DNA of 64,000 bases from Streptomyces sp. Root1304 (lineage in GTDB: Bacteria > Actinomycetota > Actinomycetes > Streptomycetales > Streptomycetaceae). Positions 1-64,000 of the stretch are shown piece after piece. Position 1 is the stretch's first letter, and every line of letters starts with the position of its first letter. The position numbers and the translations under genes were made by a program. The stretch lies in contig NZ_LMEP01000005.1 of the NCBI RefSeq assembly GCF_001426405.1, forward strand, positions 252,809 to 316,808. Direction: 5' to 3'. The notes under the pieces are model-generated. The model was not told the DNA's origin. It saw only the letters and a list, made by a program, of their open reading frames with translations, and searched no databases.

Positions 1-283
1 GTGTCTCGCCGGCGGCGAGGCCGTCGAACGCGTCGGGGGCGAACCGCCCGGCGGAGACGCCGAGATGGGGGAAGTTGCGGAAGAAGTCGAGCCGGGCGAG
101 GCCTTCCACGGACAGCAGCGGCGGACCGACGACCTCGGGCGCGGAGAGCCGGGCGGCCAGGCCGGTGAGCAGGTCGTCCAGACCGTGCAGGAGGGCCGTA
201 CGGACCGGGTCCAGCGTGATCAGACCGGGGCCGGGGCTCTTCAGGCCACCGTCCGGCAGGACCGTGGTACCGGTTGTGCTCAT
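1..283 (-). CDS. N-terminal fragment, class II aaRS-like amino acid:carrier-protein ligase (tentative)
   Basis: A 94-residue fragment is open to the left edge, so the catalytic part is not visible. The ATG at 283 follows an AGGGAG ribosome site about 8 bases upstream. Residues from about 60 read as a Pro-Pro-Leu-Leu strand followed by a Leu-x-Arg-x-Asp-Phe-Phe-Arg-x-Phe-Pro-His-Leu stretch. This recalls the start of the aminoacyl-tRNA-synthetase-like ligases that load amino acids onto carrier proteins (family pattern: PP, then a YLKSFPHL-like segment). It is transcribed away from the oxygenase/condensation operon, which fits a role in activating an amino acid for that pathway. The family call rests on a short resemblance only; a plain hypothetical protein remains possible. 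Confidence 0.5.
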   Translation of the reverse strand, partial: MSTTGTTVLPDGGLKSPGPGLITLDPVRTALLHGLDDLLTGLAARLSAPEVVGPPLLSVEGLARLDFFRNFPHLGVSAGRFAPDAFDGLAAGET

Positions 284-517
284 GGGAAACCGCTCCCTCT
301 GGGGGTGTGCGAACAGTCGGGGGCGTCGGCCGGACGGGCGGAACGAATGCGCCGCGGGGTCACCGGGGTGCCACATGCGCGCTGCCATGCGTCCGCGGGT
401 CAGTGCGAACGTGCGGTCGTGTGGTCGCCGTTGACCGCAGGGCGCAGCGAGGAGTCCGGCTGATTCCCCGTCACGGGCCGGACCGCGCAAGGGGACACTA
501 GGCGAGTTCCGCGCCTG

Positions 518-530
518 TTGTCTAGACCAA
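518..530. promoter_or_regulatory. Candidate operator, copy 1
   Basis: TTGTCTAGACCAA is an imperfect palindrome centred on TCTAGA. It matches the element at 632-644 at 11 of 13 positions in the same orientation. Two copies in one divergent promoter region suggest a common repressor or activator. No regulator gene is visible next to it, so the protein is unknown. Confidence 0.4.
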
Positions 531-631
531 AGCCGCCGAGTCGGAATCCGCCGCCCCGCAGGCGTCTGATCTCGGCCAATGCCCCGGCCCGACGCAACTC
601 CGCATATCGCGACGACACTTGACAACAGCTA

Positions 632-644
632 TGGTCTACACCAA
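632..644. promoter_or_regulatory. Candidate operator, copy 2
   Basis: TGGTCTACACCAA is the second copy of the 13-base element, 114 bases from the first. It sits just downstream of a TTGACA hexamer (619-624), where a bound protein could block or recruit RNA polymerase for the oxygenase operon. Confidence 0.4.
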
Positions 645-887
645 TTCTGCTGTACGGCGTGGCCGACGCACGCGTGCCGGGGCACAGCCGTGCGCCCGTC
701 CCGCCCGCCGACCACACCGCCTGACGACCACGCTGCCTGACGACTGCCGTCCGCCGACCGCTGTTCGCTGTTCGCCGCCCCCACCGTCCGCCACCGGCCC
801 CGCGCCGAGGGTCGCCGCGTGCTGCGCCGGGCGCCCGTACCCGACGAGCCGAACCGCCTCCCCCGACTCCCGTTTTGGAGGGACCAC

Positions 888-2099
888 ATGATGACGACAC
901 CCGCACCCCACCGCCCCCGCCGCCCCCATCTCCACCGGGCGGCCACGGAACGGCCGTACTTCAGTGCGGACGGCGAGTCCTACCTCGCGCAGACGACCCT
1001 CCGCGAGCTGAAGAAGTCGCGGCCCCTGCGGGTCCTCTCCGAGGAGGACTTCGCGCACTGGCAGACGTACGGCTACGTCATCGTCCGGGAGGCGGTCCCG
1101 GCCGAGGCGGCGAAGCGCCTCCTCGACTTCACCTGGGAGTTCCAGGGCCTCGACCCGGACCGGCCGGACAGTTGGTACGAGGACCGGCCGTTCCGCTCCG
1201 AGCTGGACCAGCAGTTGCACGTCTACGGCTTCGTGGAGGCGTACCACCACCAGCTGCTGTGGGACAACCGCCAGGCCCGGCGGGTGTACGACGCCTTCGT
1301 GGACGTCTGGGACTGCGAGGAACTGTGGGTCACCCAGGACCGGCTCAACCTCAACCCGCCCAACGTCGGGAACCGTGACCGCGCCCTGATCGAACCCACC
1401 GACCGGGGCTTCGACATCGACCTCCACTGGGACATCGACACCACCCTCGGCGTGCCGCCGCAGCGGGTCCAGGGGATCATCGCGCTCAACGAGACCCGGC
1501 CCGAGTCGGGCGGCTTCCAGTGCGACCCGGAGCTCTTCCGGCGCTTCGAGGAGTGGAAGAACGGCCAGCCGGCCGGCCGCGACCCGCTCCGCCCCGACGT
1601 CGACCGGACCGAGTACCCCGTCGTACGTCCCGACCTCCACCCCGGCGACCTGCTGATCTGGAACGGCCTCCTCGCCCACGGCGTGGCCCGCAACGTCTCC
1701 CGGGACCAGGTGCGCGCCGTCCAGTACCTGTCGATGATGCCGGCGCTGGAGGAGCACGAGCGGCTCCGGCGCTCCCGCGTCGACGCCTGGCGGCACCTGC
1801 GCACCCCGCGCTGGAACCGGACGCTGGTCGGCGACCCGGTGCTCCACGAGTCCAAGCGGTACCCGACGGCCACCCTCGACGAACTCGGCAGCCGACTCCT
1901 CGGGCTGACCTCGTGGAAGGACACGGGCGAGGCGGGGACCACGGGCGCGGGCGGCGCGGCGGAATCGGGAAGCACGGTGGTGTCGGCCGACACCACCGCG
2001 GCGGGTGGCCCGGCGGTCGCGAACGGCGAGGCCGTGGCGGACAGCGCCGGCGTCGCCGCCGGTCAGGGCGGGGAGCCTTCGTGCGCCGTGTCTGCCTGA
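888..2099 (+). CDS. PhyH-family Fe(II)/2-oxoglutarate-dependent oxygenase
   Basis: This 403-residue protein is of the phytanoyl-CoA dioxygenase family, which hydroxylates, desaturates or otherwise oxidises small molecules using iron and 2-oxoglutarate. The iron triad is visible as His180-x-Asp182 (HWD) and His264, followed by Arg268, a plausible 2-oxoglutarate ligand. The start at 888 follows GGAGGG; an adjacent ATG at 891 is equally possible. The C-terminal about 50 residues are Gly/Ala/Thr-rich and probably disordered. It overlaps the next gene by 19 bases and heads a four-gene coupled operon with a condensation-domain protein and an exporter. The natural role is therefore probably oxidation of an amino-acid-derived metabolite; the substrate is unknown. 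Confidence 0.85.
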   Translation: MMTTPAPHRPRRPHLHRAATERPYFSADGESYLAQTTLRELKKSRPLRVLSEEDFAHWQTYGYVIVREAVPAEAAKRLLDFTWEFQGLDPDRPDSWYEDRPFRSELDQQLHVYGFVEAYHHQLLWDNRQARRVYDAFVDVWDCEELWVTQDRLNLNPPNVGNRDRALIEPTDRGFDIDLHWDIDTTLGVPPQRVQGIIALNETRPESGGFQCDPELFRRFEEWKNGQPAGRDPLRPDVDRTEYPVVRPDLHPGDLLIWNGLLAHGVARNVSRDQVRAVQYLSMMPALEEHERLRRSRVDAWRHLRTPRWNRTLVGDPVLHESKRYPTATLDELGSRLLGLTSWKDTGEAGTTGAGGAAESGSTVVSADTTAAGGPAVANGEAVADSAGVAAGQGGEPSCAVSA

Positions 2100-3427
2100 C
2101 CCTCCCCACCAACCGGGAGTGCGCCGCGACCATCCGTGCCGTGGCGGAGGAAGCCGCCTACGGCGCCCGCCGGTTCGGCGTCGAAGTGCGGCTGCTCATC
2201 CTGGACTCCTCCGAGGCCGAGGTGCTCGCCGGGCACCGCGCCGCGGTCGCCGCGCTGCCCCCGGTCCCCGGTGTCGTCACGCACCACCTCGACGAGTCCG
2301 AACAGCGGGGCTTCCTGCGGGAGGTGATCGCCGCGTCCGGCGTCGCCGAGCCGGACCGGGTGCTCGACCTCATGCTGCCGTCCGGTGTCTCCTACGGCGC
2401 CTGCACCAATCGCGCGTTCCTCCTCGCGGAGGCCCTGGGCTGCGTGTCGGTGCACCGCCGGGACTCGGACAGCCGCTACCAGTCCCTGGACGGCGAGCCG
2501 GTGTTCCCCCTCCACCACGAACTCGCCGCGCTGGGGCGGCGGGCCGCCGACGTCGCCGGACAGGTGACCCGGAGCAGACTCGACCCCGCGTGCGCCGGAC
2601 GGCCGGTGGCCATGGTCGGCGGCTCCTTCGTCGGCGAGATGTCCGTGGACGTCGCCGAGATCGAACGGCTCGACCCCGCCGTGTACGAGGAGGTCGTCGG
2701 CCTCTCGATCCCCGCCGGCTATCCGGAGATCTGGCGGAGGAACCTGATCGCGGAGTCCTTCAGGGGCGCCGGCACCACCGAGTTCACGGTTGACCGCACC
2801 ACCCTCACGGGCGTCAACCCGATGCGCGTGGACATGTGCAACATCGCCCTCGACCGCGAAATGTACGCCCGCGTTCCACTGCCGCCCGCCACGGACACCA
2901 TCGGCAGCGACTACTTCCTCATCCACCTGGTCCACGACGCCCGCCTGCCCGGTGTGCTGCACAACCGGCACATCGTCAATTTCCATACGGGAGAGCGGCG
3001 TTCCGATTCCGGCTTCCTCGCCTACCACGTGCGCCTCGCCAAGTACCTGCTGGCCGCACCGCACTTCAACGCCGTGTACGCCGCCCTGAAGGAGGCCGGT
3101 GACGCGCTGCTCGACGACGAAGGACACGTCCGGCCCTCCGCCGTCGCCGGGTTCGTCCGGGACAGCACCCGGCTCGACCGGGCGGAGAACGCCGGCCGGC
3201 TCGATGTCGTCGACCGCTCGTACCGGACGCTGGGCGGACGCTACGCCACCGCCGCCGACGTCCTTCGGGCCCGCCGCGAAGCGCTTCTCGACGAGGCCGG
3301 GCGGGACATGACGGAGTTCGCCCGCCTGATCGACAGCTGGGAGGCCCTGACCCTGGCCGCCCGGTCCCGTCCCTCCGGCTCCACCGGGCCCGGAGGGTTC
3401 CACGAGCCCGTGAAAGGCATCGCATGA
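2081..3427 (+). CDS. DUF6271-like protein of unknown function
   Basis: A 448-residue protein starting at GTG 2081 inside the 3' end of the oxygenase gene (GGGAG just upstream, 19-base overlap). It resembles the actinobacterial family I know as DUF6271. The opening CLTLPTNRE segment and the RRDSDSR motif at residues 126-132, in the setting of a nucleotide-sugar-like fold, hint at a GT-A glycosyltransferase-type Asp-x-Asp site, but no activity is established. A later run near residues 240-300 (GVNPMRVDMCNIA, then TDTIGSDYF) is also family-like. Translational coupling on both sides ties it to the oxygenase and condensation protein. I cannot assign a reaction. Confidence 0.7.
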   Translation: MRRVCLTLPTNRECAATIRAVAEEAAYGARRFGVEVRLLILDSSEAEVLAGHRAAVAALPPVPGVVTHHLDESEQRGFLREVIAASGVAEPDRVLDLMLPSGVSYGACTNRAFLLAEALGCVSVHRRDSDSRYQSLDGEPVFPLHHELAALGRRAADVAGQVTRSRLDPACAGRPVAMVGGSFVGEMSVDVAEIERLDPAVYEEVVGLSIPAGYPEIWRRNLIAESFRGAGTTEFTVDRTTLTGVNPMRVDMCNIALDREMYARVPLPPATDTIGSDYFLIHLVHDARLPGVLHNRHIVNFHTGERRSDSGFLAYHVRLAKYLLAAPHFNAVYAALKEAGDALLDDEGHVRPSAVAGFVRDSTRLDRAENAGRLDVVDRSYRTLGGRYATAADVLRARREALLDEAGRDMTEFARLIDSWEALTLAARSRPSGSTGPGGFHEPVKGIA

Positions 3428-5301
3428 GTGAGCGAGCACCCTCGCTCCCGAGGACCACCCACACCCTCACCGTCCGGTACTCGGGCGGTGAGGAGCGCCG
3501 GGGCCCCGTCACCATGGGGCAGGCCAACATGATCCGCTGCATGCTGCGGGACGAGCCCGCGCACATCAACATCCACGACGTGTGGCCGGTCCCCGAGGGG
3601 ACCCGTACCGAGGCGGCGATCGACGCCCTCCGCGCGCTGGTGGTACGCCACGAGGCACTGCGCACGACCTTCCCGCACGCGCCCGGCAGCGCGCCGCGCG
3701 AGCAAGTGGTGGCGAGTGAGGGGGAGTTCACGGTCACCTTCGTGGACCACGGCCACGAGGACCTCGCCGGCGAAACCTCGTCACCCACCGGGACCGGCGA
3801 TCCCGCCGAGCCCGACGTGACCACCGAGGCCACCGAGGCCGGCGTGCCCGCCGAGCACGCCTCCTTCGCCGCGTACGCCGAGTCCCTGGCCCGCAGGGCC
3901 CGCGTCGAACGCTTCCATCTGGACCGGGACTTCGCCCTCCGCGTCTCCCTCGTCGCCCTCGACGGCGCGCCCGTCTTCGTCGCCCTGGCGGCCAGCCACG
4001 CCCTGACGGACGTCAGCGCCCTCTCCGTGCTCAAGGAGGAGTGGCTGAGCCTCCTCGCCGGCGAGGAGCTTCCGCCGCTGACCTCGCTCACCCCGCTCGG
4101 CCTCGCCGCCGAGGAGGCGACCCCGGCGGGGCTCCGCAGGTCCGAGGCCTCCCTGCGGCACTGGGAACGGATCATCCGCACCGGCCCCCAGGCGATGTTC
4201 GCCGAGCCGGGCGCCGCAGGCACCGAGTCGCCGGCGCCGCGGCTCACCCTGCGGTCACGGCGGGCCGCGCGGGCCCTGGCGCTCGTGGCCGAGCGGACCG
4301 GCGGGCTGCCGTCCACGATCCTGCTGACCGCGTGGTGCGCCCTGGTCGCGCACCGGGCCGGCCAGACGGCCTGCGTGGCCGCCGTACCCACGTCCAACCG
4401 CTACCACCCGCGCCTCGCCCGCTCGGTGAACACCGTCTCCCAGGACGCCCTGCTCTCCCTCGACCTGCGGGCCGGCTCCTTCGACGCGCTGCTGCGCAAG
4501 GCCTGGGGCGCGGCGCTCAACGCCTACCGGCACAGCCAGTTCGACGCGCTCGCCCTGTGGGAGATGATCGACAGGACCACCCACGAGCGCGGCAGCCGGT
4601 TCGCCCGTGACGTCGTCTTCAACGACGTCAGCACGCTCCCGTCGACCGTCGCGGACACCGCGACCGGCACGGCCGGGACCGACACCACCACCGGCGCCCC
4701 CGTCGACGCCACCGGGCCGGAACTGGAGCTGAGCTGGGGCCCTGAGCAGGTGCTCCCGACCCGCGTCCTCACCTTCGTGTACGAGACCGGCCCCCTCGTC
4801 CACCTCGCCACCTGGGCCGATCCCGCGCTGTTCCGCCGCGACGAGGCCGAGGCCCTCCTCACCGGGCTCGTCCGGCTCCTGGAGGCCGCCGCCACCGCCG
4901 ACGTACCGCTGACCTCGCTCACCGACGTGACGGGGGTGCGGCCGGCCGCTCGCGGACCGGAGTGGTGCCGGGTGGACGGCTCCTGGGTCTCGCCTCCCCT
5001 GGTGGCGGAGACCCTGGGCAAGGCCCTGCAGGGCCTGCCCGTGCATGTGATCGCGGACGCCCCGGACAAGGACGGGAACACACCCGGCCTGACGGCCTTC
5101 GTCGCCGCCGGGGGCAACCCGCTCACCCCGGCCGAGGCGCACACCGCACTCATGGACGCCCTCCCCGGGCATCCGGGCGTACTGGCCCCCCGCCGGTACG
5201 TCATCGTCCAGGACCCGCCGGCCGAGGCGGGCCGGAGCAGCGCATGGCTCCGTCAGCAGATTCTCGTGGAAGGAACCGGCCGGGACCGGGATGTCACATG
5301 A
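3424..5301 (+). CDS. Free-standing NRPS condensation-domain protein
   Basis: This 625-residue protein starts at an ATGA overlap with the preceding stop. Residues about 25-470 read as a condensation (C) domain of the CoA-dependent acyltransferase superfamily: the RHEALRT motif lies near residue 75, and the active-site motif at 191-197 is Ser-His-x-x-x-Asp-Val in place of His-His-x-x-x-Asp-Gly. The second His (192) and the Asp (196) are kept, so amide or ester formation remains possible. No adenylation or carrier domain is fused. Such lone C proteins join a carrier-bound acyl or aminoacyl group to a soluble or carrier-bound partner. The adenylating partner may be the divergent ligase-like gene; a carrier protein would have to lie left of the window. 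Confidence 0.8.
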   Translation: MSERAPSLPRTTHTLTVRYSGGEERRGPVTMGQANMIRCMLRDEPAHINIHDVWPVPEGTRTEAAIDALRALVVRHEALRTTFPHAPGSAPREQVVASEGEFTVTFVDHGHEDLAGETSSPTGTGDPAEPDVTTEATEAGVPAEHASFAAYAESLARRARVERFHLDRDFALRVSLVALDGAPVFVALAASHALTDVSALSVLKEEWLSLLAGEELPPLTSLTPLGLAAEEATPAGLRRSEASLRHWERIIRTGPQAMFAEPGAAGTESPAPRLTLRSRRAARALALVAERTGGLPSTILLTAWCALVAHRAGQTACVAAVPTSNRYHPRLARSVNTVSQDALLSLDLRAGSFDALLRKAWGAALNAYRHSQFDALALWEMIDRTTHERGSRFARDVVFNDVSTLPSTVADTATGTAGTDTTTGAPVDATGPELELSWGPEQVLPTRVLTFVYETGPLVHLATWADPALFRRDEAEALLTGLVRLLEAAATADVPLTSLTDVTGVRPAARGPEWCRVDGSWVSPPLVAETLGKALQGLPVHVIADAPDKDGNTPGLTAFVAAGGNPLTPAEAHTALMDALPGHPGVLAPRRYVIVQDPPAEAGRSSAWLRQQILVEGTGRDRDVT

Positions 5302-6584
5302 CCATCGATGGGGTAACCGCCGAGCGGGAGCAGAGCGCTCCTCCCAGCCCGTGGCGGTCGAGCCGCTTCCGGCTGTTCTTCACGGCCCGCAGCACCTCGC
5401 TGCTCGCCGACGGCATGCTGATGGTGTCGCTCACCACCGCCGTCCTCGGGGCGGGCTACGGGGCGGCGGGCGTGGGATACGCGCTGGCCGCGTGGATGGC
5501 GCCGATCGTGCTGCTCGTCCTCTTCGGGGGCGTGCTCGCCGACCGTTTCACCCCGCAGGTGATGATGGTCGGCGCCGACGTGGTGCGCATGGTCGCGATG
5601 CTGGCGCTCGCGGTGCTGCTGATCGGCACGGAGGTACGGCTCTGGCACATCATGGCGCTGCTCGCGCTCAGCGGAGCCGCGACCGCCATGTTCCAGCCGG
5701 GGCTGGCGAGCCTGGTCCCGCAGGTCGCCGAGGACATCCAGCGGGCCAACGCGCTGCTGCGGATCTCGGAGGCGATCTGCACCCTGCTCGGTCCCGGTGT
5801 GGCCGGACTCCTGGTGGCCTACTGGAACGTGGCCGGGTCCTTCGTGGTCATCGCGGCGGCGTACGCGCTCTCCGCGCTCGGCCTGGCGCCGCTGCGGAAG
5901 CTCGGCACCGCCCGGGACGAGAGCGACGACCCGATGTGGCACCGCCTCGCCACCGGCTGGCACGAGTTCCGGTCGCGTTCCTGGCTGTGGGGGGTCATCG
6001 CCGTCTGGGCGGTGTACGGCCTGTTCGTCTTCGGCCCGGCGCTGCCGCTGGGTGCGGCGCTGCTCACCGAGCAGCACGGGGCGAGCGGGTACGGCTGGAT
6101 CGCCTCCGCCGACGGCGCGGGCACGATCATCGGCGGCCTGCTCGGGATGCGGGTCCGCCCGCGCCGGCCGCTCGTCGCGGGTGCCTGCGCCATGTTCTTC
6201 TTCTCCCTCAACCCCCTGGCGCCCGCGCTGGGCTGGTCCTTCACGCTCACGGCGGTGACGGGGGTGGTGGCCGGCTGCGGCTTCGCGTTCTGGGGGGTGA
6301 TGTGGGCGACGAGCGTCCAGTCCCACATCCCCCTGGCGGTGCTCAGCCGCGTCTCGGCGTACGACGTCGCGGGCTCGATCATGGTCATACCGCTGGGCCG
6401 GGCGCTGGCGGGCCCCGCGGCGGACTCCTTCGGCGCGGACCGGGTGCTGCTGTTCTCCTCGGTCATGGGCATCGTGTGCATCCTCGTGATGCTGTCGATC
6501 CCCGCGATCCGGGCCCTGGGCCGGGCGCCGAAGGAACGAGCGGGCACGGACGGTGACGCCGGGAGCCCGGCGGGGGCCGGCTGA
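5298..6584 (+). CDS. MFS exporter
   Basis: A 428-residue major facilitator protein of the EntS/MFS_3 type with about 12 hydrophobic segments, including the first pair near residues 35-75 followed by a GVLADRF loop (the family's G-x-L-A-D-R signature). The ATG at 5298 overlaps the condensation gene stop by 4 bases, so it is translationally coupled as the last gene of the operon. A hairpin terminator follows at 6599-6630. The likely job is export of the operon's product, giving self-protection; the substrate cannot be told from sequence. Confidence 0.85.
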   Translation: MTIDGVTAEREQSAPPSPWRSSRFRLFFTARSTSLLADGMLMVSLTTAVLGAGYGAAGVGYALAAWMAPIVLLVLFGGVLADRFTPQVMMVGADVVRMVAMLALAVLLIGTEVRLWHIMALLALSGAATAMFQPGLASLVPQVAEDIQRANALLRISEAICTLLGPGVAGLLVAYWNVAGSFVVIAAAYALSALGLAPLRKLGTARDESDDPMWHRLATGWHEFRSRSWLWGVIAVWAVYGLFVFGPALPLGAALLTEQHGASGYGWIASADGAGTIIGGLLGMRVRPRRPLVAGACAMFFFSLNPLAPALGWSFTLTAVTGVVAGCGFAFWGVMWATSVQSHIPLAVLSRVSAYDVAGSIMVIPLGRALAGPAADSFGADRVLLFSSVMGIVCILVMLSIPAIRALGRAPKERAGTDGDAGSPAGAG

Positions 6585-6598
6585 CCGGTACGGAGGGG

Positions 6599-6630
6599 CG
6601 GGGAGCGCGTGTCGGTCGGTGCGCTCCCCG
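6599..6630. terminator. Bidirectional hairpin terminator
   Basis: A perfect 10-base stem (CGGGGAGCGC / GCGCTCCCCG) around a 12-base loop, placed between the converging exporter and DUF4259-like genes. There is no U-tract, as is common in this GC range. Confidence 0.7.
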
Positions 6631-6642
6631 GGCGGGCGGACG

Positions 6643-7152
6643 TCAGTCGGTCCGCTCCCCCGGCGGCCGCTCACGCAGGAACCGTCCGGCCGCCTCGACG
6701 GTCTTCGCCCTGAGCGACTCGGCGGACACGTCCCACTCCTCGGTCCAGTCGTCCAGCATGATCCCGTAGGCGACCAGGGGCCGCAGGTCCTCCGGCTGAC
6801 CGAGGTCCTCCGCGACCTCGGCCCAGATGAGCTGCGCGCCGGATGCGGGATCGAGGGTTCCGTCCACGATCTGACCGGCGATCCAGTAGGCCGTGTCCCA
6901 CCGTGCGGCCCTGAAACCGGCCGGGGGCCGGTACAGCAGCCCCAGCTCGTCGAGGACCTGGTCGAACAGCTCCGGGGCTTCCGGCTCCTCGCTCCGCAGG
7001 AGACCCGCGAGCAGGGCGAGCGAGGGAGAGTCGACCCCGGCGGTCAACGCGTCGAGACCCGCCCGGACGAGACGGTCGGACCCGACGTGCCGCCCGAACA
7101 CTCTCGCGCGTCCGAGTTCCCTGAGCTGCTGGATCGCTTCGTCGTGGGTCAT
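6643..7152 (-). CDS. DUF4259-like protein
   Basis: A 169-residue acidic, soluble protein. The ATG at 7152 has GAGGAAGA upstream. The central part (AARWDTAYWIAGQIVDG, about residues 80-100) is typical of DUF4259-like small proteins that alternate Asp/Glu-rich helices; no catalytic motif is evident. It lies between a terminator and a 286-base divergent spacer before the DUF3040 gene, so it is probably monocistronic. Function unknown; the family name is tentative. Confidence 0.55.
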   Translation of the reverse strand: MTHDEAIQQLRELGRARVFGRHVGSDRLVRAGLDALTAGVDSPSLALLAGLLRSEEPEAPELFDQVLDELGLLYRPPAGFRAARWDTAYWIAGQIVDGTLDPASGAQLIWAEVAEDLGQPEDLRPLVAYGIMLDDWTEEWDVSAESLRAKTVEAAGRFLRERPPGERTD

Positions 7153-7438
7153 CGCGCTCTTCCTCGTCGGTGGCCGGACGGCGGTCGTCCCCGTCCTCGG
7201 CCGGAAGGGCACCCTCGCACGGCGCCGGCGTCGCCACCACCGAGTTCCCGGCCCGGCGGCTCGTCGGGGGCCGGGTGGTCGGCCGGCCCGGGGGCCGGGC
7301 CCGCCGGATGACGCGTGGCCGCCCCGCATACCCGGGGCGATTCCCGGGAAAAGGCGGAGAAGAGCCCCGGGCGCCATGACCGAGACCACCACGGCGACGG
7401 CGTGACCCGGCGGCCGGACCGCTCGACGGGAGGCCGCC

Positions 7439-7768
7439 ATGCACGAACCCAAGCTCACCCGCCAGGAACGGAAGATCCTCGAAGGCATCGAACAGGAACT
7501 CCGGAGCGACGAGGGCCTCGACCTGCACGGCCTCGAAGACGGCCGTCCCCGTCGGGCCGGCTCGTGGAGCGCGGCCCTCGGCCGTCACCTCGGCCTGTGT
7601 ACGGCCGCACTCGGCGCGATGTCCGTCCTGATGTTCGTGATCGCCTCGGCGTCCGCGTCCCCCGCACCGCTGTGGCTGTTCGCGGCGGTCTGGGTCGCGA
7701 CCGCCGTGTGCCTGATACGCCTCCTGCTGGTCAGGGCGGACCGCTGGGCCGCCAGAAGGCAGCGCTGA
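7439..7768 (+). CDS. DUF3040 small membrane protein
   Basis: A 109-residue protein with a charged N-terminal helix (LTRQERKILEGIEQEL, residues 6-21) followed by two hydrophobic segments (about 54-73 and 77-95). This is the layout of the actinobacterial DUF3040 family. The ATG at 7439 follows GGGAGG. Function is unknown; members are common near division, envelope and stress genes. It converges on a universal stress protein gene, with a short hairpin between them. Confidence 0.8.
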   Translation: MHEPKLTRQERKILEGIEQELRSDEGLDLHGLEDGRPRRAGSWSAALGRHLGLCTAALGAMSVLMFVIASASASPAPLWLFAAVWVATAVCLIRLLLVRADRWAARRQR

Positions 7769-7772
7769 CGCT

Positions 7773-7789
7773 CCCGCGCCCGGCGCGGG
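7773..7789. terminator. Short hairpin between converging genes
   Basis: CCCGCGC / GCGCGGG stem of 7 bases with a 3-base loop, 4 bases after the DUF3040 stop codon and upstream of the converging stress protein stop. Confidence 0.45.
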
Positions 7790-7846
7790 CCGGGGCGGTC
7801 ATCCCCGTCACCGGGGCGGTTCGGTCACCCTCTGGTCGCAGCCCGG

Positions 7847-8335
7847 TCACGCCGCGTCGGCGCTCGCGCCCGAGGCGTTCGCCTCCGCGCCCTCGTCCGG
7901 GCGGACGATCACCACGGGGCACGGTGCGTGCACCGCGCACTGCTGGCTGACCGAGCCCAGGAGCAGGCTCGCGAATCCACCCCGGCCCCGGCTGCCCACC
8001 ACCAGCAGCTCGGCGCCCTTGGCCGCCTCGATGAGGATCTTGGCGGGCGTGCCCCGGACGACGTTCTCGACGAGCGGCACGTCCCCGATCTCCGCGATCA
8101 CCCCTTCGAGCTCCTCCTTCAGTGCCCGCCTGGCCTGCTCCTCGTCGAACGCGGCGTCCACCGGCGGCGCGGACCAGCCCGTCGCACCGGGCACGTCGTA
8201 GACCCCCACCGCGTTCACGGTCGCCCCGGTCAGGCGCGCGTGCCGTACGGCCCATCGCAGCGCCTCCTGCGAAGCGGGGGATCCGTCGACCCCCACGACC
8301 ACCCGGGGAGTGCCGTCACTCGTGTTCACGGTCAT
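7847..8335 (-). CDS. Universal stress protein (UspA family)
   Basis: A 162-residue single Usp domain. The first strand VVVGVDGS (residues 12-19) and the C-terminal ATP-loop, Gly-x-x-Gly-x-Gly-Gly then Ser near residues 114-130 (GSRGRGG), mark an ATP-binding UspA-type protein. Such proteins act in the cytoplasm under oxygen, redox or stationary-phase stress. The ATG at 8335 has GGAG-type spacing upstream. It is divergent from the RhoGDI-like/CsbD pair, so the 125-base spacer may carry two stress promoters. Confidence 0.9.
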   Translation of the reverse strand: MTVNTSDGTPRVVVGVDGSPASQEALRWAVRHARLTGATVNAVGVYDVPGATGWSAPPVDAAFDEEQARRALKEELEGVIAEIGDVPLVENVVRGTPAKILIEAAKGAELLVVGSRGRGGFASLLLGSVSQQCAVHAPCPVVIVRPDEGAEANASGASADAA

Positions 8336-8460
8336 GGCTCCACGCCTCTTCCCACATGCGGGGATCCCCCTACTGACCGGCTACCCGGCGCCGACGGACG
8401 TACGCCGGGCATGTTCCGCGCCGGTCGGGGCAGTAGCGCACCGAAGGGTGATGACTCGCC

Positions 8461-8925
8461 GTGAAGGACTTCGAACTGCTGGACCTCTCCCTGTACACCG
8501 AGGAACACGGCCGCCTGAAGATCCCGCTCCCGGACCCCACCAGCTCCGGGGGGCCCGGGGCCGCGGAACCCGTCGTACTGCCGGAGGGCGCGGTGCTCAG
8601 CGTCGGCCTCGTGTTCCGGCTCGGCAGGGAGATCGACGGCGTGACCTTCGAGGACACGCACGTCCGGGACGGGAAGGTGGTCGCGGCCCGGACGACGGTC
8701 CTCGGCGGCTTCCGCGCCGGAGGCCCGTACGAGATCAGGCTGCCCCCGGAACGGCTTCCGGTGGGCCGGGCCCACTGCGGCGTCCACGAGATGACCGGCC
8801 GTTTCACCGACGCCGAGGGCCATGAGCTGGCCGTGGAGCACCACCGCCTGCGCATCGTGCACCAGCCGGCCGCGCACAAGCGCTGGGCCCCGGAACCGGC
8901 CCCGGCCCCGTCCGCGCCCCTGTGA
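8461..8925 (+). CDS. RhoGDI-like immunoglobulin-fold protein
   Basis: A 154-residue soluble protein starting at GTG 8461. From about residue 38 onward it follows the pattern of the isoprenyl-binding C-terminal domain of eukaryotic Rho GDP-dissociation inhibitors. The order is: a Leu-x-Glu-Gly turn; Phe-Arg then Arg-Glu-Ile; a His and basic strand; a Gly-Gly-Phe / Pro-Tyr-Glu strand pair; and a conserved-looking GRFTDAEG segment near 115-122 where RhoGDI has SRFTDDD. There is no signal peptide. A CsbD gene follows 21 bases downstream and is probably co-transcribed. Bacterial relatives have no known ligand; binding of a prenyl lipid is inference from fold similarity. Confidence 0.65.
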   Translation: MKDFELLDLSLYTEEHGRLKIPLPDPTSSGGPGAAEPVVLPEGAVLSVGLVFRLGREIDGVTFEDTHVRDGKVVAARTTVLGGFRAGGPYEIRLPPERLPVGRAHCGVHEMTGRFTDAEGHELAVEHHRLRIVHQPAAHKRWAPEPAPAPSAPL

Positions 8926-8946
8926 CCAGACGAGAGGAACCCGATC

Positions 8947-9135
8947 ATGCGCAAGAGCTCGGTACAGAAGGGCAAGGGGAAGGCGAAGGAGACCGTCGGC
9001 AAGGTGATCGGCGACACGCGGATGGAGCGGGAGGGCAAGGCCGACCAGCTGGCGGGCAGGGCGCGCGAGGCGATGGAGAAGGTGCACGAGAGCGCGCTGA
9101 AGGCCCGCGACGAACTCAGGCGGCGGACCTCCTAG
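8947..9135 (+). CDS. CsbD-family stress protein
   Basis: A 62-residue, very Lys/Glu/Arg-rich protein with the family's GKAKETVGK and GKADQLAG repeats. CsbD proteins are small general-stress proteins with an elongated helical structure and unknown biochemical role. The start at 8947 follows AGAGGAA. It sits 21 bases after the RhoGDI-like gene and 55 bases before a strong terminator, so the two genes form a likely stress bicistron. Confidence 0.85.
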   Translation: MRKSSVQKGKGKAKETVGKVIGDTRMEREGKADQLAGRAREAMEKVHESALKARDELRRRTS

Positions 9136-9190
9136 CGGACTCCTCGCGAGCAAGCCCCGCCGGTCGCGGCACGTGACCACGGACTCACGC

Positions 9191-9223
9191 CCGGGCGCGC
9201 GGCCTGTCGGGCCGCGCGCCCGG
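9191..9223. terminator. Strong bidirectional hairpin terminator
   Basis: A perfect 13-base stem (CCGGGCGCGCGGC and its complement) with a 7-base loop, placed between the converging CsbD and SPFH-like genes. Confidence 0.8.
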
Positions 9224-9233
9224 CCCCGTCACC

Positions 9234-10397
9234 TCACGTCCGGTCGCCCTGACCTGTCCCCTCGCCCGTCCCCGCGCTCTCCCCCTCCGGCCCCGCCGTC
9301 GCCGGCCCCGGGCCGCGGCGCTCGGACTCGCGCTCCCAGTAGAGGGCGCGCTTGGGCCGCTGGGGTTCCGTCAGTTCGGGCAGCGGATGGGAGGCCACCC
9401 TACGGGCGCCCGACCTCAGGAACTCCACGACCACCATGGCCTGTTCGCCCAGCTCCCAGCGTTCGAGGAGTCCGCCGTCGATCAGCCGGGTCATGAGTTC
9501 CATGCCGTCCTGGCGTTCCTCGCGCCGCTCGCCGTGGAACATCTTCCGGATCTCCTGGATGTCCTTCGGGTTGCGGGCCATCATCTGGGCCATGACCGCG
9601 TCGTCGCCCTTCTCCACGGCGCGCTGGAAGCTCTCGGCCCAGCGCTCGATGAGGAGGCGCTGGTTGTCGTCCTGGATCTCCCGCAGCCGCTGGCGGAACC
9701 TCTCCACGTCCGTCTGGTTGAGGACCTCGCCGACCCGTGTGCCGTGTTCCCGGATCAGCCGGTCGGCCTGGATGGTCACGAACACGTCCAGTTCGAGGCC
9801 GAAGGACGCGCCGAACGCATGGCCGTCCAGGGCCGCGTTGACGGCGTCGCGCACCTCCTCGGCGTAATGGATCGAGTACGCGCGGGAGACGTCGCGCAGC
9901 CGCTGCACCAGCTCGGGCACGAGGAGTTCACCGACGTCGGTGACCTGGCTGCGGGCGACCTCGAAGGGGTCGGCGACCCGCCACCGCACGGCGACCTCGG
10001 CCGGGAAGGACCGCCCGCTCTCCGCCGCGGGCAGCTGGGCCTGGAACGAGACGGTGTGCCAGCCCAGCTGGAGTTCGAAGGCGGTGTAGGGGCGCGTGAG
10101 CCATCGCAGCAGGAAGCTCTCGTCACCCTCCGGGCCCACCGACCGGGGCGGACGGCTCCGGTAGTAGAGCACCGCCACGCACTGGGCACTGCGGTGCCGG
10201 TACGGCCAGGACGGACGGTACTCGCGGAGGAAGGGGCCGGGGAGGGCCTGCGCGGAGGTCGGGAACTCGGCCACGGTACGGGGGTCCGGCGCCGGGAGCC
10301 GGTGCGACACGACGGCCACCCCGGGCCGCGCCTGAGGTCCCGGCGGGACGAACGGGCCCGGCGGGCGCACGTGCAAGGGGTTGTTCACGGTCATCAC
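9234..10397 (-). CDS. SPFH/band-7-like domain protein
   Basis: A 387-residue protein with a Pro-rich N-terminus. A core at about 105-245 has alternating strands and the VRWRVADPFEVARSQVTD run, which resembles the SPFH (stomatin/prohibitin) fold. A helical, Arg/Glu-rich region follows (about 245-320) and then a charged tail. No transmembrane segment is clear, unusual for SPFH proteins, so it may be soluble or peripheral. Start: GTG 10397 and ATG 10394 are adjacent and share one ribosome site. It is 9 bases downstream of the P-loop gene and is the last of a three-gene unit. SPFH proteins commonly act as oligomeric scaffolds. Confidence 0.6.
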   Translation of the reverse strand: MMTVNNPLHVRPPGPFVPPGPQARPGVAVVSHRLPAPDPRTVAEFPTSAQALPGPFLREYRPSWPYRHRSAQCVAVLYYRSRPPRSVGPEGDESFLLRWLTRPYTAFELQLGWHTVSFQAQLPAAESGRSFPAEVAVRWRVADPFEVARSQVTDVGELLVPELVQRLRDVSRAYSIHYAEEVRDAVNAALDGHAFGASFGLELDVFVTIQADRLIREHGTRVGEVLNQTDVERFRQRLREIQDDNQRLLIERWAESFQRAVEKGDDAVMAQMMARNPKDIQEIRKMFHGERREERQDGMELMTRLIDGGLLERWELGEQAMVVVEFLRSGARRVASHPLPELTEPQRPKRALYWERESERRGPGPATAGPEGESAGTGEGTGQGDRT

Positions 10398-10406
10398 TCC
10401 GTCTTC

Positions 10407-12737
10407 TCAGCTCGTGGTGCCGGTCGTGCCCGGCGGGATGATCGCGGTCCGCGGGACGGCCCCGTACAGACGCCGCACGGTGGCCTCGCTCAGGGTCTCG
10501 TCGGGGTCGCGCTCCATGCGCCGCACGACGTGCCGCAGCCGGTCGCCGTCCTCCGGATCGCTCACCAGGTGCGGGAGGAAGTCGCAGAGGACGTCGAGGA
10601 GTCCGGGTTCGTCGTCGGCGTGCCGGATCCAGTGCCCGAGGGACAGTTCCACCTCTCCGCGCCACCGGGCGGTGTCGAGGCCCGTCCACACCAGGTCCGC
10701 GAGCATGGGGGTGAACTCCGGGCGGGCGGTGAGCAGTCCCGCCATCACGGGCCACCTCGCGTGTTCGTCGAGCCAGGGGTTGTCCTCCAGGCCCCACAGC
10801 GCGGACGGCCGCTGCCAGAGGAGCCGGTCCAGGGCGAACAGCGCCAGGTCGTTCCGGATCCTGCGGCCGTCGCCCAGCCAGGTGCCCAGCCGCTTCAGTA
10901 CGGTCGCGCCGTGGGAGCCGACGGCCAGCCGCGCCACGCTGTACGAGGCGTACGTCAGGAGGTCCTCGTCACGGCCGGCCAGCAGGCCGAGCTCGTCGAG
11001 CGTGGCGGAGGGGGAGCGTTCGACGGTGCCGTAGCCGTGCACCAGGGCCGCCGTGGCCCGCAGGCCGGCGTCGTTCTCGTCGCGGGCCCACCCCCACACC
11101 GCGTCGCGCACGATCGGGCGGACCGCCTCGTCGAGGGAGGCGGCGTGGGCGAGCGCGGTCGCCGCGGCCATGTGCTGCTCGGGAGAGTCCGAGGTCGCCA
11201 TCGGCAGCACCACCTCGTGGAGCAGGTACACCAGGTCACGGGTGCACAGCGCGCCGACGGTGAGGCCGGCGGGCACCCAGGCGGCGGGCCGGGGATCGTC
11301 GCAGAGCGTCCGCAGCCAGCGGGCGACGGGGCCGCGCACGTCCGGGTAGCCGTCCCAGGCGTGGGAGAGCACCGCCCAGGGCAGGGACCTGCCCTGGAGG
11401 CGCACCTTGCGCACGCCCAGGGGCCGGTTGCCGAACAGCGCGTCGGCGCTGAAGAGTTCGGACCGCGCGGCGGCCAGCCGGGCGTCCTGGTGGTCGTGGA
11501 AGAGCGCGCGGCCCGGGTCCTTCCCCGGGTCCATGGTCACCGCGAACTCCCAGGCCAGCTGCTCGGCGGCCTCCGCCGCCAGGCTGTAGGCCGATCCGCT
11601 GTACACCGCCATCGTCGTACGGAAGGCGGCCAGCCGGGTCGCCGCGGTCACGGCCGCGCGGTTGCGGGCGGGCACCCGGCCCGGCGCGGCGAACCAGGAC
11701 TCCGCCTGCCGTACGGCGAAGGTCCGCAGTTCGCCCAGCAGTTCGGCCTCGGCCAGCTTGTCGTCGAGGTGGTCGACGAGCAGCCGCGCCAGCGTCTCGA
11801 CCTCGTGCGGACGTAATCGGTCGAGCCCGAGCGCGGCCACCACGTCGTCCCGGGCGGCCAGCTCCAGGGCCCGGTCGAGGCGTTCGTCCTCGCCGTGCCC
11901 CAGCAGGGCCACCAGGTGCTTGCGCAGCATGCCCTCGGCCGACGGGGCCCGGAACAGGGTGCCGTACCTGCCGCGCAGCAGCTCGTCGGCGAAGCCGCCG
12001 GCCTCGACCACGAGGATCGCGTACGCCCCGCGCCGTTCCAGGAGCGATCCGAGCCGGTCCAGGTGCAGTTCGGCGGGCGGTTCGGCGAGCCGGGGGCCGC
12101 CGTTCCGTTCCTCGTCCGCCGGGCGCCGCTCGGGCAGGAACGTGCCGTCCCCGGTGATCTCCACCAGGTAGCCGTGCTCCGCCCTGAGGTCCGCCTCGTC
12201 GACGCGGTGCAGTTCGGTGCGCGGGTCGAGCCGCTCGATGCGGCCGCGCGTGACCTCGTCGAGCAGGGACAGTGCGGTGTACGTGCGCCCGCTGCCGGGG
12301 TCGCCGCACAGGGCGACGAGGCGCTGTCGCTCCAGCCCCTCCCGCATCGACGCGTAGCCGGGAGGCTCCTCGAACACCCTTCTCAGCCGCCGGAGTTCGT
12401 CACGGGGCACGGAGCCGGTGACCAGGCTGGCGGCCGCGGGACGCCCCCCGTGGTAGTGGTGGTGGTCGCCCACGTGCACATCACCCCGGGTGCCGTCGAC
12501 GACGGCGTTCCGCCCGTGCACGTCGAAGAAGTGGGCCCGGGCCTGCCGTGCGGCGTCGTAGCCGCCGTCGGCGAGCCTGTTGCCCAACGGGCCGCTGCGG
12601 GCCGCGCCGTAGTCGCGTCCGTCCCCACCGCCCGCACCGCCCGCGCCGCCTCCGGCGCCGTTGCCTCCCGGGGCCGCCCCGCCGCCCGGAGTTCCGCCGC
12701 CCGCTCCCCCGGCCCCGCCGTCGTCCCCGTCACTCAT
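10407..12737 (-). CDS. P-loop ATPase-like protein with Gly-rich N-terminus and TTA codon
   Basis: A 776-residue protein. Residues 1-60 are mostly glycine. A motif at 77-90 (N-A-V-V-D-G ... G-D-V-H) matches one at the C-terminus of the neighbouring cyclase-like protein. A P-loop at 145-152 reads GDPGSGRT, with Arg in place of the usual Lys. An ILVVEAGG strand near residue 240 could be a worn Walker B. The C-terminal half is helical and looks like HEAT-type repeats. Leu308 is encoded by TTA (11814-11816), so translation should depend on the bldA tRNA. The ATG at 12737 overlaps the upstream gene by 8 bases. The STAND/NLR-like architecture suggests a signalling or defence switch; the function is unproven. 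Confidence 0.65.
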   Translation of the reverse strand: MSDGDDGGAGGAGGGTPGGGAAPGGNGAGGGAGGAGGGDGRDYGAARSGPLGNRLADGGYDAARQARAHFFDVHGRNAVVDGTRGDVHVGDHHHYHGGRPAAASLVTGSVPRDELRRLRRVFEEPPGYASMREGLERQRLVALCGDPGSGRTYTALSLLDEVTRGRIERLDPRTELHRVDEADLRAEHGYLVEITGDGTFLPERRPADEERNGGPRLAEPPAELHLDRLGSLLERRGAYAILVVEAGGFADELLRGRYGTLFRAPSAEGMLRKHLVALLGHGEDERLDRALELAARDDVVAALGLDRLRPHEVETLARLLVDHLDDKLAEAELLGELRTFAVRQAESWFAAPGRVPARNRAAVTAATRLAAFRTTMAVYSGSAYSLAAEAAEQLAWEFAVTMDPGKDPGRALFHDHQDARLAAARSELFSADALFGNRPLGVRKVRLQGRSLPWAVLSHAWDGYPDVRGPVARWLRTLCDDPRPAAWVPAGLTVGALCTRDLVYLLHEVVLPMATSDSPEQHMAAATALAHAASLDEAVRPIVRDAVWGWARDENDAGLRATAALVHGYGTVERSPSATLDELGLLAGRDEDLLTYASYSVARLAVGSHGATVLKRLGTWLGDGRRIRNDLALFALDRLLWQRPSALWGLEDNPWLDEHARWPVMAGLLTARPEFTPMLADLVWTGLDTARWRGEVELSLGHWIRHADDEPGLLDVLCDFLPHLVSDPEDGDRLRHVVRRMERDPDETLSEATVRRLYGAVPRTAIIPPGTTGTTS

Positions 12738-13581
12738 CGGTACCGCCCTCTCTCCCCACGTGGGTCACTCCGGTGATGTCTCCGTGCACCTCGGCGCCGT
12801 CGACGATCTGGTTGGGCCCGTGCACGGTGATCGTGTACTTCGAGGGCGGCGGCGCCCCGGGCGGCGCCTCTTCCCGGGATCGCCCGGCCGGGGTCGCGCC
12901 CACGGAAGCGGGCGGAGCCGAGGCAGGGGGCGGGGCCGCGGCAGGCGTCGGGGACGGGACCGGGGCCTCGGCCCGGGTGGCGGGCTCCGGCAGCGGTGGC
13001 CTGCTCCTCCGGGGCACGTGGAACCAGGCCGTCTCGTCGGTCTCCTTGAAGCGCACGGGATGCGACGCGTAGCTCTCCTGCTCGACGAACCGGCCGCCCT
13101 CGACGACGACGGTGCGGTACAGCACGTCCGAGACGACGAGCACCAGCCCGACCGACGCGTCCGCGTCCAGCACCCCCCGGGCCGGCTCGCTGTCGCACAG
13201 CCTGCAGGTCAGGTCCACGGCGCGGCCCACCAGTCCCCGGCCGTCGTGGGCGACGGGCCCGCTGTGCAGGGCGATCCGCAGCCGCAGAGGTTCCGCCCGC
13301 CCCCGGTTGTGCGCGCGCAGTCCCTGATGGATCTCTTCGAGCCACACGCCGACGACGGTGACCGGCGGGACTGCCGGGTCGAGCGCGGCCAGCACCCCGT
13401 CGCCGCGGTCCTCCAGGTGCACCTGCGCGACCGGGACGCCGATCGCGTCGAAGGCCGTCTCCAGGATCTCGTACATCGCACGCCGCGCGCCGATCTTGGC
13501 CTGCTGGTCCAGCCGCCCCGAGCCCCTGATGTCGACGCTCACCACCAGCCGGTGCACGGCAGCCTGGTGCCTGTTGCCCAC
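12730..13581 (-). CDS. Nucleotidyl-cyclase-homology protein with C-terminal shared motif
   Basis: A 283-residue protein. Residues 10-185 resemble a class III adenylate/guanylate cyclase domain: Asp17 in SVDIRGS and Asp61 in DRGDG sit where the two metal-binding aspartates lie, and the RIALHSGPV and VGRAVDLTCRL strands follow in family order. A Pro/Ala linker (about 190-245) leads to a C-terminal motif at 257-267 (N-Q-I-V-D-G ... H-G-D) like that of the next protein. It starts at GTG 13581 with a GGGGGGCGGA site. It heads the three-gene unit and could be a cyclic-nucleotide-making or nucleotide-sensing effector paired with the P-loop protein; activity is not shown. Confidence 0.6.
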   Translation of the reverse strand: MGNRHQAAVHRLVVSVDIRGSGRLDQQAKIGARRAMYEILETAFDAIGVPVAQVHLEDRGDGVLAALDPAVPPVTVVGVWLEEIHQGLRAHNRGRAEPLRLRIALHSGPVAHDGRGLVGRAVDLTCRLCDSEPARGVLDADASVGLVLVVSDVLYRTVVVEGGRFVEQESYASHPVRFKETDETAWFHVPRRSRPPLPEPATRAEAPVPSPTPAAAPPPASAPPASVGATPAGRSREEAPPGAPPPSKYTITVHGPNQIVDGAEVHGDITGVTHVGREGGTDE

Positions 13582-13730
13582 TCCGCCCCCCTGTCACGAC
13601 GTACCGACACGTCCAGGATCGCGACGCGCCGGCCCGATGTATGTAGCGGTTTACACACCCGGCCACGCCCCGGACGTACGCCCGGGGCCCACCGGCACCG
13701 GCCCAAGAGATCAGGTACGGCGTGTCCACG

Positions 13731-14906
13731 TCAACGGTAGGGAGTGCGCGCCTGCTCCCGTACCGCCCGGGGCGAGAGGCCGAACTCGGCCCGGAACACC
13801 CGGCTGAAGTGGCTGGCCTCGCCGAATCCCCAGCGCGCGGCCAGCACGTACGCGGGCAGGTGGGCGAGGTCCGGATCGACGAGGTCACGCCGGATCCGTT
13901 CGAGCCGCCGCTGCCGTACGTGGTCCCCGACGGTGACGCCCGACTCCCGGAACAGCGCGTGCAGGTGCCGTACCGAGATGTGGTGCGCCGCCGCGACCGC
14001 GCCCGGCGACAGGTCCTCGGCGAGCCGGTCGTCGATGTACCCGAGGATCCGCTCCAGCGTCCTGGCCGCTCCGCCCTGCCCGGCCGTCGCGGTCCCGGCG
14101 GCGGCGGTCTCGCGCAGCAGGGTGCGCAGGATCCCCGAGACGTGCTCGCCCATCTCGCGGCTCGCCAGCGGGCCGAACCCCCGGTCTCGGGAGGCGAGCT
14201 CCCCGAGCACCGCGGCCAGGACCCGGCCGCTCGGCGACCGGGGCAGTTCGGCGTTGGCGGTGAGGGCGCGGGGGGCCGGGCCGTCGGCGGCGTTCAGCAG
14301 TCCGGCCGTGCCCGGGTCGAGCGAGAGCACGAAGTACCGGTGGGCGGCGTCGAGGTCCAGTTGGAACGGGCGCGCGCCGGTGTAGAGGACGAACTCGCCC
14401 GGTGCCAGGTCCGCCCGTCGTCCGTCCTGTTCGAGCGCCCCGCTCCCCGACACGAGGAAGCCGAGCAGGTGGCCGGACCGGGGGGCGGCCGGGGAGGGCC
14501 GGGGCAGGACCCGGACGCGCTCCTCGCCGCTGATGTGGCAGCCGCTCAACGCGCCGAAGCTGCAGGGGCGCAGCTCGGCCGTGTAGCCCTCCCGGCTTCC
14601 GCCCCCGCCTCCACTCCCGATCCCGTGCCCGACCCCGTGCCCACCTTCCCGGTCACCGCCGACACCGCCGGCACCACCGACCCGGCCGAATCCCCCGGAT
14701 CCCCCGAATCCGCCCGAACCGCCGACACCGGCAGCCCCGGCGAATCCGGCCATCCCGGCGGCCCCGGGGACCCCGAGGAGCGAGTCGCTCCCGTCCTGGT
14801 CCCCCGCCCGGACCAGAACCGTGTCGAAGGCGCCCGCCCGGTCCTCCGACGCGGTGTCCAGGTACCCGAATACCAGGGTCCCGTCGTCCCGTCGTTCCAG
14901 CGGCAT
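13731..14906 (-). CDS. AraC-family transcriptional regulator
   Basis: A 391-residue regulator. After a short N-terminal strand comes a Gly-rich insert (about residues 48-105). A cupin-like sensor half follows (about 110-240, with HLLGFLVSG and APGEFVLYTG), then two AraC helix-turn-helix units at the C-terminus (about 285-391, with the typical RHLHALFRESG and WGFGEASHFSRVFRAEFG runs). The ATG at 14906 follows GGAGGAGG. It is divergent from the ABC importer/amidase/amine oxidase operon and probably controls it in response to the imported substrate. The Gly-rich insert inside an otherwise ordinary regulator is odd and may be a flexible linker. Confidence 0.85.
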   Translation of the reverse strand: MPLERRDDGTLVFGYLDTASEDRAGAFDTVLVRAGDQDGSDSLLGVPGAAGMAGFAGAAGVGGSGGFGGSGGFGRVGGAGGVGGDREGGHGVGHGIGSGGGGGSREGYTAELRPCSFGALSGCHISGEERVRVLPRPSPAAPRSGHLLGFLVSGSGALEQDGRRADLAPGEFVLYTGARPFQLDLDAAHRYFVLSLDPGTAGLLNAADGPAPRALTANAELPRSPSGRVLAAVLGELASRDRGFGPLASREMGEHVSGILRTLLRETAAAGTATAGQGGAARTLERILGYIDDRLAEDLSPGAVAAAHHISVRHLHALFRESGVTVGDHVRQRRLERIRRDLVDPDLAHLPAYVLAARWGFGEASHFSRVFRAEFGLSPRAVREQARTPYR

Positions 14907-15044
14907 GCCGCATCCTCCTCCGCTCCGTGCCAGGTCCACGCGCTACGGGCACAGAAGTCTGCGCTGCCGGACCAGTGTCCGCCGCGGGATTGCCAGATGC
15001 TCGCAGAGTCCCCGCCGACCCCGGAAGCACAGAGGCGATAACAG

Positions 15045-15920
15045 GTGGATGTACTTCTGGCAATTCTCGGCCAGTTCGGCCTATATGGGCTGCTCACCGT
15101 CGGCATCGCGGTGATCTTCGCGGCGACCCGAGTCGTCAATCTGGCCCAGGGTGATCTCGCCATGGCCGGCGCCTACGTCGCCGCCACCGTCACCGCGGCC
15201 CCGTTCGGCGTGCGCACCCTGATCGCGCTCGCCGTCGGTGCCCCGCTGCTGCTGGTCATGGAGCGGCTGCTGCTGCGGGGGGCCGTCCTCGACGGCCTGT
15301 CGTCGATGCTCGTCACCTGGGGTCTGGGCATGGCCCTGCGCCAGGGCGCCGAGCTGCTGTTCACCGGCACGTCGCGGACGGTCGCCGTGCCCGTGGAGGG
15401 CACCGTCTCCGTCCTGGGCACCCCGTACCCCGCGTACCGGCTGGTCTGCGCGCTGACGGCGACCGCGGTCGTCTGTCTGGTACTCGTCCTGGCCCGCCGC
15501 ACGGGCTGGGGGTTGACCCTGCGGGCCGTCGCCGACAACCCGGACATGGCGGCGGTGCTCGGCACCGATCCGCGTCGGCTGCGGACCGCCGCGTTCACCG
15601 TCGGTGGTCTGCTCGCGGTCCTGGCGGGCGTCCTGTACAGCCCGGTCCTCGCCGTCAACCCCAGCATGGGTTTCGGTCTTCTCGTCCCCGTCTTCTTCGG
15701 CCTGCTGCTCAGTCGGCCGGGCGCGCTCGGCACCGCCGCCGGCGCCGCCCTGTTCGTCTCCGCGCTGTCGGTGCTGCTGCGCACCTGGCTCTCCGACACC
15801 CTCGCCGAAGCCCTGTTCTACGCCGTCGTCGTCGCGATCGCCGCCCTGCGCTCGCGTCCTTGGATCGGAAGGTTCTCCGCATGGTTCCGTCGTACTCCCG
15901 CGCCCGCCGCAGCGGCCTGA
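15045..15920 (+). CDS. Branched-chain/amide-type ABC transporter permease (LivH/UrtB type)
   Basis: A 291-residue inner-membrane permease with about eight hydrophobic segments and the family's early VVNLAQGDLAMAGAY motif (residues 31-45). It starts at GTG 15045. It overlaps the binding-protein gene by 40 bases, and the other subunits follow in order, giving a full HAAT-family importer (amino acids, urea or small amides). The operon also encodes an amidase and an amine oxidase, which suggests an amide or amine substrate rather than leucine. Confidence 0.88.
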   Translation: MDVLLAILGQFGLYGLLTVGIAVIFAATRVVNLAQGDLAMAGAYVAATVTAAPFGVRTLIALAVGAPLLLVMERLLLRGAVLDGLSSMLVTWGLGMALRQGAELLFTGTSRTVAVPVEGTVSVLGTPYPAYRLVCALTATAVVCLVLVLARRTGWGLTLRAVADNPDMAAVLGTDPRRLRTAAFTVGGLLAVLAGVLYSPVLAVNPSMGFGLLVPVFFGLLLSRPGALGTAAGAALFVSALSVLLRTWLSDTLAEALFYAVVVAIAALRSRPWIGRFSAWFRRTPAPAAAA

Positions 15921-17122
15921 TGCGCGCTCCCCGGGCGGCGGCGCTCGCCCTGACCGGTGCTCTCGTCCTCGTCCCCTCGCTCACCGGCTGCCAGGGGGCC
16001 GCCGTCTCCGACGACGCCCCGGCGGCGAACGGCCCGGTCCGCATCGGCGTGATCGTGCCGCTGACCGGCCCGGTCTCCCAGGTCGGCACGGCGCTCCGCG
16101 ACGGCCTGGAACTGGCCGTCAAGAAGGTGAACGCCGACGGCGGGATCGGCGGCCGCCCCGTCGAGTACGTCGTCGTCGATGACGCGGGCGACCCGGCCAA
16201 CTCCACCCAGCTCGCCCGCCGGCTGATCCGGCAGGACAAGGTGACGATGCTGTTCGGCACGATCACCGGTGACACGGCGGAGGCCGTGGGCCGGGTCGCC
16301 GACGAGGCCAAGGTGCCCTTCGGCACCGCGATCCTCGGCGACACCGAGCGCTGCTTCCCGTACCAATGGGGCTTCGGCGAGTCGACCCGGCAGATGCTGA
16401 CCCCGGCCGTGCCCGCGCTGATCGCGAAGTACGGCAAGAAGGTCGCGGTCGTCGGCTCCGACTACAACTACCCGCGCTTCTACGCGGGCATCGCGGAGAA
16501 GCTGGTGAAGGACGCGGGTGGCACGACCGTCGCCTCCGAGTTCAGCCCGCTCGGCCAGACCGACTGGCAGCCCGTGATCAAGCGGATCGGCTCGGCCGAC
16601 CCCGACCTCGTGCTCTCGATGGTCGTCGGCGCGGACGCCGTGACGTTCAGCAAGCAGGCGCAGCAGTTCGGCCTGCTCACCCCGGGCCTCGGCTACGAGG
16701 GCGCGCCGCTGGACGCCGACTTCTATCCGGCGCTCGCCCCGCTGGTCGAGGGCCGGACCCACACGGTCCGCTGGAGCGACGGTCTGGAGGACGCCGAGAG
16801 CCGCGCGTTCACGGCCTCCTACCGGTCCGCGTACAACTGGAAGGCGCCGATCCCCGAGGTCGCGGGCAACGCCTACTTCGGCGTCCGCTTCTTCCTGGGC
16901 GCGGCGGCGAAGGCCGGTACGACCGACCCGCAGGCCGTCAACAAGGCGATCGGTGAGTTCCGCTACGACAGCCCGCTGGGCAAGGGGACCCGGTTCCACC
17001 CGGCGAACCACGTCCTCCAGGCCGACATGCAGGAGGTCACCATCGGCAGCGGTGGCGCCTACAAGGTGACGAAGAACCACCCGATGGTCGCCGACGAGAC
17101 CCCGAAGAAGGGCTGCTCGTGA
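15881..17122 (+). CDS. ABC transporter substrate-binding lipoprotein (HAAT family)
   Basis: A 413-residue Leu/Ile/Val- or amide-binding type protein. Signal sequence with a lipobox LTGC, Cys37 being the lipidated residue, followed by mature VRIGVIVPLTGP, the standard first strand of this family. The ATG at 15881 has a GGAAGG site but lies inside the permease gene. An ATG at 15920 overlapping the permease stop (TGATG) would give a shorter, also credible signal peptide. Central motifs (GSDYNYPRF, near residue 193; EVAGNAYFGVRFF) resemble amide/urea receptors such as AmiC/UrtA more than LivK. It is anchored outside the membrane. Confidence 0.87.
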   Translation: MVPSYSRARRSGLMRAPRAAALALTGALVLVPSLTGCQGAAVSDDAPAANGPVRIGVIVPLTGPVSQVGTALRDGLELAVKKVNADGGIGGRPVEYVVVDDAGDPANSTQLARRLIRQDKVTMLFGTITGDTAEAVGRVADEAKVPFGTAILGDTERCFPYQWGFGESTRQMLTPAVPALIAKYGKKVAVVGSDYNYPRFYAGIAEKLVKDAGGTTVASEFSPLGQTDWQPVIKRIGSADPDLVLSMVVGADAVTFSKQAQQFGLLTPGLGYEGAPLDADFYPALAPLVEGRTHTVRWSDGLEDAESRAFTASYRSAYNWKAPIPEVAGNAYFGVRFFLGAAAKAGTTDPQAVNKAIGEFRYDSPLGKGTRFHPANHVLQADMQEVTIGSGGAYKVTKNHPMVADETPKKGCS

Positions 17123-18993
17123 CCACCTCCACCGTGCCCCCCGCGGTGCCTCCCTCCGGTGCGGGGTCGGGTTCCCCGTCCGCCGCTCCCCTCGTCCCGG
17201 CCGGGGCGAGGGGGGCGGCGGGGGCCGGGGCCCGGGGCGAGCGGCTGCGGCGGGCCCTTCGGGTCGTGCTGCCCGCGGCGACCGCGGCGGCCCTGCTTGC
17301 CGCGCCCTTCGGCCTCGACGCGTTCGCCCTCGCCACGCTGACCCTGGGCCTGTGCCACGGCCTCTTCGCGTACGGCCTCGATCTGAGCTGGGGCCGGGCC
17401 GGGCTGCTGAGCGTCGGACACGCCGCGTTCTTCGGTCTGGGCGCCTACGCGGTGGCCCTCGCCCAGGAGCACGAGCTGTCCCTCTCGCTGACGGTCCCGG
17501 CGGCGGTCCTCGCGGCGGTGGCCATCGCGATCCCCGTCGTCCGGGTGGGGCTCGCGGCGCCCGTGCCCGACGCGCCGCTGATCCTGCTCACGATCGGCGT
17601 CGGTCTGCTGCTCCAGCGGGCCGCGACCACGCTCACCCCGGTCACCGGCGGCACCAACGGCCTGTCCGTCTCCGGCACCGACGTGGTCACCTCGTACTAC
17701 TTCACCCTCGGCGCCGTCGCCTGTGTGGTGGGGGTGTGCGCGCTGCTGCTCGTCCGGGGCCGGTTCGGCGCCCGTCTCGTCGCGGCGGCCCGCAATCCGG
17801 AACGGGCAGCGCAGAGCGGTGTCGACGGGCCGTGGGTCCGCTCGGTCGCCTTCGGCGCGAGCGCCGCCGTCGCCGCCCTCGCGGGTGCGCTGTACGCCCC
17901 CGTCGCCGGGCTCGTCTCGCCGACGGTCTTCGGCCTCGGTCTTTCGACCTCGGTGCTGATCTGGCTGGCGCTCGGCGGACGCGAGTCCACGGTGGGGCCG
18001 TTCCTCGGCGCCGTCGCCGTCACCGTGGGCCAGCAGTTCCTGGGCGCCACCTGGCAGGGCTGGTACGTGCTCGCGCTCGCCGCGCTGTTCCTGCTGGTCG
18101 TCCGGCTCGCGCCGGGCGGGCTCACGGCGGCCCCCCGCCGCCTGCTCGCGGGACCCGGCCCCGACCTCCGCCTGCCGGCCTCGGCCCGCCGCCCGGGCCG
18201 GGGACGTACCCGAACGGGCGACGGACAGGACCGTGCGGAAGGCGGGGACACCGGGTCCGCGTCCTCCGGAGCCGTGGAATCCACGGGTACGGAAGCCGGC
18301 GTCGACCCGCTCGTCCTCTCCGGGGTCCGCAAGGCCTTCGGTCCCGTGGAGGTGCTCTCCGGGGTGGACCTGACGGTCGCCCCCGGGCAGTGCGTGTGCC
18401 TGATCGGTCCGAACGGCGCCGGGAAGAGCACCCTGCTGAGCGTCGTCGCGGGCCAGCTCGCCTCGGACTCCGGCACCCTGCGGATCTTCGGCACGGACGC
18501 GGCACGGCTGCCCGTCCACCGGCGGGTGCGGCTCGGGGTCGGGCGGATGTTCCAGATCCCCAGCGTCCTCGCCGAGCTGTCCCCGGCCGACAACCTCGAC
18601 CTCGCCCGGATGGACGCGCCCGTCACTGCTGAACTGCCCGCCGAGTTCCTCGACCTGGCCGAGGACCGGGTGCGGCCCGCCGGCACCCTGCCGCTCGCCG
18701 ACCGAAGACGACTGGAGCTCGCCATGGTGCTGGTCGCCGCACCCCGCCTGATGCTGCTCGACGAACCCGCCGCCGGGCTCGGCCCGGACGACGCCCGCCG
18801 GCTCACCCGGGAACTGCGCGAGGTCAACCGCCGTACGGGCTGCGCGATGCTCGTGGTCGAGCACGACATGGAGATCGTGCGGGAACTGGCCGACGAGGTC
18901 GTGGTGCTGGCTGGCGGCGGGGTCCTCGCCCGCGGCCCGCTCGACACGGTGGCCGCCGACCCGGCGGTCCGCGCCGCCTACCTGGGGGCATGA
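17119..18993 (+). CDS. Fused ABC permease-ATPase (LivM-LivG fusion)
   Basis: A 624-residue two-domain subunit. Residues about 45-335 are a LivM-type permease (multiple hydrophobic helices, GLDLSWGRAGLLSVGHAAFFGLGAY-like start near 88). A basic/polar linker (about 335-393) leads to an ATPase (394-624) with Walker A GPNGAGKST and Walker B LMLLDEP. The ABC signature region reads LPLADRRRLELA and lacks the usual SxGQ, which is unusual. GTG 17119 overlaps the lipoprotein stop (GTGA). Permease and ATPase are more often separate genes; the fusion fixes one copy of each in the complex with the LivH-type and LivF-type partners. Confidence 0.87.
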   Translation: MTTSTVPPAVPPSGAGSGSPSAAPLVPAGARGAAGAGARGERLRRALRVVLPAATAAALLAAPFGLDAFALATLTLGLCHGLFAYGLDLSWGRAGLLSVGHAAFFGLGAYAVALAQEHELSLSLTVPAAVLAAVAIAIPVVRVGLAAPVPDAPLILLTIGVGLLLQRAATTLTPVTGGTNGLSVSGTDVVTSYYFTLGAVACVVGVCALLLVRGRFGARLVAAARNPERAAQSGVDGPWVRSVAFGASAAVAALAGALYAPVAGLVSPTVFGLGLSTSVLIWLALGGRESTVGPFLGAVAVTVGQQFLGATWQGWYVLALAALFLLVVRLAPGGLTAAPRRLLAGPGPDLRLPASARRPGRGRTRTGDGQDRAEGGDTGSASSGAVESTGTEAGVDPLVLSGVRKAFGPVEVLSGVDLTVAPGQCVCLIGPNGAGKSTLLSVVAGQLASDSGTLRIFGTDAARLPVHRRVRLGVGRMFQIPSVLAELSPADNLDLARMDAPVTAELPAEFLDLAEDRVRPAGTLPLADRRRLELAMVLVAAPRLMLLDEPAAGLGPDDARRLTRELREVNRRTGCAMLVVEHDMEIVRELADEVVVLAGGGVLARGPLDTVAADPAVRAAYLGA

Positions 18994-19679
18994 TGAGCCT
19001 CGAACTGACCGCGCTGGCCGGCGGATACGGGCAGGCCGCCGTCGTCCACCCGACCGACCTCACCGTACGGGCGGGCGAGGTCACCGCCCTCATCGGCCGC
19101 AACGGCGCCGGCAAGACCACCCTGCTCCGCACGGTCTTCGGTCTCGCCGACCGGCACGGCGGCACCGTCGTCCTCGACGGACGGAAGCTGCCCCCGGGCC
19201 GCCCGGACCTGCTCGCCGGGGCCGGAGGCACCCTGATGCCCGAGGACCGCGGGGTGTTCCCTTCCCTGACGGTCGCCGAGAACCTGCGGCTGGCCCGTCG
19301 CCGCGACTTCGCGCCGGCGGTGGACCCGTACGAGGTGTTCCCGCTGCTCACCGACCGGGCGGGGCAGCTCTCCGGGAGCCTGTCCGGCGGCCAGAAGCAG
19401 CAACTGGGCATCGCACGGGCGATGCTGGCCGGCCGCAGCCTGATCGCGGTGGACGAACTCACGCAAGGGCTCCAGCCGTCCGTGGTCACGGACGTCCTGG
19501 ACGCCCTCGGCACGATCGCCGAGGCGGGCGTCGCCGTCCTCCTCGTGGACCAGCACGCCGGCGCGCTCCTCGACCGCAGCCACCACGCGGTGGCGATGGA
19601 GGCCGGGCGGGTCGTCCTCGACGCGCCGAACGGACCCGGCCTGCGCGACCGCCTCGACGAGATCCTCGCGGTCCGCTGA
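18990..19679 (+). CDS. ABC transporter ATPase (LivF type)
   Basis: A 229-residue ATPase with Walker A GRNGAGKTT, a good signature LSGSLSGGQ and Walker B LIAVDE, closing the HAAT-type importer. ATG 18990 overlaps the preceding stop (ATGA), and a second ATG at 18993 is also usable. It pairs with the ATPase half of the fused subunit, whose own signature motif is weak, so this subunit may supply the intact signature at one of the two ATP sites. Confidence 0.9.
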   Translation: MMSLELTALAGGYGQAAVVHPTDLTVRAGEVTALIGRNGAGKTTLLRTVFGLADRHGGTVVLDGRKLPPGRPDLLAGAGGTLMPEDRGVFPSLTVAENLRLARRRDFAPAVDPYEVFPLLTDRAGQLSGSLSGGQKQQLGIARAMLAGRSLIAVDELTQGLQPSVVTDVLDALGTIAEAGVAVLLVDQHAGALLDRSHHAVAMEAGRVVLDAPNGPGLRDRLDEILAVR

Positions 19680-19689
19680 GCCGCCGGGG

Positions 19690-19757
19690 CTCCCCGCCCC
19701 CCTCCCTTCCCTCCCCCTCTCTCTCCTTCTCCCCTCCGCACCCACCCGCCTGGAGTC
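19690..19757 (+). other. Long pyrimidine-rich tract in the spacer before the amidase
   Basis: Nearly all bases from about 19690 to 19741 are C or T, and the bias continues to about 19757, just before the amidase ribosome site. This 84-base spacer lies inside an otherwise tightly overlapping operon. It could be an mRNA processing, pausing or protein-binding segment, or only a compositional accident. Confidence 0.4.
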
Positions 19758-19763
19758 ACCGTC

Positions 19764-21191
19764 ATGGACCCCTTCTCCTCGGCCACCGATCTCGCGGCCG
19801 CCGTCCGCCGCCGCGAGGTGAGCCCCGTCGAGATCGTCGACACCTATCTCGCCCGCATCACCCGCCACAACGACGAACTGGCCGCGTTCACCTGGATCGA
19901 CGAGGAGGCCGTACGCGCCTCCGCCCGCCGCGCCGAGCAGGCCGTCATGGACGCGGCCGGCGACGACCTGGCCGTCCTCCCCCCGTTCCACGGAGTCCCG
20001 GTCCCCGTCAAGGAACTGACCCAGGTCGAGGGCCAGCCCGCGACCTACGGCTCGTACGGGGTCGACGACCGTCCCCGTGACCTCACCGAACCCGTGGTGA
20101 GCCGCCTCCTCGACGCCGGCTTCCTGCTGATGGGCCGCACCAACTCGCCCGACATGGGGCTGCTCTCGACCACGGACAACAGCCGGTTCGGCTCCACCCG
20201 CAACCCCTGGGACCCCGACCGCACCTCCGGCGGATCCAGCGGCGGCGCCGCGGCGGCCGTCGCGGCCGGGCTCGCCCCGGTCGCCCACGCCAACGACGGC
20301 GGCGGCTCGATCCGCATGCCCTCCTCCGCCTGCGGTGTCGTCGGGCTCAAGCCCGGCCGGGGCCGGGTCCCCCAGCACGTCCCGGGCTGGGAGCACGCCA
20401 CGGTCGAGGGCGCCATCACCCGGACCGTCCGCGACGCCGCCGCGCTGCTCGACGTCATGTCCGTGCCCGACCGGCTCGCGATGTACCAGGCGCCCGCGCC
20501 GGAACGGCCGTACGCCGACGAGCCGGGCCGCGACGGCGGGCGGCTGCGGATCGGGCTGCTCACCGAGGCGCCCACCGGCCTGCCCGTCGACCCCGAGTGC
20601 GTCGCGGCGGCCGAGCACACCGCCCGGCTGCTCGCCTCCCTCGGCCACGAGGTCTTCCCCGCCTCGCCGTCCTTCTTCAGCGAGCGGGCCATCATCGGCT
20701 ACACGCAGATCGTCCTGGACGCGGCGCTGTGGGCCGCCCCGTACGACCGCCCCGAACTGGCCGAGCCGCACCTGCGGTTCAGGATGGAACGGGCCGCGGG
20801 CCGGCACTCCGGCGAGTACACGCGGGCGGCCACGCTGCTGGCCGAGGAGTCCCGCGCGGTCCGCGCGCAGTGGGGCCAGGACTTCGACCTGCTGCTCACT
20901 CCGACCATGGCCTGCCCGCCGCCGCCGGTGGACGCCCTCCTCAAGGAGGCCAACAGCGACCCGGGCGGCCCCCGTACCACCGAGACGCAGATGATCTCGT
21001 TCACCGCGATCTGCAACATCACCGGTCTGCCGGCCGTGAGCCTGCCCACCCACACCTCCGCGGACGGGCTGCCGATCGGCAGCCAGCTCGTCGCGGGGCC
21101 CTGGGACGAGGCCGCCCTGATCCGGGTCGCGGCCGAGCTGGAGCTGATCGACGGCTGGCCCGACCGCCGCCCCGCGCGCTTCGCCGGCTGA
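19764..21191 (+). CDS. Amidase-signature hydrolase
   Basis: A 475-residue member of the amidase signature family, which hydrolyses amide bonds through a Ser-cisSer-Lys triad. All three are visible: Lys83 (VPVKEL), Ser158 in GGSSGG and nucleophile Ser182 in GGSIRMP. Length is normal and there is no signal peptide, so it acts in the cytoplasm. The ATG at 19764 follows TGGAG. It lies 84 bases after the importer genes and before a secreted amine oxidase. A sensible model is that the importer brings in an amide that this enzyme splits to acid and ammonia or amine; the substrate is unknown. Confidence 0.88.
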   Translation: MDPFSSATDLAAAVRRREVSPVEIVDTYLARITRHNDELAAFTWIDEEAVRASARRAEQAVMDAAGDDLAVLPPFHGVPVPVKELTQVEGQPATYGSYGVDDRPRDLTEPVVSRLLDAGFLLMGRTNSPDMGLLSTTDNSRFGSTRNPWDPDRTSGGSSGGAAAAVAAGLAPVAHANDGGGSIRMPSSACGVVGLKPGRGRVPQHVPGWEHATVEGAITRTVRDAAALLDVMSVPDRLAMYQAPAPERPYADEPGRDGGRLRIGLLTEAPTGLPVDPECVAAAEHTARLLASLGHEVFPASPSFFSERAIIGYTQIVLDAALWAAPYDRPELAEPHLRFRMERAAGRHSGEYTRAATLLAEESRAVRAQWGQDFDLLLTPTMACPPPPVDALLKEANSDPGGPRTTETQMISFTAICNITGLPAVSLPTHTSADGLPIGSQLVAGPWDEAALIRVAAELELIDGWPDRRPARFAG

Positions 21192-21302
21192 CACCGCCGC
21201 GAGCGCCCCTCTCGTCGGCGGTGGCATCCCGCCACCGCCGCTGCGGTTCCCCTCCCTCGTGGAATCCCCAGGGAACCGTCCCCCCCTTGGAAGGAGCCGT
21301 TC

Positions 21303-22931
21303 ATGGCACGAACCGCACCGGCCCGCATGCTGCGCCGGATCGCCGCCGAGCACCTCTCCGCCCCGTCCCCCGCCGCCGGCTCCGCGCCCGCCGGCGGGCT
21401 CTCCCGCCGCACCCTGCTCGGCGGGCTCGCCGCCGGCGCGGGTCTCGCGGCCGTGACGACGGTCGGGGCCGCCGGCCCGGCCGCCGCCACCACACCTCCC
21501 GTGGTCGCCGTCATCGGCGCGGGCATCGCCGGGCTGACCACGGCCCTGCGCCTCGCCGACCACGGCATCGCCTGCACCGTGTACGAGGCCGACAGCCGGG
21601 TCGGCGGGCGGATGTACTCCCAGCCGGCCGGCGCCTACTGGGCGGCCGGCCAGGTCTCCGAGTGGGGCGGCGAGCTCATCGACACCGGGCACGCCACCAT
21701 GCAGCAGCTGGCCCAGCGGTTCGGGCTGCCGCTGGACGACCTGAAGGCCGCCGAGCCGGCCGGTTCCACCGAGGTGTACCGCTTCGGCGGCGGGTACTAC
21801 ACGTACGCGGACGCCGGCAATGACTTCAAGGGGGTGCGGACGGCGATCCAGCGCGATCTCGCCTCCTTCGAATGGCCGGTCGCGTGGAACGCGGCGAACA
21901 GTCCCGGCGCGGTGGCCCTGTCGAACATGAGCGTCCACGACTGGATCGAGACCCGGGTGCCCGGCGGTCACGGCTCCCGCTTCGGGAAGCTGCTGGACGT
22001 CGCGTACACCACCGAGTTCGGTGCCGACACCCGCTCCTCCTCGGCACTGGGCATCCTCGGGATGCTCGGCTACCAGCCCACGCCCAACGCCTTCGCGCTG
22101 TACGGGGAGAGCGACACCCGCTACCACCTGCGGGGCGGCAACCAGCGGCTCCCGCAGGCCATCGCCGCCGCCCTGCCGGCCGGCACGGTCCGCCAGGGCT
22201 GGCGGCTGAGATCCGTGACGGCGGTGGCGGGCGGTCGGCAGCAGCTGACGTTCACCGCCGACGGCTGTACGAGGACGGTGACCGTCGACCACACGGTGCT
22301 GGCCCTCCCCATCGGCGTCCTCCAGCGGCTGGACCTGTCCGCCTCCGGTTTCGACGCCCTCAAGCTGGGCTCGATCGCCGCGATGCGGATGGGCCGCAAC
22401 GTCAAGATGTCGCTCCAGTTCGACGGCCGTCCGTGGAACACGGCCGGACCGTGGGGCCTGGCCAGCGGCAGCACCATGACCGAGACCGGGTACCAGACCT
22501 CGTGGGACTCCAGCCGGGCCCAGCCCGGTGCCCAGGGCATCCTGACGGTGTACGCCGGCGGCCCCCACGCCGACGACTTCACCCCGTCCACGCCGTTCCG
22601 CACGGCGGCCGACCCGCTGGTCGCCCAGTACGCGCGGACGGCCCTCGCCCAGCTCGAACCGGTCTTCCCCGGCATCACGGCGCACTGGACGGGCAAGGCC
22701 ACCCTGGCCGCCTGGCCGCTCAACCCGTACGCCTACGGTTCGTACTCGGGCCTGCCCACCGGGTACTCCCATGTGTTCGGCGGCTACGAGGGTGTCCGGC
22801 AGGGCAACACCCACTTCGCCGGCGAGTACACCTCCGAGTTCGCGGCGGGGTACATGGAGGGCGGTGCGCAGTCCGGGCTGCGCGCGGCGGACGAGGTCCT
22901 CACCGACCTGGGCATCGTGCCGACGAGCTGA
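21303..22931 (+). CDS. Tat-exported flavin monoamine oxidase family protein
   Basis: A 542-residue FAD enzyme. A twin-arginine signal (LSRRTLLGG, residues 33-41, then an Ala-rich helix) precedes the dinucleotide motif GAGIAG (72-77). The substrate-domain and the C-terminal FAD motif (YSHVFGGYEG then HFAGEYTSEFAAGYMEG) are in place, so the fold is complete. It probably oxidises a primary amine or amino acid outside the cell, releasing aldehyde or keto acid, ammonia and peroxide. Start chosen by GGAAGGAG. It is the last gene of the importer/amidase operon, ending at a clear terminator, so amines made outside could feed the importer. Confidence 0.87.
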   Translation: MARTAPARMLRRIAAEHLSAPSPAAGSAPAGGLSRRTLLGGLAAGAGLAAVTTVGAAGPAAATTPPVVAVIGAGIAGLTTALRLADHGIACTVYEADSRVGGRMYSQPAGAYWAAGQVSEWGGELIDTGHATMQQLAQRFGLPLDDLKAAEPAGSTEVYRFGGGYYTYADAGNDFKGVRTAIQRDLASFEWPVAWNAANSPGAVALSNMSVHDWIETRVPGGHGSRFGKLLDVAYTTEFGADTRSSSALGILGMLGYQPTPNAFALYGESDTRYHLRGGNQRLPQAIAAALPAGTVRQGWRLRSVTAVAGGRQQLTFTADGCTRTVTVDHTVLALPIGVLQRLDLSASGFDALKLGSIAAMRMGRNVKMSLQFDGRPWNTAGPWGLASGSTMTETGYQTSWDSSRAQPGAQGILTVYAGGPHADDFTPSTPFRTAADPLVAQYARTALAQLEPVFPGITAHWTGKATLAAWPLNPYAYGSYSGLPTGYSHVFGGYEGVRQGNTHFAGEYTSEFAAGYMEGGAQSGLRAADEVLTDLGIVPTS

Positions 22932-22947
22932 CGGCCGCCCGATGACG

Positions 22948-22980
22948 AAGGCCGGGACCCCCTCGGGGGCCCCGGCCTTT
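22948..22980. terminator. Rho-independent-type terminator between converging genes
   Basis: A 15-base stem with one A-C mismatch (AAGGCCGGGACCCCC against GGGGGCCCCGGCCTT) and a 2-base minimal loop, ending in TTT on the plus strand. It separates the amine oxidase and HAD genes. Confidence 0.85.
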
Positions 22981-22996
22981 CATGCGTCCCTGTCCG

Positions 22997-23656
22997 TCAC
23001 CGCGTGGCGGCCAGCCGCCGGAGCAGGGCGAGGTCCACGTCCAGCAGACTGCCCACGACGGTCCGGCGCGGTGCCGGGGGGACGGGGGTCAGCGAGGGTA
23101 CGGCGACCACATGGCAGCCCGCGGCCTCGGCGGAGGCCACGCCGGTCGGGGTGTCCTCGACGGCGACGCAGGAGCCCGGAGCGGTGCCGAGGGCGGTCAG
23201 GGCGGCCAGGTAGGGGTCCGGGAACGGCTTGGTGCGCGGGGTCTCGCCCTCCGCCACGGTGACCGTGAACCAGTGCCGGCCGAGGGTGTCGAGGACGGTG
23301 TCCACGACCGACCGGGGGGACGCGGAGACCAGCGCCGTGGGTACGCCCTCGGCACGCGCGGCAGCAAGGAGTTCGACGGCCCCGGGGAGGGGGCCGACCT
23401 CCCCGCGGACGAGTTCCGTGAAGCGCCGTTCGAGGGACGCGCCGAGCCGGGCCGTCTCCGTGCGGCCCGGGGCGCGGGCGGCGAGGTGCGCGGCGCAGTC
23501 GTCGACGGCGCGGCCGAGGACGTACGCGAGGTCGGTGTCCGTCAGAGTGAGTCCGAGGCGGACGGCCTCCTCCTCGACCGTGCGGCGCCAGAGCCGCTCG
23601 GTGTCGACGAGCGTGCCGTCCATGTCGAACAGGACCGCCTGGAGTTCGGTGTGCAC
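22997..23656 (-). CDS. HAD-superfamily phosphatase, beta-phosphoglucomutase-like
   Basis: A 219-residue HAD hydrolase with motif I FDMDGT (residues 10-15), motif II Ser in LVSASP, Lys in TKPFPDP and motif IV in VAVEDTPTG. The helical cap after motif I places it with beta-phosphoglucomutase/sugar-phosphate phosphatases. GTG 23656 follows AAGGAAC. It lies 10 bases after the GH35 gene stop, so it is co-transcribed with a beta-galactosidase, and a hexose phosphate made from released sugar is a reasonable substrate (inference). Confidence 0.85.
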   Translation of the reverse strand: MHTELQAVLFDMDGTLVDTERLWRRTVEEEAVRLGLTLTDTDLAYVLGRAVDDCAAHLAARAPGRTETARLGASLERRFTELVRGEVGPLPGAVELLAAARAEGVPTALVSASPRSVVDTVLDTLGRHWFTVTVAEGETPRTKPFPDPYLAALTALGTAPGSCVAVEDTPTGVASAEAAGCHVVAVPSLTPVPPAPRRTVVGSLLDVDLALLRRLAATR

Positions 23657-23666
23657 GGGTGTTCCT

Positions 23667-25421
23667 TCACTCCTCGGTGGCGCCGAGGTCGGGTGTGTCG
23701 CGCAGCTGGACGTGGCGCGTGGCGGTGGCGTGGAGTTCGAGGACGGTGAGGTCGTTGGTGCCGGGCCTGAGGACGGGCGCGGGGACGTACAGGCTGGTCT
23801 GGGGGCCCCGGGACCAGTAGCGGCCCAGGGGGAAGCCGTTGATCCAGGCGAGTCCCTTGGTCCAGCCGTCCAGGTGGAGGAAGGTGTCCGCGGGCTCGTC
23901 CACGGTGAACGTGCCCCGGTGGAAGGCCGGTCCCACCGGGGGGCGCTCGGGGTCGTGGGGCCGGTGGACGACGGCGTCCGGGTCGTGGAGGGGCAGGGCG
24001 CGGCTGTGCCAGCGGGCCGGCGCCGTGCCGTTGACCGTGGTCCGTCCGAGGAGGCCCTTGCGGTCGCGGATCGCGGGTCCGTAGTTGACGCGGCCCTGGT
24101 TCTCGACGAGGACGGAGAGCCGGGCTCCGGGGCGGGGCACGGTGAAGGCGAGCGCGTGCTCGTGGTTCTCGCGTTCGAGGACGCCGACCGGTTGTCCGTC
24201 GACGAAGAACTGGGCGCGGTCGTGGACCCGCTCCGCGTGCAGGAGCGCGGGCCCGGGGGTGGGCAGGTCCGTCTCGTGGAGGACGAAGCCGAAGGGGTGA
24301 CCGAGTTCCTCCAGGGTCAGCGGCCGGTCGGCGGCCTCGGGCACGCCGAGGGCGTCGGCCTGGTCGAGGAGGCCGGCGGTGTGGGTGAGCTCCACGGGCC
24401 CGTACGCGGTCTTGGGGGCGACCGGGGGCGGGAGTTCGGCGGGTACGGGTGCGTGGCGGGCGATGACCTCGCGGAACGCGGCGTACTTGGGGGTGGGGTC
24501 GCCGGCCTCGTCGAGGAGGGCGTCGTAGTCGTAGGAGGTGACGGTGGGGCGGTAGGTGCCCTTGTCGTTGGCTCCGTTGGTGAAGCCGAAGTTGGTGCCG
24601 CCGTGGAACATGTAGATGTTGACGGAGGCCCCGGCGGCGAGGAGTTCGTCGAGCGCGGCGGCGGCGTCGGCCGGGTCGCGGCGGGCGTGGACGCCGCCCC
24701 AGCGGTCGAACCAGCCGATCCAGAACTCCCCGCACATGAGGGGGCCCCGGGGCTGGTGCGCGCGCAGGGCCGCGAGACCGGCGGCGGCGCGGCTGCCGAA
24801 GTTGGCGGTGGCGAGGACGCCGTCGAGGCCGCCCCGGGCGAGGTCGGAGGGCTGGTCGCAGGTGAAGAGGGGGACGTCGACGCCGTGGCGGCGCAGCATG
24901 GCGGCGAGTTCGGCGAGATAGGCGGTGTCGTCGCCGTGGGCGCCGTACTCGTTCTCGACCTGGACGGCGAGGATCGGTCCGCCGTTGCTGCCGAGGTGGG
25001 GGCGCAGGGGTGGCAGGAGGGCGCCGAGGTACTCGTCGACGGCGCTCAGATAGCGGGGGTCGCGGCTGCGCGGGACGAGGTCCTCGTCGGCGAGCAGCCA
25101 GGAGGGCAGTCCGCCGCCCTCCCATTCTGCGCAGATGTACGGGCCGGGTCTGAGGAGGACGTGGAGTCCTTCGGCGGCGGCGGTGTCGAGGAAGCGGGGC
25201 AGGTCGAGGCCTCGGTCGAGGTGGAACTCGCCTCGGCGGGGTGCGTGCGCGTTCCACGGGACGTAGGTCTCGACCGTGTTGAGGCCGAGCAGCCGTGCCT
25301 TGCGGAGTCGGTCGGCCCACTGGTCCGGGTGGACGCGGAAGTAGTGCAGGGCGCCGGAGATGATCCGGAACGGGCGGTCGTCGAGGCGGAAGCCGTCGTC
25401 GGCGATCTCCAGTCGGGACAT
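23667..25421 (-). CDS. GH35 beta-galactosidase
   Basis: A 584-residue glycoside hydrolase family 35 enzyme. The N-terminal TIM barrel has Glu158 (VENEYG, acid/base) and Glu232 (CGEFWIGWFD, nucleophile), and the substrate-region run GPYICAEWEGGG near 93-104. Jelly-roll domains follow, ending in the WINGFPLGRYW motif. There is no signal peptide, so it should act in the cytoplasm on oligosaccharides brought in by the neighbouring ABC importer. The ATG at 25421 has GAGGAG upstream; the frame stays open further upstream but with low-complexity Pro/Arg sequence. Confidence 0.93.
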   Translation of the reverse strand: MSRLEIADDGFRLDDRPFRIISGALHYFRVHPDQWADRLRKARLLGLNTVETYVPWNAHAPRRGEFHLDRGLDLPRFLDTAAAEGLHVLLRPGPYICAEWEGGGLPSWLLADEDLVPRSRDPRYLSAVDEYLGALLPPLRPHLGSNGGPILAVQVENEYGAHGDDTAYLAELAAMLRRHGVDVPLFTCDQPSDLARGGLDGVLATANFGSRAAAGLAALRAHQPRGPLMCGEFWIGWFDRWGGVHARRDPADAAAALDELLAAGASVNIYMFHGGTNFGFTNGANDKGTYRPTVTSYDYDALLDEAGDPTPKYAAFREVIARHAPVPAELPPPVAPKTAYGPVELTHTAGLLDQADALGVPEAADRPLTLEELGHPFGFVLHETDLPTPGPALLHAERVHDRAQFFVDGQPVGVLERENHEHALAFTVPRPGARLSVLVENQGRVNYGPAIRDRKGLLGRTTVNGTAPARWHSRALPLHDPDAVVHRPHDPERPPVGPAFHRGTFTVDEPADTFLHLDGWTKGLAWINGFPLGRYWSRGPQTSLYVPAPVLRPGTNDLTVLELHATATRHVQLRDTPDLGATEE

Positions 25422-25562
25422 GGCGGTGGTGCTCCTCGGGGGCGGATCGGTGGGTTCCGTCGGGGGCGTGGGGGGTGTGACGTGGGGGGAGAGAGGACGT
25501 GCCGGCCGGGCCGCGCGGGGCGGCCCGACCGGCACGAGGGGTAGACAGGCCCCAGACAGGCC

Positions 25563-27506
25563 CTAGGCGAGCGGGCGGCACAGCAGCGCGTCGGGGACGC
25601 CGCCGTGGTTCCACTTCCAGGTGTACGCGACACCGGCGATGTACTCGCCGTCGCCGCACTGGCCCTTGTAGTAGCCCGGTGCCCAGTCACTGCCGGTGGA
25701 GCCGCCGGTGGCCGGGCGGTTGTCGCCGCTGTTGAACCAGAGCACGCGGCCGGTGGTCGGCAGGGAGGCGGTGGCGGGCGCGCACAGCAGGGCCCACATG
25801 GCGTTGGAGCGCACGCTGTAGCCGACCGCGAAGGTGCGGTCGGGGCACTGGAGCTTGTTGTAGCCGCTCGCCCAGTCGCCCCCGGTGACGTACCGCTCGT
25901 CGCTCACGACGGTCCAGGGGCCGGTCGCCTTGGCCGGCTGGCCGGCGTCGGTGCACAGTCCTCGGCTGTCGCTGCGGGCGATGCCGACCAGGCGCTGGGT
26001 GTCCGGGCAGTTGCCCTTGCGGTTGCCGGGGGACCAGTCCGGCTTCGCCAGCATGGTGGCGGAGGCGTTGTGGTCGGCGTGGTCGAGGTCGAGCATGTTC
26101 CAGCGGGAGACCGGGGCGACGGGGCCGGTCCTGCCGGTGGTGACGAGCCGGTTCCAGTCGTCGGCGCGCCAGTCGCCGCCGTCCTGGATGCCCTGGCGGG
26201 AGCCGTCGGCGCCGTATCCGAGCAGGGCCCAGTTGTCCATCTGCGCGCCGGAGGCGTCGGTCCAGCCGACGAGGGGCCAGATCGCGAAGTCGGTGTCGTT
26301 GGCGACGAGGATGTCGGTGAAGCGGTGGAACCAGGTCTGTTCCTTGGTGTCGGTCGAGCCGCGGCCGGCCGCGCCGAACTCGCTGATCCAGACCGGGGCG
26401 GTGAAGTGCTGGCCGTCCCGGGTGACGAAGAGGGCCTCGTTGCCGACGACCTGGGCGAGCTGCTCGGGGGTGAAGTCCTCGTAGCGGGGGTCGCTGGTGG
26501 AGCCGGGGCCGCTGCCCGCGCCGGTGTTGGCGGGGCCGGTGTAGCCGTAGAAGTGGGCGGCGTACACGAGCTTGTCCGAGCGGATCAGGGTGTGGGAGAG
26601 GTTGGCCACCGGCTTCAGCTGGGGACGGCCGTGCTCCACTCCGTCAAGCGGGATGCCCGACCAGTTGATGCCCTCCATGATGATGAGCATGTCCGGGTCG
26701 GCCTGGAGGATCTTGTTCCCGGCCTGCTCGTAGGCGGCGTAGAGGTCGTGGTCGTCGAACCAGCCCCAGTTGGGGTTGTTCCAGGTGTCGCGCCGCACCT
26801 CGTTGCGCAGGTCGGTGCCGACGACGCGCTTGTTCGCCTTGTAGCGGTTCGTCAGGAACACCCAGTCGTCGACCCACTGCTGGGTGGTCTGGCTGCTGTT
26901 CCAGCGCTCGTTGCCGTCGAGCCCGCAGCAGAAGCGGGAGGTGGTGGTGTGGTTGTTGAGGATCACCGCGAAGCCGTCGGCGGTGAGGGCGGCGATGGCC
27001 GCGTCGAGGACCTGGAGGGGGGTCTTCCCCTTCAGCTGCGGGTTGGCGGCGACGGCCGTGTCCGGCACGGGGGTGGTGTTGTGGACGAGGGCGTTGGAGA
27101 ACGGCAGCCGGATGCTGTTGAGGCCCAGCCGGTGGAAGTCGGCCATGATCTCGGCCATCGGGACCCGGTCGAGGCCGAGCGGCATGTCGTGGGCGTTGAT
27201 GGTGTGGGCGTGGTTGGCGTCGTCGTTGCTGTCGCCGCTGCCGTTCCAGGTGCCCTGGGCGCCTTCCCAGTTGCCCGACTTCAGTTTGAAGCGGTTGCCG
27301 TCGGCGTCGACGATCCAGCGGCCGCGGGTGCTGAGGGGTGCCGTCCAGGACGCGGCGAGCTGCGGCCCGGTGAGGGGGACGGGGGGTGTCACCGCCTCGG
27401 CCGCCGTGGGCTGGAGGGGGGCGGCTGCGGCCGGGGTGCCGAGAAGCAGCGCGGACAGGACGGCCAGGGCCGAAGTCCCGCGTCGGAGCAGTGTGCGAGG
27501 TGGCAC
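25563..27506 (-). CDS. Secreted GH5 glycoside hydrolase with C-terminal triple repeat
   Basis: A 647-residue exported enzyme. A Sec-type signal peptide (residues 1-29, AAAA cleavage region) precedes a GH5 (cellulase-type) barrel, about 55-460. Asn235-Glu236 (LRNEV) is the acid/base pair and Glu376 (WISEFG) the nucleophile. The last 160 residues hold three copies of a unit with the pattern D-W-x-x-G-x-x-K-x-x-C ... L-C, starting at 490, 544 and 607. They are probably a carbohydrate- or wall-binding module. GTG 27506 follows AAGGAG. In the galactoside cassette it may cut a beta-mannan or galactomannan to fragments for the importer; the substrate is inferred. Confidence 0.88.
   Translation of the reverse strand: MPPRTLLRRGTSALAVLSALLLGTPAAAAPLQPTAAEAVTPPVPLTGPQLAASWTAPLSTRGRWIVDADGNRFKLKSGNWEGAQGTWNGSGDSNDDANHAHTINAHDMPLGLDRVPMAEIMADFHRLGLNSIRLPFSNALVHNTTPVPDTAVAANPQLKGKTPLQVLDAAIAALTADGFAVILNNHTTTSRFCCGLDGNERWNSSQTTQQWVDDWVFLTNRYKANKRVVGTDLRNEVRRDTWNNPNWGWFDDHDLYAAYEQAGNKILQADPDMLIIMEGINWSGIPLDGVEHGRPQLKPVANLSHTLIRSDKLVYAAHFYGYTGPANTGAGSGPGSTSDPRYEDFTPEQLAQVVGNEALFVTRDGQHFTAPVWISEFGAAGRGSTDTKEQTWFHRFTDILVANDTDFAIWPLVGWTDASGAQMDNWALLGYGADGSRQGIQDGGDWRADDWNRLVTTGRTGPVAPVSRWNMLDLDHADHNASATMLAKPDWSPGNRKGNCPDTQRLVGIARSDSRGLCTDAGQPAKATGPWTVVSDERYVTGGDWASGYNKLQCPDRTFAVGYSVRSNAMWALLCAPATASLPTTGRVLWFNSGDNRPATGGSTGSDWAPGYYKGQCGDGEYIAGVAYTWKWNHGGVPDALLCRPLA
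25566..26042 (-). repeat. Three-copy protein repeat in the GH5 C-terminus
   Basis: Codes for residues 489-647 of the GH5 protein. Copies begin at Asp490, Asp544 and Asp607, each opening D-W-(S/A)-x-G and closing with a Leu-Cys pair 28-36 residues later. Two cysteines per copy could form an internal disulfide in the secreted protein. I do not recognise it as a named carbohydrate-binding module. Confidence 0.7.
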
Positions 27507-27617
27507 GGTGTCTCCTTGGTCGTGGAGGGGGGATGAGCCTGTTCTCGTGGTGCGGTCCGTGGGAGCGGCGTGGGGGCGGGGCCGCGGGCTCGCGGCCCGG
27601 CCCCCGGGCTCGGTGGG

Positions 27618-28463
27618 TCAGCCCTTGAGGCCGCTGGTGGCGATGCCTTCGACGATGTAGCGCTGGGCGACGAGGAACATGACGACCAGGGGGGTGATGG
27701 TGACGACGGCGCCGGCGAACAGCCCCGGGAGGTTGATCGTCTGCGCGGTGAGGAAGGTGGAGAGCGCGATCTGCGCGGTCCAGGCGGAGGGGTCCTGGCC
27801 GATGACCAGGGGCCACAGGAAGGAGTTCCAGCTGTCGATGAAGGACAGCGCGCCGAGCGAGGCCAGCATCGCTCCGGAGCTCGGCAGGGCGATCCTGCGG
27901 TAGAGGCCGAACCAGCCGAGGCCGTCGAGCCGGCCGGCCTCCTCGATCTCGGTCGGGAACTGCAGGTAGAAGTTGCGGAACAGCAGGACCGCGAAGGGGT
28001 TGAAGAGGCCGGGCACGATGATGCCCCAGAGGGTGTTGACGCCTCCCATGGAGCCGACGACTACGAAGGTCGGCACGAAGGTGACCGAGCCGGGGATCAT
28101 CAGGGTCGCCACCACCAGGGCGAGCAGGACGCCGCGTCCGGGGACGGGGATCCGGGCGAGGGCGTAGCCGGCGGCGGAGGCCAGGAGGGTGGAGACGGGT
28201 GCGGTGATGCCGGCGATCAGCAGCGAGTTGCCGAGCGCCCGGCCCATGGAGACGGCGGGGTCGCCGAACAGCTCGGTGAAGTTCTCGAAGTGCATGGTGG
28301 AGGGCCACCACGTCCACTCCGGAGCGGTCAGGCTCCGGGAGTCCATGAGCGAGTTGCGCAGCATCAGGTAGAAGGGCGCGAGGAAGACGGCCATGAGCAG
28401 GCCGATGAGCAGGCCGCGGGTGAGGAGGCGGCCGGCTCGGGGCAGTCCGGGCAGGGTGGTCAT
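27618..28463 (-). CDS. Sugar ABC transporter permease (MalG type)
   Basis: A 281-residue permease with six hydrophobic segments and the ATPase-docking EAA loop at about residues 185-205 (EIEEAGRLDG...GLYRRIALP). It is the second permease of a CUT1 carbohydrate importer, following the MalF-type gene by 7 bases. No ATPase gene is present nearby, as is usual in Streptomyces, where a shared MsiK ATPase energises many sugar importers. Confidence 0.92.
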   Translation of the reverse strand: MTTLPGLPRAGRLLTRGLLIGLLMAVFLAPFYLMLRNSLMDSRSLTAPEWTWWPSTMHFENFTELFGDPAVSMGRALGNSLLIAGITAPVSTLLASAAGYALARIPVPGRGVLLALVVATLMIPGSVTFVPTFVVVGSMGGVNTLWGIIVPGLFNPFAVLLFRNFYLQFPTEIEEAGRLDGLGWFGLYRRIALPSSGAMLASLGALSFIDSWNSFLWPLVIGQDPSAWTAQIALSTFLTAQTINLPGLFAGAVVTITPLVVMFLVAQRYIVEGIATSGLKG

Positions 28464-28470
28464 GCGCGTC

Positions 28471-29523
28471 TCACTCTCCGCTCCTGCCGAATCCGGTGAA
28501 CCGTCCCTGTACCAGCGTCACTCCGACGATGACGGCGGTGAGCAGGAAGGCTCCGGCGGAGCCGAGGCCGTAGTTCTGGCTGCCCATCGCGGTGTTGTAG
28601 AGGTGGACCAGTGGGGTCTGTACGGGGGCGGTGCCGGCTCCGGAGAGCCCGATGCTGAACAGGTTGTAGAACTCGTCGAAGGCCTGGAAGGCGGCGATGA
28701 AGAGCAGCATCAGCACGGCGACGGAGGTGTTCCGCAGCATCGGCAGGGTGATCCTGGTCAGCAGTCGCAGTCCGGTGGCGCCGTCGAGCGCGGCGGCCTC
28801 GTTGACCTCGCGGGGGATGGCCTGGAGGCCGGCGAGGAAGAGCACCATGTAGAAGCCGACCTGTAGCCAGAGACGCAGGGTGACGAGGACGACCCAGTAG
28901 AGCGGCGGCGATGTGGACTGCAGCCAGGCCACGGGCTCCGCCCCGAACCATCCGCCGATCGTGTTGGCGATGCCCGCCGGCAGGCCGTTGAACAGCGACA
29001 TCTTCCACAGCAGGGACGCGGCGACGTAGGAGACGGCGGCCGGGATGAGGAAGGTGGTGCGCAGCAGGGCCCGGCCCCGCCGGACCCGGTGCACGAGCAG
29101 GGCGAGTCCGAGGGAGGCGGCGAAGGTGACCGGCACGATGAAGGCGGTGAACACCAGGATCTGGACCAGGGAACCCCGGAAGGCCTCGTCGGCCAGGAGC
29201 GTCCGGTAGTTCTCGAGTCCGACCCAGTTGCCGAGGGCGATGGTGCCGCGTGCGTCGCTGAGGCTGAGCAGGAAGCTCCAGCCGATCGCGACGTACTTGA
29301 AGATGCCGAGGCCGATCAGGACCGGCGCCGTCAGCACCACGAAGGCGGTCCAGCCGGACCGGCCGACGCGCGGACGCGTCGGGCGGGCCCCGCCGGAGCG
29401 GGCCCGGCCGGGGAACGACCGGCCCGCGCGTGGTCCGGCGGCGTCGGGCGACCCGCCGGCGTGTGGCGGACCGGAGTCCGCCGCCCTCCCGGGCTTCTGT
29501 GTCATGTCGGTCACCGGGTTCAC
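28471..29523 (-). CDS. Sugar ABC transporter permease (MalF type)
   Basis: A 350-residue permease with a Pro/Gly/Arg-rich N-terminal tail of about 50 residues, six hydrophobic segments and the EAA loop (VNEAAALDGATG...LLTRITLPML). GTG 29523 overlaps the binding-protein stop (GTGA), so it is translationally coupled; an internal ATG at 29505 is the alternative start. It forms the membrane channel with the MalG-type protein. Confidence 0.9.
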   Translation of the reverse strand: MNPVTDMTQKPGRAADSGPPHAGGSPDAAGPRAGRSFPGRARSGGARPTRPRVGRSGWTAFVVLTAPVLIGLGIFKYVAIGWSFLLSLSDARGTIALGNWVGLENYRTLLADEAFRGSLVQILVFTAFIVPVTFAASLGLALLVHRVRRGRALLRTTFLIPAAVSYVAASLLWKMSLFNGLPAGIANTIGGWFGAEPVAWLQSTSPPLYWVVLVTLRLWLQVGFYMVLFLAGLQAIPREVNEAAALDGATGLRLLTRITLPMLRNTSVAVLMLLFIAAFQAFDEFYNLFSIGLSGAGTAPVQTPLVHLYNTAMGSQNYGLGSAGAFLLTAVIVGVTLVQGRFTGFGRSGE

Positions 29524-30803
29524 GCGCCGCGCTGCTTGTCTATCTCGCCCTGGGCCTTCTTGACTGCGTCCGCGAGGAGGCTCGCCGGGTCGCCGTCACC
29601 GGCGACGATCTTCGCCGCGGCGGCGTTGAACGCGCTGCTCACGGCGGTGTCCCAGGTGCCGGGGTAGTGCTTCCCGTACTTCTGGGAGAGCATCACGGAC
29701 TCCTTGGCCGCACCGGTGGAGAGCTTCTTCGCGGAGGCCGCCACGGAGACGCGCGGCGGGACGTGGAAGCCGTAGCTCTCGGCGAAGTCCTTCTGCAGGT
29801 CGGCCTGCTGGACCCAGAGCCACTGGACGAACTTCTTGGCCGCCGCCGTGTTCTTGCCCTTGGCGTTGACGCAGCTGGTCCAGCCGCCGACGCGGACGAC
29901 GGGGGCCGCGCCGGTCTTGAAGGCGGGCCAGGGCACGACCCCGAAGTCGTCGCCGAGCGCTTCGCTGATGGCGGGCATCGCCCAGAGGCCGCACCACTGC
30001 ATCGGGACGACGCCCTGGGTGAAGGCGGAGGGGTCGCCCCAGTCCGTGGTGAAGCCGAGCAGCAGCGACTTGTCGTCGTGCAGGCGCTTCAGGCCGGTCA
30101 GCGCTTCGAGGGCCTGGGCCGAGCCGAACGCGACCTTGCCCTCGGGGGTCACGAGGTCGCCGCCGTTGGAGAAGACGGCGAGGGTCCCGGAGTCGCCGAG
30201 GCCGTCGTTGCCGACGAACAGGCCCTTGCTCTTCTTGGTGCTCAGGGCCTTCGCGGCGGCGACGAGCTCGTCGAAGGTGGTGGGGGGCTTGATCCCGGCC
30301 TTCGCCAGGACGCTCTTGCGGTAGTAGAGCATCATGACGTCGTCGATCATCTTGACGCCGTAGAGCTTGCCGTTGACGCCGACCGATTCGACGGCGTTCT
30401 TGTTGAAGTCGCCCTTGGCGCTGCCGTACACGTCGTCGATCGCGGCGATCTGGCCCCGGCGGGCGAGGTTCTCGTTGAAGTCGCCGATCTCGAAGACGTC
30501 GGGGGCGGCTTCGGTGAGCAGGGTCGCGTTGAGCTTGCTGGAGTAGTCGCCGGGGACCCAGGTCACCTTGACGGCGATGTCGGGGTTGGCCTTGGTGAAG
30601 GCGGTGGCGTAGCGGAGCACGGCCTGCTGGGTGCCGGCCTCGCCGTAGGCGTGGTACCAGACGTTGAGGGTGGTCTTCGCCCCGGAGGCGGAGCCGCCGG
30701 TGGGATCGGTGCTGCAGGCGGTGCTCAGGACGCTTCCGGCGGCGACGAGCAGGGATCCCGTGAGGAATCCGCGTCGGCTAAGCTCGGCTCTGCGTGCGCT
30801 CAT
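29520..30803 (-). CDS. Sugar ABC transporter substrate-binding lipoprotein
   Basis: A 427-residue CUT1-type binding protein. The N-terminus has twin arginines (LSRRGFLTG, residues 8-16) and a lipobox LSTAC, so it is probably exported by Tat and lipidated. The mature part starts with the TTLNVWYHAYGE strand typical of family 1 solute-binding proteins. It is the first gene of the importer operon, 121 bases downstream of the ROK regulator. Neighbouring GH35, GH36 and GH5 genes point to galacto- or mannooligosaccharides as ligand. Confidence 0.9.
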   Translation of the reverse strand: MSARRAELSRRGFLTGSLLVAAGSVLSTACSTDPTGGSASGAKTTLNVWYHAYGEAGTQQAVLRYATAFTKANPDIAVKVTWVPGDYSSKLNATLLTEAAPDVFEIGDFNENLARRGQIAAIDDVYGSAKGDFNKNAVESVGVNGKLYGVKMIDDVMMLYYRKSVLAKAGIKPPTTFDELVAAAKALSTKKSKGLFVGNDGLGDSGTLAVFSNGGDLVTPEGKVAFGSAQALEALTGLKRLHDDKSLLLGFTTDWGDPSAFTQGVVPMQWCGLWAMPAISEALGDDFGVVPWPAFKTGAAPVVRVGGWTSCVNAKGKNTAAAKKFVQWLWVQQADLQKDFAESYGFHVPPRVSVAASAKKLSTGAAKESVMLSQKYGKHYPGTWDTAVSSAFNAAAAKIVAGDGDPASLLADAVKKAQGEIDKQRGA

Positions 30804-30924
30804 GTTCCGTCCTTCTGTGAGGGTGTGTGCTGGGCGGATGTGCTACCTGGCCGGGCGCCTTCGTCAGTGCTTGCCGGCAGAGGAGGGCGACGGCCAGGGA
30901 GTCGTACGTGACGGCTGTGGGGAT

Positions 30925-32115
30925 TCAGCCGGCGCCGACCGTGGGAGTGGCCGCGTACTGCGGGAAGAGGGCCTGGATGGCCACGGCCGCGCCGCCGCGG
31001 GCCCACTCCTCCCAGGGGAGCGGCCGGAGCGACAGCGGGCACCGGGCCGCGGTGCCGAAGACCTGAGCGGCGTACGCGTCCTGGATGTGACGGCCGACCA
31101 GGTCGTAGGCGTCGACCCCTTCACCGCTGACGACGACCCGCTCGGGTCCGATGACGTTGACGAGTGCGGCGATGCCGGTCCCGATGGCGTTCCCGGCTCG
31201 GGCGAAGGCCTCGCGCGCCGTCTCGTGGCCGTCGCGGGCCATCCGCACGACCTCGTCGAACGTGAGGTGTGCGTTCGCGGTGTCGTGGCGGACCCGGGCG
31301 CGGATCGCGTCGGTCGAGGCGATGGCCTCGACGCAGCCGCGGGCCCCGCACCGGCAGCGCGGACCGGTCGGGTCGACGCAGATGTGTCCCACCTCGCCGG
31401 CGACTCCGTAGGCGCCCCTGAGCAGGCGCCCGTTGACGACGAGGGCGGATCCGATACCCGCGCCGATGGTGACCAGCGCGAAGTATCCGGTGCCGATGCC
31501 TTCGCCGAACCAGTGCTCGGCGACGGTGAGGGCCCGGACGTCGTTCTCGACGGTGACCGACAGACCGGTGGCAGCGGTGAGGAGTTCGGCGAGCGGGACG
31601 TCCCGCCAGCCGAGGAGTCCCGAGTGGCGGAGCCGTCCGCCGTCGCGGTCCACGTCTCCGTTGACCGCGACACCGAGGTGACGCGTACGGTCCCGGAAAG
31701 CCGGTCCGCTGTCAAGGAGTTCGTCGACGAGTTCGGCGACGAGCGGGGCGACGGCCTCGGGGGTGCACGCGCCCAGCGGGCGTACGGCCGTGGCCCGGAC
31801 GCCGGCCCGCAGGTCGCAGACGGCGCCGAACAGCTGGTCGACGCTGATCTTCAGGCCGATGAAGTACTCCCGGTCGGGGTCGACCGCGAGCGGGTTGACC
31901 GGGCGGCCCGCGCCGGGTGCGGTGCGCTCCGGCGGCAGTTCGTACAGGTAGCCGTCGTCGATGAGGGGCCTGGCGGCCTTGGTGACGGCGGTCGATGAGA
32001 GTCCCGTGCGCCGCGCCAGTTCCACTCGGCTGAGCGGTCCTTCGGCGAGGAGCAGGGCGAGCACCGCGGTCTCGGCGGGTGCGGTGACCAAGGGCTGCGG
32101 GGGAGGTCGAAACAC
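30925..32115 (-). CDS. ROK-family transcriptional repressor
   Basis: A 396-residue ROK protein: a winged helix near the N-terminus (LSRVELARRTGLSSTAVTK, about 28-46), then the sugar-kinase-like fold with the zinc motif C-x-C-G-x-x-G-C-x-E (CRCGARGCVE). The ATP-binding residues are not needed in regulators. GTG 32115 is chosen because the conserved part begins there, but no strong ribosome site is seen; TTG 32133 is an alternative. It is divergent from the GH36 gene and upstream of the importer operon. It probably represses both until a sugar or sugar phosphate binds. Confidence 0.87.
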   Translation of the reverse strand: MFRPPPQPLVTAPAETAVLALLLAEGPLSRVELARRTGLSSTAVTKAARPLIDDGYLYELPPERTAPGAGRPVNPLAVDPDREYFIGLKISVDQLFGAVCDLRAGVRATAVRPLGACTPEAVAPLVAELVDELLDSGPAFRDRTRHLGVAVNGDVDRDGGRLRHSGLLGWRDVPLAELLTAATGLSVTVENDVRALTVAEHWFGEGIGTGYFALVTIGAGIGSALVVNGRLLRGAYGVAGEVGHICVDPTGPRCRCGARGCVEAIASTDAIRARVRHDTANAHLTFDEVVRMARDGHETAREAFARAGNAIGTGIAALVNVIGPERVVVSGEGVDAYDLVGRHIQDAYAAQVFGTAARCPLSLRPLPWEEWARGGAAVAIQALFPQYAATPTVGAG

Positions 32116-32130
32116 GCTAGAAACGTAGAG

Positions 32131-32161
32131 CAAATAAATAACTTCTTCCAGTATTGATTTA
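32131..32161. promoter_or_regulatory. AT-rich candidate operator between ROK and GH36 genes
   Basis: A strikingly AT-rich patch in GC-rich DNA. TAAATAA at 32135-32141 and TGATTTA at 32155-32161 form an imperfect inverted repeat (TAAAT-N-A type arms). ROK repressors of sugar operons often bind AT-rich palindromes, so this is the likely control site for both directions. Confidence 0.45.
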
Positions 32162-32293
32162 CGAGTTGGGCGGGCCCTACGCTCGGGGCCGCCTCCGTGC
32201 CCACTCCGGGGACGCCTCCGTCACGGCGCCGTCTTCGCGTCATACGGCCCTGGAACCAAGCCTGTTACTCCACGCACGACAGGGGACCCATCC

Positions 32294-34429
32294 GTGCTCG
32301 CCACGCTCCCGCCCGTCACCTTCGACCCCCAACTCGGCCTGGCGGTCCTGCGCACGCCGAACAGCCTGTACGCGCTCCGCATCGGCGCCGACGGCAGCCC
32401 CCGGCACCTGTACTGGGGGGCGCCGCTCGACGCGCTCTCCCTCGCCGCGCTCCCCGAGGCGGTCTCCCCCGCCGACAGCAGCTTCGAGGCCGACGCCGCC
32501 CCGGACGAACTCGCGCCGCAGACCGGGGCGCGCTTCGGTCCCGCCGGACTCCAGGTCCGCTTCGCCGACGGCACCCGCGGCGCCCAGTGGCGGTTCGCCG
32601 GCCACTCCGTCGGAGGAGTGGCCGGAGGGGACCTCCGGCTGGTCCTGGAGGACCGGCACCGTCCCCTGCGGGCCGAACTCCACTACCGGGTACGGCCCGA
32701 CACGGACGTCGTGGAGCGCTGGACGGAACTGACCCACACCGGGGACGCGGACGGCCCCCCGGACCCGGTCACCGTCGGCCGGCTGGACTCGGCGTCCTGG
32801 ACCGCTCCCCCGCTGGCCGACTACCGGCTCAGCCATCTGGTCGGCGGCTGGAACAGCGAGTTCCAGCTCCAGCGCGACCGACTGCCCGTCGCGGAGACCG
32901 TGCTGACGAGCCGTCGCGGGATCACCGGTCACCACGCGAGCCCCTGGCTGGCGGTCGACGACGGCTCCGCAGCCGAGGAGCACGGTGAGGTGTGGAGCAC
33001 CGCGCTCGCCTGGAGCGGGAGCTGGCGCGTCACGGTCCAACGCGACCCGGTCGGCCGCACCACCTGGACCGGTGGCTTCGGTCACGAGGGGATCAGCTGG
33101 ACGCTGCGGCCCGGCGAGAGCCTCCGCACTCCGGTGTACGCGGGCCTGTACTCCCCCGACGGCTTCGGCGGCACCAGTCGCGGCTGGCACCGGTACGTCA
33201 GCGGGCACGTCCTGCCGGAGCCCGAGCGGGACCGGCCGGTGCTCTACAACTCCTGGGAAGCCACCGGATTCGACGTCGACGAGGCCGGTCAGATCCGGCT
33301 GGCGCACCTGGCCGCCGGCGTCGGCGCCGAACTCTTCGTCCTGGACGACGGCTGGTTCGGCACCCGCGGCGACGACCGCTCCGGGCTCGGCGACTGGACC
33401 CCCCGCCCCGAAGCCTTCCCGAACGGGCTGCGTCCGCTCGCCGACGAGGTGCACCGCCTGGGCATGGACTTCGGGCTCTGGGTGGAACCGGAGATGGTCA
33501 ACCCCGACAGCGAGCTGTACCGGGCCCATCCGGACTGGGTCCTGAACTCCCCCCGGCTGGACGCCACGGAGCTGCGCAACCAGCTGGTGCTGAACTTCGC
33601 CCGGCCCGAGGTCGAGGAGTGGGCGCTCACGACCCTGGACGGGCTCGTCACCGCCCATGGCGTCGACTGGCTCAAGTGGGACGCCAACCGCGCCTTCACC
33701 GAGGCCGGCTGGGACGGCCACCCCGACCCCGACCGCCTCTGGATCGACCACACCCGGGCCGTCCACCGGATCATGGACCGGCTCCGCGCCGCGCACCCGG
33801 GTCTGCGCATCGAGGCCTGCGCGGGCGGCGGCGGGCGGGTCGACCTCGGCATGCTCGCCCGTACCGACCAGGCCTGGACCTCGGACAACACCGACCCCGT
33901 CGACCGGATCGGCATCCAGCACGGCTTCGGCCAGCTCTTCCCCGCGCGGGCGATGGCCGCCTGGGTCACCGACAGCCCCAACGTCGCCACCGGCCGCCGC
34001 ACCCCGCTGCGCTTCCGCTTCCACGTCTCCATGGCCGGCGCGCTGGGACTCGGCGGGGACCTCACCTCCTGGTCCGAGGAGGAGCTCGCGGAGACCGCCG
34101 AACTCGTCGCCCTCTACAAGCGGATCCGCCCGCTCGTCCAGCGCGGGCAGCAGTACCGCGTCACCCCGCCGGGACCGGTGACCGCCGTCCACTACGCGGC
34201 ACCCGACGACAGCGAGCACGCGGTCCTGGTCTGGCGCCCCACCACCCGCTTCGGCCACCGGCCCGAGCCGGTGCGGCTGCCGGCGCTCGACCCCGGGGCG
34301 CGGTACCTCGACCTGGACCTCGACCGCGAGTACAGCGGAGCGGTCCTGGTCCTCCAAGGCCTCGATCCCCGGCTTCCCGCCGGCGACTACGCCAGCAGTG
34401 TGATCCGGCTCCGCCGCGTCGCTCCCTGA
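32294..34429 (+). CDS. GH36 alpha-galactosidase
   Basis: A 711-residue family 36 enzyme with N-terminal beta-supersandwich, central barrel and C-terminal beta domain. The nucleophile is Asp463 in LKWDANR, the acid/base is Asp531 in TSDNTDPVDR, and the CAGGGGRVDLG motif lies between them. There is no signal peptide, so it cleaves alpha-1,6-galactose from imported oligosaccharides in the cytoplasm. GTG 32294 follows AGGGGACC. Divergent from the ROK repressor across an AT-rich operator candidate, it completes a cassette that would use galactomannan or raffinose-type sugars. Confidence 0.93.
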   Translation: MLATLPPVTFDPQLGLAVLRTPNSLYALRIGADGSPRHLYWGAPLDALSLAALPEAVSPADSSFEADAAPDELAPQTGARFGPAGLQVRFADGTRGAQWRFAGHSVGGVAGGDLRLVLEDRHRPLRAELHYRVRPDTDVVERWTELTHTGDADGPPDPVTVGRLDSASWTAPPLADYRLSHLVGGWNSEFQLQRDRLPVAETVLTSRRGITGHHASPWLAVDDGSAAEEHGEVWSTALAWSGSWRVTVQRDPVGRTTWTGGFGHEGISWTLRPGESLRTPVYAGLYSPDGFGGTSRGWHRYVSGHVLPEPERDRPVLYNSWEATGFDVDEAGQIRLAHLAAGVGAELFVLDDGWFGTRGDDRSGLGDWTPRPEAFPNGLRPLADEVHRLGMDFGLWVEPEMVNPDSELYRAHPDWVLNSPRLDATELRNQLVLNFARPEVEEWALTTLDGLVTAHGVDWLKWDANRAFTEAGWDGHPDPDRLWIDHTRAVHRIMDRLRAAHPGLRIEACAGGGGRVDLGMLARTDQAWTSDNTDPVDRIGIQHGFGQLFPARAMAAWVTDSPNVATGRRTPLRFRFHVSMAGALGLGGDLTSWSEEELAETAELVALYKRIRPLVQRGQQYRVTPPGPVTAVHYAAPDDSEHAVLVWRPTTRFGHRPEPVRLPALDPGARYLDLDLDREYSGAVLVLQGLDPRLPAGDYASSVIRLRRVAP

Positions 34430-34448
34430 GCACGACGCCCTCCGGCGG

Positions 34449-34482
34449 GTGTGCGGCGGGCGGGCAACAGGCTGCCGCACAC
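34449..34482 (+). terminator. Weak hairpin after GH36 gene
   Basis: GTGTGCGGC / GCCGCACAC, a perfect 9-base stem with a 16-base loop, 20 bases after the GH36 stop. No U-tract. Confidence 0.4.
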
Positions 34483-34541
34483 CTCATCCCCTCGCCCATC
34501 CCCCAACGCCCTTCCCTTCCCACGACACCCTGGACCGGATC

Positions 34542-35396
34542 ATGAACACCGCCACGGACACCGCTCGCGTACTGGTGATCGGCATCGACGGCGTACGCCT
34601 CGACCTGCTCCCCGCACTGGACACCCCCCACCTCGACGGCATCGCCCGCGCGGGGTTCCTGGCACCGGTCGAGGTGGACGCCGTGACGCCGACGATGTCC
34701 GGCCCGTGCTGGACCACGATCGTCACCGGCGTCGGCGTCACCAAGCACGGCGTGTGGGCCAACCGCCTCGACGGCAACCGGCTCGACGTGTTCCCCGACT
34801 TCACCACCCGCCTCGCCGCCGAGTGCGGGCTGCGGACCTTCGCCGTCGGAGGGTGGGCGCCGCTCTTCATGGCGCAGCAGGGCGGCCCGCTCTTCGTCGC
34901 TCCCACCCGGCTCGGCTACGTCGCTCCCCGCGAGGACACCCCCGAGGCGTGGGAGGAGGTGGACGAGCGGGTGACCGTCGAGGCGGAGCACCTGCTCGGC
35001 CTGGACGAGGAGCTGCACGCCGGCTTCGTCTACCTCGGCGCCGTCGACGAGACCGCCCACTTCCTGGGCTGCGACGTGGAGTACCGCCGGTCGATCGAGG
35101 CGGCGGACCGGCGTCTGGGGCGCATCCTCGCGGCCGTGCGCGAGCGCCCCGGCCACGCGGCGGAGCAGTGGACGGTCATCGTGGTGACGGACCACGGCCA
35201 CCGTGACGAGGGCGGCCACGGCGGGCGCAGCGCCCTGGAGCGCACGGCCTGGATCGCCGCGTCCGGGCCGGGCCTGACCCCCGGCGCGGTCCCGTCGGCC
35301 CTGCACCACGCGGACGTCGCCGCCCATGTCTACACGGCGCTCGGCATCGCGCCGGACCCGCACTGGACCCTGGACGGCACGGCTTTCACGGCGTGA
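34542..35396 (+). CDS. Alkaline phosphatase superfamily phosphodiesterase/pyrophosphatase
   Basis: A 284-residue protein. The metal and nucleophile motifs of the nucleotide pyrophosphatase/phosphodiesterase branch are visible: Asp in VIGIDGVR (about residue 17), a TPTMSGPCWT nucleophile region near residue 50, an Asp...His pair in DETAHFLG and the VVTDHGHRDEGGHG metal site near 210. There is no signal peptide, so it is probably cytoplasmic. Start: ATG 34542, where conservation begins, with no strong ribosome site. It follows the galactoside cassette but need not belong to it. Substrate unknown (nucleotide sugar, phosphodiester or phosphonate are possible). Confidence 0.8.
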   Translation: MNTATDTARVLVIGIDGVRLDLLPALDTPHLDGIARAGFLAPVEVDAVTPTMSGPCWTTIVTGVGVTKHGVWANRLDGNRLDVFPDFTTRLAAECGLRTFAVGGWAPLFMAQQGGPLFVAPTRLGYVAPREDTPEAWEEVDERVTVEAEHLLGLDEELHAGFVYLGAVDETAHFLGCDVEYRRSIEAADRRLGRILAAVRERPGHAAEQWTVIVVTDHGHRDEGGHGGRSALERTAWIAASGPGLTPGAVPSALHHADVAAHVYTALGIAPDPHWTLDGTAFTA

Positions 35397-35579
35397 CCAA
35401 CTCACCCATCAGGCGGATCATAGGACTGACGGACACTTCCTGGAGAGGCGTGGCCGGGCACAGGGCGTGGCCGGGCACGTACGCACCGACCGCAGGGGTC
35501 GCCATGACCGATCCACCGGCAGGCGTCGCATCCGCCGTGTCCACGAACCCCCGCTGTGACCTCGCAGAGGTGATCGACC

Positions 35580-36584
35580 GTGTCGCCCACCGACCCCACC
35601 CGAACCCTCGTGGCGTCGCTCGTCGATGACGCCGTGACCGCGCCCTCGATGCACAACGCACAACCGTGGGCCTTCGTGCACCGCGCGGCCGCGGACGTCC
35701 TCGAACTGCACGGCGACCCCACCCGCGAGATGCCGCGTGAGGATCCCGACCACCGCGCGCTCCATCTCGGCTGCGGGGCCGCCCTCCTCGGTCTGCGGGT
35801 CGCCGCCGCGCACCGGGGGCTGCACGCGGACGTCCGTCTCCTGCCCGAGCCGGAGGACCCCTGGCACCTGGCGGACGTACGGCTCACCGGCGCCCGGCCC
35901 GAGGAGACGGCGGCGGAGGACGAGGCGCTGGCCGCGCTCGCGCCGGCGCTGCGGGAGCGGCACACCAGCCGGCATCCCTTCACCGAGGAGCGCGTCCCCG
36001 CGGAGATCCTCGACGAGCTGCGGGCGGCGGCCGTCCTGGAGGGCTGCCGACTGGTCGTACCGGGCGCCTGGCACACCGACGCCGTGCTGGGCCTGGTCCA
36101 CGTGGCGGAGCTGTTCGAGGCCGCGGACGCGGCGGTACGCGCGGAGATCGCGGCCTGGACGCGCACGGGCGATGCCGGTGACCCCGCGGAGGGTCAGGGA
36201 ATCCCCTCGTACGCCCTCGGGCCGCGGCAGTTCGACGTCACCTCACCGGTACGGGACTTCGACACCGCGCGCCGGGTGACGGGCCGCGCCTCGGTGCCCT
36301 TCGAGAAGCATCCCCAGATCTCCCTGCTCTGCACGGTCGAGGACACACCGGGGCAGTGGCTGGCGGCGGGGCAGGCGATGCAGCGGGTGCTGCTCCAGGC
36401 GACGCTGGACGGGTTGTCCACCTCGCTGATGTCCCAGCCCCTCGAATGGCCGGAGCTCCGCACCCTCGTCAGGGATCCGGAGTCGCCCACGGGCTTCGTG
36501 CACATGGTGTTCCGCTTCGGATACGGCCCGGCCGGCCGGGCCACGCCACGCCGCCCCGCGGCGGAGGTGCTCACCTTCGCCTGA
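35580..36584 (+). CDS. Acg-family nitroreductase-like FMN protein
   Basis: A 334-residue protein of the Acg family, made of two nitroreductase-like halves and found in actinobacterial hypoxia/dormancy regulons. The signature APSMHNAQPW (residues 21-30) is clear, as is the later LSTSLMSQPLEWPELR region. Acg proteins bind FMN, but many have a blocked active site and are thought to sequester flavin. GTG 35580 follows AGAGGTG. It is alone, with a 183-base leader that may hold a DevR/OsdR-type site that I could not identify with confidence. Confidence 0.85.
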   Translation: MSPTDPTRTLVASLVDDAVTAPSMHNAQPWAFVHRAAADVLELHGDPTREMPREDPDHRALHLGCGAALLGLRVAAAHRGLHADVRLLPEPEDPWHLADVRLTGARPEETAAEDEALAALAPALRERHTSRHPFTEERVPAEILDELRAAAVLEGCRLVVPGAWHTDAVLGLVHVAELFEAADAAVRAEIAAWTRTGDAGDPAEGQGIPSYALGPRQFDVTSPVRDFDTARRVTGRASVPFEKHPQISLLCTVEDTPGQWLAAGQAMQRVLLQATLDGLSTSLMSQPLEWPELRTLVRDPESPTGFVHMVFRFGYGPAGRATPRRPAAEVLTFA

Positions 36585-36752
36585 CCCGGTGACCGGAGGG
36601 GCACGGCGGGTCCGACGATCACCGGATGTGAATTCTTCCATTCAGAGGCTTGATACCTGTTCGATGCCATGCGAGATTCGGGCGCACGCAGCGCGGTTCA
36701 GCGTCTGCGGTTCGTCCGGACACGCCGGAATCGTCGCGGGAGAGGTCTCCAC

Positions 36753-38198
36753 ATGCCGGTCCAGCACACCCCCGGGGAGCGACTCTCGATGGAGACGCGC
36801 ACCATCGAGGTCATTCCCGACGCAGAGCGGCACGGCACACCGCGCAGCCAGTTCACGCTGTGGTTCGGCGCCAACATGCAGATCACCGCGATCGTCGACG
36901 GCGCGCTGTCCGTCGTCTTCGGCGCCGACGCCCTGTGGGCGATACCCGCGCTGCTCATCGGCAATGTGCTCGGCGGCATCGTGATGGCGCTGCACTCCGC
37001 GCAGGGCCCCCGGCTCGGCGTCCCGCAGATGATCTCCAGCCGCGCGCAGTTCGGCGTCCACGGCGCGGTCCTGCCGCTGCTGCTCGTGATCCTCATGTAC
37101 CTCGGTTTCGCCGCGACCGGCAGCGTCCTGGCCGGCCAGGCGCTGTCCGAGATGCTGCACATCGACAACACGGACGCCGGGATCCTCGTCTTCGGCGCGC
37201 TGACGGCCGTGGTCGCGGTCACGGGCTACCGGCTCATCCACATCGCGGGGCGCGTCGCCACCGTCGTCGGCGTCGCCGGGCTCGGCTATCTGCTGGTGCG
37301 GCTGTTCACCCAGTACGACGTCGGCGCGCACGTCGGGAACAAGGGCTTCGAGGCGGCCACCTTCCTCCTCGCCGTGGGGCTCGGCGCCGGCTGGCAGCTG
37401 ACCTTCGGCCCGTACGTCGCCGACTACTCGCGCTACCTGCCGCGCGACACCAGCACCCGCGCGACGTTCTGGTCCACGTTCGCGGGCTCCGTCATCGGGT
37501 CCCAGTGGGCGATGACGCTGGGCGCGCTCACCGCCGCCGTCGCCGGCAAGACCTTCCTCAGCGACCAGGTGGGCTTCCTCGGCGATCTGGCCGGGCCCGC
37601 GGTCCTTGCGTTCCTCGTCTATCTGGTGATCGTGGTCGGCAAGCTGACGGTCAACTGCCTGAACGCGTACGGCGGGTTCATGTCGATCCTGACGACCGTC
37701 ACCGCGTTCGACGGCCGCTCGCGCATCTCGGCCGCCGCCCGTGCCGCCTACATCATCGGTTTCACCGCGGTGTCGATGGTCATCGCGCTGGCCGCAAGCG
37801 ACGACTTCCTGAACAACTTCAAGAACTTCGTGCTCCTGATCCTGATGGTGTTCACCCCGTGGAGCGCGATCAACCTGGTCGACTACTACCTGGTCTCGCG
37901 CGAGCGCGTCGACATCCCCGCCCTGTACGACCCGGACGGCCGGTACGGCCGCTGGAACGTCACCGCTCTGACCTGTTACGTCGTGGGCGTCGCCGTCCAG
38001 ATCCCGTTCCTGGCCACCAAGCTGTACACCGGCGCGCTCACGAAGCGGCTCGACGGCGCCGACATCTCGTGGATCGTGGGTCTGGTGGTCACCGCGGCGC
38101 TGTACTGGGTGTGGGTGCGGCGCACCGCCGACCCGCCCGCCGAGACCGTGCACCCGGCCGTCGCCGAGGGCAGCGGTACGGCCGCGCCCGTCGGCTGA
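36753..38198 (+). CDS. NCS1-family cytosine/purine permease
   Basis: A 481-residue nucleobase:cation symporter-1 protein with about 12 hydrophobic segments and family motifs WFGANMQITAIVDGA (near 41-55) and GPYVADYSRYLP (near 222-233). It imports a purine, pyrimidine, allantoin, hydantoin or a related ring compound. ATG 36753 is preceded by GGGAGAGG; a second ATG at 36789 is possible. It converges on the HutD gene with only 7 bases between stops. Confidence 0.87.
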   Translation: MPVQHTPGERLSMETRTIEVIPDAERHGTPRSQFTLWFGANMQITAIVDGALSVVFGADALWAIPALLIGNVLGGIVMALHSAQGPRLGVPQMISSRAQFGVHGAVLPLLLVILMYLGFAATGSVLAGQALSEMLHIDNTDAGILVFGALTAVVAVTGYRLIHIAGRVATVVGVAGLGYLLVRLFTQYDVGAHVGNKGFEAATFLLAVGLGAGWQLTFGPYVADYSRYLPRDTSTRATFWSTFAGSVIGSQWAMTLGALTAAVAGKTFLSDQVGFLGDLAGPAVLAFLVYLVIVVGKLTVNCLNAYGGFMSILTTVTAFDGRSRISAAARAAYIIGFTAVSMVIALAASDDFLNNFKNFVLLILMVFTPWSAINLVDYYLVSRERVDIPALYDPDGRYGRWNVTALTCYVVGVAVQIPFLATKLYTGALTKRLDGADISWIVGLVVTAALYWVWVRRTADPPAETVHPAVAEGSGTAAPVG

Positions 38199-38205
38199 CC
38201 CGTAC

Positions 38206-38775
38206 TCACCCCACGGGCGCGACATCCGCCCACAGGGCGTCGGCGTCGGGCGAGAGCGGTACGACCGCCCCGCCCGGCGCGTCGTCCACCCCGTCCCACC
38301 AGACGCCCTGGCCCGCGGTCATGACGTGTCCGTCGGCCTCCGTGCGCCAGCGCCCGCGCAGTACGTGGAGCACCCCGGCGTGCCCGACGGGCGGGACGAC
38401 CGGTCCGGCGACCCGCTCCACCCGGGCCGCCCCGCGTCCGCGCCGCACCATGATGTTGAGCACCCGGCAGGCGCCGCCCGGCAGTTCGGCGGAGAGGGCG
38501 AGGTCGCCGGAGAACGCGAAGGGCTCTCCGGGCCGCGCCAGCAGCCGGTCGAAGACACCGGTGGAGGTCAGCCGCACGCCGTCGCCCGCGAGGAGGGTCA
38601 GCGTCCGGTCGACCCCGGGGAACTCCGAGAACGGCCCGCCCCGGTCGATGTCGGCGATGCTGGCCCGCCACTCGAAGGCCTCGGCGCCCTCAGGCCGCGA
38701 GACGATCTCCCGGGTGGCGCCCCCGCCGTTGCGCCACCGTCCCGCCGCGAGCGTCTCGACGTCGAAGTGGCTCAT
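38206..38775 (-). CDS. hutD: HutD/Ves-family cupin-like protein
   Basis: A 189-residue protein with the family's opening (WRNGGGATREI, residues 14-24, then FEWRASIADIDRGGPFSEFPGVDRTL split over two strands) and the bicupin fold. HutD is associated with histidine use in other bacteria and may cap urocanate or formylglutamate flux; its activity is not settled. No other hut gene is near, so the context does not confirm the role. The ATG at 38775 follows AGGAG. Confidence 0.8.
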   Translation of the reverse strand: MSHFDVETLAAGRWRNGGGATREIVSRPEGAEAFEWRASIADIDRGGPFSEFPGVDRTLTLLAGDGVRLTSTGVFDRLLARPGEPFAFSGDLALSAELPGGACRVLNIMVRRGRGAARVERVAGPVVPPVGHAGVLHVLRGRWRTEADGHVMTAGQGVWWDGVDDAPGGAVVPLSPDADALWADVAPVG

Positions 38776-38956
38776 ACGGGCTCCTGTGCTGCGTGCGGTA
38801 CGGGGCGGGGCCCGGCCGGTTCGGCGGCGGGTCGCCCACGCCGTGGGTCCGGCGGACGAAGTCTATGCGGCCCGCCCCGGCCCGGTGGCGGCGGGAGGCC
38901 GGGCCCGTACCGTCCGGTCCCCGGACCGCCGGGCGAGCGCGCCGGGTCGACCGGAG

Positions 38957-38978
38957 CGGCGGCTCGTCCGAGCCGCCG
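38957..38978. terminator. Hairpin downstream of the minimal PKS operon
   Basis: Perfect 10-base stem CGGCGGCTCG / CGAGCCGCCG with a minimal 2-base loop, 57 bases past the ACP stop. The 259-base gap holding it, between HutD and ACP, shows no gene and marks the left border of the polyketide cluster. Confidence 0.6.
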
Positions 38979-39034
38979 CCCTCGGCACCCTCCCCCGGTG
39001 GACCGGGAGGGCGCCGCCCGGGTCGGTCCTGGTG

Positions 39035-39289
39035 TCAGACGGCGGTCAGGATGCGGTTGACGAGGGTGGTGAGTTCGGCCGGGGTCCTGGCGTCGGCGAA
39101 CTCCTCCTCGTCGATGGTCACCCCGAAGTCCCGTTCCAGCCTGCTCAGGGTCTCCAGCATGGCCAGGGAGTCGTAGCCGAGCGAGGCGAACTCGACCTCC
39201 TCGGGGCGCCGGTCGGTCTCGATCGCCTCGCCGTCGCCTGCGCACTCGCGCATGATCTCCATCAGCCTGTCGGTCGTCAGCCGGTCCAT
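39035..39289 (-). CDS. Type II PKS acyl carrier protein
   Basis: An 84-residue acidic carrier protein. Ser41 in LGYDSLAMLE takes the phosphopantetheine arm; Gly-Tyr-Asp-Ser-Leu is the form usual in aromatic type II PKS. Start: ATG 39289 (AGGAG 10 bases upstream) gives MDRLTTDRLMEIM; GTG 39298 would add three residues but lies only two bases from the ribosome site. It is 73 bases after the CLF gene. It carries malonyl units and the growing poly-beta-ketone for the KS-alpha/CLF dimer. Confidence 0.93.
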   Translation of the reverse strand: MDRLTTDRLMEIMRECAGDGEAIETDRRPEEVEFASLGYDSLAMLETLSRLERDFGVTIDEEEFADARTPAELTTLVNRILTAV

Positions 39290-39362
39290 GATCGTCACGT
39301 CTCCTGTCGGGGGGGGGTGGGTGCGAGGTGGATGGGTCGCGGTGGGTGGGGCACGGGAGGGT

Positions 39363-40586
39363 TCAGGACGGGGCCGTGACGACCAGGGCCGAGTTGAACC
39401 CGCCCCGGCCCCGGGCGAGGATCAGCGCCGTGGTGAGCGGGGCCCGGCGCGGGCTCGTCACCAGGTCGAGGGTGTGGTCCGGCAGCGGGCGCGGGACGTG
39501 CACGGTCGGCGGGATGACGCCCTCGCGCAGTGCCAGGAGGGCCGTGGCCACGTCGAGGGCGGGGCCTCCGGCGCCCAGTCGGCCGGTCATGGTCTTGGGC
39601 GCGGTGACCGGGACGCCGTGCGGGCCGAAGAGGGTGCGCAGCGCGTCGGCCTCGACGGCGTCCTCCTCGGGGGTGCCCGCCGCGTCCGCGAAGACCACGT
39701 CGATCTCCTCGGGTCCGAGTCCCGCGTCGTCGAGGGCGCTCCGGGCGGCCCGGACGAGGTTCGGGGAACGGCCGGAGCGGGGCGGCGGGTCGAAGGCGGT
39801 GCCGTACCCCACGACCCGGCCGTACCGCCGGTGAGCGCCGCGCGCCCGCGCGGACTCCTCGCTCTCCAGGACGAGCAGGGCGCCGCCCTCCCCGGGCACG
39901 TACCCGGCGGCCCCGGAGGCGAAGGGCCGGTAGGCCAGGGCGGGATCGGACTCCCGGCTCATCCGGTCGCCGGAGAGGTGGGCCACCCAGCCCCAGGGGC
40001 AGAGCGATCCGTCGACGGCGCCGGCGAGCACCATCGGCTGTCCCCGGCGCAGCTGCCTCCGGGCCTGCCCGAGGACGTCGAGGCCGCCGGCCTGCTCGGT
40101 GACCAGCGACCCGGCCGGGCCGCGCAGCCCGTGGCGGATGGAGACCTGGCCGGTGTTGACCGCGTAGAACCAGGCGAAGGACTGGTAGGCGCTGACGTAC
40201 TCGGGTCCCCGGTCCCACAGGTTCTGCAGCTCCCGGTGTCCGAACTCGAAGCCGCCCGCCGTGGCCGCGGTGACGACGCCCACCCCGTACTCGGGGAGCC
40301 GCCCGGGGTCGAAACCGGCGTCCGCGAGGGCCCAGTCGGAGGCCACGAGGGCCATCCGGGTCATGTGGTCGGTCTGGGGCAGGAGCCTGCTGGGCAGGTG
40401 CTCCTCCGGGACGAAGTCCGCGACCTCGCCGGCCAGGCGGCTGGGGTAGCCCGCCGCGTCGAAGCGGGTGACGGGGCCGATCGCCGACGTGCCGGCCAGG
40501 GTGTTCTTCCAGTGGGCGTCGTGACCGAGGCCGGTGGGGGCCAGCAGCCCGATCCCGGTGACCACCGTGTCCGTGTCCGCGCTCAC
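39363..40586 (-). CDS. Type II PKS chain length factor (KS-beta)
   Basis: A 407-residue ketosynthase-like subunit in which the active Cys is replaced by Gln165 (TEQAGGLD), the hallmark of CLFs that decarboxylate malonyl-ACP to start chains and set chain length. GTG 40586 overlaps the KS-alpha stop by four bases (GTGA), as is typical. Gate residues cannot be read reliably without alignment, so chain length is not predicted. It forms the heterodimer with KS-alpha. Confidence 0.93.
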
Positions 40587-41875
40587 GCCGCCGCCCGGTC
40601 CCGCGCGCCGGCTCCGGACAGGACCATGGCGCTCTGGAAGCCCCCGAAGCCGCTCCCGACCGTGAGGACGTTGTCGACGGGGAGGGAACGGGCCTCCAGG
40701 GGCACGTAGTCGAGGTCGCACTCGGGGTCGCGCTCGCGCAGATTGGCGGTGGGCGGGACGGTGCCGTGGCGGATCGCGAGGACGCAGGCGGCGATCTCCA
40801 GGGAGCCGATGGCGCCCAGGGAGTGCCCGATCATCGACTTGATGCTGCTGACCGGGGTGCGGTACGCGTGCTCCCCGAGGCTCGCCTTGAAGGCGGCGGT
40901 CTCGTGGCGGTCGTTCTGCCTGGTGCCCGAGCCGTGCGCGTTGACGTAGTCGATGGCGGTGGGATCCGTACGCGCCATGGCGAGCGCGTTCCTGATCGCC
41001 TCCGCCATCTCCCGCCCGTCGGGCCGCAGACCGGTCATGTGGAAGGCGTTGCTGCGGGAGGCGAACCCGGTGATCTCGGCGTAGACCTCGGCGCCCCGGC
41101 GGCGGGCGTGCTCCCGCTCCTCCAGGACGAAGACGGCGGCGCCCTCGCCGAGGACGAAGCCCCGGCGGGTGCGGTCGAACGGGCGGGACGCCTCGGCCGG
41201 CCGGTCGTTGTCCGGGCTCGTGGCCTTGATCGCGTCGAAACAGGCCACGGTGATGGGCGAGATGGGCGCCTCGGTGGCCCCCGCCACCATCACGTCGGCG
41301 GCGCCCTCCGCGATCAGGTCGGCGGCCCGGCCCACCGCGTCGAGGCCCGAGGTGCAGCCCGTCGAAACCAGGGAGACCGGTCCTTCCGCCGCGATGCGGT
41401 CGTGGGCCACCTCGGCGGCGATGGAGCTGGGCACGAAGTAGTCGAAGAGGTGCGAGACCGCGTAGGAGTGGTCGACGAGCCATCGGCTGCCGCTGTCGCT
41501 GACGACGGCGTACTCGTTCTCCAGGCTCGTGGTGCAGCCGACGGCGCTGCCGATGACCACGCCGATCCGGGAACCGTCGAGGGCCTCGCGGTCGATGCCG
41601 CTGTCCTCGATGCCCTCCCGTGCCGCGACCACCGCGAATTGCGTGGCCCGGTCCATGCGGCGGATCTCCCGGGGCGTGAGTCCCTCCGCCGCGGCGTCGA
41701 AGTCGCATTCCGCGGCCATACGGGAACGATAGGGCGCGGGATCGAATGCGGTGATGATGCGGGTGGCGGTGCGCCCCGCGGTCAGAAGGTCCCAGAAGGG
41801 CTTCACACCGATGGCACCCGGAGCCACGATCCCGATTCCCGTGATGACCACGCGTCGATTTTCCCGTGGATTCAT
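40583..41875 (-). CDS. Type II PKS ketosynthase KS-alpha
   Basis: A 430-residue condensing enzyme, highly similar in layout to actinorhodin-type KS-alpha. The catalytic triad is visible: Cys174 ([11 protein letters not shown]), His314 (NAHGSGT) and His351 (MIGHSLGA). The [13 protein letters not shown] and DRATQFAV runs are typical of aromatic rather than fatty-acid enzymes. First gene of the minimal PKS operon. The 707-base upstream region carries two 11-base-spaced heptamers at 41976-41993 that may bind the SARP. It builds the aromatic polyketide backbone by repeated decarboxylative condensation. Confidence 0.95.
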
Positions 41876-41961
41876 GCGCGTCCCCCTTCAGCCGTTCCCG
41901 TAACCCTGTCCTTTACGGTGCAGCGTTCCATGTCGCCCACGTCGGAAGTTTCCACGGGCCG

Positions 41962-41993
41962 AGCGTGCGGGGAATGGCTCGCAACCGGCTCAA
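41962..41993 (-). promoter_or_regulatory. Candidate SARP-binding site for the minimal PKS operon
   Basis: Read on the minus strand, TTGAGCC (41993-41987) and GCGAGCC (41982-41976) are heptamers on an 11-base period. CACGCT (41967-41962) follows 8 bases later at the -10 position. The match to TCGAG is weaker than at 46465-46493 and 56677-56694, and only two repeats are seen. Confidence 0.45.
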
Positions 41994-42369
41994 TGGCGAT
42001 TGGAGCGCCCCGGAGAGCCTTGACAGGGGTCGCGGAACCGTGTCGGACGGGGCGCCGCCGGGCGGCCGGTCCGTTTGAGCACCGCTGGAGGAACGCTGGA
42101 GCCCGCGGGGTGGGAGCGGCGCCGGCAGGGGCTCCAACCGGCCGTTCCGTCCCGCCGGTTCGTCCGGTCGAGCGGTGCCCGAGGACCACTCGGGACGCCG
42201 GGAGGGGCTCGGGAACCCGCCGCGAGTGGCGGGAAGAGGCGCCCTCGGGCACACACCTCCGGCATGGGCCCGATCCCGCGACCTGCCAGCTGACACGGGC
42301 CGGATCCGGACCCGCGCGGCGGCCGTGAAGGGATCGAATCTGCGCCAGTCCCGGCAGGACAGCACTTTA

Positions 42370-42384
42370 CGGGAACTTTTCCCG
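42370..42384. promoter_or_regulatory. Inverted repeat upstream of the SARP gene
   Basis: CGGGAA-CTT-TTCCCG, a perfect 6-base inverted repeat with a 3-base centre, about 200 bases before the SARP start. It could be an operator for a cluster or global regulator acting on the activator gene. Confidence 0.4.
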
Positions 42385-42582
42385 GACCCTGATTCAAGGT
42401 ACGGCAAAGTAGACATTCTGCCCGACTTTCGGTGATTCTCCGACGCCCCTTCCGCCACTAGATCCGACATTGACCAGTCGATTTCCAGGACCTAACGTGA
42501 AGTCGGGGTGACCGTCAGCGACGGGGCCGCGCCGCCGGTGACGCCAGGCCGTGCGCGACTCCACTCAAACGGAGGAGACATC

Positions 42583-44673
42583 TTGGAGTTCCGACTATTG
42601 GGTCCCGTCGAAATCCTCTCGGGCGGCCGGAACATCATGCCGACCGCGCCCAAGCCACGTCAGGTCATTTCCCTGCTGATGCTGCGGCACAACACCGTGG
42701 TCCAGGCCTCCGAACTGATCGACGAACTCTGGCCCGAGCTCCCGCCCCCGAGCGCGGTGACGACCCTCCAGACGTACATCTACAAGTTCCGCAAACTGCT
42801 CCTGAAACAGGGGCTCGGGAACCTGCTCCGGACCCAGCCGGGCGGCTACACCCTCACCATTCCGTCGTCGAGCCTGGATGTCACCCGGTTCGAGGACCGG
42901 GCGGAGAAAGGCCAGGAACTTCTCCAACAGGGCGACTCCGAGGCGGCCCTGGCCTGTCTGGAGGAGGCCCTCGCCCTCTGGCGCGGCCCCGCGCTCGCCG
43001 ACGTCGAGACCGGGGGCCGGCTCTTCTCGTACACGACCCGGCTGGAGGAGCTGCGCTTCCGCATCCTCGAACTGCGCATAGAGGCCGATCTGGAGAACGG
43101 CCGGCACCGCGAACTCATCAGCGAGCTCAAGGCCCTGGTGCTGGCCCACCCGCTCCACGAGCACCTCCACGGGCTCCTGATGACGGCCCTGCACCGGTCC
43201 GGACGGCGTCACGAGGCGCTGGAGGCCTACCAGAGCCTGCGGCAGAAGATGATCGACGAGCTCGGACTCGAACCCGGCAAGGAACTCGCCCGCCTTCAGC
43301 ACGCCCTGCTGTCCGACTCCCCCGCCGATCCTCCGGAGCCACCACGGCCTGCGGCGCCCCGGACCGCCGCACCGCCGGGCCCCGCGGTCACGATCACGGC
43401 GCTCGCGCCCGTGGGTGCCCCGGCCGCGAGCACCCCGGCTCCCCTCGCCCCTCCCCCCCTGCCCGTCGTCCCTGCCGCGCCCTCCCTCCCGGCGCCCCTG
43501 CCGGTCCCGGTCCAGCGCCTTCCTCCCTCCGTCACCACCACCGGCGTCGCCCGGACCCCCGCCCGGCCGTCCGCGCCGTCCGTCGCCTGGGAGGCGGCCG
43601 GGACCCCGGCCCAACTCCCGGCGGGACTCGCCGGGTTCGTCGGCCGCACCGGCGCCCTCAAGGAGCTGGAGGCCGCGCTGCGGGCGCGCGGCGGTCCCGG
43701 GGCCGCGTGCACGTCGGCCCACATCGGGGTCGTGACCGGGCCTCCCGGCATCGGCAAGAGCGCGGTGGCCGTCCATCTCGCGCACACGCTCCGCCCGCAC
43801 TTCCCCGACGGGCAGCTCTACGCGGACCTGCGCGGCTCCTCCGCCGAGCCGCGCGACCCCGCCGAGGTGCTGCGCGGCTTCCTGCGGGCCCTGGAGGTGC
43901 CTCCCGCCCGCATCCCGGAGGGCGTGGAGGAGTGCGGAGCGCTGTTCCGGTCCCGCACGGCCGGCTTCCGGGTGCTGGTGCTCCTCGACGACGTGGCCTC
44001 CTCGGCCCAGATCCGGCACCTGCTGCCCGCCGACCCGCGCTGCGCGCTGCTGGTCACCAGCCGCCGCCGGATGACCGCCCTGGTGGAGGCCGAACGCGTC
44101 GAACTGGGCGCGCCCTCCTCCGAGGAGGCGCTGGAGATCCTCGCGGTCCTCGCCGGCCGGCAGCGGGTGGACCGGGAACCCGAGGCGGCGCAGCGGATCG
44201 TCGGGCTGCTCGGCCGGCACCCGCTGGCCCTGCGGTGCGTGGGCGGGCGGCTCGCGGCCGGTCCGGGGCTCTCGCTGTCGACGCTCGCCGACCGTCTCGA
44301 GGCCACGCCGCGGATCCTCGACGTGGCCCGGCTCGGGGAGCTGGACGTGCGCTCACGGTTCGCCGCGAGCTACACGGGCCTCGGGCACCAGGAGCAGGGC
44401 GTCTTCCGGCTGCTCGGCATGCTGGGCGAGACCCCCTTCACCGCGGCGCAGGCGGCGGAGCTGCTGGGGCGGCCGACGCGGGAGCTGGAGTCCGTCCTCG
44501 AACTGCTCGCCGACAACCACCTGCTGGCCACGGACCGTTCCGCCGACGGCATCGGCCGCTACGTCTTCGAGCGGCTGACCCGTGCGTACGCGAGGGAGCG
44601 CCTGGAGGAGACGCTCGCCGCGCCGGCCGTGGCCGAGGAGGTGGGGGTCGGGTGCGAGGCGGGGGCCCGGTGA
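42583..44673 (+). CDS. SARP-family pathway activator with NB-ARC domain
   Basis: A 696-residue Streptomyces antibiotic regulatory protein: an OmpR-like winged helix (residues 1-95, MEFRLLGPVEIL start), a bacterial transcriptional activation domain (about 95-245), a Pro/Ala linker (about 255-345), then an NB-ARC ATPase part with P-loop GPPGIGKS near 385-393. No TPR tail follows, so it is medium-sized. The unusual TTG start at 42583 is chosen because GGAGGAGA lies 6 bases upstream and the conserved domain begins there; GTG 42508 is an alternative. It probably binds the 11-base-spaced heptamers found upstream of cluster genes and activates them. Confidence 0.9.
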   Translation: MEFRLLGPVEILSGGRNIMPTAPKPRQVISLLMLRHNTVVQASELIDELWPELPPPSAVTTLQTYIYKFRKLLLKQGLGNLLRTQPGGYTLTIPSSSLDVTRFEDRAEKGQELLQQGDSEAALACLEEALALWRGPALADVETGGRLFSYTTRLEELRFRILELRIEADLENGRHRELISELKALVLAHPLHEHLHGLLMTALHRSGRRHEALEAYQSLRQKMIDELGLEPGKELARLQHALLSDSPADPPEPPRPAAPRTAAPPGPAVTITALAPVGAPAASTPAPLAPPPLPVVPAAPSLPAPLPVPVQRLPPSVTTTGVARTPARPSAPSVAWEAAGTPAQLPAGLAGFVGRTGALKELEAALRARGGPGAACTSAHIGVVTGPPGIGKSAVAVHLAHTLRPHFPDGQLYADLRGSSAEPRDPAEVLRGFLRALEVPPARIPEGVEECGALFRSRTAGFRVLVLLDDVASSAQIRHLLPADPRCALLVTSRRRMTALVEAERVELGAPSSEEALEILAVLAGRQRVDREPEAAQRIVGLLGRHPLALRCVGGRLAAGPGLSLSTLADRLEATPRILDVARLGELDVRSRFAASYTGLGHQEQGVFRLLGMLGETPFTAAQAAELLGRPTRELESVLELLADNHLLATDRSADGIGRYVFERLTRAYARERLEETLAAPAVAEEVGVGCEAGAR

Positions 44674-44809
44674 GACGCGGGGCGGGTTCCGCGCCGGCGG
44701 CCGGCCGGTCAGCCGGTGTCGAGAGGTTCTCCACACGCCGCTGCCAGGCTCCCCGGCACGCGTCCGCGACGGTCGGACGCACAGGACGAGCAGAGGGGTG
44801 GCCCGGCCC

Positions 44810-45190
44810 ATGCCGAGCGGGGAGCAGCAGGAGTTCGACGTCGCCGGCGGAGCCGGTCCGGTCGGCCGGGAGGAGTCCGGCCCCGAGGTGACCTTCGTCA
44901 ACCGGTTCACGGTCCACGGGGAGCCCGAGGAGTTCGAGGCGGTGTTCACCCGGACGTCCGCCTTCATGGCGCGGCAGCCCGGATTCGTCCGGCACAGTCT
45001 GCTGCGGGAGGTGGACGACCCGGAGCGCTATGTGAACCTCGCCGTGTGGACCGACCGGGACGCCTTCCGGCGGGCGGTGGCGCAGCCCGGGTTCGCCCCG
45101 CACGCCGCGGCGCTGCGGGCCCTGAGCCGGAGCGAGAACGGGCTGTTCACGGCCCGCCTCTCGGTGCGGGCCGGGACCCACGAGGCCTGA
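44810..45190 (+). CDS. ABM-domain monooxygenase (quinone-forming type)
   Basis: A 126-residue protein with a disordered N-terminus (1-28) and an antibiotic-biosynthesis monooxygenase fold (29-118): VTFVNRFTVHGEPEEFEAVF, the ARQPGFVRHSLLR strand, and YVNLAVWTDRDAF. The ABM family includes cofactor-free enzymes that oxidise anthrone-type polyketides to quinones. The ATG at 44810 follows AGGGGTGG. It lies 136 bases after the SARP gene on the same strand and is followed by two hairpins. Oxidation of the aromatic core is the expected role; a heme-degrading member of the same fold is the less likely alternative. Confidence 0.8.
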   Translation: MPSGEQQEFDVAGGAGPVGREESGPEVTFVNRFTVHGEPEEFEAVFTRTSAFMARQPGFVRHSLLREVDDPERYVNLAVWTDRDAFRRAVAQPGFAPHAAALRALSRSENGLFTARLSVRAGTHEA

Positions 45191-45191
45191 G

Positions 45192-45287
45192 CCGCCCGCC
45201 GGTCACGGCGGGCGGGCGGACCCACGCCCGGACCCCGTGCACACGAGCGGGCTCACGAGCCGGACCCCGGCCGGGAGCCGGGGTCCG
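45192..45287. terminator. Two consecutive hairpins between converging genes
   Basis: The first is CCGCCCGCCG / CGGCGGGCGG (45192-45215, 4-base loop). The second is CGGACCCCGGC / GCCGGGGTCCG (45261-45287, 5-base loop). Both stems are perfect. Together they should stop transcription from the monooxygenase gene and from the aminotransferase gene. Confidence 0.75.
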
Positions 45288-45307
45288 AGTCGGGGTCGGG
45301 AAGCGGG

Positions 45308-46417
45308 TCAGGAGAGGGTCGTGAGGACCTCGCGGAGGGCCTCCACGACCTTGTCCTGCTCCTCCGGGGCCAGCGAGGGGTACATGGGCAGCGAGAAGAT
45401 CTCGCGGGCGAGCCGCTCGGTGACCGGCAGGGAGCCCTCCCGGTGGCCGAGGTGGGCGAAGCCCGCCATCGTGTGGATCGGCCAGGGGTAGCTGATGTTC
45501 AGTTCGATGTCCCGCTCGCGGAGCGCCTCCATGATCGCGTCCCGGCGCGGATGGCGGACCACGTACACGTAGTACACGTGGTCGTTGCCCGGCGCGGTCC
45601 GCGGGAGGACGAGCCCGGTGTCGCCGAGCCCTTCGGCGTACCGCCGGGCGATCTCGCGGCGGGCCGCGACATAGCTGTCGAGCCGGCGGAGCTTGCGGCG
45701 CAGGATCTCGGCCTGGACCTCGTCGAGGCGGCTGTTGTGGGCGGGCAGGGCGGTGACGTAGTACCGCTCCTCCATGCCGTAGTACCGCAGGCGGCGCAGC
45801 CGGCCGTCGACCTCGTCGTCGGAGGTGAGGACCGCGCCGCCGTCCCCGTACGCGCCGAGGACCTTGGTCGGGTAGAACGAGAAGGCGGCGGCGGTGCCCA
45901 TGGTCCCGGCCGTGCGGCCGTGGTGGCGGGCTCCGTGGGCCTGGGCGCAGTCCTCGAGAACGGCCAGGCCGTGGCGGGCGGCCAGCTCCTCCAGGGGCGC
46001 CATGTCGACGCACTGGCCGTAGAGGTGGACCGGGAGCAGGCAGCGGGTGCGGGGGGTGAGGGCGGCCTCGACCTGCGAGACGTCCATGAGGTGGTCCTCG
46101 CCCACGTCGACGAAGACCGGGGTGGCTCCGGTGCCGACGATGGCGACGACGGTCGGGGCGGCGGTGTTGGAGACGGTGATCACCTCGTCCCCGGGTCCCA
46201 CTCCGAGGGCCTCCAGGCCGAGTTTGACGGCGTTGGTGCCGTTGTCCACCCCGACGCAGTGCCGGGCCCCGAGGCGGGCGGCGAACTCCTCCTCGAACGA
46301 CCGGACGCTGTCGGCGAGGACCAGCCGGCCCGAGCCGAAGACGGTGTCCACCGCGTCGAGGATCTCCTCGCGCTCCGCCGCGTACTCGTCCAGATATCCC
46401 CATACACGAATGGTCAC
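45308..46417 (-). CDS. NDP-hexose 3-aminotransferase (DegT/DnrJ/EryC1 family, EvaB type)
   Basis: A 369-residue PLP enzyme with Lys185 in [16 protein letters not shown] as the cofactor lysine and the [16 protein letters not shown] opening of sugar aminotransferases. It closely follows the layout of the vancosamine-pathway enzyme EvaB, which converts the 3-keto sugar made by 2,3-dehydration to a 3-amino sugar. GTG 46417 has GGAG 7 bases upstream; an ATG at 46423 is only one base from that site. The promoter region upstream has three SARP-type heptamers. It is transcribed away from the nucleotidyltransferase gene. Confidence 0.9.
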
Positions 46418-46450
46418 AGACATTCTCCATTTCCGCTCGGATGCGCACAT

Positions 46451-46493
46451 ATCTCAGCGGATCGTCCTCGCATCCAGCTCGATTGCACCTCGA
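46451..46493 (-). promoter_or_regulatory. SARP-type promoter of the aminotransferase gene
   Basis: On the minus strand: TCGAGGT (46493-46487), TCGAGCT (46482-46476) and GCGAGGA (46471-46465), exactly 11 bases apart. Eight bases later comes TGAGAT (46456-46451), a fair -10. SARP activators such as DnrI and ActII-ORF4 are known to bind TCGAG-type heptamers in this arrangement, in place of a -35. The predicted 5' leader is about 27 bases. Confidence 0.75.
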
Positions 46494-46509
46494 CTCGGCA
46501 TTTCCGTCC

Positions 46510-46539
46510 TTGTGACCCCCGATATCGCCTGGATAGCAT
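46510..46539 (+). promoter_or_regulatory. Predicted promoter of the nucleotidyltransferase gene
   Basis: TTGTGA (46510-46515), 18-base spacer, TAGCAT (46534-46539). The start codon begins at 46547, 7 bases after the -10, so the transcript would begin at or next to the ATG. No ribosome site precedes that ATG, which supports a leaderless mRNA. Confidence 0.5.
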
Positions 46540-46546
46540 CGCGGCC

Positions 46547-47428
46547 ATGAAAGGAATCATTCTGGCCGGAGGTACGGGAAGCCGTTTGCATCCGATCACG
46601 CTGGCCGTTTCCAAGCAGCTCCTGCCGGTCGGCGACAAACCGATGATCTACTACCCGCTGTCGGTGCTGATGCTGGCGGACATCAGGGACATCCTCATCA
46701 TCAGCACCCCTCATGACCTGCCGCAGTTCCGGCGCCTGCTCGGCGACGGCAGCCAGCTCGGGCTTCGCATCGACTACGCGGAGCAGCCCAAGCCGAACGG
46801 CATCGCGGAGGCCTTCGTCATCGGCGCCGACCATATCGGGGACGATTCCGTGGCGCTGGTGCTCGGCGACAACATATTCCACGGACATTCCTTCTCCGAA
46901 GTACTCAGAAAAGAGCGGGAGAACCTCGACGGGTGCCTTCTCTTCGGTTACGAGGTGCACGATCCCGAGCGGTACGGGGTCGGCGAGACCGATGAGGACG
47001 GAATGCTGATATCCATCGAGGAGAAGCCGGACCGGCCCCGCTCGAACCGTGCGATCACCGGCCTCTACTTCTACGACAACGACGTGGTCGAGCGGGCCGC
47101 CGCGCTGCGGCCCTCGGCACGCGGCGAGCTGGAGATCACCGATCTGAACCGGGTGTACATGGAGCGCGGGCGGGCCCGGCTGAGGGAGCTCGGCCGGGGC
47201 TTCGCCTGGCTGGACACCGGGACCCCGGAGTCGCTGCTCCAGGCGGCCCAGTACGTGCGCACCCTGGAGGAGCGTCAGGGGGTGCGGATCGCCTGCGTCG
47301 AGGAGGTGGCCCTGCGGCGGGGCTTCATCGGTCCCGAGGAGTGCCACCGGCTGGGGGCCCGGCTCGGGAACTCGGAGTACGGGCGCTATGTGATGGCCAT
47401 CGCCGGGGAGCACCCCTCCGCGGTGTGA
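46547..47428 (+). CDS. rmlA: Glucose-1-phosphate thymidylyltransferase
   Basis: A 293-residue nucleotidyltransferase that makes dTDP-glucose from dTTP and glucose-1-phosphate, the first step to deoxysugars. The signature [12 protein letters not shown] (residues 7-18), [11 protein letters not shown] and the LGDNIFHG and EKPDRPRS motifs are all present, with normal length. The start has no ribosome site and sits 7 bases after a -10-like hexamer, so it may be translated from a leaderless transcript. It converges on the N-methyltransferase gene with only 17 bases between, and a hairpin spans both 3' ends. It serves the deoxysugar genes of this cluster. Confidence 0.95.
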
Positions 47429-47442
47429 GGGTGCTCCCCGGC
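47402..47442. terminator. Hairpin overlapping the rmlA 3' end
   Basis: A perfect 14-base stem (GCCGGGGAGCACCC and its complement) around a 13-base loop that contains the rmlA stop codon. The right arm lies between the two converging stops, so one structure can end both transcripts. Confidence 0.75.
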
Positions 47443-47445
47443 GTC

Positions 47446-48156
47446 TCAGGGGCGGCGCGCGACGAAGAGTCCGCGTGCCGTCCACTCCGGCCGGACGTAC
47501 TCCGCCGGGCACCCGGCGTCCGCGAAGGCGGACAGGTACTCGTCCAGGGTGAACAGGGTGAGGAGGTCGACCTCGGTGAACTCCCTGATGCCGGCGGCCT
47601 CGCCGACCACGAACCGGACCTCCATCCGCGTGGTGCGGCCCTCGCGGGTGGAGTGCGAGACCCGGGCGACGGTCCGGTGCTCGTCGCTCGCCAGGTCGCC
47701 GGCGACGTAGCCGTCGAGGAACCGCTCGGGGAACCACCAGGGTTCGACGACGAGCACTCCTCCGGGGCGCAGGTGCCGGGCCATGGCGGCGACCGCCTGC
47801 CGCATGTCCGGCACGGACCTCAGATAGCCGATGGCGGTGAAGAGGCACACCACGGCGTCGAAGGTTCGGCCGAGGCCGAAGGCGCGCATGTCGCCCTGGT
47901 GGAGGGGGACTCCGGGGAGCCGGGCTGCGGCGCGTTCCAGCATGGCCGCGGAGAGTTCGAGCCCCTCGGTGTGGGCGAAGAGGCCGTCGAAGGCCTCCAG
48001 GTGGGCGCCGGTGCCGCAGGCGACGTCCAGCAGGGAGTCGGCGGCGGGCAGCCGGTCCCGGATGAGACGGGTGACGTCGGCGGCCTCGGCCGACCAGTCC
48101 TTGCCGCGGGACCGGTAGACAAGTTCGTAGACGTCCGCCAGGTCGTGGCCGTACAT
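47446..48156 (-). CDS. Sugar N,N-dimethyltransferase (DesVI/TylM1 type)
   Basis: A 236-residue SAM methyltransferase. It opens MYGHDLADVYELVYRSRGKDW as in DesVI/TylM1, has the SAM motif LLDVACGTG (near 44-52), QGDMRAF and the family's PWWFPERF (near 125-132). Enzymes of this type put two methyl groups on the amino group of dTDP-amino sugars. AAGGAGG sits 4-5 bases before ATG 48156. It is 59 bases downstream of the cyclase gene on the same strand. With the EvaB-type aminotransferase it implies a dimethylamino sugar. Confidence 0.88.
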   Translation of the reverse strand: MYGHDLADVYELVYRSRGKDWSAEAADVTRLIRDRLPAADSLLDVACGTGAHLEAFDGLFAHTEGLELSAAMLERAAARLPGVPLHQGDMRAFGLGRTFDAVVCLFTAIGYLRSVPDMRQAVAAMARHLRPGGVLVVEPWWFPERFLDGYVAGDLASDEHRTVARVSHSTREGRTTRMEVRFVVGEAAGIREFTEVDLLTLFTLDEYLSAFADAGCPAEYVRPEWTARGLFVARRP

Positions 48157-48215
48157 CGGCCTCCTTCGGAGGGGTCGGGTCGTGGGTACGGAAGCGGCGC
48201 CGGACGCCGGTGGTG

Positions 48216-48995
48216 TCACTCCTCGACGAGGGCGACCGCGCGGGCCCAGCCGGCCCCGGCGCCGGCGATCTTCACCGGAAGGCAGGAGACCTGGAAGCCG
48301 TACGGTCCGGGGAGCGCCTCCAGGTTGTCCAGCCGCTCGATCTGGCAGTACTCGCGGTCCCGGCCGATCATGTGCGCGGGCCAGAGCACATCGGGGTCAC
48401 CGGTGGCCCGGTAGCGGGCGATGATGTCGCCGAAGGGGGCGTCCAGGCTGAACGCGTCCGTTCCGATGACCCGGACGCCGAGGTCGAGGAGGAGGTGGAC
48501 GGCGGGGCCGTCGAGGCCGGCGAAGTCGGTGAAGTACCGGGCGGTCCCCCGGTGGCGCTGGGCGCCGGTGTGCAGCAGGACGATGTCCTTCGGGTCCGGG
48601 ACGCGGCCGATGCGGGCGAACTCCTTCTCCAGGCGGTCCGCGCCGATGACGCCGGGCGGCACGTCGGTGAGGTCCAGCACCGTTCCCGGGCGCAGGAACC
48701 AGTCCAACGGCAGCTGGTCGATGTTCCGGGGCACGCCGTCGCCGTAGCCCGCCCGGGATCCGTAGTGGGAGGGCGCGTCCACATGGGTGCCGGTGTGGGT
48801 GGTGAGCGTGAGGCGGTCGAGGGACAGGAACTCGCCGTCGGGGAGTTCGTCGGGGTCGAAGGAGACGCCGAAGTGGGTGCGCATCTCCTCGCTCATGTGC
48901 AGGGCGCCCTCGCGGGGGGTGAGGACGTGGTGCTCGACGGGATCGGGTTCCCAGAGCGCCGCGTCCACCGCCGAGGACAGGTCGATGAGCCTCAC
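48216..48995 (-). CDS. PF04199-type cyclase family protein
   Basis: A 259-residue protein of the cyclase/kynurenine-formamidase-like family. The metal motif H-T-G-T-H-V-D-A-P (near residues 70-78) is intact, as are the later LLHTG and DAFSLDAPF segments. Members in aromatic polyketide clusters are implicated in late ring closure (for example OxyN-like proteins). GTG 48995 follows GGAGG by 6 bases. It is co-transcribed with the N-methyltransferase and divergent from the NTF2-fold gene. Ring cyclisation is likely; a hydrolase role on a sugar or amide cannot be excluded. Confidence 0.8.
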   Translation of the reverse strand: MRLIDLSSAVDAALWEPDPVEHHVLTPREGALHMSEEMRTHFGVSFDPDELPDGEFLSLDRLTLTTHTGTHVDAPSHYGSRAGYGDGVPRNIDQLPLDWFLRPGTVLDLTDVPPGVIGADRLEKEFARIGRVPDPKDIVLLHTGAQRHRGTARYFTDFAGLDGPAVHLLLDLGVRVIGTDAFSLDAPFGDIIARYRATGDPDVLWPAHMIGRDREYCQIERLDNLEALPGPYGFQVSCLPVKIAGAGAGWARAVALVEE

Positions 48996-49052
48996 GGCGC
49001 ACCTCCAGGGGATCGGGGCCGGGTTCAGGGTCGGCATCCTCGCGGGCGGGGC

Positions 49053-49081
49053 CGGAGCGACGGTCGAGCCGGGCTGGAGTC
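49053..49081 (+). promoter_or_regulatory. Possible SARP heptamers upstream of the NTF2-fold gene
   Basis: CGGAGCG (49053-49059), TCGAGCC (49064-49070) and TGGAGTC (49075-49081) are 11 bases apart. Only the middle one is a clean TCGAG, and no good -10 follows at 8 bases, so this may be chance in GC-rich DNA. Confidence 0.35.
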
Positions 49082-49170
49082 CGGGGCCCGCCGGGCACGA
49101 GTCCGGTTCCAAGGGGCCGGGCGAGCATCGGAGGAAGCGGCCCGCGACCGGCGGGCGAGGAGGGAGACCC

Positions 49171-49608
49171 GTGAGCGAGACCGTCAGCACGGCGTACGCG
49201 TCGCTGTGCGCCGACATCCAGCGGTTCCATGCCCGGCAGATGCGGCTGCTGGACTCGGGCGACGCCGAGGGCTGGGCCGCCACCTTCACCGAGGACGGGC
49301 TGTTCGCACCGCCCTCGCTGCCCGAGCCCGTCCGCGGGCGGGCCGCCCTGGCGGCGGGCGTCCGCGCGGCGCACAAGGAGCTCGCCGCCGCCGGTGAGGT
49401 GCGCCGGCACGTGCTGACCACGGCCGAGGTGGACGAGCCCGACGCGGACGGCGCGGTGCGGGTGCGCTCGTACGTGCAGGTGGTGGCGACGCTGCGGGAC
49501 CAGGCGCCGCGCCTGCTCCTGATGTGCGTGTGCGAGGACGTGCTGGTCGTGGAGGACGGCGCGTGGCGGGTGCGCGAACGGTACGTGACCCGCGACGACC
49601 GGCCCTGA
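49171..49608 (+). CDS. SnoaL-like NTF2-fold protein
   Basis: A 145-residue cone-shaped NTF2-fold protein: helix RFHARQMRLLDSGDAEGWAATF split at a Gly, then the FTEDGLFAPP strand and the C-terminal VLVVEDGAWRVRERYV strands. This fold includes SnoaL-type polyketide cyclases and small hydroxylases of aromatic polyketide clusters. GTG 49171 follows GAGGAGGGAG. It stands alone on the plus strand, divergent from the PF04199 cyclase gene. A role in ring closure or hydroxylation of the aglycone is likely but not settled. Confidence 0.75.
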   Translation: MSETVSTAYASLCADIQRFHARQMRLLDSGDAEGWAATFTEDGLFAPPSLPEPVRGRAALAAGVRAAHKELAAAGEVRRHVLTTAEVDEPDADGAVRVRSYVQVVATLRDQAPRLLLMCVCEDVLVVEDGAWRVRERYVTRDDRP

Positions 49609-49629
49609 GCGGGCGCCCGGGAGGCGGAC

Positions 49630-49668
49630 GAGCCCGGTGGGACGTCGTGGTGACGTCCCACCGGGCTC
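49630..49668. terminator. Strong hairpin between converging genes
   Basis: A perfect 17-base stem (GAGCCCGGTGGGACGTC and complement) with a 5-base loop, ending the NTF2-fold gene and the six-gene sugar operon that comes from the right. Confidence 0.85.
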
Positions 49669-49689
49669 GCGCGTACCGCGGGGCTCCCG

Positions 49690-50955
49690 TCAGCGGAGGG
49701 TGTCGGCCGAGACGACCGCGGGCTTGGGGAAGGGCAGGACGAACCGGCCTCCGGCCCGCAGGAAGTCCGCCTCCTTGCGGAGGATCTCGTCCGCGTAGTT
49801 CCACGCCAGCATCAGATAGACGTCGGGCGGGTCGCTCCGGGCGTCGCCGGGGCTGCGCACCGGGATGTGGGTGCCGGGCAGGACCTTGCCCTGTTTCAGC
49901 GTGGTGGTGTCGGTGCAGTAGGCCACCTCGTCGGCCCCGAGGCCGCAGACGTTGAGGATCGTGGTGCCCTTCGCCGAGGCCCCGTAGCCGGCGATCCGCT
50001 CCCCCTCCGCGATCAGGGAGCGGACCAGGGCGGGAAGCTCCTCGCGGACGTTCCGGACGCCCCGGGCGAACTCCCGGTAGGCGGCGTCGGAGCCGAGCCC
50101 GGCCCGTTCCTCGGCCGCCCTCAGCGCGCCGACCGCGTCGGTGACGGGGCGACGGGCCTCGGTCCTTCCCACGAGGACCAGGAGGGAGCCGCCGTGGACC
50201 GGGAGCCGCTCGACGTCGAAGAGGCTCAGTCCGTGCCGGGTGAAGAGGGTGTCGAGGGTGCGGACGAGGAAGTACGACAGGTGCTCGTGGTAGATGGTGT
50301 CGAAGGCGTACTTCTCCAGCAGGTCGACCGCGTACGGGACTTCGACGGCGAACACCCCGTCGGGCGCGAGCAGGGCGCGCACCCCGGCGAGGACTCCGGC
50401 GAGGTCGTCGATGTGGGCGAAGACGTGGCGGCCGAGGACGAGGCGCGCGGGGCCGTGGGAGCGGCGTACTGCGGAGGCGGTGGCCTCGGTGAAGAACTCG
50501 GGCAGGGTGGGGATGCCGCGGGCGTCGGCGACGGCCGCGAGGTTGCGGGCGGGGTCCACGCCGAGCACGCGGCACCCCTGGCGGGCGAAGGCCTCCAGTT
50601 GCTGGCCGGTGTTGCTGCCCAGTTCCACGACCAGGTCGCCGGCGGCGAACCCGGCGCGCTCCCGGCAGGTGGTGGCGACGAACTCCATGTGCCGGGTGAT
50701 GGTCTCCGAGTCGGAGGTGACGTAGCTGTACGTGCGGTACATCACCTCGGGGTCGACGACGTGGGTGACGCTCATCAGCCGGCAGGAGCGGCAGGAGATC
50801 ACGCCGAGCGGGTAGGCCGGCTCGTCCTCGTAGGAGGCGGCCGGTTCCAGGAACGCGTTGGCCAGCGGCACCTCGCCGAGGTCGACCACGTCCTGCCAGT
50901 CCGAACCACCGCACACCCGGCAGCTGGTGACGGGCCGTACGTTCTGGGCGTTCAT
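49690..50955 (-). CDS. Second sugar C-methyltransferase (TylCIII/NovU family)
   Basis: A 421-residue three-domain SAM methyltransferase: an N-terminal zinc part with two Cys pairs (CRVCGG and CRSC, residues 12-55), a central SAM domain (LVVELGSNTG near 106-115) and a C-terminal part with GYGASAKGTT and the WNYADEI segment. It belongs to the same superfamily as the 3-C-methyltransferase at 54043-55254 but is clearly divergent. It may act at C-3, C-4 or C-5 of another sugar in the pathway. The ATG at 50955 overlaps the dehydratase stop (ATGA). Last gene of the sugar operon. Confidence 0.85.
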   Translation of the reverse strand: MNAQNVRPVTSCRVCGGSDWQDVVDLGEVPLANAFLEPAASYEDEPAYPLGVISCRSCRLMSVTHVVDPEVMYRTYSYVTSDSETITRHMEFVATTCRERAGFAAGDLVVELGSNTGQQLEAFARQGCRVLGVDPARNLAAVADARGIPTLPEFFTEATASAVRRSHGPARLVLGRHVFAHIDDLAGVLAGVRALLAPDGVFAVEVPYAVDLLEKYAFDTIYHEHLSYFLVRTLDTLFTRHGLSLFDVERLPVHGGSLLVLVGRTEARRPVTDAVGALRAAEERAGLGSDAAYREFARGVRNVREELPALVRSLIAEGERIAGYGASAKGTTILNVCGLGADEVAYCTDTTTLKQGKVLPGTHIPVRSPGDARSDPPDVYLMLAWNYADEILRKEADFLRAGGRFVLPFPKPAVVSADTLR

Positions 50956-52439
50956 GCCCGGTCCTTCCTCTCCGTGGCCGGCGCCGGTGCGTCCGGCATC
51001 AGCAGGCTCTGCAGACAGGCCACCAGGCTGCGCGCCTGGATGTTCAGGTAGTGGCTGTGCCGCAGCAGCTCGACGAGCTGGTGGACGGTCATCCACCGGT
51101 AGTCGGGGTCGTCGGGCGGGACGTCGACGTCGGTGTCGACGATCAGATAGCGGTTGCGCGCGTGGTGGAAACGGCCGCCCTCCTCGGAGAGGACCGACTG
51201 GAAGCGGATCCGCGACGGGTCCGCGCCCTCCACCGCGTCGAGGTAGCGGGGGCGGGCGCTCCTCGGCAGGTGCTCGTAGGAGGCGGGGGTGCACTGGACG
51301 GTCGGCGCCAGCTCGACCACGTCCATGTAGCCCGCTTCGACCCGGGCGTTCATCAGGACGTGCAGGACTCCGTCGAAGGAGCGGGTGAGGAAGGCGACGA
51401 CACCGGTGCCGTGCGGTTCGATCATCGGCTGGGACCAGTGGGCGACCTCCCGGCCGCCGGCCTCCACGCGGACTCCGATGACGTCGAAGAAGGCTCCGGA
51501 GGCGTGCGAGACACGTTCGGGGGTGCGGTGCCAGCCGGGCAGCCCGGCCAGCGGGACGCGGCGGGCGTGGACCTCGGTGCGGGTTCGGGCCTCGGTGATC
51601 CAGCTGAGGACGGCGCCCGAGGGGTGCCGGACACCGGCCGAGGGGTCGCAGGAACGGAAGAGGGCCGCCCGGAAGGGGTCGGTGGGCGGGCCGAGTTCCC
51701 GGGCCAGCTCGGCGTGGGCGAAGGGCAGACAGGACAGGACCGTGCGGGCGTCCATGTTGACCACGTCGTCCTCGGCGAGGAGCCGGTGGAGTTGCCCGAG
51801 GGTCAGCCAGTGGAAGCCCTCGTGGACCTCCACCTCGCCGTGCGCCTCGACCACCATGTTCCGGTTCCGTTTGTGGTGGAAGGCGGAACCCTGTTCGGAC
51901 TGCCGTACGTCGACGAGCGGGCCGTGGGCTCCGGGACTGCGGAACCGGTCGAGGTAGGGGACGGGCCGGCCGCCGTGGACGCCGGTGTAGTTGCTGCGGG
52001 TGGCCTGGACGGTCGGGGAGATCTGTACGCCGTTGGCGTTGCCGGGCTCGACCTTGGCCTGCATCAGGCAGTGCAGGACGCCGTCGAACTCCTTGACCAG
52101 GATGCCCAGCACGCCGACCTCGGGCTGGTTGATGATCGGCTGGCTCCACGCCGGGACCGGTCCGGCCGGCATCCGCACGTCGAGGCCCTCCACCGTGAAG
52201 AAGCCTCCGGTGTGGTGGCGCAGGTTGCCGGTGCCGGGCTCGGTCTCCCAGCCGGTGAGCTCGTCGAGCGGCACCCGCTCCACCCGGGTGAAGGTGCGTG
52301 CGGACGCCGCGGCGTACCAGTCGTGGAACGCCTCGTACGAGCTGCGCCCGCCCTCGCGGGCGGCCGCGGAGGCGGCGACGCGCAAGGGGGTGGCGGCGTC
52401 GCGCGGGCGGCTCGCGGTGCGCGTGATGGCTGCGGTCAT
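50952..52439 (-). CDS. dTDP-4-keto-6-deoxyhexose 2,3-dehydratase (EvaA type)
   Basis: A 495-residue protein made of two tandem repeats, as in EvaA/TylX3/DnmT. The two halves each carry an NLRHHTGGFF- or SHASGAFF-like strand, a W-S-Q-P segment (WSQPIINQPE; WSQPMIEPHG) and an RNRNMVV / RNRYLIV segment. The enzyme removes water across C-2/C-3 to give the 3,4-diketo sugar, committing to 2-deoxysugars. The ATG at 52439 follows GGAGCAGCC and overlaps the ketoreductase stop. It feeds the EvaB-type aminotransferase. Confidence 0.93.
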   Translation of the reverse strand: MTAAITRTASRPRDAATPLRVAASAAAREGGRSSYEAFHDWYAAASARTFTRVERVPLDELTGWETEPGTGNLRHHTGGFFTVEGLDVRMPAGPVPAWSQPIINQPEVGVLGILVKEFDGVLHCLMQAKVEPGNANGVQISPTVQATRSNYTGVHGGRPVPYLDRFRSPGAHGPLVDVRQSEQGSAFHHKRNRNMVVEAHGEVEVHEGFHWLTLGQLHRLLAEDDVVNMDARTVLSCLPFAHAELARELGPPTDPFRAALFRSCDPSAGVRHPSGAVLSWITEARTRTEVHARRVPLAGLPGWHRTPERVSHASGAFFDVIGVRVEAGGREVAHWSQPMIEPHGTGVVAFLTRSFDGVLHVLMNARVEAGYMDVVELAPTVQCTPASYEHLPRSARPRYLDAVEGADPSRIRFQSVLSEEGGRFHHARNRYLIVDTDVDVPPDDPDYRWMTVHQLVELLRHSHYLNIQARSLVACLQSLLMPDAPAPATERKDRA

Positions 52440-53377
52440 GGCTGCTCCACTGGGTGGTCCGCGCGGGACGCGTCCCACATGTCCTTGATCGATTCGGGCA
52501 GGTCCAGGGCCGGGCGCCAGCCCAGCGACCGGGCCGCGCGGCCGATGTCGACACGGGTCCAGTCGCCGCCCCGGGACTCGACCGGTGCGGTACGGAGCCG
52601 GACGGCGCCCGGCGGGGGTCCGGCCGCGGCGACGAGCAGGTCGAGCAGGCGGGCCACCGGTACGGCTTCGCCGCGGCCCACGTTGATCACCTGTCCGACG
52701 ACGGGGGCGGTCGCGGCGGCGAGGACGGCGGCGGCCAGGTCCCGCACGTCCAGGAAGTCCCGGCGGGCGTCGGCGACGGTCAGTTCGGCGGGCCGTTCTG
52801 GGGTGGCGGCGAGCAGCCGCCGGAGCGCGGCGCCGAGGAAGCCGACCTCGGCGCCCGGGCCGCAGAGGTTGACCACGCGCAGGACCACCCCGTCCACCAG
52901 CCCCGCGCGGGTGGCGTCGAGGACGGCCTCGGCCCCGGCGAGCTTGCTGCGCCCGTACGCGGTGACCGGGCGGGGCGCCCGGGTCTCCTCGGCGGCGGTG
53001 CCGACGGGCAGCGGGCCGTACTCGTGGACGGAGCCGATCTGCACCAGGCGGATCCGGTCCGGCAGCCGGGCCAGCGCGGCGAGCAGGTTCTCCACGAGGC
53101 GGGCGTGGACGCGGTCGTTCTCCGCCTCGCCGGTGACCCAGCCGCCGGTCGCGTTGACGACGGTGTCCACACGGGCGGCGGCCAGCAGGCCGGCGAGCTC
53201 GGCGGGGTCGGTGGCCGCCGCGTCCAGGGCGAGGAACCGGCCGGTCGTGTCCGGGGGGCGGCGGCGGGCCACCCGGAGGACGGGCGAGCCCGCCGCCGCG
53301 AACGCGGCGGTCACCGCGCGGCCCACGCAGCCCGTCGCGCCGAACACGGCGACGGCGGGCCGTCGACCGGCGGTCAC
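52436..53377 (-). CDS. dTDP-4-keto-sugar 4-ketoreductase (SDR, EvaE type)
   Basis: A 313-residue extended SDR with the NAD(P) motif GATGCVGR (residues 13-20) and the YGRSK active-site Tyr/Lys. Sequence around GSVHEYGPLP and RRDFLDVRDLA is typical of 4-ketoreductases of deoxysugar pathways. GTG 53377 forms a GTGA overlap with the epimerase stop. It should reduce the C-4 ketone as a late sugar step; the stereochemistry at C-4 cannot be read here. Confidence 0.87.
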   Translation of the reverse strand: MTAGRRPAVAVFGATGCVGRAVTAAFAAAGSPVLRVARRRPPDTTGRFLALDAAATDPAELAGLLAAARVDTVVNATGGWVTGEAENDRVHARLVENLLAALARLPDRIRLVQIGSVHEYGPLPVGTAAEETRAPRPVTAYGRSKLAGAEAVLDATRAGLVDGVVLRVVNLCGPGAEVGFLGAALRRLLAATPERPAELTVADARRDFLDVRDLAAAVLAAATAPVVGQVINVGRGEAVPVARLLDLLVAAAGPPPGAVRLRTAPVESRGGDWTRVDIGRAARSLGWRPALDLPESIKDMWDASRADHPVEQP

Positions 53378-53988
53378 CGGACCGGGCCGCCACACAGCGC
53401 CCGTTCGACCTCCAGGCAGGTGCGGTAGTCCGGGAGGGTGCCGGACTTCTCCGCCGTCTCCAGGGTGGGTGCGGCCAGGTCCCGTTCCGACATGACCGGC
53501 TCGACGTCCGTCGGCAGGGAGAGTCCGAGCACCGGGTCGAAGACGGAGAGGGCCAGCTCGTTCTGCGGCGCGTACTCCCCGGACAGCATGTACGACATCA
53601 CCGTCCGGTCCTCCAGCGCCACGAAGGCGTGGGCGACGCCGACGGGGAAGTACACGGCCCGGAAGTCCTCCTGGTCGAGCAGGACCGTCTCCGACCTGCC
53701 GTAGGTGGGCGAGCCGACCCGGACGTCGATCACGATGTCCAGCGCGCTGCCGCGCGCGCAGTAGACGTACTTGGCGATGCCCGGGGGCGTCAGGGTGTAG
53801 TGGGCGCCCCGGATCGTTCCGCGCCGGGAGACGCTGTGGTTGGTCTGGGCCACCGGGAACAGCGGGTGTCCCAGGGCCTCTCGGGCGGCCGTCTCCTGGA
53901 ACGGGGAGACGAAGAGCCCCCGTTCGTCGGTGAAGATCTTCGGCCGGAACTCGAACGCGCCTTCCACGGCGAGCTGTCGCGACTGCAT
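53374..53988 (-). CDS. dTDP-4-keto-6-deoxyhexose 5-epimerase (EvaD/RmlC-like)
   Basis: A 204-residue RmlC-type cupin. The base His63 sits in TIRGAHY and the proton-relay Tyr133 in MSYMLSGEY; SPFQETAA and the FPVGVAHAFVAL strand are family marks. In vancosamine-type pathways it inverts C-5 to make the L-sugar. It is followed by the ketoreductase through a 4-base overlap and lies 54 bases after the 3-C-methyltransferase. A 3,5-epimerase role is the alternative. Confidence 0.92.
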   Translation of the reverse strand: MQSRQLAVEGAFEFRPKIFTDERGLFVSPFQETAAREALGHPLFPVAQTNHSVSRRGTIRGAHYTLTPPGIAKYVYCARGSALDIVIDVRVGSPTYGRSETVLLDQEDFRAVYFPVGVAHAFVALEDRTVMSYMLSGEYAPQNELALSVFDPVLGLSLPTDVEPVMSERDLAAPTLETAEKSGTLPDYRTCLEVERALCGGPVR

Positions 53989-54042
53989 GACACCGTCCTC
54001 GGTTGCTTGTGGTGGTGCCGGCCTGGCCGGCGGTGGTCTCGG

Positions 54043-55254
54043 TCAGAGGACACGGACCTCGGGGACGTACACGATCCAGCGCCCGCCGGACTCACGGAAC
54101 AGCCGTTCCTTCGCCATGATCTCCTCGGCGTGGTTCCAGGCGAACAGGACCGCGTAGTCCGGGTAGGGGTGGCCGAGCGCCTCGGTGGGGCGGACCGGGA
54201 TGTGCGAACCCGGCATGAGCTTCCCGTGCTTGGCCGGAGTCACGTCGCACACCCACTCGACCGACTCGGGGCCGATGCCGCAGAAGTTGGTGACGGTGGC
54301 GCTCTTGGCCGTGGCGCCGTAGCCGACGACCCGCTTGCCTTCCGCACGCAGCTCCCGCAGGAGCGTGGTCAGTTCGGTACGGACGCGCTCGATCCCCGCG
54401 GCGAAGGCGTCGAAGACCTCGGGGGTGCCGATCCCCTTGGCGTCCTCCTCGGCGATCAGCGCGGCGACGGCGGGGCTCGGCACGGCACGGCCCGCGCGCT
54501 TGAGGGTGTAGCGGACCTCGCCGCCGTGCACCGGCAGCCGTTCGACGTCGACGACCTCGAAGCCGAAGCGCGCGGCGGCGGCGCTCACCGAGCGCACGGT
54601 GAAGAAGTAGAAGTGCTCGTCGTAGATCTGGTCGAAGGAGGTGCGCTCCAGGATGTCGCCGAGGTAGGGGTCCTCGAAGACGAAGGCACCGTCCGGGGCC
54701 AGCAGGGTGTCGAGGCCCCGGAAGACCGAGTCGAGATACGGGATGTGGCAGATGGTGTTGGCGGAGTAGACCAGGTCGGCCGGTCCGTCGGCGGCCGCGA
54801 TGCCGGCCGCCGTGGACTCCTCGAAGAACTCGTTGAGGACCCGGACCCCCTGCTGGCGGGCGAGTTCGGCGACGCCGCCGGAGGGCTCGACGCCCAGGTG
54901 CCGGATGCCCTCCTTGGCGAGGGCCCGCAGCATCACCCCGTCGTTGCAGCCGATCTCCACCACGAACGGGTCGGGGCCGCGCAGGTGTTCACGGGAGAGC
55001 CGGCCCGCGGTCTGCTCGAAGTGCCGTCGCATGTGGACGGAGCCCGAGGAGTGGTACGGGTACGCCTCGTGGAACATCCGGTCCCGGGGGACCTCCTCAA
55101 GGAGCTGGGTCATGCCGCAGGACCCGCAGCTGCCCACGGCGAGGGGGTAGAAGAACTCGTCGTCGACGCGGCCGGGGTCCACGAACGCGTCGGAGAGGGG
55201 CTGGAGCCCGAAGTCGAAGAACGGACGGACGGATCCTCCACAGACACGGCACAT
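54043..55254 (-). CDS. NDP-hexose 3-C-methyltransferase (EvaC/TylCIII type)
   Basis: A 403-residue three-domain methyltransferase. The Cys-rich N-terminus (MCRVCGG ... CGSC) binds zinc, the SAM motif VVEIGCNDG is near residues 94-102, and the C-terminal part has the RVVGYGATAKSATVTNFCGIG motif with DVTPAKHGKLMPGSH. It matches the EvaC pattern very well, so it should methylate C-3 of the 3-amino-4-keto sugar, giving the branched vancosamine skeleton. The ATG at 55254 follows GAGGAAGG. Second gene of the operon led by the P450-like gene. Confidence 0.92.
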   Translation of the reverse strand: MCRVCGGSVRPFFDFGLQPLSDAFVDPGRVDDEFFYPLAVGSCGSCGMTQLLEEVPRDRMFHEAYPYHSSGSVHMRRHFEQTAGRLSREHLRGPDPFVVEIGCNDGVMLRALAKEGIRHLGVEPSGGVAELARQQGVRVLNEFFEESTAAGIAAADGPADLVYSANTICHIPYLDSVFRGLDTLLAPDGAFVFEDPYLGDILERTSFDQIYDEHFYFFTVRSVSAAAARFGFEVVDVERLPVHGGEVRYTLKRAGRAVPSPAVAALIAEEDAKGIGTPEVFDAFAAGIERVRTELTTLLRELRAEGKRVVGYGATAKSATVTNFCGIGPESVEWVCDVTPAKHGKLMPGSHIPVRPTEALGHPYPDYAVLFAWNHAEEIMAKERLFRESGGRWIVYVPEVRVL

Positions 55255-55289
55255 GGGGCCTTCCTCGGTTCATAGGGTCCGGGGCGGAC

Positions 55290-56642
55290 TTACCGCCGGA
55301 CGTTTCCTTGGCGGGCGACGGGAAAGCGGAACACGCCGCCGGTGATCGGGGACCGGAGGCCGCGCAGCACCTCGTCGGTCCTGGTCAGGCCGGGCAGCTC
55401 CTCGGCCAGCACCCGGAGCGCGGCCTCGGCCGCGGCCCGGACCGCGGGACCGACGAGGCCGTCGGCACGGCCCTCCTCGGAGAAGGGGTGCCGGTCGCGG
55501 GCGGGGCGGTGGAGGCTGAACCGGTCCGGGTCGCGGTACCGGCGGGGGTCGCGGTGGGCCGCCTCGGTGAGGAGGACGACCTCCTCGTCCGCCGCCACCG
55601 GGGTCCCGGCGAGTTCCAGGTCCTCGCGCGCGTACAGCCGGTGCAGGCGGACGGGCGGCGCGTGGAGCAGCGTCTCGGCGACGGCGGCGGGCGCGAGACC
55701 GGGGTCCTCGCACAGGTCCCGCCACTGCTCCGGACGGTCGAGGAGGAGTTCGACGGCGTTGCCCGCGAGGGTGGCGGCGGCGGGGAGGCCGACCAGGGCC
55801 AGCAGGGCGCAGACCGTCAGGACGTCCTCGGGCGGCCGGGGGCCGTCGGGGGACGGGGTCGCCGCGAGGCGGCGGGGGAGGCCGGACCGGGCGGCGGTGC
55901 CTGGGTCCGCCGTGCGGCGCGCGTCGTGGGTGGTGGGGTCTCCGGAGCCGTCCGGCGACGCCGACGGCCGGAGCAGCGCCAGGAGTTCCGGCAGCGCGGC
56001 GTCGTACCGGCGGGCCGTGTCCAGCCTCGGCGGGCAGAGCGTGGCGTCGAGGACGCCGGTGAGCCGCCCGCAGAGATCCGCGAAGCGGTCGGCCTCGTGC
56101 TCCGGTACGCCGAGCAGGACGCGCCCGGCGTCCACCGTGGCGGGCCGGAGCAGGTCGTCCATCAGGTCGAACCGCTCCCCCACCGCCGACGCACGGCGCC
56201 GGTAGGCCCGTACGGCCGCCGCGGACCTGCCCCGCCGCGCGGCCCCCTCGATCACGGGCGCGGCCCATCGCCGCAGCCGTTCGTACTCCTCCCGGTCGAG
56301 CTCCGCCGGAAGCCCGGCGAGCGGCAGGGCCTCCCGCAGGGACGGCACGTCCCACGGGGCCGGTTCCCCGGCCGGCTCCCCCGGCGCGGGGCCGGCGCCG
56401 GGGGGCCGGGGCGTGAGGCGCCGGTCTGCCAGCGCGGCCGTGACCACCTCGTGGTCGGCCGTCGCCCACGCGCCGGCGCTGCTCCAGGAGAGGGGTCCCC
56501 GCTCGCGGACGCGGCGGCCCAGTTCGGCCCGGTCGTCTCCGGCCGCACGCAGCATCAGGGCGTACGGGTCGTCTTTCGTGCCCAGGATCCACTGGACTCC
56601 GCGCAGGGTCAGCAGGACGCGTCCCAGCGCACTGTCGGTCAT
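55290..56642 (-). CDS. Heme-less P450-like glycosyltransferase auxiliary protein (DesVIII/EryCII/DnrQ type)
   Basis: A 450-residue protein with the P450 fold but no heme-ligand Cys: the region that should be F-G-x-G-x-H-x-C reads HPFSEEGRADGL. The I-helix lacks the usual acid-Thr pair, and the E-x-x-R helix is replaced (AETLLHAPPVRLHRLYARED). This is the pattern of proteins that bind and activate a partner glycosyltransferase. Start: ATG 56642; an upstream ATG at 56654 has no ribosome site but lies next to the predicted transcript start. First gene of the sugar operon, behind a clear SARP-type promoter. No partner glycosyltransferase is in the window. Confidence 0.82.
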   Translation of the reverse strand: MTDSALGRVLLTLRGVQWILGTKDDPYALMLRAAGDDRAELGRRVRERGPLSWSSAGAWATADHEVVTAALADRRLTPRPPGAGPAPGEPAGEPAPWDVPSLREALPLAGLPAELDREEYERLRRWAAPVIEGAARRGRSAAAVRAYRRRASAVGERFDLMDDLLRPATVDAGRVLLGVPEHEADRFADLCGRLTGVLDATLCPPRLDTARRYDAALPELLALLRPSASPDGSGDPTTHDARRTADPGTAARSGLPRRLAATPSPDGPRPPEDVLTVCALLALVGLPAAATLAGNAVELLLDRPEQWRDLCEDPGLAPAAVAETLLHAPPVRLHRLYAREDLELAGTPVAADEEVVLLTEAAHRDPRRYRDPDRFSLHRPARDRHPFSEEGRADGLVGPAVRAAAEAALRVLAEELPGLTRTDEVLRGLRSPITGGVFRFPVARQGNVRR

Positions 56643-56662
56643 GCTCGCCACCATGGGGAGGG

Positions 56663-56694
56663 ACGCTAGGCAGGCCTCCTCGACCCTCTCTCGA
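56663..56694 (-). promoter_or_regulatory. SARP-type promoter of the six-gene sugar operon
   Basis: On the minus strand TCGAGAG (56694-56688) and TCGAGGA (56683-56677) are 11 bases apart. Exactly 8 bases later comes TAGCGT (56668-56663), a good -10. The predicted transcript start near 56656 lies just before the P450-like gene. Confidence 0.75.
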
Positions 56695-56723
56695 CTTCCC
56701 TTGGCTCCGGCCCGGCCGGTCCG

Positions 56724-56741
56724 TCGAGCCGGTCACGAGGG
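56724..56741 (+). promoter_or_regulatory. Candidate SARP heptamers for the rightward SDR gene
   Basis: TCGAGCC (56724-56730) and ACGAGGG (56735-56741), 11 bases apart, on the plus strand. CAGCGG at 56750-56755 is a poor -10 at the 8-base position; TAGGGT at 56761-56766 is closer to consensus. With the minus-strand site 30 bases away, this spacer could drive both directions. Confidence 0.45.
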
Positions 56742-56775
56742 GAGCGTGGCAGCGGCCCCCTAGGGTCACGCGGTC

Positions 56776-57618
56776 ATGGACATCATCGGCAAGGGTTTCA
56801 TCGCCCGGCACCTGTGGCCGCTGCGCGCGGCGCACCCCGGAGTGACGGTGCTGGCGGCGGGCGTGCCGCGCCAGCACCTGCCGGATTCCGAGCACGAGCG
56901 GGAGGCCGCGCTCGTCCGCGAGACGGTCGCGCGCTGCCGGAGCCGGGGCGAGCTGCTGGTCTTCTTCTCCACCGTCAGCATGTACGGCGGTCCCGGCTGC
57001 CGGGGCCGCGAGGACGACCCGATCGTCCCCACCACGCGCTACGGCCGCCACAAGTTCGACCTGGAGGCGACGGTCCGCGAGTCCGGGGCGGCGTACCTCG
57101 TGCTGCGCCTCTCCTACGTCCTGGGGCCGCACGGGCCCGGCTTCCGGCTGGTGCCCGCCCTGGTGTCGCAGGTGCGGGCGGGGCGGGTCCGGGTGCACCC
57201 CGGTGCCCGGCGCGATCTGCTGCACGTCGCGGACTTCGTCGGGCTGGTCGACCGGCTGCTGGCCTCCGGGGTGCGCGACGAGACGGTGAACGTGGCCTCG
57301 GGCGACTGTGTGGACGTCGTCGAGGTCGTCGCCCACCTGAAGCGCCGGCTGGGCCTCGACGCCGTGGAGGAGGTGATGGGCGGGGGCGAGAGCGCCTTCT
57401 CGCACTGCCCGTCGGTGGAGAAGCTGCGGGCCCTGGTGCCCGAGCCGGCCGGTTCGGTCTTCGGGCCGGGGTACCACCGGCTCGCCCTGGACCGCTACCT
57501 CCGCGAGACGGGCGCGTGGCCGGCGGAGGACGGGGCGAGAGCGGCGTTCCAACGGTCGTCGAACGGCGCCGGACATCATCGGGCCCTCCCGCCGCACCGG
57601 GCGGCCGGGGACGAGTGA
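56776..57618 (+). CDS. Atypical extended SDR (NAD-dependent epimerase/reductase family)
   Basis: A 280-residue Rossmann protein that opens directly MDIIGKGFIA, a shortened Gly-x-Gly-Phe motif, with active-site Tyr and Lys in YGRHK and the HVADFVGLVDRLL segment typical of sugar-modifying SDRs. About 30 C-terminal residues are low complexity. It is followed by, and perhaps coupled to, the acyl-CoA-dehydrogenase-type gene, away from the main sugar operon. It may reduce or epimerise a sugar or nitrogen-modified sugar; not assigned to a single step. Confidence 0.72.
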   Translation: MDIIGKGFIARHLWPLRAAHPGVTVLAAGVPRQHLPDSEHEREAALVRETVARCRSRGELLVFFSTVSMYGGPGCRGREDDPIVPTTRYGRHKFDLEATVRESGAAYLVLRLSYVLGPHGPGFRLVPALVSQVRAGRVRVHPGARRDLLHVADFVGLVDRLLASGVRDETVNVASGDCVDVVEVVAHLKRRLGLDAVEEVMGGGESAFSHCPSVEKLRALVPEPAGSVFGPGYHRLALDRYLRETGAWPAEDGARAAFQRSSNGAGHHRALPPHRAAGDE

Positions 57619-57635
57619 AGGATGCGGGGAACGCG

Positions 57636-58859
57636 ATGGCGACGTACGACAAGGGCCGGGCGGTCACGGCGGACCTGCGCGAGGCGAGGACCTCCTCGGG
57701 CGGCGCGCTGCTCACGCTCCTGGAGCCGCACCTCCCCCTGATACGGGACGGGGCGCGGCAGGGGGACCGGGACGGCGCCTTCCCGGCCGAGGTCTTCGGG
57801 CGGCTCCGGGAGGGCGGGGTGCTCGGGGCCACCGTGCCGGCGGAACTCGGCGGGCTGGGCGTCTCCTCGCTGCACGACGTCTGCCTGGCCCTGACGACCG
57901 TGGCCGAGGCGGACGCGTCGACCGCGCTCGCCCTGCACATGCAGCTCAGCCGGGGGCTGACGCTCACTCACGAGTGGCGGCACGGGGACGCGCGGGCCCG
58001 GGCGCTGGCCGAGCGGCTGCTCCGGGGCATGGGGTCGGGCGAGGCGGTGGTGTGCACGACGGTGAAGGACGCGGGCGGGGGCCGGGTGGTCACCCGGCTG
58101 CGTCCGGCGCCGGACGGCGGCTGGCTGCTGTCGGGCCGCAAGACGCTGGCGAGCATGGCGCCGATCGCCACCGACTTCGTGGTCTCGGCGCGGGTGGAGG
58201 TGGCGGGGGTGACCCGGTCGGCGGCCGCCGTGCTTCCCCGGGACACCCCGGGGCTGACCGTCCTGGACGACTGGGACGGGCTCGGCATGCGGGCCTCCGG
58301 CAGCGTCGACATCCTCCTGGAGGACTGCCCGGTGCGCCTGGAGGACGTGTTCCTGCGGGGGCCGCTCGGGGAGCGCGACGACGCGGCCCTGGCCGGACAG
58401 ACCGTCAGTTCGATCACCATGCTGGGGATCTACGTGGGCGTCGCGCAGGCGGCCCGGGACCTCGTGGTGGCGGAGCTGACCCGGCGCGCGGGCGCGCCCG
58501 CGGCGGGGGTACGCGCGCTCCTCGCGGAGATCGAGGCCCGGTTGCACGCGCTGCGGACGACGGTGGCGGGCACGCTCTCGGCGGCGGACCACCTGGCGTA
58601 CGAGTTCGACGGCGATCCGCTGGAGCGCGGCCGGCGCATGATGTTCGACTTCCAGCGGGCGAAGATGATGGTCAACCGGCTGGCGCCGGAGACCGTCGCG
58701 GACTGCGTGACGGTGATCGGCGGCGCGTCCTACGCCGGGTCGCATCCGCTGGCGCGGCTCTACCGGGACGTCCGGGCGGGCGCGTTCATGCACCCGTTCA
58801 CCTATCCCGACGCGGTGGAGTGGCTCTCCGAGGCGGCGCTGGGCGGTCCGAAGGACTGA
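57636..58859 (+). CDS. Acyl-CoA-dehydrogenase-fold flavoenzyme, candidate amino-sugar N-oxygenase
   Basis: A 407-residue enzyme with the ACAD layout: N-terminal helices (FPAEVFGRLREGGVLGATVPAELGG), a middle beta domain (GRKTLASMAP; GMRASGS) and C-terminal helices ending in SHPLARLYRDVRAGAFMHP. That last motif is typical of flavin monooxygenases on this fold rather than true dehydrogenases, which use a catalytic Glu. Relatives in deoxysugar clusters (ORF36, RubN8, KijD3, DnmZ) oxidise 3-amino sugars to nitroso sugars. The ATG at 57636 is favoured; GTG 57615 overlaps the SDR stop (GTGA). Sugar N-oxidation is likely but other hydroxylations are open. Confidence 0.75.
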   Translation: MATYDKGRAVTADLREARTSSGGALLTLLEPHLPLIRDGARQGDRDGAFPAEVFGRLREGGVLGATVPAELGGLGVSSLHDVCLALTTVAEADASTALALHMQLSRGLTLTHEWRHGDARARALAERLLRGMGSGEAVVCTTVKDAGGGRVVTRLRPAPDGGWLLSGRKTLASMAPIATDFVVSARVEVAGVTRSAAAVLPRDTPGLTVLDDWDGLGMRASGSVDILLEDCPVRLEDVFLRGPLGERDDAALAGQTVSSITMLGIYVGVAQAARDLVVAELTRRAGAPAAGVRALLAEIEARLHALRTTVAGTLSAADHLAYEFDGDPLERGRRMMFDFQRAKMMVNRLAPETVADCVTVIGGASYAGSHPLARLYRDVRAGAFMHPFTYPDAVEWLSEAALGGPKD

Positions 58860-58875
58860 GCCGCCGGGGGCGTAC

Positions 58876-58913
58876 GGAAGGGGAGGGACGGGGTGTCCCG
58901 TCCCTCCCCTTCC
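58876..58913. terminator. Strong hairpin after the flavoenzyme gene
   Basis: A perfect 17-base stem (GGAAGGGGAGGGACGGG and complement) with a 4-base loop GTGT, 17 bases after the stop codon, in the convergent gap before the aromatase gene. Confidence 0.85.
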
Positions 58914-58935
58914 GGCCGGGCCGGGCCGGGCTGGA

Positions 58936-59021
58936 GGCTCATCGGCCGGGCCCGGCGGGGGCTCGTCGGCCGGGCCGGGCGGGGGCTCATCGGCCGGGCC
59001 GGGCGGGGGCTCGTCGGCCGG
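58936..59021. repeat. 24-base tandem repeat, about 3.6 copies
   Basis: Units GGCTC(A/G)TCGGCCGGG... begin at 58936, 58960, 58984 and 59008. They differ at only two positions (A/G alternating at base 6, one C/G change in the first copy). The repeat lies in the non-coding gap between converging genes. The unit is 8 codons long and open on the minus strand, but nothing suggests it is translated. Confidence 0.8.
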
Positions 59022-59056
59022 CCCCCGCCCCGCCGGTCTCCCGGGCCTCCCCCGGC

Positions 59057-60031
59057 TCAGGCGTCCGGAGCGGCCTCCCGGGCGTGGGCGGCCGCGTGTT
59101 CCATGGTGGTGGTGCTGTTGCGACCGAGGGCGCCGCGGACGAAAGCCCTGGCGTCGGCGACGGTCGCGTCCGGTCCCAGGACCTCCGTGATGGCCTTCTC
59201 GTCGAGGACCACGGTGTGGACGGAGGTGATCCGGGCCCCGGCCGTGTCCCGCTCGAACAGCCACCGCCCGGTGTGCGCCGCCATCAGGGCGGGGGTGTGC
59301 AGCTGCTTGTAGACGATGCGCTCGTCAGGGAAGCAGATCCGGACGGAGCGCGTGGTGTGGGTGGAGCCGTCCGGCGTCACGGTCTCCATCTCCAGGCTCT
59401 GGATCCCGGGCACCTCCTCCTCCAGCACGGCGCGAGCCACGTGCGGCAGGCGCGCGGGCCAGAGGTCCGCGCGGTCGACGAACGCGTAGGCGGCCGCGGT
59501 GTCGCCGTCGACCTCGACGGTGTCCTCGAAGGTCAGGGTCAGGGCCTCGGCGTCCCCGGTCCGTTCGGCCCCGGTGCGCAGCGCGTCCAGTTCGGCGCCG
59601 CTGTTGCGGTCGATCGCCCGCTCGATCCACGCGATGTTGTCGGGGTCGTCGCCGACGGCCCGGAAGTCGTGCAGCAGCCGGACCCGGGTGTGGGCGTCGT
59701 CGAGCGCCTCGACGATCCATTCCCCGCCCATGGCCGCCACCGGCGGCTGGGAGACCTCCTGGCGGAAGGTGACGCGGAGGCGGTCGTGGTCCAGTTCCCT
59801 GCGCGAGGTCCAGGCCTTGACCGCGCCGTTGGCGGTGGCCCAGATCCGGATGCGTTCCTCCGTCGTGCTCCGGCCGGCGTGTTCGGTGTGCTCGACGCGC
59901 TCCACGTGCACGGTGGGCGGGAAGGTCTCCGGCCATCGGCCGACGTCGACGATCAGGCCGAAGACGCGGCGTGCCGGGGCGGCCACCGTGATCGTGTGCT
60001 CGGTGCGGTGGGTGGTCCGGGGGTGTGACAT
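59057..60031 (-). CDS. Didomain polyketide aromatase/cyclase (SRPBCC)
   Basis: A 324-residue protein with two START/SRPBCC-type halves (about 10-150 and 165-310). Each begins with a strand like HTITVAAPARRVFGLI or EDTVEVDGDTAAAYAFV and has the W-P-E/A-R-L-P pattern (RWPETFPP; LWPARLPH). Didomain enzymes aromatise the first ring of C9-reduced type II polyketides, so a C-9 ketoreductase is expected but is not in the window. The ATG at 60031 follows GGAGGACC. It lies 56 bases downstream of the BBE-type oxidase on the same strand, and is the only standard aromatase seen. Confidence 0.9.
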   Translation of the reverse strand: MSHPRTTHRTEHTITVAAPARRVFGLIVDVGRWPETFPPTVHVERVEHTEHAGRSTTEERIRIWATANGAVKAWTSRRELDHDRLRVTFRQEVSQPPVAAMGGEWIVEALDDAHTRVRLLHDFRAVGDDPDNIAWIERAIDRNSGAELDALRTGAERTGDAEALTLTFEDTVEVDGDTAAAYAFVDRADLWPARLPHVARAVLEEEVPGIQSLEMETVTPDGSTHTTRSVRICFPDERIVYKQLHTPALMAAHTGRWLFERDTAGARITSVHTVVLDEKAITEVLGPDATVADARAFVRGALGRNSTTTMEHAAAHAREAAPDA

Positions 60032-60087
60032 GGTCCTCCTCCAGCTCGGCTCCGGGTCTGCGGCGCAAGCTTCCGCGCCGTCCCTGG

Positions 60088-61713
60088 TCAGGAACTCGAC
60101 GACGGCTCGGCGCCGGGCGGGCGCACGGAGAGCGCGTGGTGGAACAGGTCGAGCGGGTCCCAGCGTTCCTTGACCCGGCTCAGCCGTGCGTAGCCGTCGC
60201 GGTGGTAGAGGGTGCTCCAGGGCACTCCCGAGGTGTTGCGCAGGGGGTCGGCGAGGTCGGTGTCCGGGTAGTTGACGTAGGCGCCGCTGTTGGCCTCGTT
60301 CGGCACCGGGACGCCGCCGGTGTCGGCGTGGAGGTCCGCGTAGAGGTTCCGTACCCAGGCGAGTTGGCGTTCGGTCTGTTCCTCCTCGCCCCACAGGGCC
60401 TCGTGCACGGCGCTGAAGAGGGCGTCCCGGTGGGGCATGGCGGTGGCGTCCGGGGGCACGGCGGCGATCCGTCCGCCGAGGAAGGTGAGGTAGACGGCGG
60501 CGGTGGCGAACTCCGGGCCGCCGCGGTTCAGATGGTCGTGGAGGACGCCGGTCTGCCGGTCGTCCCAGGGCTCGCGGAGCAGGGTGGAGGTGGACTTGAA
60601 CCGGGCCCCGCCGGGCCACTGGACGCCGCCGAGGACGGACTTCAGCCACGGCGTCGTCGCCGAGGACGCGGTGTGCGGGACCCCGGCCGCCGCGGTGAGC
60701 CCGGCGGCGAAGGCGTCGAGGAGCCGCTGCGCGTGGGGGTGGGCCGCGTCGAGCGCGGCGTCCACCGTGATCGTCCCGTTCGCCCGGTGGCCGAGGGTGA
60801 GCCCGCTGGACATCTCCCCGTACGGCGAGCCGGAGCCGGCGTGCCGCCGGTGCCAGTCGCCGTGGGCGCGCAGGAGCCGGGTGAAGGCCGGGCGGTCCAG
60901 GTCCCGCCACTGCCAGGAGAGGGAGGTGGAGCGGACCGCGCCGGGCGGCCGGGGCAGCAGTTCGCCGGGGCCGCCGGTGGCACCGGGCGTCCGGAACAAG
61001 TAGCGGGTGACGACACCGAAGTTGCCGCCGCCTCCGCCGGTGTGGGCCCACCACAGCTCGCGTTCGGCGCCGGTGGACTCCCGGGTGGCCGTCACGAGGC
61101 GCGCCCTTCCCGACGGATCGGTGACGACGACCTCGACGCCGTGGAGGTGGTCGACGACGAGCCCGTACCGGCGTGAGAGCGCGCCGTACCCGCCGCCCGC
61201 GACGTGGCCGCCCACGCCGACGGCCGGACAGCCGCCGCCGGGCAGGGTGACGCCCCATCCGAGGTAGAGGGTGCGGTAGACCCGCCCGAGGGTGGCGCCC
61301 GCCTCGACGACGAAGACCCGTCGCTTCGGGTCGTAGGTGACGGCCGTCATCTCGGAGACGTCGACGAGGACCCGTACGGCCGGGTCGTCGACGAAGTTCT
61401 CGAAGCAGTGGCCGCCGCTGCGGACCGCGACCCGCGCGCGGTCCCGGGCCGCCTCCTCCACCGCCCGGACCACCTGCTCCGCCGAGCCGACCAGGTGCAC
61501 GCGGTCCGGGGAGCCGGTGAAGCGGCCGTTGTACCCGCGGGTGGTGAGTTCGGTGTACCGGGGGTCGTCCGGTTCCAGCACCACCGGTCCCAGCGTCTCC
61601 GGACGTCTCGCGTCGGGGGCGGAGGCGGCCGGGCCGCCGAGGAGTACGGCGCCCCCGGTGAGCGCCGGGAGTTCGAGCAGCCGTCTGCGCGTCAGTCGTG
61701 CCAAGGGGAGCAC
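60088..61713 (-). CDS. Tat-exported BBE-type oxidase with bicovalent FAD
   Basis: A 541-residue FAD-linked oxidase of the berberine-bridge-enzyme family. The N-terminus has a twin-arginine-type signal (LTRRRLLELPALTGG, residues 7-21, then an Ala/Gly stretch). His102 in RSGGHCF and Cys162 in GGGCPAVGVGGH are the two flavin attachment sites, so the FAD should be bicovalently bound, as in AknOx and GilR. Those relatives oxidise sugar hydroxyls or hemiacetals of aromatic polyketide glycosides late in synthesis. GTG 61713 follows AGGAAAGGA. It probably acts outside the cell or in the wall on the finished glycoside. Confidence 0.88.
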   Translation of the reverse strand: MLPLARLTRRRLLELPALTGGAVLLGGPAASAPDARRPETLGPVVLEPDDPRYTELTTRGYNGRFTGSPDRVHLVGSAEQVVRAVEEAARDRARVAVRSGGHCFENFVDDPAVRVLVDVSEMTAVTYDPKRRVFVVEAGATLGRVYRTLYLGWGVTLPGGGCPAVGVGGHVAGGGYGALSRRYGLVVDHLHGVEVVVTDPSGRARLVTATRESTGAERELWWAHTGGGGGNFGVVTRYLFRTPGATGGPGELLPRPPGAVRSTSLSWQWRDLDRPAFTRLLRAHGDWHRRHAGSGSPYGEMSSGLTLGHRANGTITVDAALDAAHPHAQRLLDAFAAGLTAAAGVPHTASSATTPWLKSVLGGVQWPGGARFKSTSTLLREPWDDRQTGVLHDHLNRGGPEFATAAVYLTFLGGRIAAVPPDATAMPHRDALFSAVHEALWGEEEQTERQLAWVRNLYADLHADTGGVPVPNEANSGAYVNYPDTDLADPLRNTSGVPWSTLYHRDGYARLSRVKERWDPLDLFHHALSVRPPGAEPSSSS

Positions 61714-62014
61714 CGTCCTTTCCTGCCGGCCGCGGCCGGTCGCCTCGCCGGCGGCCAGCCTGCGCGCGCTCGCTGGCGGGACGGTGGAATCGCGCTGGTA
61801 CGACGGCGGCGGACAGGGCCGGAAGGGGCGGTTCGAAAGGCGGATCGAGACTGTCAGGGAGGCTGACAAAGACGTCATTAACGCTTCTAAGCTCGAATAA
61901 GTCAAGAGCCCAGAGCCTCTGGCTTCCCTCCCCCTGCCCAGGAACCGAGCCGGCAGGTCCGGACACGGGCCGGAACCCCCGTGAACACCCCCTGACCCCC
62001 GTACGGGAGAACCC
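61714..62014. other. Divergent intergenic region between the oxidase and the exporter genes, 301 bases
   Basis: No gene seen. It contains an inverted repeat and a minus-strand promoter-like pair, listed separately, and an AT-richer stretch near 61875-61905. It should hold promoters for the oxidase/aromatase operon and the DrrAB-like exporter. Confidence 0.6.
61852..61905. promoter_or_regulatory. Inverted repeat operator and leftward promoter-like site
   Basis: TGTCAG-N5-CTGACA (61852-61868) is a perfect inverted repeat of the kind bound by TetR-type repressors. To its right, on the minus strand, TTGACT (61905-61900), an 18-base spacer and TTAATG (61881-61876) could be a promoter for the oxidase; its start point would fall at the repeat. 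The -10 is weak. Confidence 0.45.
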
Positions 62015-63004
62015 ATGATCCACACCCGCGGGCTCACCCGCAGCTTCCGCGTCAAAGGAGAGACCGTCGAAGCCGTGCGCGGCCTCGACCTCGACATCGA
62101 AGCCGGCTCCGTGGTCGCCTTCCTCGGCCCCAACGGCGCCGGGAAGACCACCAGTCTGCGGATGCTGACCACACTGCTCCGGCCGACCTCCGGGACCGCC
62201 GTCGTCGCCGGACACGACGTCACGGCCGACCCTTCGGGTGTCCGCCGCCGCATCGGCTACCTCGGCCAGGGCAACAGCGCCGGCAGCACCTTCCGGGTCG
62301 TCGACGAACTGGTCACCCAGGGCCGCGCCTACGGTCTGCCCCGCGCGGACGCCCGCGCCCGGGCGGACCGGCTGCTGGCCGCCCTCGAACTGGAGGGCCT
62401 CGCCGCGCGGACGGTCGGCACCCTGTCGGGCGGCCAGCGCCGCCGCCTGGACATCGCCATGGCCCTGGTCCACGAACCGGAACTCCTCTTCCTCGACGAG
62501 CCCACCACCGGGCTCGACCCGCACAGTCGCGCCAACATCTGGGAGCACGTGCTGCGGCTGCACAAGGAGCTCGGCACCACGGTCGTCTTCACCACCCACT
62601 ACCTGGAGGAGGCGGACCTCTGGGCCCGCCGGGTGATGGTGGTCGACCACGGCCGGGTGATCGCCGACGACTCCCCCGAGAAGCTCAAGGCCGACCTGGC
62701 CGGCGACCGCATCACCCTGGGCGCCGCCGACCGCGCCGACGCCGACCGCGCCGCCGAACTCGCCCGCGGCCTGACCACCGTCCACGAGGTGGAGGTCGAC
62801 GGCGCGGAGGTGCGCGTCCGCACCCCCCACGGGGACGCCGTACTCCCGGTCCTGCTGAGGAGCCTGGAGGACGTCGGCGTGCGGGTGCTCACCGCCCGGC
62901 TGGCCCGCCCCACCCTCGACGACGTCTTCCTCGGCCTGACCGGCCGCACCCTGCGGGAGAGCGCCGACTCCACCGCCCCCACCGCCACGCACGACGGAGC
63001 CTGA
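62015..63004 (+). CDS. ABC-type drug exporter ATPase (DrrA type)
   Basis: A 329-residue ATPase: Walker A GPNGAGKTT (residues 42-50), signature LSGGQRR, Walker B LLFLDEP and the H-loop TTHYLEEAD. The C-terminal 100 residues match the DrrA extension with TLDDVFLGLTGR at the end, which assembles with the permease. DrrA-type pumps export anthracycline-like polyketide glycosides and give self-resistance. Start ATG 62015. It is directly upstream of the permease (2 bases between). Control may be through the inverted repeat at 61852-61868. Confidence 0.93.
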   Translation: MIHTRGLTRSFRVKGETVEAVRGLDLDIEAGSVVAFLGPNGAGKTTSLRMLTTLLRPTSGTAVVAGHDVTADPSGVRRRIGYLGQGNSAGSTFRVVDELVTQGRAYGLPRADARARADRLLAALELEGLAARTVGTLSGGQRRRLDIAMALVHEPELLFLDEPTTGLDPHSRANIWEHVLRLHKELGTTVVFTTHYLEEADLWARRVMVVDHGRVIADDSPEKLKADLAGDRITLGAADRADADRAAELARGLTTVHEVEVDGAEVRVRTPHGDAVLPVLLRSLEDVGVRVLTARLARPTLDDVFLGLTGRTLRESADSTAPTATHDGA

Positions 63005-63006
63005 CC

Positions 63007-63774
63007 ATGAAGGTGCTCAACGACACCCGCACCGCGTTCGCCCGCGAGCTGGGGCCCGAACTGCGCCAGCCGGCCGGCCTGCTCTTCACGATGCTGCTGC
63101 CCTTCCTCTTCCTCGCCCTCTTCGCACCCCTGCTCCCGGACAACCCCGCCGCGGGCGGCGGGACCGGCTCGCCCTGGCAGTGGTTCGTGCCGGGTATGCT
63201 CGTCCTGCTGGCCCTCTCCGCCACGGCGGGGGCGGGCGCCTCCCTCCTCAACGAGATGTCCTCGGGAGCCTTCGAGCGCATGCTCGTGACCCCGCTGAAC
63301 CGGGCCGCGATGCTCGTCGGACGGGCGCTCAAGGAGGTCGTGATCCTGCTGGCGCAGGCCCTGTTGATCCTCGCCCTGCTGCTGCCGACCGACTTCCGGC
63401 TCCACCCGCTCGGCGCCCTGGCGGGCCTGGCGCTGCTGACCGTCTTCGGCATCGGGGTCGGCGCGCTCTCGTTCACCCTCGCGCTCCACTCCCGCAAGCA
63501 GCAGACCCTGTTCTACGGCGTGCAGCAGATGATCTTCTTCCCGCTGCTGCTGCTCTCCGGGGTCCTGCTGCCCATCACGGAGGCTTCGGCCCCCACCTGG
63601 CTGTACGTGCTGAGCCGGATCAACCCCGCGACGTACGTGGTCGAGGCCGAACGTGCCCTGTTCGACGGCCGGTTCGCCGAGACGGGCGTGCTGTACGGGA
63701 TCCTCGCGGCGACGGCCGTCGCGGTCCTCGGGGTCGTCGCGGGCATCCGGGGCATGCGCAACGCCTCGGTGTGA
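63007..63774 (+). CDS. ABC-type drug exporter permease (DrrB type)
   Basis: A 255-residue ABC-2 permease with six hydrophobic segments, the family motif near MSSGAFERMLVTPLNRAAM (residues about 86-104), and the final VVAGIRGMRN turn. It partners the DrrA-type ATPase for export of the polyketide glycoside. ATG 63007 overlaps no gene but lies 2 bases after the ATPase stop, so the two are co-translated. Confidence 0.92.
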   Translation: MKVLNDTRTAFARELGPELRQPAGLLFTMLLPFLFLALFAPLLPDNPAAGGGTGSPWQWFVPGMLVLLALSATAGAGASLLNEMSSGAFERMLVTPLNRAAMLVGRALKEVVILLAQALLILALLLPTDFRLHPLGALAGLALLTVFGIGVGALSFTLALHSRKQQTLFYGVQQMIFFPLLLLSGVLLPITEASAPTWLYVLSRINPATYVVEAERALFDGRFAETGVLYGILAATAVAVLGVVAGIRGMRNASV

Positions 63775-63831
63775 CACGCCGTCCGACGATCCGTCCGCAG
63801 CCGATTCCGTACGCGAAGGAGCACCTTCCCC

Positions 63832-64000
63832 GTGACCGCCGAAGCCATCCCGGGCCCCACCCGCACCGTGGACTTCTGGTTCGACCCCGCCTGTCCCTAC
63901 ACCTGGCTGACCGCCCGCTGGCTGCGGGAGGCCGCGTCGGTCCGGCCGCTGGAGCCGCGCTGGCACGTGATGAGCCTGTCCCTCCTCGCCGAGGGCCGGG
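63832..64000 (+). CDS. N-terminal fragment, DsbA-like thioredoxin-fold protein (mycothiol-dependent reductase type)
   Basis: 56 codons before the right edge. The GTG at 63832 has AAGGAG 10 bases upstream. VDFWFDPACPYTW (residues 13-25) followed by LTARWLREAA resembles the actinobacterial DsbA-like family that includes the mycothiol-dependent nitroreductase Rv2466c, where the site is C-P-W. Here it is Cys-Pro-Tyr. It follows the exporter genes by 57 bases on the same strand. It could reduce a nitrogenous or quinone group of the product or protect the host; too little is visible to be sure. Confidence 0.7.
   Translation, partial: MTAEAIPGPTRTVDFWFDPACPYTWLTARWLREAASVRPLEPRWHVMSLSLLAEGR

Follow-up and report, generated by a model that had tools for sequence, protein, structure and literature searches.

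The occurrence of TCGAG heptamers with an 11-base period in a type II polyketide/deoxysugar cluster of Streptomyces sp. Root1304 raises the question of whether its transcription units obey one activator, and of which protein this might be. A sequence-only reading of the window (the whole analyzed stretch of 64,000 nucleotides) had named a SARP encoded at 42583-44673 as the likely binder of the repeats. Repeats 11 bp apart, the last one 8 bp from the -10 element, are the rule described for SARPs (PMC10936776, PMC4393881). The consensus given for ActII-ORF4 and DnrI is a TCGAGXX heptamer, repeated with 4-bp spacers in front of the -10 (PMC6510168), and TCGAG direct repeats are also described for four act promoters (PMC13011467).

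Predicted operators and their target genes

Six candidate operators were recognized in the window, as follows.

41962..41993, minus strand: operator and -10 of the KS-alpha-CLF-ACP unit; TTGAGCC/GCGAGCC, 8 nt, CACGCT; 3 mismatches, kept in four of four species
44719..44750, plus strand: probable operator; TCGAGAG/TCCACAC, 8 nt, CAGGCT; four of four species by matrix
46451..46493, minus strand: operator of the sugar aminotransferase gene; TCGAGGT gcaa TCGAGCT ggat GCGAGGA, 8 nt, TGAGAT; read directly and scanned
56663..56694, minus strand: operator of the glycosyltransferase-activator/deoxysugar unit; TCGAGAG aggg TCGAGGA, 8 nt, TAGCGT; two exact heptamers
56724..56766, plus strand: SARP-type operator of the rightward SDR gene; TCGAGCC/ACGAGGG/degenerate slot GTGGCAG, 8 nt, TAGGGT; kept in four of four species
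60068..60099, minus strand: operator of the polyketide cyclase gene; TCGAGTT/ACCAGGG, 8 nt, GAAGCT; four of four species

Their predicted targets in the window are:

39035..41875, minus strand: ACP, chain-length factor and KS-alpha genes (Pfam)
44798-45190: ORF of the antibiotic biosynthesis monooxygenase (ABM) family, predicted target of the 44719 operator
45308..46417, minus strand: DegT/DnrJ/EryC1-family aminotransferase (Pfam)
49690..56654, minus strand: presumed target operon of the 56663 operator (Pfam/NCBIfam)
56776..57618, plus strand: gene of the NAD-dependent epimerase/dehydratase family, the rightward SDR (Pfam)
57615-58859: acyl-CoA-dehydrogenase-like gene, next after the SDR gene (Pfam)
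59057..60031, minus strand: polyketide cyclase gene (Pfam match within frame 59057-62992)

The 49690..56654 genes (a P450-derived glycosyltransferase activator, two C-methyltransferases, a 3,5-epimerase, an NAD-dependent epimerase/reductase and an NDP-hexose 2,3-dehydratase) presumably form one operon, as gene order and strand suggest. To the right of the window lie four further candidate operator sites, with two SDR genes, a MycE-type methyltransferase and a glycosyltransferase as predicted targets; an exact match at C5:324568 is also beyond the window. Among the papers listed in a literature search, none named the strain or gave a product of the cluster.

The two promoters previously described as textbook cases proved to be just that: three heptamers 11 bp apart end 8 nt before TGAGAT at 46451-46493, and two TCGAG heptamers with the same period end 8 nt before TAGCGT at 56663-56694. 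The weaker KS-alpha site also stands. At the rightward SDR gene the proposed repeats are retained in all four species, but the -10 sits one repeat slot further than had been assumed: TAGGGT (56761-56766) follows the second repeat at a distance of 19 nt (8+11), with a degenerate third slot (GTGGCAN) in between. The gap of 8 fits nine predicted promoters directly and the SDR promoter only with this slot. A point against the SARP reading is that several -10 hexamers (CACGCT, GACGGT, GAAGCT and CAGGCT) differ strongly from the consensus.

The earlier list of sites was incomplete, and the predicted regulon is about twice as large. It contained neither the 60068 operator nor the 44719 site, which lies directly 3' of the SARP gene and 5' of ORF 44798-45190. 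In species D the SARP ORF is predicted to include the latter site at its 3' end. The site tentatively assigned to the NTF2-fold gene (49053-49081) was rejected: TCGAG is present and the pair is loosely kept (three of four species at no more than 2 of 10 mismatches, TCGAG itself in two of four), but no -10 is in register. Nearby, species B has a different 2-mismatch site, missing in the other three.

Four of the predicted promoters, all of them in front of a gene for glycosylation or SDR-type tailoring, have the start codon 6-9 nt 3' of the -10 and look leaderless. The ATG lies 9 nt 3' of TAGGGT at the rightward SDR gene and 8 nt 3' of TAGCGT at 56663..56694, a promoter that is probably leaderless.

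Geometry, core and frequency of the repeats

Fourteen intergenic regions were aligned across four species and searched with 320 combinations of spacing and gap. The combination of spacing 11 and gap 8 gave eight sites kept in all four species, and every other geometry gave at most 4 (other gaps at spacing 11, at most 4; any other spacing, at most 2). When no -10 was required, spacing 11 yielded 15 conserved pairs, some of them opposite or overlapping readings of one site, against 0-2 for every other spacing from 6 to 29. Among all 1024 cores, TCGAG was the best with 8 conserved sites, its 15 one-letter neighbours had 2-5 and the remaining 1008 had at most 2. The sites therefore show the direct repeats of 11-bp (or 22-bp) period, with the 3' repeat 8 bp from the -10, that define SARP operators, and the TCGAGXX heptamer of the ActII-ORF4/DnrI specificity class. 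The sites used for the column table and the matrices were chosen by at most 3 mismatches in all four species, so that their uniformity is partly built in; the same selection was applied to every alternative in the geometry, core and no -10 controls. As the four species are related, conservation does not amount to four independent events.

A scan of the whole cluster including genes gave up to 16 conserved matches at spacings 9, 12 or 15 versus 13 at 11/8; coding periodicity inflates other spacings within genes, which makes the test clean only in intergenic regions, and the main test was placed there. The region of the 44719 site, which came from the matrix, is outside the 14 regions of that test. 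Three of the 13 matches were left out of the operator count: one inside a gene (57548), one at 61757, and one (46462) that reads the triple site in its second register. Conserved pairs that have no -10 occur at 75116(+), 75173(-) and 42086(+)/42100(-). The aminotransferase heptamers in reverse give TCGAY pairs for rmlA, with a loose -10 in three relatives and not in the window's species; this candidate was left uncounted.

A genome scan, proposed as a check together with the original reading, placed both exact matches to TCGAG-N6-TCGAG-N10-TANNNT in the 7.58-Mb genome (56663 and C5:324568) within this cluster. In three relatives with a syntenic cluster, five of five exact matches fell inside it, i.e. 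all seven from the four genomes are in this one cluster. Without the -10, exact TCGAGN6TCGAG has 23 places in 7.58 Mb versus 8 for the reversed control pattern, and three of the 23 are in the cluster (roughly 44 kb). With a -10 at 8 nt and at most 2 mismatches, the genome holds 42 places, five of them in the cluster (both exact ones included) and two 1-mismatch places outside. The reversed control still gives 29, indicating that most single-genome matches with mismatches are background. A locus was available for 25 outside places (not for 12 others): according to a crude gene finder, 17 are inside predicted genes and three intergenic ones lie within 150 nt of a same-strand start. In a leave-one-promoter-out matrix test, five of the eight window-species sites scored above all 916,436 background positions, the other three being equalled by 3, 4 and 10 positions.

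These data bear on two other explanations. With so short a motif and a reversed control of 29 versus 42, one might suspect that the matches arose by chance in GC-rich DNA and that the conserved ones are kept only as intergenic DNA in general is; yet all seven exact matches lie in one cluster, and nothing in the aligned regions stands out except spacing 11/gap 8 and TCGAG with the cores one letter away from it, so that we give this explanation practically no weight. PhoP boxes probably differ in sequence from these repeats. It is very improbable that PhoP, or another OmpR-family response regulator reading 11-bp direct repeats, is responsible: PhoP and AfsR are described as binding overlapping repeats at afsS (PMC10972967), but here the last repeat is 8 nt from the -10, the position of SARPs, and the absence of exact sites from the rest of the genome is not what a global regulator would predict.

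The cluster SARP and its relatives

The following features belong to the SARP gene.

42470..42498, plus strand: probable housekeeping promoter of the SARP gene; TTGACC-N17-TAACGT
42583..44673, plus strand: cluster-situated 'medium' SARP, 696 aa, TTG start; OmpR-type winged helix, BTAD and NB-ARC (Pfam)

Both TTGACC and TANCGT reappear across the four aligned species; a sigma-70 consensus scan did not flag this promoter. The rare TTA codon in the SARP gene is codon 6 in two species and codon 49 in one, with none in the window's species. The N-terminal OmpR-type winged helix (Trans_reg_C, 4.3e-7) and BTAD (8e-46) identify the protein as a SARP transcription factor. NB-ARC (9.2e-6, Walker A GPPGIGKS) and the 696 aa place it in the medium subgroup (about 600 aa, without a TPR domain): no TPR domain was found above the Pfam cut-off, only a sub-cut-off TPR_1 match inside BTAD. 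The AfsR and EmbR structures were matched by sequence. In favour of this protein, it retains five of the six DNA-contact residues described as highly conserved in the AfsR paper (W74, P79, T88, R94 and K95); against it, seven of the 12 checked contact residues differ from AfsR, including R92, one of two base-reading residues, which is a lysine here.

It is unlikely that another SARP of this genome, e.g. an AfsR-like one or either short-frame one, is the main protein bound to these sites, which would in that case still be real SARP-type sites. BTAD was matched 13 times in the genome, in two cases within short frames (259 and 297 aa), and different SARPs have the 11-bp repeat geometry in common (PMC10936776). 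On the other hand, the published AfsR repeat is CGTT(T/C)ATCGNN, not TCGAG (PMC10972967), and the cluster SARP is kept in all four syntenic clusters. Its recognition helix TYIYKFRK is found in no other of the 11 BTAD proteins with a readable helix, the ten others being dissimilar, and 3.4-kb stretches scanned around each of the 12 remaining BTAD matches yielded one weak matrix match in all.

The operators of ActII-ORF4 (actinorhodin) and DnrI (daunorubicin) have the same heptamer and spacers as those found here (PMC6510168), whereas these proteins are small SARPs of about 300 residues (PMC4393881), in contrast to 696 aa with NB-ARC. FdmR1 (fredericamycin), CpkO, CdaR and BenR are described as medium SARPs with a SARP domain and NB-ARC, of about 600 residues; FdmR1 and BenR belong to type II PKS clusters, and the FdmR1 site has three heptamers (PMC10972967). 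The likeness drawn here is in domain layout and length, and about ten promoters are predicted for the present cluster. Within a single type II PKS cluster, OtcR (oxytetracycline) serves several promoters whose repeats have an 11-bp period and end 8 bp before the -10 (PMC4393881), as seems to be the case here. However, its repeat is read as 9-mers such as CGGTCGAAG instead of heptamers, and five OtcR promoters were activated in E. coli reporters (PMC4393881), while the present sites are predicted from sequence. In the cryo-EM structure of AfsR on afsS, protomers stand side by side on two 11-bp repeats next to a suboptimal -10, CACTGT (compare CACGCT here) (PMC10936776); AfsR itself is a global regulator with TPR repeats, another repeat sequence and several contact residues different from those of the cluster SARP.

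Related loci were the best 80 of 507 relatives. Heptamer decoding of 77 distant SARP loci (L073-L149) showed no TCGAG enrichment and no trustworthy core. L073-L075 encode SARPs with a similar helix (40-46% identity), also adjoining PKS or deoxysugar genes; with 10-kb flanks, the window matrix gave 3, 6 and 2 matches versus about 0.9 expected each, in DNA of differing composition, at most one of them strong (L073, score 18.0). The 74 other loci gave 112 matches versus 61 expected, again with differing composition. A pairwise L073/L074 footprint revealed no conserved site for any of the 1024 cores, even with 2 mismatches allowed. The link between helix and heptamer was therefore not replicated.

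A probable regulon of about ten units

Geometry, statistics and four-species conservation support the original reading of one SARP regulon. The repeats are very probably operators of a pathway-specific SARP activator, most likely the protein encoded at 42583-44673, which would switch on about ten units. The backbone (KS-alpha), aminotransferase and sugar units are tied together by the sites, as had been claimed, and so are the cyclase and glycosyltransferase units. For binding, activation, operon extents, leaderless starts and nucleotide gating, we infer the following scheme. The SARP would be made from its own housekeeping-type promoter and might be gated by a nucleotide at the NB-ARC domain. 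At least two protomers would line up along each promoter's -35 region, every one of them covering one 11-bp turn, and the bound SARP would help RNA polymerase to use a suboptimal -10 located 8 nt past the last heptamer. In this way the KS-alpha/CLF/ACP unit, the ABM-family gene, the aminotransferase, the glycosyltransferase-activator/deoxysugar operon, the rightward SDR and the cyclase may be activated, together with the two SDR genes, the MycE-type methyltransferase and the glycosyltransferase to the right of the window.

This kind of switch is well known; the newly found sites are 44719, 60068 and the four beyond the window. A bolder reading, which we consider less likely than not, is that one medium SARP governs a ten-promoter regulon with two promoter grades, in which four compact operator-promoter-leaderless cassettes serve glycosylation and SDR tailoring, leaders are present in the units for backbone, aminotransferase, cyclase and methyltransferase, and TTA-codon control of the SARP varies among the four species.

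When a single genome is used, background dominates among the matches with mismatches, 37 of 42 lying outside the cluster. Alignment of a few syntenic clusters, combined with proper controls, makes it possible to recognize a SARP regulon from its sequence. The result is a testable promoter-by-promoter map for the switching-on of an aromatic polyketide cluster common to four Streptomyces, and it names the activator to overexpress, the SARP encoded at 42583-44673.

Predicted operators of the cluster activator

The sequence-only reading had described two strong promoters, and direct reading of 46451-46493 and 56663-56694 indeed gives TCGAG heptamers, 8 nt and a -10 hexamer in both. Together with alignment to the three relatives that carry a syntenic cluster, this leads to ten predicted operators of the SARP.

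Predicted operators (position, strand, gene served; the gap is the distance from the last heptamer to the -10; extended positions lie beyond the window)
46451-46493, minus: aminotransferase; TCGAGGT gcaa TCGAGCT ggat GCGAGGA, 8 nt, TGAGAT; gap 8, 4/4 species
56663-56694, minus: glycosyltransferase activator and deoxysugar genes; TCGAGAG aggg TCGAGGA, 8 nt, TAGCGT; 4/4 species
41962, minus: KS-alpha; gap 8, 4/4 species
60068, minus: cyclase; gap 8, 4/4 species
extended 65373, minus: SDR; gap 8, 4/4 species
extended 66362, plus: MycE-type methyltransferase; gap 8, 4/4 species
extended 68974, plus: SDR; gap 8, 4/4 species
extended 71760-71791 (7760-7791 of L014, the locus right of the window), plus: glycosyltransferase; gap 8, 4/4 species
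44719, plus: ninth operator, found with the weight matrix after the other eight; gap 8, 4/4 species
56724, plus: rightward SDR (tenth); conserved TAGGGT 19 (11 + 8) nt past the second repeat

The weak KS-alpha site suggested earlier thus reappears in all four species. For the rightward SDR gene the proposed site stands, but not its -10 at gap 8, as TAGGGT lies one slot further (19 nt), behind the non-canonical slot GTGGCAN. The site tentatively placed before the NTF2-fold gene found no support in the four-species alignment. The site at 71760-71791, just outside the window and followed by the glycosyltransferase gene, is a third TCGAG doublet and one of the genome's two exact full matches.

At rmlA only reversed readings of the aminotransferase heptamers were found, with no -10 in the window's species; at 46493-46547 a separate conserved element, CTTGTG ... 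GATAGCATC, lies upstream of this gene, the ATG following about 7 nt past TAGCAT. More 11-bp-spaced repeats (TTGAG/TGGAG/TGGAG; on the minus strand TCCAG/TCGAG) lie at 42075-42101, upstream of the KS-alpha operator by about 110 bp. Their TGGAG pair is kept in four species with no -10 in register, and the repeats are possibly a secondary operator.

Four genes start with ATG 8 (56654), 9 (56776), 6 (69012) and 7 nt (71799) after the -10 and, judging by these distances, are probably leaderless; at the other six predicted promoters 24-86 nt separate the -10 from the start codon. According to PMC8780764, leaderless mRNAs make up 22.2% in S. avermitilis, so such predicted starts would not be exotic.

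Conservation and rarity of the pattern

The four-species alignment covered fourteen intergenic regions, and a site was counted as conserved when it had at most 3/13 mismatches in the same column in all four. Spacing 11 with gap 8 gave 8 conserved sites, while the runner-up among 320 geometries, likewise of spacing 11, gave 4, and no other spacing exceeded 2 on this grid. With this geometry, TCGAG gave 8 sites and its 15 one-letter neighbours 2-5; none of the remaining 1008 cores exceeded 2, and most gave 0 (overall mean 0.07). Without the -10, 15 conserved pairs (some being a single site read in overlap or in the opposite direction) were found at spacing 11 versus 0-2 at all the others between 6 and 29. 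A leave-one-promoter-out matrix, which ignores the third heptamer of the aminotransferase site, scored 5 of the 8 sites of the window's species higher than any of 916,436 background positions; the remaining ones were matched by 10 (aminotransferase), 3 (65373) and 4 (66362) positions.

Exact TCGAG-N6-TCGAG occurs at 23 places in the genome versus 8 for the reversed pattern, and three of the 23 lie inside the cluster. In two of these pairs, at 56663 and C5:324568, TANNNT follows exactly 8 nt past the second heptamer, and both belong to the cluster. The relatives' whole genomes add five exact full-pattern matches, all in the homologous cluster, which makes 7/7 across the four genomes (~34 Mb). 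Allowing at most 2 mismatches, the pattern with its -10 is present at 42 places, versus 29 for the reversed control; five are in the cluster, including both exact ones, and the genome's two 1-mismatch places are outside it. At the rate found elsewhere in the genome (37 in 7.54 Mb), 44.3 kb should contain 0.22, and the Poisson chance of at least 5 is about 3e-6. All five cluster places are intergenic, and 17 of the 25 outside places with a locus fall in predicted genes.

The cluster and its other features

The cluster extends 19 kb past the window (73.3% GC; parent genome 7.58 Mb), to extended position 83315, and 37 of its 40 predicted genes are matched in all three relatives' clusters, the remaining 3 in one or two. 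The window is C5:252809-316808 of the genome, and extended position 64001 corresponds to C5:316809. Pfam and NCBIfam assign to it KS-alpha, a chain-length factor, an ACP, a DegT-type aminotransferase, RmlA, a methyltransferase, a PF04199 cyclase, a SnoaL-like protein, two C-methyltransferases, a 2,3-dehydratase, epimerase/reductases, a P450-derived glycosyltransferase activator, a polyketide cyclase, an FAD oxidase, an ABC transporter, an ABM-family protein and an acyl-CoA-dehydrogenase-like protein. Right of the window follow SDRs, a MycE-like methyltransferase, five EryCIII-like glycosyltransferases, a MarR regulator, RmlD and further oxygenases. An open-access literature search aimed at the cluster itself found no description.

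Two genes encode ring-hydroxylating alpha-subunit domains (L014 11611-12579, minus; L014 18173-19315, plus, the latter also with a Rieske domain), and a PhyH oxygenase gene (L014 15004-15813) lies nearby; such enzymes are uncommon in clusters of this type. The acyl-CoA-dehydrogenase-like protein (57615-58859) is encoded behind the SDR gene and, as the cluster also holds an aminotransferase and C-methyltransferases, it could act in a nitrosugar pathway as an aminosugar N-oxygenase.

A block at ~61851-61920, flanked by the FAD-oxidase and ABC-transporter genes, is strongly conserved in four species and contains CTGTCAG-N5-CTGACA and GACGTCATTAACGCTTCTAAGCTCGAA; its short arms were not among the repeats reported by the repeat search. 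The block looks like an operator for a different regulator, perhaps the MarR protein of the cluster.

The probable activator and its proposed mode of recognition

The SARP (42583-44673, 696 residues) carries Trans_reg_C, BTAD and NB-ARC domains (Pfam), the plan termed 'medium SARP' in PMC10972967. Among the best 80 of 507 relatives, three close orthologs are 76-80% identical in the best segment, followed by a drop to 46%. Its recognition helix is unique among the 11 readable BTAD proteins of the genome, those of loci L011 and L013 not being readable. In the aligned intergenic regions, no four-species-conserved site with a -10 is directed at the SARP's own start. Upstream lies TTGACC-N17-TAACGT (42470-42498), which recurs as TTGACC/TANCGT in the relatives and was not flagged by the sigma-70 consensus scan. 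A TTA (bldA) codon is present in the relatives' SARP genes (L070-L072; codon 6 in two, codon 49 in the third), and none in that of the window's species or in any predicted gene of its cluster.

In the AfsR complex described in PMC10936776, two adjacent protomers occupy a pair of 11-bp repeats whose centre is at -29.5 and touch RNA polymerase; sigma adaptation was proposed as the mechanism, and altering T-38 or T-27 abolishes binding. If the -10 is taken to span -12 to -7, the heptamers here would likewise have their first T at -38 and -27. This T opens the upstream heptamer in 32/32 aligned sites and the downstream one in 16 (G in 10, A in 6), and A is invariant at position 4 of both repeats, a uniformity partly built in, as the sites were preselected at no more than 3 mismatches in all four species. 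The SARP keeps 5 of 12 AfsR DNA-contact residues (W74, P79, T88, R94, K95); R92 of AfsR, which reads this T, is replaced by lysine, and our guess is that this explains the relaxed downstream T.

PMC6510168 gives the ActII-ORF4/DnrI motif as TCGAGXX repeats with 4-bp spacers, the same as in the sites predicted here. SARP sites were predicted earlier from motif and transcription starts (PMC8780764), and OtcR sites by repeat alignment (PMC4393881). As both motif and approaches are published in these sources, the cluster's predicted sites belong to an already known type.
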